From IMG/VR virus record IMGVR_UViG_3300035670_001263, positions 1-23,500 of that record: DNA of 23,500 bases. One strand, written 5' to 3'. Of the stretch, positions 1 to 23,500 are shown piece by piece. This DNA comes from a virus. A program made the position numbers and the translations under genes. The stretch's first letter is position 1; every line of letters begins with the position of its first letter. The notes below the pieces were generated by a model, which saw only the letters and a list, made by a program, of their open reading frames with translations, was not told the DNA's origin and made no database searches.

Positions 1-3000
1 AGTTAAGGCGGAAGCTCTTTCGTTAAACTCTCTTATCTTTTGTTGATTTCCATTTACTGATATATTATATGACATAGATGAATTACTCGAGCCCATTCCG
101 ACTGAAGGAATATTTGGAGACCTAATTGGATATTCCTCATATGCTGAACCGCCAGGAAGAAGAGGTGGACCTTGAATATCTTCCTGTGTCCTATCGGTGA
201 AAGACTCATATAGGAAACTTCCAGCAACTAGAGCCCCTATACCGACAGCGGTTTTTCTTATTAGTTTATTTCTGAAAAGTTCCCTAAAATCTCCGTCATC
301 TAACTTATCCATAAACCTTCTATAATTAGAAGATACCCTTGATGCCTCAGAAACACCCTCAGCTGCATCATCTATACCTCTTCTAACTCTACTTCTGGCA
401 GAAGTTGAACCAGTATTTGGATCTGATACAGCCTCCGGGAAAAAGCTTAAATCTTTAGATTCTGCTTCAACTAAAGCCTGGGAAGCTCTTAGGGCATTTG
501 CCACAAACCTGGCATCTGCGCTAGCATTTGGATCGTCAATATATGCCCTTAATTGCTCAAATGCTTCTTCCCCATATCTTTTCAAAAGCTTATTAAGCTG
601 GCCCACCCTAGATTGCTGAGCGGGTGTTGGATCGGTACTCCTCTGTTTCAGCCTCTTTAGTGTACCTGCACTCCTAAAATCATCATAATCTCTCAACATT
701 TGCTTTATATACTCGGTTACGTCTTCGTCTTCCAAAGATTCCAAGGCTGACATTGCTTGATCTTGAGTTAGAACCCTAAATCCTAAAGGATAATCAGATG
801 GCTTTTTACCTACCGGAAGAAGTGGGGCTCCAGATATCTGTGATTCTCCAAGAACTTCGCGAGCATCGAAGCTCTTATACTGAACTGCTCTACCAATCAT
901 CTCACTTAAGATAGATGTATCTGCTGATTGTGCTGCGACTGTTAACTGTCTTAATCTTCTAGCGTCTCCGAGCTTAGTTATCAATTCGGTAATGCGATCT
1001 TGATCATCCGTTAAAACAGTTGCAATATCAAGTATATCTATACCTGCAGCAAAGCCTGATCTATCTAGTTCATTTGCTAGATCTAGAAGATTTACGCCAT
1101 GCTGGTCAATTGCATAAGCTATAGAGTGGTACAAGCTTTCCGCAACACCGAGTTTAGAAGTTTCTCTTGCTATGGCATCTATTTGGTCTTCCATTACTCC
1201 GCCAACAGAACTTCTTACTCTGTCTAACATTTTTTTATGATCATCTATTATTTGTTGAGCTATTCTTTCAGTCTTTGCATCAGAGGAAACGTAATTCAAA
1301 GATATGTCAGTCATGGCGTTTCTTGAACTAGAGAACTGCCTAGACATTGACTCTGCGAGCCTCCTGCTTCTATATGTTGTAGCATACTTGCCCTCTCTGA
1401 GGCCAAACCTTTCAACAAACATCTGCCTTTGCATTTGGGCTATATTAGCATTGGGGTCCGATGATCTTAAGTTTAAGATTTCCTCTAAATCAGATATTAC
1501 ACTTCTAGTCCTTTCTACACTTGCAATTCTTTCATCGTCAGCAGATGCCTCAAACGTCTGAACAAAATCCTGAGCTCCGGCTAGCATATTCTCCATTAAA
1601 CTCCTCATATCAGAATCGCTTAATCTTGAACTTCCACCCTTTACGGACTTCATTATCAGTCCAGCATCAAAGCCAATTCTCTGATCACCAACTCCAGATA
1701 TAGCTCCAATTAATCTGCCCACCTGGGCTACCATTAACTCCCCTCGTTGATCTGAGCCAAGCCCTTTAAGGGCTTCACTTCCTGGAGTTCCTGCTGCCAA
1801 TTGTTCAAGTATATTATTAATACTAATAACCGCACCGCCCTGACTTGCGGCAGATCCAACAGCATTGCCTATCTCTGACAGGGTCCTACCCATCTGAATC
1901 GCCGCGTCAATTGCCCCCTCCTGTCCCGCGTATAAAATTCTATATTTTGGAGTATCAAAATAGCTTAAAAGGTCAGCATTTGATTTTACAGTTCCTACTA
2001 AATCCTCAATCTGATTAAGAGCATTGCCGGCTATCATTGATCTATTGACATATCTACCAAGAATTTCTCCAGACTTTTCTGAATCAAGAAGTGTCTGTAC
2101 TTTAAATGCGTCATCCATAGCTATTTCCATCATGGTTTTGGCTGAATCAGAGGCACTTTCATACCTCGTATCTATCTCCCTCTGAAGCTCCATGAATATT
2201 TGATCAGGACTAATCTGAGCTGATCTCCTAGACTCCACAAAAGAAGAAAGACTTGAGTATATAGATCTCAGCTCATCATCTTGGTCTAACCTAGAAAGAG
2301 ACTGCAGTATTGGATCTGTCATATCTCCAGCTCCAGCGTTAAATAACTCTCGCCTAACAAAAAATGATGCGAACTCTGGATCATTCCTATTCAATGCACT
2401 AACCTGTAGTGTAGATCCGCCTCTAGCAATTAAATCCATGGTTTCCCGACCCAGAGTTGGACCCCCATATAACCTTGCTAAAATATTTTCTATATGCTCA
2501 CCAACAGTGCCCTCAGTATTTAAAGCTCCCAGCATCTGGGATCTTGTTCTACTTATTTGATTTTGAGTTTTTCTTTGAGTCGATTCAAGTATTCTTGAAA
2601 TATTTTCATTTTGATAAAATTCACCAGTTACAGAATTTCTTCTTAAAAAGAACAAGTTTTCTATAGCTTCGAATATTTGATTAGCTTCATCCTGAGTATA
2701 CGATAATGATCCGCCTGATAACTGCTGAAGTCTCGTTATTCTATCTTGACCTTGAAGATTCATCATTTCAACAATTTGATTCATGATGTCTTTTCTATTA
2801 CCAAAAATAGAATTTACAGAATGCGAATCTAGAATAGACTTTCCAAACATTACTTCTTCTATACCGCTAGGCTGTCTAGATATTAGAAAGCCAAAAGATT
2901 TCATGCCATTGGACTTTTCATAGGAGGAATAGTGAAGTAGCGACTTATCGTCAAGGTCAAAGCCACCAAGGACATGATGAAGTTTTTGAACATCTTCCGC

Positions 3001-5202
3001 TGCAAAGAGCATCCCATGACCTTTAAGTCTGAAGTTTACGACTTCACCAGATTGTCCGTTTGAAAGCTCAATTCTAGATCTTGTTGAAAGTCTACCCTCC
3101 CCACCCATAACAGCTTCCCCTCCAGTTGTCCATATATCTGAGGCGACTTCTGATAATGCTGAAAATCTATACGAGCCAGGAAGAGCAATTTGTAACTCAC
3201 CATCGTTAACTCTAAACGCATTAGTTTGCATGTAATTATGAACAAAGTTAACAAGCTGAGGAGCACTTCTCACATCTATACCACTCTGATACATCTCTAG
3301 TAACCTTTTTGCGTACTCTTTATTTCTCCTTGCTGAATCTCTTGCATAAGCTGGTAAGATATCTATTTCCTGAGATGATTCATGCTTTAGGGCATCTATA
3401 AGCTGAGGGCTTAACATTCCAGTTTGATCAAATGTATTCACCTGCGCTTGAAGCTCCCTAAATCTATCCATTACAAATTGTTCAGAACCTGGCGATTCTA
3501 AGTATGGACCAAGAAATGCACTAGTAACTTCATCTAAATAGACTATTCCACGAGATCTACCTAGTCCACTTATATTTAAACCTGGAACATCACCCGTAAA
3601 AGATGATTCAGGCTTAAGATCTGCAGTTGAAACGACAGCAACATAGCCCCTTCTTCTTAGTTCTTCGTCAAGATTAGAGGCTATAGTAGAAGATTTTACT
3701 TGATAAGTTTTACCATCATAACTTATACCTGCTCTAATAGTGTGCTGCTCAGGATTTGCTTCAAGTGCGTAGCCTATTGATGTCTTTTGATTCTTTAGGT
3801 CTCTTATTCTTTTCTGTACTTCTATTTTTTCTGAGGCACTAAGTGTGCCACTATTTATCCTAGCTTCAAGATCTGCTATTTCATTACTAATGGCTTGATC
3901 TATTCTGCCATAGAAAGATCTATCCCAAACAGAAAAACCATCAAACGCTTTAGTATTTCTATCAAAAATACCTTCAACATAACCTATTAATCTATCTCTT
4001 TGTTCTTCATTCCTAGAGTATTTTGAATTTATGTTTTCTATCATTTTTTGTTTTAGCTTTTCCCCAGTTATCATACTCTGATTCGACTGCATGTCGTCAA
4101 TCAAATCCTGGAAAGAAGATTCAACTATTTTTGTAAACTTGCTTAAACCACCATACTGTCTTTTCCTTTGAAACAATAATGGATCGTCATTTACCTCTTT
4201 AAGGAAGTCATCAAAAAACATTCCGACCCCCTTACTTTGTTGCTGAGAGCCGGCAAACCTTTCAAAAATTCCACCAACAAAATCCTCTATCACACCAGCC
4301 TGGATAAGCTGTTCTTCGAATCCAAATCTTCTAGCAAATAAATATAAATTTTCATCAAAAACAAAAATAGATGAATTAAGAAGTTGGCCAGGCGCAACAG
4401 CTCCACCTCTACCTCCGCCATACCCCCCCTGCCTAAGAATATTGTCTAACATCATTCCCGATAAGGAAACATCTCTTGGAGACTGTACGCCTCTAATTCT
4501 CTTTGGAACCTTAGCTAGTGCCTTAAGAAGTTTACCCTCTCTAAGTGCTCCCCCTTCACCAAATACTGTTTCTGCTGTTAGTGTTCCATGTCCAGCTAGT
4601 CTGAATAAGGCTTCGATTTGAATCTGATTTAACTTAGTCCCACCAGCTGTTTCTAATTGAACTAGACGCGCGCCTTCATCGTCAAAGATAGCAGAACCAG
4701 AAATCTCACCCTGTCTCAGCATCTCTGCTATACCAGAGGGATTAGCCCCTTGAGCCCTCTGGGTTTCACTAACCCTAAAGGTAACAAGAGATGACTTAAA
4801 TCTTCCATTCATTATGTCATTTAGGTCATCCTGCGATATTCCTGTAGCTCTAAGTATTCTCTGCTCCTCGCTACCAAAAGTTCTAGACTTTCTATCTATT
4901 GCGCCCATTATTTCAGATAAATATGCTAACCTGTCACCATGTCGAGCTTCTTTTCCTAGCTCGAAAAACTCAGTAAGAAATAGCGCATCTGATCTTTGCC
5001 TTGCTTGCTCGAGGGAGGGTAATATTTCTCCAGTTGCATTAACCCTGAATTGAAATCTGCCATCAGGAGAATCAACTATTGATATAAGGTTTCCTTGACC
5101 ATATCTAGTTTTAGACAATACAGACTCAGCGCCGACGCGAGCACGGCTAGCTATATTCATGAACATGTTTAAAAAATATTCGTAATCTAGACTCTCAGCC
5201 AT
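1..5202 (-). CDS. Giant virion protein, C-terminus beyond the left edge (at least 1734 aa)
   Basis: The frame is open without a stop from 5202 to position 1, so 1734 residues are visible and the C-terminus lies outside the window. I translated it directly; it begins MAESLDYEYF. An ATG directly upstream at 5205 is in frame. I prefer 5202 because GGAG in the preceding gene's end lies 7 bases before it and only 4 before the other. Either way the start overlaps the TGA of the 2206-residue gene, suggesting translational coupling. The protein is mostly polar and predicted helical, rich in Q, R, E, S and G. One clear hydrophobic segment lies near residues 1650-1665 (TAVGIGALVAGSFLY), followed by a Pro/Gly-rich stretch. 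I see no HExxH, lysozyme or polymerase motif. Placed after the probable tape measure, it could be a second tape measure-like protein, an ejected internal protein or a baseplate component. The specific function is not recognised; a structural role is inferred from context and size. Confidence 0.85.
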   Translation of the reverse strand, partial: MAESLDYEYFLNMFMNIASRARVGAESVLSKTRYGQGNLISIVDSPDGRFQFRVNATGEILPSLEQARQRSDALFLTEFFELGKEARHGDRLAYLSEIMGAIDRKSRTFGSEEQRILRATGISQDDLNDIMNGRFKSSLVTFRVSETQRAQGANPSGIAEMLRQGEISGSAIFDDEGARLVQLETAGGTKLNQIQIEALFRLAGHGTLTAETVFGEGGALREGKLLKALAKVPKRIRGVQSPRDVSLSGMMLDNILRQGGYGGGRGGAVAPGQLLNSSIFVFDENLYLFARRFGFEEQLIQAGVIEDFVGGIFERFAGSQQQSKGVGMFFDDFLKEVNDDPLLFQRKRQYGGLSKFTKIVESSFQDLIDDMQSNQSMITGEKLKQKMIENINSKYSRNEEQRDRLIGYVEGIFDRNTKAFDGFSVWDRSFYGRIDQAISNEIADLEARINSGTLSASEKIEVQKRIRDLKNQKTSIGYALEANPEQHTIRAGISYDGKTYQVKSSTIASNLDEELRRRGYVAVVSTADLKPESSFTGDVPGLNISGLGRSRGIVYLDEVTSAFLGPYLESPGSEQFVMDRFRELQAQVNTFDQTGMLSPQLIDALKHESSQEIDILPAYARDSARRNKEYAKRLLEMYQSGIDVRSAPQLVNFVHNYMQTNAFRVNDGELQIALPGSYRFSALSEVASDIWTTGGEAVMGGEGRLSTRSRIELSNGQSGEVVNFRLKGHGMLFAAEDVQKLHHVLGGFDLDDKSLLHYSSYEKSNGMKSFGFLISRQPSGIEEVMFGKSILDSHSVNSIFGNRKDIMNQIVEMMNLQGQDRITRLQQLSGGSLSYTQDEANQIFEAIENLFFLRRNSVTGEFYQNENISRILESTQRKTQNQISRTRSQMLGALNTEGTVGEHIENILARLYGGPTLGRETMDLIARGGSTLQVSALNRNDPEFASFFVRRELFNAGAGDMTDPILQSLSRLDQDDELRSIYSSLSSFVESRRSAQISPDQIFMELQREIDTRYESASDSAKTMMEIAMDDAFKVQTLLDSEKSGEILGRYVNRSMIAGNALNQIEDLVGTVKSNADLLSYFDTPKYRILYAGQEGAIDAAIQMGRTLSEIGNAVGSAASQGGAVISINNILEQLAAGTPGSEALKGLGSDQRGELMVAQVGRLIGAISGVGDQRIGFDAGLIMKSVKGGSSRLSDSDMRSLMENMLAGAQDFVQTFEASADDERIASVERTRSVISDLEEILNLRSSDPNANIAQMQRQMFVERFGLREGKYATTYRSRRLAESMSRQFSSSRNAMTDISLNYVSSDAKTERIAQQIIDDHKKMLDRVRSSVGGVMEDQIDAIARETSKLGVAESLYHSIAYAIDQHGVNLLDLANELDRSGFAAGIDILDIATVLTDDQDRITELITKLGDARRLRQLTVAAQSADTSILSEMIGRAVQYKSFDAREVLGESQISGAPLLPVGKKPSDYPLGFRVLTQDQAMSALESLEDEDVTEYIKQMLRDYDDFRSAGTLKRLKQRSTDPTPAQQSRVGQLNKLLKRYGEEAFEQLRAYIDDPNASADARFVANALRASQALVEAESKDLSFFPEAVSDPNTGSTSARSRVRRGIDDAAEGVSEASRVSSNYRRFMDKLDDGDFRELFRNKLIRKTAVGIGALVAGSFLYESFTDRTQEDIQGPPLLPGGSAYEEYPIRSPNIPSVGMGSSNSSMSYNISVNGNQQKIREFNERASALT

Positions 5203-8200
5203 CATCCTACTCCAGCAGAAATATTAAAACTATCATTTGTGAATGGGCTATAGTTTCCCCTGACAGAACCAGAAAGCCCCATGGAAGACATTAAACTTCT
5301 TAACTTATATAAAACATCTTGTCGATCTTCACCTGAATTATAGTCAGGATAAGACATATTAGCTAAGTTAGCCTGACGTATCTGTTGAGGATAGTAACCC
5401 ATTTGAGAGAGTTCAAGACCCATATGTTGACCTATTTTAATTTTTGTATGATCACTACTAGCTGCAGCTGACCACCCCTCCCAATTCTCATCCGGTAATT
5501 CATGCCTAGAGAAATATTCAACAAGATCTGGCTTCTCTTCAACCCTCATACCCCAGGCAGCTTGGTAGAACCTTCTTTCCAGTCTGCCAGATGTAGATAG
5601 AATTTTTTCTCTTTCTCCCTGATCCTGAGTTTCTATCATAGCTTTAAAATGCTCTCTTTTTCTTTTAGGTATTGCAAAAGCTAGCTGTTCTGGATCTCCG
5701 CTCTCAATATCTGCTCCGTACATAGTTCTTTTTGCAGCTTGTCGGAAATTAAAAGCTGATTTATAATCTCCTGCTGCCTGAGCTTCGGACGCAAGCTTTG
5801 TACTTCTGACGTATTCCAATATGTCGCCATATTCTTCTAGTGCTAATTCTTTTTTTCTTTCCAGGGGAATAAATCTATCACCAGTAACTGCCTCATAGGC
5901 GTTACCAAAAACTGAAGAAGTTAAACCAGCTGTAGCTCCAACTGCAGTACCAAAAAGTCTAGCCTTAGGTGTTCTGCCAAATAGGGCACCAACTGCACCA
6001 AGTCCTATAGTAGCTGTCAAAGGATTATCTTGTGTAGCCTTATTGAGCATTGGTTCGATATAACTCTCGTAAGGCCTTTGCCACTGAGGGAAAGTCGATC
6101 CGTATACGTTATTTCTTTCCCAGTCTTCTATTGCGGTTTTCTTGCCAAAAGTTTTATTGATAAGAAAATTATCCGTATGAGCTATGGATTCACCTATTCT
6201 ACCAACTGTATGTGCTGCCCTGGATATTCCTAGATCTTCAGCGCTATAGTTCTTGTAGACATAATCAGAAAAATCAAATTTAGTTGTGACATCTTCTTGT
6301 TGCCTTCTTATTTCTTCTATTTTTTCTCTCTCGGCAACGGATAAATCCATTCTGTCAACCATTTTATTTAATTGTCTAAACTGTTTTGAATAGGGAGCTA
6401 CATCGGCTAAAATATCTAATTGATTCACGGGACCATATGAACCACCATATAGGGTATTAAATCTCTCATACCCTACGCCAGGAAGTCTGACTTCACCCTG
6501 CTGAACTTTTGTAAATGGATCACCAGTCGTAAAATCTGTATAGTATTCTGGACCAGGAAGGAATGGATATTGTTGTCCCATTGTATTCTTAATTGGATTT
6601 AAATAATCTATGTTTGTTCTTTCCTTAGGTATGAATCTTCTAACTATTTCAGAAAATTCCAAGTTACCAACGTCAGCTCCGCCAATAGGAATATCACCAA
6701 GACCTCCAAGATTTAAATCCCAAAATGACCTTGTAGAACCATATGCCCTTGACGCAGGTTGTAGTACAGATCGTTGAGGCTCAAAATCCCCCTGACCAAA
6801 ACCGAGTGACTGCCTAAGACTAGAGAAAGCGAAACCATATATACCTGCCATTTCCTGGAGCCTGTAACCTATATCACCAGTCTGATATGTAATATTAGAA
6901 GGCGACAGTGGTTCACCAGAAGGAACTATATTAGGAACCATAACTCCCGTAGCCTTAGGTGCACTAAACATTACGGGAGCAGAATACCCATACTGTGACA
7001 TCTGCTGATTTTGGTTACCAATCGAGGATCTCACGCTTGTACTAGCTGTACTGAGTACGCCAGCTTGAGAGGCCATTGCTTGATTATAATTTCCTATCTG
7101 AGAAGAAGCTGACCCAGAATACAGTCCTGCGCCCACTAAAGATGAATTACCTACTTGATTAGATATAAGACCAGATATTCCACCATACGCAGCAGTATTA
7201 AAAGCTCCAAATTCACCAGCTGGCGCATACTGAGCAAGACCTGCCTGCAGCTCCTCTTCATGCATCATTGCACGAGGTTTGAGAACTCTACCTACTGTCG
7301 CATTTAGGATGGGTGTTAGAGGGCCAAATGGACCCGTAAAATAGTCACCAGATACAGGATAAGGTCTATCGTTATAGTGCTTTCTTTCAAATCTATATGG
7401 ATCCAAAGGTCTTAAGGGTGATATATCGTTATAGAATAAGAACTTCTCCATCGGACTACCGTATGTGTCGGAAGTGAAACTTGGAGCTTCTTTCAGCATT
7501 CTATAGTATGATGGGCGATAATACATGGTATTACCTCCCATAAATGGTGTATTGCCGAGTGGCCAAAATCTACCCTTCCTAATCGGAACTTCACCTTCTA
7601 GTAATTGCTCCCTCTTTTCGGTGTAGGACATCCCGCCAGGCATTAAGCCAGCCATAAGTGAGTGAATTTCTGCTGCTGTTCGCGCAGCTGCAGTAGTAAC
7701 CATAGGGGTGTAAACCCTTTCACCCCTGTCGTCTCTCTCATTATATATGTATCCACCCAATATTCTATCAGCAGTCAATGCCGTAACACCCGCTGCATAC
7801 AGGGGTAAAACTCTACTTCCAACCATTCCTCTAGTAAAAAGATCTAATGGACCAGAAAAGGCCGAAACATCTAATTGAAGACCTATAGAACCAAAATACC
7901 TATTTAATCTTTCCACACCCTGAGACATCGGAATACTTCCACCAGAAAAATACTCAGGATCTGAATAGGTAGTAAACCCTGCTGCATTAAGCGTAGCCCT
8001 CATTGGGTTTCTAGCAAAGACCGTGCCAAAAGTTGGAACGAGAGTAGACCTCTGACCGGATCCAAGTGGATCTGTAGCAAGTTCGTCTATTTGATAAGGA
8101 GCAACTCCGAAATTTTTCTTAAGAGGAGAAAGTATGGGAGATAGTTTTCTTCTAACAGATGTTGATATTTGACTAATTGAACCATCTATATATGGATCAA

Positions 8201-11200
8201 GGAGATTTGACATGCTTGCAGTTTGATTATCCTGCAGAGCACTAGTCATCTCATACATTTTTCTCCTGCTATCAGCAGATCTTGATGAACCAGGAGAATA
8301 TGTCCTAAAAGCTGTTGAGTTAAACCATGAAGCAAGTGTTGAGGCTCTCGCTTCCGCTAATTGAGACGGACTAATTTTCCCACTACTAGCCATTTCTGTT
8401 AAAGCTTGTTCTATCTTTATGTAGGCTTCTATTGGAGGCCTTCCGGCGAGTGATGGGTTTACCTGGGTTATGTATCTAAATATTTCATCATTTAGTTCAT
8501 CAAATTTAGTAGATATTGTAGGCGATCTCTCGGCTAATCTAGAGGTAGCCATCAAATCACCCTCACCCAAGATATTCCTAAGTCTACTAATAGCCCTATC
8601 TATAAAAGCTGGATCTTGATTTTGTCTTCTTATTTCAGATCTAACCCTAGGTGCATCATTTATTATTTGATAAGCAAAGTCTCTTAATTCCTCTGGTGTT
8701 CTAAATTCTGCTGGACTCCTACCAAAATATGTGAAAAGATCCCGGGTTGTTGGATCCTGTGCTAACTCCATCTGAACACTTCTAGGCATCCCGGTGCCAA
8801 AAGTTGATCTACCAAATCTTTCAAAGGCTCCTAATATCTTTGATTCAGTTATTTCTTGAATTTGAGCACCAGATTCATCTACCATCTGCATTGATCTAAC
8901 TTGGCCATTTTCAACAACAGTGTTTAATCTTGCGTTTACCTTTCTTCTACCAACTTTCATCTCAACGGAATCACCCCTGAGAAGTGAAGCCATTACATTT
9001 GGATTTTCGAGATCGCCTTTTCTGCCCCTAAACCTTGAAGCTAGATTGAATAAAGAATTAGGTTGCTCATCATCAACCCTGAAAAATCTTCTTAACTTAG
9101 AAAATCTTTTACCCTCACCAATTGTCTCAGTTCCAGACTCGTCAGCACCATACCTCGAATGACGTGACCATAGTTCTGAGCTTTGAGTTGGTACTGACCT
9201 GTATAAACCCTTTAACTCTGTCGCATATGTTTCATTTGCTATGCTATCGTTTTTAAATCCATACACCTTACCCTTAGTGCCCTTACCTTTAACCCACATA
9301 TAGAAATCAGATCTTGTTTGTGGATTATTTGCTTCTGGCAAATACGGCTGAACACTTGAAGAAGAAATGTATTGTATTGGTGATCTTGATCTCATTTGAT
9401 CAATTGATCTATAACCGAAAAGATCTGCCGGATTAAAATTAAGTATAGGTATCTTAAACTCGCTGGCGAAGAAGTCCATTGCTCTACCCATGCCAGCTTT
9501 TATACTGGTAAAATCTAAAACTTGACCACTTCTATTTGTATATACACCATCAAGCTTAGTCCTACCAATACTATAAGAAATTGGGTCATTCATTTTCATT
9601 GTATTTACAATGCCGTATAACGTACCCCTATCTTCATCTCTCATGTAATCAAACATTCCTCTAGATCTAGCCTCATCAACCGACATCTGCTTGAATCCAA
9701 AAATGTTAAAACCGTCACGAGAGCCAATACCTGAGGTCATTTTCTTAGACCTAACTAAGAAAGACCTCAATTGAACAAAATTAGTTGGGTCAAAGCCTCT
9801 TTCGCCCAGCATCCTGTCTATTGTCGCGGAAGACAATCTTTCTCCAGAATCATCGACTATTCTTAGTCCAAGTGTCTCAGCGGACTTTCTTTTAAGATAA
9901 TCCATTTGTGAACCAGATATGTTTCCGTCAGCATCTCTTGCGAAATCATAGAAGGATGCTTTTCTGGGACTTAGAATACCGCTTGCAGCTTTGGGCAGGA
10001 TTTTGTCATAGAATGTTTGCCACTCCCTCTCGGCGTTTTGCTTTAATGTAGATTGAAAGTTTAAGCTAAAGAAAGTATTTCTAGCTGATCCTATTTGATC
10101 ATTTAGAACCCTTGCTGCTACATCTTCTCCACCAAGGGATGATACAAAACTTGAAAAATCATCTTTTGTAGTTATTGTTTTATATCTATTTAATATTTGG
10201 TTGAAGAAATCAGTAGAATCATCATTATCATGAATGTTTCTCTTACCTATATTTACCAACTTAGTTGGATTAAGATCTTTGGATGGGATTTCTATTTCTA
10301 GTTGATTTACGAATCTTCTTGCCTGCTTTTCATCAACACCTTTTCTTACAAGATTCGATATTATAGTGTCAGAGAAAGCACTTCTCTGTCTTTCCCTATA
10401 AAACTCTCCCTTAGTAAAGGAATCTGATTCAGGACCACCTCTACCCATCCTAGATACTGTACTAGCTATTTGGGTAATCCTGGAATTCTTACCCATCTGA
10501 ACCCTTCTAACAGCAGAAAGAAGTTCATCCTCACTATTGAAGAAGCCGCTATTCATACCTCTGGCTAAAGCTCTATTAAATGCTAGAGCTCCACCCATAG
10601 CATCTTGGGCCAACCCTAATGTTTTATACTCTTTGCGGCCAGCAGAAAAACCTTTTCTTAAAGTTTCTACTGTAGGAATTAGATCTAGAAAAGAAGTTTT
10701 ATCCGGATCACCGGCATCTCTTAACCTAGATCCTCTAGGTCCAAATAGCGTATCAAAAGTTACTCTTCTCAATTCCTGTTTGGATGCACCCGCAGCTGCT
10801 GCGTCTCTTCTGGCATTTTCGACTCCATGTCGCAAGTCCCTGAATGTTTGAACTGGTCCCTTTATATTTCTAAATTGCTCTGTAGCTGCGGATAGTGCTC
10901 CAGATGATTTAGCTGATGTTCTCAAAAACTTATCAACAATATTGGTTACATCGTGGCCGACTTCTGATAAAAGCCCATCAAGTTCAACAAATGCCCTGTG
11001 TATTTTTGGCTTAAAGTTACCTTGTATAGCCTCTAAATTGTATTGAGAGTGCCTAAGTGTTTGTAAGGAACTTTGTGCACTCCTAGATGCTGCCCCCGCA
11101 AACTCAAATGGTAAAACCATGGTTGCTATATTTTTGGCGGACTCAGTAACAAAGTCTGCCACTACGTCAGCCGGATTATACCATTTTACCTTTTTTTCTT

Positions 11201-11822
11201 CCTGATCTCTCTCGCCAAACAGCGGCTGAACTATGGTCTTATCCGCGGCATATAGGGCGGGTAATTCGTATGGAAGCCTTCTTCCAGCTCTTACTAATCT
11301 TTGTTGAAGCTCATCTCTAAATGCCCAGTCAACTTCAGCTCCATACCCAGCCAATCTTTCATCTGCGCTAAAACCATAGCCTGCTGCGGATTCACCTCTT
11401 CTATACCCGGTTGTTAACTGACCATCTAACTCATAAACCATCCTAGAGTAACCGTCGTCAATAATGTTACCGTCGGCATCTTCTATGTACCTTGTAAAGC
11501 CTTCAAGCTCATCAAGGTGGCGTCTTATTGATGTAACACTTTCAACTATAGATGTAGCAAAAACATTTCCAGAATCTGCCCTGTCCTGAGCAAATTTCGC
11601 TAGCTTTAGTCCACCCTTTTTTGTCATTCCTGTCAGAACAGAAGAAACAGCCAGTGTTGTGGCAGTAGCTGCTATAAACTTCATCATGGGGTGACCATCT
11701 AAAGCCCTAGATATATATCCAGAGTTAGGAGCTGTACCCTCTTGTTCCCCCTCGTTAACTGGAATGTCACGAGACGTTACACCAAAACCTATATTATGTA
11801 TAGGACCTGGATCTCGCATCAT
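5202..11822 (-). CDS. Giant tail protein, probable tape measure (2206 aa)
   Basis: It follows two chaperone-like genes and the tube genes, the position of the tape measure in most tailed phages; that protein sets tail length inside the tube and helps DNA ejection. The start is ATG at 11822, ten bases after the previous stop, with GGGGAT as ribosome binding site. Hydrophobic stretches lie at about residues 46-66 (MMKFIAATATTLAVSSVLTG), 1334-1358 (VLPLYAAGVTALTADRILGG) and 1933-1972 (Gly/Ala-rich, GLGAVGALFG). Residues 1539-1612 are rich in Ser, Gly, Gln, Asn and Tyr. At about 1.5 angstrom per residue, the usual rule, the tail would be roughly 330 nm. It lacks the obvious long coiled coils of many tape measures, and much of it reads as mixed polar sequence with many Tyr, Pro and Gly. 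An ejected virion protein is therefore an alternative. The reading frame is certain; the tape measure role rests on position and size. Confidence 0.9.
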   Translation of the reverse strand: MMRDPGPIHNIGFGVTSRDIPVNEGEQEGTAPNSGYISRALDGHPMMKFIAATATTLAVSSVLTGMTKKGGLKLAKFAQDRADSGNVFATSIVESVTSIRRHLDELEGFTRYIEDADGNIIDDGYSRMVYELDGQLTTGYRRGESAAGYGFSADERLAGYGAEVDWAFRDELQQRLVRAGRRLPYELPALYAADKTIVQPLFGERDQEEKKVKWYNPADVVADFVTESAKNIATMVLPFEFAGAASRSAQSSLQTLRHSQYNLEAIQGNFKPKIHRAFVELDGLLSEVGHDVTNIVDKFLRTSAKSSGALSAATEQFRNIKGPVQTFRDLRHGVENARRDAAAAGASKQELRRVTFDTLFGPRGSRLRDAGDPDKTSFLDLIPTVETLRKGFSAGRKEYKTLGLAQDAMGGALAFNRALARGMNSGFFNSEDELLSAVRRVQMGKNSRITQIASTVSRMGRGGPESDSFTKGEFYRERQRSAFSDTIISNLVRKGVDEKQARRFVNQLEIEIPSKDLNPTKLVNIGKRNIHDNDDSTDFFNQILNRYKTITTKDDFSSFVSSLGGEDVAARVLNDQIGSARNTFFSLNFQSTLKQNAEREWQTFYDKILPKAASGILSPRKASFYDFARDADGNISGSQMDYLKRKSAETLGLRIVDDSGERLSSATIDRMLGERGFDPTNFVQLRSFLVRSKKMTSGIGSRDGFNIFGFKQMSVDEARSRGMFDYMRDEDRGTLYGIVNTMKMNDPISYSIGRTKLDGVYTNRSGQVLDFTSIKAGMGRAMDFFASEFKIPILNFNPADLFGYRSIDQMRSRSPIQYISSSSVQPYLPEANNPQTRSDFYMWVKGKGTKGKVYGFKNDSIANETYATELKGLYRSVPTQSSELWSRHSRYGADESGTETIGEGKRFSKLRRFFRVDDEQPNSLFNLASRFRGRKGDLENPNVMASLLRGDSVEMKVGRRKVNARLNTVVENGQVRSMQMVDESGAQIQEITESKILGAFERFGRSTFGTGMPRSVQMELAQDPTTRDLFTYFGRSPAEFRTPEELRDFAYQIINDAPRVRSEIRRQNQDPAFIDRAISRLRNILGEGDLMATSRLAERSPTISTKFDELNDEIFRYITQVNPSLAGRPPIEAYIKIEQALTEMASSGKISPSQLAEARASTLASWFNSTAFRTYSPGSSRSADSRRKMYEMTSALQDNQTASMSNLLDPYIDGSISQISTSVRRKLSPILSPLKKNFGVAPYQIDELATDPLGSGQRSTLVPTFGTVFARNPMRATLNAAGFTTYSDPEYFSGGSIPMSQGVERLNRYFGSIGLQLDVSAFSGPLDLFTRGMVGSRVLPLYAAGVTALTADRILGGYIYNERDDRGERVYTPMVTTAAARTAAEIHSLMAGLMPGGMSYTEKREQLLEGEVPIRKGRFWPLGNTPFMGGNTMYYRPSYYRMLKEAPSFTSDTYGSPMEKFLFYNDISPLRPLDPYRFERKHYNDRPYPVSGDYFTGPFGPLTPILNATVGRVLKPRAMMHEEELQAGLAQYAPAGEFGAFNTAAYGGISGLISNQVGNSSLVGAGLYSGSASSQIGNYNQAMASQAGVLSTASTSVRSSIGNQNQQMSQYGYSAPVMFSAPKATGVMVPNIVPSGEPLSPSNITYQTGDIGYRLQEMAGIYGFAFSSLRQSLGFGQGDFEPQRSVLQPASRAYGSTRSFWDLNLGGLGDIPIGGADVGNLEFSEIVRRFIPKERTNIDYLNPIKNTMGQQYPFLPGPEYYTDFTTGDPFTKVQQGEVRLPGVGYERFNTLYGGSYGPVNQLDILADVAPYSKQFRQLNKMVDRMDLSVAEREKIEEIRRQQEDVTTKFDFSDYVYKNYSAEDLGISRAAHTVGRIGESIAHTDNFLINKTFGKKTAIEDWERNNVYGSTFPQWQRPYESYIEPMLNKATQDNPLTATIGLGAVGALFGRTPKARLFGTAVGATAGLTSSVFGNAYEAVTGDRFIPLERKKELALEEYGDILEYVRSTKLASEAQAAGDYKSAFNFRQAAKRTMYGADIESGDPEQLAFAIPKRKREHFKAMIETQDQGEREKILSTSGRLERRFYQAAWGMRVEEKPDLVEYFSRHELPDENWEGWSAAASSDHTKIKIGQHMGLELSQMGYYPQQIRQANLANMSYPDYNSGEDRQDVLYKLRSLMSSMGLSGSVRGNYSPFTNDSFNISAGVG

Positions 11823-11832
11823 ATTAAATCCC

Positions 11833-12462
11833 CTATCTCATGCCCCACAATTTTTGAGCAATGGGATCACCCATTCCTGCTGCTCCCTGAGGTTTAGCCT
11901 TGTCATGCTTTTCAATTTTTTCTTTAATCTTATTTTGCTCTTCTTCAGGATCTATTAATTCAAGAGATATTCCAGAGTATTGAACACCATTCATAGCCTG
12001 TCTTATTTCTATAATTTTTTCAGACAGAGCAACGTGTTGCGCTAACTCCGAAAAAGTCATGTCCTCAAGATCTTCAGGAGTATATGATGTAATAGTAGCT
12101 AAGACAAAGGCTTTCATTAAATTTTTAACTTCGTTAGATTCTATTCTCTTTTCATCTAAAATAGACTTAGCTATTTTAGGACTAAAAAATCCAGATAAAT
12201 CTAATATTTCCTGAGCCAGTATAGAAACTGTACCAGCTGGTATTCTTGATAGATCAAAATTCTCTGGCTCAACGACTGCGCATGATATTATCAAGTCTTC
12301 TATATCTGCTGACGATAAATTTTCGTATTCTTGATGATAAATAATGGTATTATATTCTTTGAATGTTAGCTCTCTAAATATAAAATTAATATTTTTTATA
12401 TTTACGCTATAAAGTTTACCGTATTTATTTTTAAGATCGAATATTTTACTAGCATCTAACAT
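11833..12462 (-). CDS. Tail assembly chaperone-like protein, long paralogue (209 aa)
   Basis: This gene sits directly before the giant tape measure candidate, where tail assembly chaperones are normally found. Residues 1 to about 105 form a domain shared with the upstream 184-residue protein: a YG-(L/V)-Y motif, R-x-L-xxx-EY-xx-I, a Cys followed by a Pro-containing segment, and AG...S(I/L)AQE(I/V)L..SGF. The remaining 100 residues are an extension found only here. It includes TSYTPEDLEDMTFSELAQHV, which resembles the helical region of tail assembly chaperones of Gram-positive-type phages, and ends in a charged, Lys/Glu-rich tail. Start ATG at 12462 is three bases after the preceding TGA, so translation is probably coupled. 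The pair resembles the short and long chaperone forms that other phages make by ribosomal frameshifting, but here they are separate genes. Chaperone function is inferred from domain likeness and position. Confidence 0.8.
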   Translation of the reverse strand: MLDASKIFDLKNKYGKLYSVNIKNINFIFRELTFKEYNTIIYHQEYENLSSADIEDLIISCAVVEPENFDLSRIPAGTVSILAQEILDLSGFFSPKIAKSILDEKRIESNEVKNLMKAFVLATITSYTPEDLEDMTFSELAQHVALSEKIIEIRQAMNGVQYSGISLELIDPEEEQNKIKEKIEKHDKAKPQGAAGMGDPIAQKLWGMR

Positions 12463-12465
12463 AGA

Positions 12466-13020
12466 TCACAGTTGTCTAACCTCAAGGGCAACGAAACCAG
12501 ATGCTTCGAGAACCTCCTGAGCAATGAGAGAGGGTACACCGGCCATCAATCCTGACACATCTCCATTCTCAATAGTTGGATACAGTATACATGTCTTAGC
12601 TACTACTTCTTCATTCCACATATTTGCCTCTGCCGAAGTGAGTTTGCCAGATTCTACTAATTGCTCCATCTTTTTAACTATCTGCTTATATTCCATTCTG
12701 TTAAGAACTCTCCATATGATATGATGATCATAAGAAACTGAAGTAACATAAACTTCGCCATACTGCTGCTTCCACTCTTTAACCATACCTGCAGTAGGAC
12801 CGTTGTCCCATAAGGTTTCTGAGTCATCCAAATCTTCTACCATTACAGGGTCATCATTCGAGCCTGGATCAAGATTAATATCAATAATTTCTTCATCGGA
12901 ACTAGAATCTGGAATATAGATGTCTTCTATTTCGACATCTATACCTTGCTCATTCAAATTATCAAACTCAAACATATCTGAAGAACCTTCTGTTACAATA
13001 ACTCTTTTATCATTAGACAT
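12466..13020 (-). CDS. Tail assembly chaperone-like protein, short paralogue with acidic N-terminus (184 aa)
   Basis: The first roughly 75 residues are strongly acidic and probably disordered (many Asp, Glu and Ser). Residues about 80-184 form a domain paralogous to the first half of the next gene's product, sharing YGEVY, RVLNRMEYKQI, a Cys followed by a Pro, and AGVPSLIAQEVLEASGF. It stops just after that domain and lacks the C-terminal extension of its paralogue. The ATG at 13020 has a strong AAAGGAG site at 13026-13032, five bases away. The gene is preceded by the best promoter in the window, so it probably opens a transcription unit that includes its paralogue and both giant proteins. 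A role in keeping the tape measure soluble or recruiting tube subunits is inferred. An alternative is a minor structural protein. Confidence 0.78.
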   Translation of the reverse strand: MSNDKRVIVTEGSSDMFEFDNLNEQGIDVEIEDIYIPDSSSDEEIIDINLDPGSNDDPVMVEDLDDSETLWDNGPTAGMVKEWKQQYGEVYVTSVSYDHHIIWRVLNRMEYKQIVKKMEQLVESGKLTSAEANMWNEEVVAKTCILYPTIENGDVSGLMAGVPSLIAQEVLEASGFVALEVRQL

Positions 13021-13041
13021 AAAAACTCCTTTAAAATTAAA

Positions 13042-13070
13042 ATTATATCACATTAAATAAAATATCTCAA
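13042..13070 (-). promoter_or_regulatory. Sigma70-type extended -10 promoter for the chaperone and giant-protein genes
   Basis: On the minus strand a -35 element TTGAGA (13065-13070) and a perfect -10 TATAAT (13042-13047) are separated by exactly 17 bases. A TGA directly precedes the -10 box, giving an extended -10 element. Transcription would start near 13035, leaving a short leader with AAAGGAG before the ATG at 13020. It lies in the 51-base gap after the third tube gene and is the closest match to the bacterial housekeeping consensus I found in the intergenic gaps. No terminator is visible between it and position 1. Confidence 0.7.
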
Positions 13071-13071
13071 A

Positions 13072-14004
13072 TTAATAAACCGGAGGCATGTTATACACAG
13101 TAGATACGGGATCTATTGATGCCCCAAATTCGTCAAGTCTATAATCATATTCTGATAAATTAAGAGTAGGTATTCTCTTAACAAAAGAAAGATCAACTTG
13201 AGAGAAATAAAAATCTCTTGCCATAAACTGATATGTTTCCAAAACTGGCTGACCGCCAGCAGAGTAGGCTGTTCCCATTGTCATTAAATTAACTTGCTGC
13301 AGGACAATTTTCATAGGTCTTGAAACATCATCAATTCTTACATTTCTCTGATTAACATCTGATATATTTATTCTATCTAAATCATCTGATATATTTTTGG
13401 TTTCACCCTGCAAAAGGAATCTTGAACTAAGAGCTGTCTCTTCTGCTCCATATAGAATTATAAAATTAAAAGGCGGGTGCGCACTGAAAATATTATTAGT
13501 ATTAATTTCATTTGTAGCCGGATCAGATGTCACCCTGTCTAATTGGCTTATCGACCAGTATTTTTCTAAGTTTAATTCATCTTGAGCACTTTGTGCCTGC
13601 GATGTCATTCTGGTTACTGTGGAACTCTTAGATAAAGAAGTTCTAGATTTATCCGATTGTCTATTAACTGCTGCCTTTTCGAGAAGATTCGTCATCCTTC
13701 TTGGGTCCTTAGTGAAAACACTAAACTCTCCTGTGACTATTCTTGTGCCGTACATGATGGCATCATAGTTATAAGACCAGTACCCATATATAGGAGCCTT
13801 TTGCTGCTGAACAGAGTAAGCAAAGGTTGCTATATCTAGCTCGTCTTCTGCATCGAAGAGTCCATCAATATATATTTTTACATCTTCACCACTAAAGAAG
13901 TAATCAAAATAATTTGAAGGCCTTCTATCGTAGTCCCTTCCACCACCAGACCATTTTCTATCTATATTTTTAGAAAAAATATCAACTGGTAAATCATTTG
14001 CCAT
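13072..14004 (-). CDS. Divergent tail tube paralogue (310 aa)
   Basis: The third of three adjacent paralogues with a tube-protein pattern. It retains the block order of its relatives: FFSGEDV (36-42), KAPIYGYWSYNYDAI (69-83), GTRIVTGEFSVFT (86-98), HPPFNFIILYG (176-186) and YQFMARDF (258-265). It differs by an N-terminal extension of about 15 residues, an insertion rich in Ser, Thr, Gln and Asn between about residues 110 and 170, and a longer segment between the last two blocks. The canonical PPFD becomes PPFN. Start ATG at 14004 follows the previous stop by 21 bases with AGGT upstream. Its position next to the chaperones and its extra elements suggest a specialised tube end, for example a baseplate-proximal ring, rather than the repeating tube subunit. 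That role is inferred. Confidence 0.78.
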   Translation of the reverse strand: MANDLPVDIFSKNIDRKWSGGGRDYDRRPSNYFDYFFSGEDVKIYIDGLFDAEDELDIATFAYSVQQQKAPIYGYWSYNYDAIMYGTRIVTGEFSVFTKDPRRMTNLLEKAAVNRQSDKSRTSLSKSSTVTRMTSQAQSAQDELNLEKYWSISQLDRVTSDPATNEINTNNIFSAHPPFNFIILYGAEETALSSRFLLQGETKNISDDLDRINISDVNQRNVRIDDVSRPMKIVLQQVNLMTMGTAYSAGGQPVLETYQFMARDFYFSQVDLSFVKRIPTLNLSEYDYRLDEFGASIDPVSTVYNMPPVY

Positions 14005-14025
14005 ATCTGGAATACCTATCTTTAT

Positions 14026-14790
14026 TTAAAGTCGAATCGGGGTAATGGGATCTACGTAGATAGTAGTTTGAGAAGCAAGATTGTCTTTTTGATCCTGCTG
14101 GTAAAATTGATCTTTTATATCCTGATCTACATCATCTCCAAAAATATTTAAAGATATTTGTAAATCTCTTGCTATTGATTCTGGATCAATGCCTGGATCA
14201 TTAACTGATGGATTTGAATATTTAACTAAAGGCTGAATACCTCTTGCCATGTAAGTGTATGTCTGCTCAGTTATTAGATCGTCTATAGAAACAGTTTGCC
14301 CCTCATCCACTATCGTCATGCCCAGTAACTTCATTTTTGCCATGGAGCCATATTCATTTGCAAAAGTTATGACCATATCAAACGGTGGCAACATGTCTGC
14401 CAAGGGAGCAAAAAAACCATTCTGTCTACCCAGTAGATCTCTATACTCCCTTATCTTATAGAAGGCATACTCGTCAAATACTGTGAATATCATGCTCCCA
14501 GCTATAGTTCTGCCACCTTTTATAAAACTTTTTGGATTAACATGCCCAATAGTTCTTATTGGCGAATTTTCCCTATGTATAGAATATGATATAGTCTGCA
14601 ACTCGCCTAGAGTTATAACTTCTCCCGTGTATCTAGAATTTCTAGGTGTAGAACCTATTGGAGGAAGTATAATAGTTGCTACAGCATCTGCACCAGAGAA
14701 AGAAACATTACTATTTATATAATCTGTAGACAACACATTGTTTTGACCTACGGGGTCATTATTAGCTACTCTATATACTTCAGTTGTCAT
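14026..14790 (-). CDS. Tail tube protein paralogue, minor form (254 aa)
   Basis: This is clearly paralogous to the 226-residue tube protein upstream. Shared blocks are FSGADA (31-36), ENSPIRTIGHVNPKSF (74-89), IAGSMIFTVF (96-105), LPPFDMVITFANEYG (134-148) and YMARGIQPL (180-188). Differences are an insertion of about 18 residues after the first block, loss of about 35 residues between the FTVF and PPFD blocks, and a longer acidic C-terminal tail. Its ribosome binding site AAGGAAG (14794-14800) directly abuts the T-run of the upstream terminator, so only transcripts that read through would express it. A lower copy number than the 226-residue protein is therefore expected, consistent with a cap or initiator ring of the tube. 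The paralogy is seen directly; the minor role is inferred. Confidence 0.85.
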   Translation of the reverse strand: MTTEVYRVANNDPVGQNNVLSTDYINSNVSFSGADAVATIILPPIGSTPRNSRYTGEVITLGELQTISYSIHRENSPIRTIGHVNPKSFIKGGRTIAGSMIFTVFDEYAFYKIREYRDLLGRQNGFFAPLADMLPPFDMVITFANEYGSMAKMKLLGMTIVDEGQTVSIDDLITEQTYTYMARGIQPLVKYSNPSVNDPGIDPESIARDLQISLNIFGDDVDQDIKDQFYQQDQKDNLASQTTIYVDPITPIRL

Positions 14791-14800
14791 AATCTTCCTT

Positions 14801-14835
14801 AAAAATATACACGGGGGCGTTAACCCCCGTGTATA
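14801..14835 (-). terminator. Rho-independent terminator or attenuator after the first tube gene
   Basis: A perfect 12-base-pair stem (14806-14817 pairing with 14824-14835) with five consecutive G-C pairs at the loop end and a six-base loop is followed on the minus strand by five T residues (14801-14805). It lies 25 bases after the stop of the 226-residue tube gene. There is no T-run on the plus-strand side, so it acts only in the direction of the genes. Because the next genes are tail genes with no visible promoter of their own, it probably works as a partial terminator that lowers their transcription. Confidence 0.88.
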
Positions 14836-14860
14836 CTACAAGTTATCTAATTTTATTAAA

Positions 14861-15541
14861 TCAGGGTCTGATTATATCAGTATTAAGCTGCGTAGTACGC
14901 AGACTCGAAGCTAATACATCACTAGGAATCATATCATTTATGTCTATTGTATACATTGGACCAAGTTCTCTGGCAACATATGTCATAGTTTCTTCTAAGA
15001 CAATGTCGTCCATGGAGGCACCCGAGCCCTCATTTAGTAATTCAACACCATAAATAGATCTGACTGCTGCCTGACCATATTCATTAGCAAATGTTATAGT
15101 AATATCAAATGGGGGTATTTGATCTGCGTAGTAGGGAACCTTTGACACAACACTTGTATTATCGTCCTCTACATTAGCGATTCCTCTGCTTTTGTAAGCT
15201 GTATCTCCTGGTAATGCGTTATGAGCTCTAGTGTAGAACTGATGGGCATTTGGATCTTTTGTTATATTCTTATCCAACATAGTATAGAGAGCTGGTCTGT
15301 CAAATACTGTGAAAATAAGTGATCCAGCTATACCTCTCTTGCCTCTTGAAAAGGATCTGGGGTTAGGCGAACCCATTGTATATATAGGAGCCTTTTCCCT
15401 GGTAACAGAGAAGGTTATGCCAGAAAGAGCCCCTATTTCTACGCCACCAAAGCTGGCAACGATGTCTGCCCCAGAAAAGGTAGTGTATGTATTCAGATAC
15501 TTATCAATATCTGGATTAGATGTAGTGTTATTTGTAGCCAT
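14861..15541 (-). CDS. Major tail tube protein (226 aa)
   Basis: It directly follows the canonical sheath gene, the usual place of the tube gene in contractile-tailed phages. Conserved blocks shared with two downstream paralogues are FSGADI (22-27), KAPIYTMGSPNPRSF (50-64), IAGSLIFTVF (71-80), PPFDITITFANEYG (143-156) and YVARELGPMY (188-197). The alternating hydrophobic strands fit the beta-barrel fold of tube subunits, which stack as hexameric rings around the DNA path. The ATG at 15541 has a strong GGAGGG site six bases upstream, and a terminator follows the gene. Both fit a highly expressed structural protein at the end of the main sheath-tube transcript. It is the shortest of the three paralogues and most likely the repeating subunit; that assignment is an inference from position, compactness and expression signals. 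Confidence 0.85.
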   Translation of the reverse strand: MATNNTTSNPDIDKYLNTYTTFSGADIVASFGGVEIGALSGITFSVTREKAPIYTMGSPNPRSFSRGKRGIAGSLIFTVFDRPALYTMLDKNITKDPNAHQFYTRAHNALPGDTAYKSRGIANVEDDNTSVVSKVPYYADQIPPFDITITFANEYGQAAVRSIYGVELLNEGSGASMDDIVLEETMTYVARELGPMYTIDINDMIPSDVLASSLRTTQLNTDIIRP

Positions 15542-15565
15542 TATTTACCCTCCAACGGTAATTTA

Positions 15566-16837
15566 TTATAATGATATTGAAACCTGGATTTCGATATTCT
15601 TCAATTCGAATGCAGGTGTTAAAACGAGGTCAACTATCGCCTTATTTTGATTTGCAATGTAGGTAACAGAGAAATCACTTGAAAGAACGGCACCTAAAAG
15701 TTGCATACCTCTTAACGCAGATGAAATAGCTGTCTCCATTGCGTTTCTTGTTTGAAGATTTGAAGGTTGCCCAACGAACTTCTCACATTGCTGTCTAACC
15801 AAGCGCGCTGCCTCATCTATAATTCTCTTAGTTGATAATCTTGTATAATCTGATGTTGACTGAGCGAATGTAAGACTTTCGCCATATACAGCAGCGCTGT
15901 TGAAGTTAATCATTACAGTATTTACACCCTTGTCAGATAGATTTGTTCTCTGAGTTCTGGTTGGGGAATATCTCAAAGACTGCACATTATACACAGGCTG
16001 ATTAACTAATGATGTTGTAGATTGCATTCTAGTTATAGCAGCTGCTACATGAGCAGCACCGTTTGAATAACCAAAATCAAAACCACCAGAATTAAAGTTG
16101 ACTGGCTTAATTTCAGCTGCAATCACAACTACATATGGACCGACTTCCTTAAAGAGGTCTGAACTATCTCTGTCTACAAGATTCGTTAATGAAAGATGAG
16201 ACGAAACTTGAGCTGGTGTCATGTTCTCTGCTGGATTTGTCACATATGGCTTAACACCAAGAACTGCAATACATGGGAATGTGTCTTCGGAAATTCTCTT
16301 AGCCTGTGCCCCAATCTTATACGCAAAGCTCTGTGCAGCGGTTGCACTATTATCAGCATAGAAGCCGAAACCAGGCTCATCACCTGAAGGTGTTGCCGCA
16401 GATAGATTGGGATCATCATAGTCTACAGGGTGAGCACCTCTACCCCAGGCTAGAATTGAACTTGGTCTTGTTGATTCAGCGGCATCAAATGCTGCATCCA
16501 TAAGCTCATCTGCTGAACCACCGAAACTTGCGCTTGTTATAGTGCCAGATGAATAATCGAAAACAGTATCACTTGGAAGTGGTACTAAGAAGACTCTTTC
16601 TGCTCCAGCTAAAACTAATTCAAGAAAAGCCTTGTGAAGATCTGATCCTTCGCCAAATGCTGCTATTACATCAGCCTCATTTGTAGCCCTGAAAGCTGAT
16701 AGATCTGCTGCACCTTCTGTACCATCGGCTGTTGAACGCTTAGCGACAGCGACAACTCTTGGACCTGGTGTTGCAGATGATCTTGCAATCGTGTAAAAAC
16801 GATCTCTTATTGTTGTTGTTACTCCTGGTATAGCCAT
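15566..16837 (-). CDS. Tail sheath protein (423 aa)
   Basis: The sheath forms the contractile outer cylinder of the tail. The sequence opens with the typical MAIPGV start and a segment TPGPRVVAVAKRST (about 23-36), then a region on filling a ring of subunits (DVIAAFGEGSDLHKAFLELV, AGAERVFLVP). The C-terminal third has the usual sheath pattern: LSDKGVNTVMINF, STKRIIDEAARLVRQQCEKF, and a last strand pair NKAIVDLVLTPAFELKNIEI near the end, the part that threads into neighbouring subunits. Start ATG at 16837 is preceded by GGAGGTC at 16848-16854 and a closer AAGAG. The 107-base AT-rich leader is the longest intergenic gap in the window and may carry a promoter. The tube gene follows after 24 bases. 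This is the most standard of the two sheath proteins and probably the main one. Confidence 0.92.
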   Translation of the reverse strand: MAIPGVTTTIRDRFYTIARSSATPGPRVVAVAKRSTADGTEGAADLSAFRATNEADVIAAFGEGSDLHKAFLELVLAGAERVFLVPLPSDTVFDYSSGTITSASFGGSADELMDAAFDAAESTRPSSILAWGRGAHPVDYDDPNLSAATPSGDEPGFGFYADNSATAAQSFAYKIGAQAKRISEDTFPCIAVLGVKPYVTNPAENMTPAQVSSHLSLTNLVDRDSSDLFKEVGPYVVVIAAEIKPVNFNSGGFDFGYSNGAAHVAAAITRMQSTTSLVNQPVYNVQSLRYSPTRTQRTNLSDKGVNTVMINFNSAAVYGESLTFAQSTSDYTRLSTKRIIDEAARLVRQQCEKFVGQPSNLQTRNAMETAISSALRGMQLLGAVLSSDFSVTYIANQNKAIVDLVLTPAFELKNIEIQVSISL

Positions 16838-16944
16838 GTTCTCTTAAGACCTCCAACTATGGATAATGAAATCTTTCAATATAGTAACAATAAACTTATA
16901 AAAACAAACGTAGAGGCTATCTAAACAAAAAAATATATATAAGA
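16838..16944 (-). promoter_or_regulatory. AT-rich leader of the sheath gene, possible promoter
   Basis: This is the longest gap between genes here. Two weak sigma70-like candidates are visible on the minus strand: TAGATA (16918-16923) with TATAAG (16895-16900), spacer 17, and TTGTTT (16902-16907) with TATATT (16878-16883), spacer 18. Neither is close to consensus and one may be chance in AT-rich DNA. A seven-T run at 16928-16934 follows the upstream gene but has no stem before it, so it is not called a terminator. Confidence 0.35.
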
Positions 16945-17829
16945 TTAATCTTGACTAGGAGTCGCAGTTTGATATAGATCGGTTATTGTAAGATCTATAT
17001 CTCCAACACTAGGAGTAGCCTGCTCATAATCCCTTGGGTCACCAGCAAGCCAGGTCCTGGCATCGATGGCTATCTTCTCGAGTACGCCATGAGGAGCTGC
17101 AAAAGTCTTTTCTGTCGTCAACATGTATTGAAGACTTTTTCTTATAATATCTTGATCATTTCTAGTTATTTCTACGTCTGCCAACCTTCTTGCAAACACT
17201 AACTCCGATGCGCCTATCATTTTAAATATTGGAGTCATTTCTATCATAAAGTCTTCAAAACGATCTATAACCTGCTCAGTTATGGAGTATGCTTCTTCGG
17301 CCAAACTCCACCCTGGTGAATCATCTTCTACCAATTTTATCTTTGATAAAACATTAAAATTTATTATGCTTTGAAATTTTTGACCATATATAGTGTAGTA
17401 TCTATCTTTTTTTTGTGTAAGACTTCCATCAGGTAGAAATTCCTGAGACGACTCTGAGATTAAAACATTTTGCCTCATTCTTGGCTTTGGCTCTCCGGTG
17501 TGAGCTTTTTTCTGTGCTACTCCATAAGTAATTATAACGTTATATTCATCAAGCACTCCCACAGAGCCAACAGGCGAAACAGCATCGCCTTCAACCACGG
17601 CGAATGCCTGCCTAGCGGATGCCATTGGTAGTATCGGTATACTTGGATAAACTTCTTCCCACATTTTTTTAATAACAGAAACAAATTCTAAATAAGAAAG
17701 TTTTCCATCATATACTTCCTTAATTCCATTTAAATCAAGTATTTTTCCTGGAGATTGACTAACTTCTTGATGTATAGGCTGAGGCCACATTCTTTCAGAA
17801 GTACTTTTGAACTCTCTATTTAAATACAT
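16945..17829 (-). CDS. Probable tail terminator or tail completion protein (294 aa)
   Basis: The gene lies between the two sheath paralogues and after the head-closure gene, where tail terminator or neck proteins usually occur. Residues about 140-225 contain YYTIYGQKFQSIINFNVLSK, EEAYSITEQVIDRFEDFMIE and IGASELVFARRLADVEITR. A beta strand, then a helix described by 'E..I..FEDFM', then a Gly-Ala-containing strand is the layout I associate with terminator-type proteins that cap the tube and join it to the head. The N-terminal 100 residues are less typical and include a predicted helical stretch with KKMWEEVYPSIP. Start ATG at 17829 comes one base after the previous TAA with GAGGG upstream. The assignment rests on layout and position; no exact family match was recalled, so an unknown neck protein is possible. 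Confidence 0.75.
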   Translation of the reverse strand: MYLNREFKSTSERMWPQPIHQEVSQSPGKILDLNGIKEVYDGKLSYLEFVSVIKKMWEEVYPSIPILPMASARQAFAVVEGDAVSPVGSVGVLDEYNVIITYGVAQKKAHTGEPKPRMRQNVLISESSQEFLPDGSLTQKKDRYYTIYGQKFQSIINFNVLSKIKLVEDDSPGWSLAEEAYSITEQVIDRFEDFMIEMTPIFKMIGASELVFARRLADVEITRNDQDIIRKSLQYMLTTEKTFAAPHGVLEKIAIDARTWLAGDPRDYEQATPSVGDIDLTITDLYQTATPSQD

Positions 17830-17830
17830 T

Positions 17831-19423
17831 TTACGCCCTCGGTCCTGCTGCTACTGAGAAATTTACAGACTTTAATCCTAAAGATGAAATTAGATTTATG
17901 TTAAATATTAAACTTTTCTCCATATTGCCAATAACCTGTACATCAAAAGCGTAATCTATGACTATATTATTTTCTTTATAAAAATTCAACAAATTAACGA
18001 CTTTTTCAACTACCTTATCGTAAGAAAACTTACCCACAGCATCCTCTGCAAAGACCTTAACTTCATTCACGCAGTTTGTAACTAGTCTCATTTGAGCCAA
18101 CTTAGAATATACACTATCGCTTCTAGCTAAGGTGTATTCGTTTGAAAGATAAACTTCATAAGGCGCGTTTCTTTTAGACTTTGGCCCCCTATAAGCGAAG
18201 TTTATACCAACCGAATCAAGCTTCTCATACTGAGACTGATTTAGGGAAGCGCTGTTGATAGAAAGTGCTCCAGGTATTCTTTTTCTTATCATAGAAATGT
18301 TCAATGGACTGGAGGATATCATACCCGCAACAACGGGTGATAAAGAAGAGGTATAAGATGAAGCTATAGTTGAATGCTTCATGGTTACCTCACCATAAAC
18401 AGGAACTATAAATCTTCCAATATCAGAAGAAATGCTTCCCAATGAATTATATGAGGTTAATTTGTTATTAAATAGATCAGATTGATAAATTAAGTCTACA
18501 TCTTCCGACCTTATTCCTCCAGACCTTGTTCCGATTACACCAAGCTGAACAAATCCGGTTGAATTATGAAAATCATAACAATACTGAGCCAACTGAGTAG
18601 CAAAGTCTACGTCTCCACTTTTAAGGAAAGAAACTTCTAACGGAACAACTATATCTATAAAATCTAATTCCTTTATAGCATCATAACTAATTTGCAGTCT
18701 TTCATAGTATCTTTCATAAAAAGTTTTTCCTGATGGAGTTGAAGAATCATCTAAAAATAAAAGTTTTTGATTCCTGTCTTCGTACCTAGTTACGTATTCT
18801 GACATAGGAGCTGCAGCCATCACAACTATATCTCTAGCACCAGCTCCGTAGGCATCTAAGAAGCCCCTTAGAAGAGGAGAATCAATATCTGCACCTAGTG
18901 CGTTTATCGCATCCTGAGCTGTCCTTGCAAAAACTGGATTATTTAAAGGTATATTATCAGAATGTCCTATCAGTAAAATTGTAGATGTTGTACCTCTACC
19001 CATTGACTGATAAAGTGATTTAAAATTTGATATTGCTGAAGACGCACTAGATATATTTATTGGTTTTAGGCTTACAGGTTTATTCTTAACCTGAAACTTC
19101 GATAATAATCTTATTTCCTGAATTGGATCAGATGTTTGACATACTACGGTATAAACTCCATCTAAATAATCCTCAGAAACTGAATAGGTAAATCTATATT
19201 CCCCGCTTCCGACCCTTTCTATTAGAGCTGGTCCCGACGGCGTGGTATCTTGGTTAAGGTAAGAATATGGACCATCTATTATCTGACCATCGCCATAATC
19301 TCCGCGAACGACAGTGAAATATATATCCTTTGGAGTAGATTGCTCTAGTGGATCAAAGGAAGATCCCTGATTATAAAAAACAAATCTCATAGAGATTGAA
19401 GAGCCTGCATCGACAAGTAACAT
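17831..19423 (-). CDS. Tail sheath paralogue with N-terminal Ig-like domain (530 aa)
   Basis: Residues 1 to about 112 form an Ig-like beta sandwich (AGSSISMRFVFYNQG, a VGSGEYRFTYSV strand, DGVYTVVCQT), related in pattern to the N-terminus of the 297-residue connector protein. From about residue 120 the sequence follows the sheath layout: GRGTTSTILLIGHSD, a DAINALGADIDSPLLRGFLD segment, AGARDIVVMAAAP, and a C-terminus with SKLAQMRLVTNCVNEVKVFA, then IVIDYAFDVQVI and a final strand ending GLKSVNFSVAAGPRA. I choose ATG at 19423 rather than an in-frame TTG at 19447: the ATG lies one base after the stop of the upstream gene with AAGAGAGA before it, while the TTG would overlap that gene by 23 bases. 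Sitting before the terminator gene and far from the tube genes, it may form a neck-proximal collar ring or decorate the tail. That role is an inference. Confidence 0.85.
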   Translation of the reverse strand: MLLVDAGSSISMRFVFYNQGSSFDPLEQSTPKDIYFTVVRGDYGDGQIIDGPYSYLNQDTTPSGPALIERVGSGEYRFTYSVSEDYLDGVYTVVCQTSDPIQEIRLLSKFQVKNKPVSLKPINISSASSAISNFKSLYQSMGRGTTSTILLIGHSDNIPLNNPVFARTAQDAINALGADIDSPLLRGFLDAYGAGARDIVVMAAAPMSEYVTRYEDRNQKLLFLDDSSTPSGKTFYERYYERLQISYDAIKELDFIDIVVPLEVSFLKSGDVDFATQLAQYCYDFHNSTGFVQLGVIGTRSGGIRSEDVDLIYQSDLFNNKLTSYNSLGSISSDIGRFIVPVYGEVTMKHSTIASSYTSSLSPVVAGMISSSPLNISMIRKRIPGALSINSASLNQSQYEKLDSVGINFAYRGPKSKRNAPYEVYLSNEYTLARSDSVYSKLAQMRLVTNCVNEVKVFAEDAVGKFSYDKVVEKVVNLLNFYKENNIVIDYAFDVQVIGNMEKSLIFNINLISSLGLKSVNFSVAAGPRA

Positions 19424-19424
19424 T

Positions 19425-19796
19425 TTATTTCTCTCTTGTAGCTCCAACTATCCAATAAACAATCTTACCCATTCTACCACGAACAGGTGTAGAAATATCA
19501 ATTGTATATATAGTATAATCTCTAACTATACCCATTCCTAGATCTTCATATATTCTATCACCTTCTCTTGGAGCTACTTCAGCTTCAAAATAGTAGACCA
19601 TATCATAATTCGCATTGATGCCTTCCAATCCCTCTTGTGCGGAAGTGGCATTTCTAGTTCCAGTTTGACCAACGTGGCGAGTTGTATATTTTTCTAACGT
19701 TTGAGAATAGTTACCGTTTTTCAACTTCCTTTGAATGCTTACGTCGTGACCCCATTCTCTTAAGATTTTTCTAAAATTCTTTTTAAGATCAATCAT
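19425..19796 (-). CDS. Head-closure or head-tail joining protein (123 aa)
   Basis: A small beta-rich protein with features of head-closure (stopper) proteins: an N-terminal helix with RKILREWGHDVSIQRK, a middle disordered loop (residues about 45-62), a strand MVYYFEAEV followed by PREGDRIYE (76-84), and closing strands KIVYWIVG. The 'EGDRIYE' turn is typical of this class, which seals the portal-adaptor channel after DNA packaging and gives the tail its docking site. The start ATG overlaps the end of the previous gene by eight bases. The order adaptor-like gene, this gene, then tail proteins matches the standard head-to-tail arrangement. Confidence in the class is good; the exact family was not identified. 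Confidence 0.8.
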   Translation of the reverse strand: MIDLKKNFRKILREWGHDVSIQRKLKNGNYSQTLEKYTTRHVGQTGTRNATSAQEGLEGINANYDMVYYFEAEVAPREGDRIYEDLGMGIVRDYTIYTIDISTPVRGRMGKIVYWIVGATREK

Positions 19797-20682
19797 AACT
19801 TCTTATATCCCTATCTGGCATAGGGTCGTCTTTTGCTGTCTTTTTACGACCAGGACCATACAAGTCTCTATCTGACAAGTAAATAAGTTTTTTAGTATCA
19901 GGATGAACAACTTTCCCATCAGTAGTTGGATGCTTAGATGGTAAACCTTTTGGAACAAATGATGTTGGGCCAACTTTTCCGGATATCATTTCTTTTCTCA
20001 GAACTGTAGCTATCTGACACCATGTTGTTGCATTATCCCTACTTAAATTACTCCTAGGAACAGATCTATTTGTAACGCTTAAATCACCTAGTCTTATAGA
20101 GTACTCGTCATCACCACCTAGCTCATAAGTTCTTGTGAGTTCACATGCGGTTGCGGCCTGCACATATTCGATTGCTATAAAGGGAACACTGGTTCCATCT
20201 TCTGTATCTTGAAGAGATAATATTTTCTTAACTTCCTTAGAATAGTTGTGTGCTATTTCTCCTATCTCTATTATTGAAACGTCAGGAAAAAATGGTACCA
20301 ATGCTTCTGGATCTAGGTAAAGAGGAGAAACTTCTCCACAAAAAGTTATTATTTCATCTTTTCCAAGTATATTACTTGACTTATATTCTACAGAAGAAGA
20401 ACTGACATACAATGTCTGCTGAACAACTACATTATTACCACTTGACAACAATCCGGTAAATCTAACAGAATAAGTATCTTCTTTTGTTGGAGTGAAGTCA
20501 TAATAATATTTTGATGCTGTTAATTGAGTTCCTTCTCCGTCAAAAATAACTAAGTTAGAAGAATCTTTAATCAGCACATAAACTTCTATAGGTTCTATTA
20601 AGATAGTATCGCCAGATGAATTGGTATCAGTAAATGTAACAGTTATCCTAACTGTATCATTAACATAAACTTGATTAGACAT
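19789..20682 (-). CDS. Ig-like domain fused to a head-tail adaptor-like protein (297 aa)
   Basis: Residues 1-94 are an Ig-like beta domain (VRITVTFTDT, PIEVYVLIKD, KYYYDFTP, DTYSVRFTG, VVVQQTLYV). Residues about 118-230 look like a helical connector/adaptor: DPEALVPFFPD, IIEIGEIAHNYSKEVKKIL, then FIAIEYVQAATACELTRTYE and a strand-like YSIRLGDLSV, a pattern common in head-tail adaptors that bind the portal ring. The last 65 residues are polar and basic, with many Lys, Asp and Pro, and probably extended. ATG at 20682 has AAAGG upstream. The gene directly precedes the head-closure gene. An Ig-like domain is unusual at this place and would sit at the neck, where it could bind a host surface or a whisker. 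The adaptor role is inferred from pattern and order. Confidence 0.72.
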   Translation of the reverse strand: MSNQVYVNDTVRITVTFTDTNSSGDTILIEPIEVYVLIKDSSNLVIFDGEGTQLTASKYYYDFTPTKEDTYSVRFTGLLSSGNNVVVQQTLYVSSSSVEYKSSNILGKDEIITFCGEVSPLYLDPEALVPFFPDVSIIEIGEIAHNYSKEVKKILSLQDTEDGTSVPFIAIEYVQAATACELTRTYELGGDDEYSIRLGDLSVTNRSVPRSNLSRDNATTWCQIATVLRKEMISGKVGPTSFVPKGLPSKHPTTDGKVVHPDTKKLIYLSDRDLYGPGRKKTAKDDPMPDRDIRSYD

Positions 20683-20697
20683 GGAATATTTAAACCT

Positions 20698-21063
20698 TTA
20701 CACTAGACTGATGTCGAAAGTACTCTCTCCTGATGGTTGTACATAAATTGTTTCAGCTTGCAGAATTGCTTCAGCCTCTTCTTCTAGAACATTGAATGCG
20801 ATATATCCACTAGCATCAGGGTCCTCAAAGGAAATTGTGGCTGATGTTGTTGTTACAACTTCTGAATCAGAAGGTAGTATTACTTTATTTATACCGACAA
20901 ATATTATACTAGTATCTATCGATATAGGGCTTATTAGGAAAGCTGCTAATACTTTAGAATTTCCAAATGTATTAGATAAACCTATGGATTCAGGAGTTAC
21001 AACTCTTACACCATCATAACGAAAACTTGGCTCGTTATAGCTTAAGATTTCGTTATAAATCAT
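20698..21063 (-). CDS. Small predicted structural protein of unknown role (121 aa)
   Basis: I do not recognise this family. The sequence is beta-rich with many Ser, Ile and Val, without signal peptide or membrane segment; it contains IISPISIDTSIIF-like strands (residues about 42-56), a PSDSEVVTTTSATISF strand pair and an acidic stretch EEEAEAIL. The composition fits a virion decoration or neck protein. ATG at 21063 follows the fibre-like gene by 15 bases with TAAGGA as ribosome binding site, and the connector gene follows after 15 bases, so it belongs to the same transcript. Confidence 0.65.
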   Translation of the reverse strand: MIYNEILSYNEPSFRYDGVRVVTPESIGLSNTFGNSKVLAAFLISPISIDTSIIFVGINKVILPSDSEVVTTTSATISFEDPDASGYIAFNVLEEEAEAILQAETIYVQPSGESTFDISLV

Positions 21064-21078
21064 AATTGAAATTCCTTA

Positions 21079-22947
21079 TCAGTAAGTGCCACCATCTATA
21101 ACGAATCCGCTCAAAGTTGAACTATTTCCATAAAGACTACCCGATATGCCAACTCCGCCAGTAACAACCAGTGTACCATTAGTATAGGCAGTGGATGCAG
21201 TATTTGAATTAAAGGTAACAGTACTATTAGCAGACAAAGTCGTAAAAGCACCAGTTGATGGATCTATCGTACCTATACTTGAATTCGTTATAGTTTTATT
21301 ACTTATAGTTTCCGAATTGGTAAGCGTTGCAAGTGTGCCAGTTGTGGGAAGTGTTACCGAAGTATTCCCTGTAGCTGTTATGGTTGTGGTAAATGCTCCG
21401 GAGAAAGTTAAATTACCACCAATAGTTATTGTACTTGAGCCATTATTTACCCCTGTACCGCCATAAGCTGGAGCAACTATTGTACCTTGCCATGTTCCTG
21501 AATTTATTGTTCCAACTGAAGTTAAACTAGATGAAGTAACACCGGAGCCAAGAGTTGTAGAATTAAGAACACTGGTACCGCCAATGTAATATTCTTTACC
21601 AGAGGCTAGATTCATGTGCTCAGACGACGTCCACGCATCTGTTGCATCAATCCAGTTAAATGTCTTATCTGTATCACCTTTAACTGTAATACCAGCGCCA
21701 TCTGCTGCTGCATCTGTTGGTGATGCAGTGCTTGCTAACTCTATATTCTTATCATCTACTGACAAAGTTGTAGAATTAATAGTTGTTGTTGTACCATTTA
21801 CAGTTAGGTCACCATTTACAACTAAATCATCGTTCACCGTAACAGTTGATGTCGATGACCCGATATTAATAGTGCCAGCTGAAACTGTACCTAGATTAAT
21901 TGTTGTAGCATTAGATGTAAAAATATTACCTGTTGTGGAAGTAGTAGTTATATCTCCGCCATTTATGGCGGCGTCGCCTGTTAATGTAAGATTGACAAAT
22001 TCTGGACTTGCACCGGCGTGGATATCCTGTGGCAGTGACAATGTTACAGCAGCAGTTTCAGAACCGGAACCAGTAACTGTTACCTGATTAGTTGTACCTG
22101 CTATTGTGGCAATATAATTGCCGGTTGTTTGAGTGCCAAGATTAACGTTTGATATAGAAACAGCTCCAGATGCAACTGTGAAATCACTAGAGGAAAAAGA
22201 TGCAATACCCTTGTTGCTTGAAGTTGCATCTTCACCAGAAATGGTAACAGTATTATTTGTAACTACAACATCTAGACCCTCCCCTTCGGCAAATGTAAGA
22301 GTATCCGTTAAGAGGTTCACAGTATCAGTGTTTGCACTACTGTCTGTTATCGACAGTGCTGTAGCTACAGAAGCTGTTCCAGCTGCAGTTAACCTTCCCT
22401 GTGCATCAACTGTAAAAGTTGGAATCTCAGTTGAGGAGCCATAACTACCAGCGGTTACGGTTGTATTATCAAGATCAATTGTGACTGTGTTGATCCCAGT
22501 ATTTGTCGTAACCGTTGAAGATAAGCCAGTTCCACCTGATATGGTTACTGTTTCCTCATCACCAACTTCCTGAGAAGTGCCGGAGTCGGCAGCTAAGGTA
22601 AAAGAGTACGTGGCCGTGGTTATTGCGGAATCAACATATGCCGTAGTTGCTACCTTAGTTGAATTATCTCCAGCATCTTGTGTGGCTGCGGTTGCAAGAC
22701 TTCCGAGAGCAACGGTTCCGGAAAAAGTTTTATTTCCAGAAACAGTTTGCTCAGTTGAAAGAGTTAGAAATGCACCAGACCCACCAATGGCTTCAACCGT
22801 AGTTGCAGTTCCACCAGCACCACCTGTGCCCTTACCGTAGTAAAGTATATCTCCAACCTCATTAAAGGCTAGCTCTGCGTTTTGCAGCGAACTGGGCGCA
22901 CCAAGATCGCCACTAGACCTTCTTTTAATCCTAATAATATTAGACAT
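21079..22947 (-). CDS. Repetitive fibre-like virion protein with Mtd_N-like head (622 aa)
   Basis: The first about 60 residues ([15 protein letters not shown], then [20 protein letters not shown]) match the small N-terminal domain found on many phage appendage proteins, like the head of the major tropism determinant. The rest is low-complexity beta sequence dominated by Thr, Ser, Gly, Val and Asn. It includes tail-fibre repeats [15 protein letters not shown] (about 173-187) and [17 protein letters not shown] (about 243-259), a [19 protein letters not shown] stretch (about 370-388), and [17 protein letters not shown] (about 438-454). It would form a trimeric beta fibre. No C-terminal chaperone or enzyme domain is visible; it ends VIDGGTY. 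It precedes the head-tail connector genes rather than following the baseplate, so head or neck fibre is as likely as tail fibre. Start ATG has GGAGGAAA upstream. Role in host binding is inferred. Confidence 0.85.
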
Positions 22948-22949
22948 TT

Positions 22950-23288
22950 TTAAAAGTTTCCTCCATCAACTAAGTTTTCTTCTGGGTAATTAACCCATTC
23001 AGATCCCGTGTATCGCAAAATATCACCGTCTGCAACTGTCGTAATAGTAACGTCATTTAATCCATTTAAAACTGATTGAGATTGAACCGTACCCTCAATA
23101 GAAATTATTCTATCCTTCACAGTAAGATGCACCCCTGCCGGATTAACACCTAGGGTAGTTTGTATAGCCTCTATGGCGTCATTGGCATCGGCGTGCTGCT
23201 TGTGATGAGGAACAGCTACAGAATCTAACCTGTCAGTAGGCTCCGGATTAGTTAGTATATCTAAAGAGTTAGGATATTGTGTTGACAT
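22950..23288 (-). CDS. Small virion protein with fibre-attachment-like motifs (112 aa)
   Basis: The sequence starts with a short polar part ([20 protein letters not shown]), then an amphipathic helix [15 protein letters not shown] and IKDR-like [15 protein letters not shown], which could form a trimeric coiled coil. It is followed by [20 protein letters not shown] and SEWVNYPEE, a beta motif common on phage fibre and base proteins, and ends LVDGGNF. The family is widespread in aquatic phages to my knowledge, without a fixed name. Its stop is two bases before the 622-residue gene, so the two are probably made together and may form one appendage. Start ATG at 23288 has TAAGGA nine bases upstream. 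No enzymatic role is suggested. Confidence 0.75.
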
Positions 23289-23297
23289 ATGATTTCC

Positions 23298-23500
23298 TTA
23301 AAGGGTGAATATCTTTGAACCTTCATTACTCCAATCTATAGCTATAGATATGGTTGATGTAGTTTCTGGAACCGGAAGACCATCTGCCGTATCTATATAT
23401 GCTATAAGGTCAGATGTTGAATCTGAACCTGTATCCCTATATAAAATTACATATGAAAATCCAGATGTTCCGTAATTTGACACTGTCTCATTCTCTGCAT
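23298..23500 (-). CDS. C-terminal part of a virion protein, 5' end beyond the right edge
   Basis: The frame ending at 23298 is open to the right edge with no stop, and the only internal start is a GTG at 23483 with no good ribosome binding site. I therefore treat it as the C-terminus of a larger gene. The visible residues are beta-like (SGFSYVILYRD, DLIAYIDTADGLP, ISIAIDWSNEGSKIFTL) and do not identify a family. The 112-residue gene starts nine bases downstream, so it belongs to the same cluster. Its function is unknown. Confidence 0.6.
   Translation of the reverse strand, partial: AENETVSNYGTSGFSYVILYRDTGSDSTSDLIAYIDTADGLPVPETTSTISIAIDWSNEGSKIFTL

Follow-up and report, generated by a model that had tools for sequence, protein, structure and literature searches.

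Several of the tail parts of large phages are known in more than one version. Two sheaths that arose by gene duplication have been published for the jumbo Pseudomonas phage PaBG (PMC7412058), paralogous tail-tube candidates, gp179 and gp180, for Bacillus phage G (PMC8570332), and a two-gene G/GT chaperone system, gp143/gp144, whose second gene has almost no ribosome site, for Bacillus phage 0305phi8-36 (PMC2147016). The record of Bacillus phage vB_BauM_KLEB27-3 (OM634661) lists two tail sheaths, three tail tubes, two small genes and giant genes, and Moorella phage MTATph1 (OR602862) has a comparable set; a search of one literature collection found no paper on either phage. With PaBG, phage G, 0305phi8-36 and KLEB27-3 as precedents, the rarity of multiple copies that is implied by the initial annotation of the present locus is mistaken.

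We report the analysis of a window of 23,500 nucleotides, the whole of a fragmentary metagenomic IMG/VR contig, in which every gene lies on the minus strand. The contig stops short of the head genes, and the baseplate genes lie outside it. Within it are two sheath-fold, three tube-fold and two chaperone-type proteins, paralogous within each set (Table 1); these numbers had been proposed by the initial annotation and are borne out by folds and profile matches, and its coordinates for the tail genes all hold.

Table 1. Features of the tail module, in order of position in the window
Feature	Position	Strand	Length (aa)	Characteristics
Giant protein 2	1..5205	(-)	at least 1735	runs off contig; candidate tape measure by position (0305phi8-36 gp146)
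Giant virion protein 1	5202..11822	(-)	2206	homologous to ME3_35, 0305phi8-36 gp145 type
Chaperone 2 (GT-like)	11833..12462	(-)	209	almost no ribosome site
Chaperone 1 (G-like)	12466..13020	(-)	184	domain in common with chaperone 2; stronger ribosome site
Tube 3	13072..14004	(-)	310	diverged tube-fold paralogue with insertions; weak ribosome site
Tube 2	14026..14790	(-)	254	tube paralogue; own orthologous group; intermediate ribosome site
Tube 1	14861..15541	(-)	226	proposed bulk tube; KLEB27-3 orthologue annotated tail tube; strong ribosome site
Sheath 1	15566..16837	(-)	423	proposed bulk tail sheath; Pfam DUF2586 and Phage_sheath_1C, PHROG tail sheath; strong ribosome site
Promoter-like motif TTGTTTTTATAAGTTTATTGTTACTATA	16880..16907	(-)		ahead of sheath 1; conserved
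Terminator-like TERM	16945..17829	(-)	294	PHROG virion structural, E 1e-7
Sheath 2	17831..19423	(-)	530	sheath fold, N-terminal Ig-like domain; weak ribosome site
Head-closure-like HC	19425..19796	(-)	123	PHROG virion structural, E 9e-4
Adaptor-like AD	19789..20682	(-)	297	N-terminal Ig/BatD-like domain, BatD-like E 2e-4

The order head-closure, sheath 2 (where present), terminator, sheath 1, tubes 1, 2 and 3, chaperones 1 and 2, giant protein is shared by about 160 related IMG/VR loci and by the two named phages, MTATph1 and KLEB27-3, and the multi-copy tail set is an old feature, widespread in a known phage group rather than confined to the present genome. Sheath, tube, chaperone and giant tape-measure-type genes in the window, together with the capsid genes in the genomes of its relatives (11 of 15 contigs carry a major capsid gene), mark a contractile-tailed (myovirus) module. 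Several sheath and tube paralogues per particle also occur in the Afp/PVC extracellular contractile injection systems (PMC12961389), although those particles are without a capsid and the present module is of a type that sits in phage genomes which also encode a major capsid protein; an extracellular injection system was rejected on that ground. The metagenome-assembled genome loci that bear tube 1 fall in bins from unrelated phyla and fix no host.

The two sheaths resemble each other weakly in direct comparison (SW Z 4.5; about 19% identity over 333-356 columns), and their homology rests on deeper profiles, those built from few sequences being insufficient. A profile of sheath 2 recovers the lone sheath of single-sheath relatives (99.2%, E 9.7e-20, 347 columns), and MTATph1 CDS0019 matches both window sheaths over one common domain (E 3.5e-17 and 8e-11). 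Sheath 2, whose ATG at 19423 is preceded, 24 bases upstream, by an in-frame TTG, matches the PHROG tail sheath (E 1e-8); in its AlphaFold2 model (mean pLDDT 82) an N-terminal Ig-like sandwich spanning residues 1-115 is joined by a disordered linker to a sheath core. Among PDB entries Foldseek ranks only sheaths at the top (phage 812, E 1.8e-14; AFP; Lin1278; T4), with mainly Ig domains after them.

Tube 1 is the most conserved of its set (73-87% identity to IMG/VR orthologues) and matches tube 2 with a profile E of 1.6e-35 and about 42% identity, while tube 3 has diverged further (57% over 69 columns against tube 1). Searching the PDB with sequence profiles returned no match for the tubes or the terminator, and a search for a solved relative of TERM found none. 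The model of tube 3 is of low confidence (pLDDT 52), yet its best PDB matches are nearly all tail-tube or Hcp proteins; the concern that the second sheath and the second and third tubes might have unrelated folds is answered by Foldseek, which recovered sheath and tube folds.

The chaperones have in common a domain of about 90 residues (E 2.6e-10, Z 13.9) and in the window lie in one reading frame, separated by a single codon and without overlap. Read-through of the intervening stop was rejected because the frame is not kept in relatives: among 80 of these no conserved frameshift or read-through frame was found, and both gap and frame vary. The same inconsistency, with the absence of overlap in the window, speaks against a frameshift chaperone of the lambda G/GT kind. 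Chaperone 1 is, by position and by homology through ME3_33, the equivalent of 0305phi8-36 gp143, and a two-gene chaperone with a common domain and no programmed frameshift, as described for that phage (PMC2147016), places the tail in the KLEB27-3 / MTATph1 / 0305phi8-36 lineage, as do the orthologous tubes 1, 2 and 3 in order after the sheath. The two giant proteins, which the initial annotation had counted as copies of one part, are not paralogues: no homology was found between them (probability 0.1-3%), and this part of the original observation fails. Further homologues of giant protein 1 are MTATph1 CDS0026 and KLEB27-3 gp031 with gp033.

Among described phages the module most resembles KLEB27-3 and MTATph1, which have the same gene order and, like the window, a second sheath between the head-closure and terminator genes. 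The tubes and chaperones of KLEB27-3 are orthologous to those of the window (tube 3 to gp028), but tube 1 is only about 53% identical, the second sheath can hardly be aligned, two genes together correspond to giant protein 1 and nearly all copies have strong ribosome sites. MTATph1 has head closure, sheath 2, terminator, sheath 1, three tubes (tube 3 being CDS0023), two chaperones and giants in identical order, but a SAM decarboxylase gene stands between tubes 1 and 2 and the sizes of the sheaths are reversed, sheath 2 being short (357 aa, with no room for an Ig domain) and sheath 1 long (769 aa). Acinetobacter phage ME3 has equivalents of all three tubes, whereas no second sheath was found between its neck genes. 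PaBG (Lupandier group) also has two sheaths, plus two annotated tubes, but its sheaths are 38% identical and represent a younger duplication than those of the window, and its tail proteins 00070 and 00072-00077 gave no profile match to the window; a recent sheath duplication of the PaBG type was rejected on both counts. For phage G we confirmed the paralogy of gp179 and gp180, which have no detectable profile similarity to the window tubes; this phage differs in having one sheath and a chaperone of the frameshift form, gp182, annotated as a joined two-piece gene with a start in common with gp181.

The genes around sheath 2 appear to encode the neck, a role suggested for HC and TERM by position and weak family matches and for AD by its position. 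AD is the first gene of a tightly coupled neck unit, overlapping HC in 86 of 86 relatives, and homologues of HC (MTATph1 CDS0016, KLEB27-3 gp022) and orthologues of TERM (CDS0018, gp024) are found in both named phages. Sheath 2 lies directly against HC and TERM or overlaps them, its distance to the latter usually being 1 base or -1. It is missing in 14 relatives, in which HC directly abuts TERM without a gap, so sheath 2 is not required for building such a tail. A further 11 relatives have ORFs of about 1 kb between the neck genes, and the nine examined are sheath-like (E 2.5e-28). The sheath-2 tree is unresolved, a single clade not being rejected (p-AU 0.267), and presence or absence of the gene maps on the sheath-1 tree as one change, at a split that is itself unsupported.

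New here is the observation that sheath 1, tube 1 and chaperone 1 have a strong SD and a high GC3 in nearly all relatives. The SD energies in the window are -10.0 for sheath 1, -9.8 for tube 1 and -2.7 for chaperone 2. Among distinct relatives, which are related loci and do not give independent counts, the SD is stronger for sheath 1 than sheath 2 in 57 of 58, for tube 1 than tube 2 in 56 of 56, for tube 1 than tube 3 in 52 of 53 and for chaperone 1 than chaperone 2 in 51 of 51; GC3 agrees in 57/58, 51/56, 51/53 and 50/51, respectively. The major capsid gene, as a control, has an SD of -10.3 in 11 of 11 genomes and the highest GC3 (0.44). Also new is a conserved promoter-like motif that, within the sets, stands ahead of sheath 1 only, in a gap of about 100 bases (one site in the window against 0.01 expected). 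Its TTACTAT[AT] core lies upstream of sheath 1 in 85 of 86 loci and of sheath 2 in 1 of 87, and the motif is nearly absent from the rest of the module; a scan for standard sigma-70 sites showed no enrichment and missed this motif, which is visible in the alignment. SD and GC3 are proxies, and a weak SD can be offset by translational coupling, but these signals suggest that sheath 2, tubes 2 and 3 and chaperone 2 are of low copy number in the virion. The asymmetry is shown for the lineage of the window and, in part, for MTATph1, because SDs are strong on nearly all copies in KLEB27-3 and ME3 does not follow the pattern.

Taken as a whole, the window is probably the module for the contractile tail of a phage with a large genome, of the 0305phi8-36 / KLEB27-3 / MTATph1 type, in which each set provides one bulk building block and the other copies are made in low amount and specialised. 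The long contractile sheath and its tube would be built of sheath 1 and tube 1; chaperone 1 would act like lambda G and chaperone 2, with the common domain and an extra C-terminal part, would be a GT-like form that has a gene to itself and needs no frameshift. Sheath 2, whose translation goes with that of the neck genes, would most likely form one or a few rings at the sheath-neck junction, its Ig domain facing outward or the collar. Tubes 2 and 3 would most likely form single rings, fitting the ends of the tube to baseplate or terminator. We suggest tentatively that sheath 2 may be a dedicated low-copy ring of sheath fold that fixes the contractile sheath to the neck, an upper anchor of the sheath fold which, if so, is retained in many large-genome phages and has so far been filed as an uncharacterised protein. 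In phage G, with its one sheath, the contracted sheath detaches from the neck, and the absence of an upper anchor has been proposed (PMC8570332). It is unlikely that a low-copy sheath 2 sits elsewhere, as a baseplate-proximal ring or as an outer collar or decoration bearing the Ig domain: its PDB matches include a sheath chain of the AFP baseplate map (6rao_E, E 2.8e-12), and binding of sugars on the cell surface, which has been proposed for Ig domains of other sheaths (PMC9230969), could be a role of this one, but the gene invariably lies between HC and TERM, translationally coupled to both, and the Ig domain cannot be the core function because the sheath 2 of MTATph1-like phages, at about 350 aa, is too short to hold one.

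The initial annotation regarded the copies as specialised rather than redundant, which agrees with each copy forming its own orthologous group and with the retention of the tubes across phages of hosts as distant as Moorella, Bacillus and Acinetobacter. It also proposed a tail built from different segments. The fold is kept in all copies over deep divergence, and the Afp sheath is polymerised from the paralogues Afp2, Afp3 and Afp4 and its tube from Afp1, Afp5 and Afp7 (PMC12961389), as would suit both sheaths and all three tubes co-assembling in long segments or mixed rings with regional differences in stiffness or contraction. We consider such a tail unlikely, since long alternating segments are disfavoured by SD strength, GC3 and the sheath-1-only motif, which mark one bulk copy per set, and sheath 2 may be absent with the rest intact. 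Duplication of an ancestral whole tail module, with each copy taking a new role, would account for several part types being multiple within one operon, yet is highly improbable: the copies are not arranged as two parallel or tandem modules, the giants are unrelated, divergence is unequal between tubes 1 and 2 and the sheaths, and the single-sheath branch retains three tubes and two chaperones. The families were instead duplicated in place, at differing depths, the tube duplications being older than the split from ME3. That a chimeric contig or chance fold resemblance produced the set is barely conceivable, fragmentary though the contig is, since about 160 other contigs, and isolates too, show the same gene order.

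Relatives that have sheath 2 and relatives that lack it, their gene order being otherwise equal, make the role of the second sheath testable, and the division into bulk and low-copy parts yields predictions for virion proteomics; both bear on the wider question of how large phages anchor the sheath at the neck and adapt the ends of the tube. Two unnamed UniProt entries, A7KUR1 and A7KUR3, which are sheath-like and differ by two in accession number, may be a sheath pair of 0305phi8-36. The analysis also suggests that the label 'major head protein' on tube proteins of this group in public records is wrong.

The coordinates given for the tail genes in the initial annotation are correct (see table). 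The window is the entire 23,500-base IMG/VR contig, carries every gene on the minus strand and contains no tRNAs; giant protein 2 is open at the contig end and the baseplate genes lie beyond the contig bounds. The adaptor-like (AD), head-closure-like (HC) and terminator-like (TERM) neck genes are putative assignments from position. The fibre-like gene encodes a 622-aa, repetitive, Ser/Thr/Gly-rich virion protein that resembles fibre-type structural proteins (phrog_6002, E 2.8e-25) and shares ~53% identity with the corresponding protein of L006, the contig closest to the window, as against ~81% for the adjoining neck genes.

Genes of the window in order of transcription, with the conserved element ahead of sheath 1
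Feature	Position	Strand
Small gene		-
Fibre-like gene	21079-22947	-
Small gene		-
AD		-
HC		-
Sheath 2	17831-19423	-
TERM		-
Conserved element	16907-16880	-
Sheath 1	15566-16837	-
Tube 1	14861-15541	-
Tube 2	14026-14790	-
Tube 3	13072-14004	-
Chaperone 1	12466-13020	-
Chaperone 2	11833-12462	-
Giant protein 1	5202-11822	-
Giant protein 2	1-5205	-

The second sheath-type protein proposed earlier is borne out by a firm profile match between sheath 2 and the single sheath of relatives (E 9.7e-20, 347 columns) and by a predicted structure of sheath fold (pLDDT 82), in which an Ig-like domain at the N-terminus is joined by a disordered linker to a core whose closest solved structures are the sheaths of phage 812, AFP, Listeria Lin1278 and T4. 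Sheaths 1 and 2 are barely linked by profiles of few sequences and better by deeper ones. The domain decoration is swapped among relatives: in the window the 423-aa sheath 1 is bare and the Ig domain belongs to sheath 2, whereas in the MTATph1-like phages (loci L119-L139) most sheath 1 proteins have 760-1050 aa and the sheath 2 proteins, of ~350 aa, are bare. Sheath 2 also matches two sheath-fold viral UniProt entries with accessions two apart, A7KUR1 (530 aa) and A7KUR3 (717 aa), which may be proteins of Bacillus phage 0305phi8-36; if so, that phage also has a second sheath, one gene from the first.

Judged from their sequences, tubes 1 and 2 are clearly paralogous, each showing ~35% BLAST identity to orthologues of the other, with a profile comparison between them at E 1.6e-35. 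Tube 3 is distant from tube 1 (profile match over ~70 columns), and the tube 3 orthologue of Moorella phage MTATph1 matches both; the predicted structure of the window's tube 3 is of low confidence (pLDDT 52), yet matches almost exclusively tail tubes and Hcp. The chaperones share a common domain (profile comparison, E 2.6e-10). These profile matches uphold the initial annotation's view of the three tube-type and two chaperone-type proteins as copies, tube 3 distantly so, but the giant proteins, likewise put forward as duplicates, are not a duplication because sequence and profile comparison found no relationship between the two.

The same gene set is found in L006, its core mostly 72-87% identical. 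Two scans with tube 1 turned up 291 relatives and at least 535, respectively, 80 being kept per scan. When the retrieved loci were surveyed with profiles, a single order emerged (HC, sheath 2, TERM, sheath 1, tubes 1-3, chaperones 1-2, giant protein 1), shared by over 100 complete loci, with some contigs counting under two locus identifiers; the loci are related, and counts across them are not independent. Where HC and TERM were both readable (170 loci), sheath 2 was detected by profile in 145, a further 11 have a ~340-aa ORF in its place (profile comparison shows the nine examined to be sheath-like, E 2.5e-28) and 14 are genuinely without it, since there HC abuts TERM. A fourth tube-type gene occurs in nine surveyed loci. 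Two adjacent tube-3-type genes, making four tube-type genes in all, are seen in L024, L062, L065, L066, L068, L070, L071 and L084; one branch (L131, L132, L134-L136, L139-L141, L178) has a tube 2 of 800-1370 aa, and hence one with a very large extension, beside a tube 1 that is still ~220 aa; and in MTATph1 a SAM decarboxylase gene (L001 21578-21934) lies between tubes 1 and 2.

In the tube tree, proteins of Acinetobacter phage ME3, Bacillus phage KLEB27-3 and MTATph1 fall into three groups alongside tubes 1, 2 and 3, the ME3 placements depending on long branches, and the tube duplications therefore look older than the splits between these phages. On the sheath 1 tree, presence and absence of sheath 2 is a single change, at a split itself without support; the sheath tree lacks resolution, and a single origin of sheath 2 was not rejected (p-AU 0.267).

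As proxies of expression we used GC3 and SD, the predicted pairing energy with the 16S tail (51-58 distinct relatives per comparison). Sheath 1 and tube 1 have strong median SDs (-10.2 and -9.8 kcal/mol), whereas those of sheath 2 (-3.7), tube 2 (-6.4) and tube 3 (-3.9) are weaker; the median is -7.4 for chaperone 1 as against -2.8 for chaperone 2. Within-locus pairs are almost invariant in direction and GC3 agrees. The major capsid gene, a control from 11 of these genomes, has an SD of -10.3 and the highest GC3 (0.44). KLEB27-3 has strong SDs at nearly every gene, and ME3 does not conform to the pattern. Coupling between sheath 2 and the adjoining neck genes is tight (gap to TERM 1 or -1 in most loci), and sheath 1 is preceded by a ~100-base gap holding the conserved element TTGTTTTTATAAGTTTATTGTTACTATA (0.01 chance occurrences expected), also upstream of sheath 1 in L005-L091. 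Of 86 loci, 85 have its core, TTACTAT[AT], ahead of sheath 1; ahead of sheath 2 it stands in one of 87. Position and conservation suggest a promoter. Several relatives have similar cores immediately 3' of the major capsid gene.

We propose that sheath 1, tube 1 and chaperone 1 (G-like) would be the bulk members of their sets and chaperone 2 the GT-like form. A two-gene G/GT form, gp143/gp144 of 0305phi8-36, was described by Hardies and colleagues, and gp144, like chaperone 2 of the window, is a second chaperone gene with almost no ribosome site (PMC2147016). Sheath 2 would be produced alongside the neck proteins and probably at low abundance; its most likely form is a specialised ring where sheath and neck meet. 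The terminator of phage phiCD508 has a C-terminal strand that pairs with the terminal sheath ring, replacing the usual sheath mesh (PMC11948020), which makes a sheath-fold intermediary at this junction plausible. The most likely role of tubes 2 and 3 is as adaptors at the tube ends.

Two sheaths by duplication are known from PaBG (PMC7412058) and are mentioned for other jumbo phages (PMC7412058; PMC9230969), phage G has two tubes (PMC8570332), Afp has three sheaths and three tubes as sets (PMC12961389) and two sheaths and three tubes in the order of the window are already annotated in the record of KLEB27-3; the window thus joins a known kind. In the literature we found no description of a second sheath placed within the neck unit or of a consistent bulk/low-copy signature across tail paralogues.

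Among public records, PHROG 9206 (phrog_9206) labels tail tube proteins of this lineage 'major head protein', as for L001 (MTATph1) 20898-21530 and ME3_30 in NC_041884. The start of MTATph1 CDS0020 appears to be annotated 150 bases too late, because a strong ribosome site (-11.9) precedes the GTG at 20898 and the annotated start has none (-0.1).
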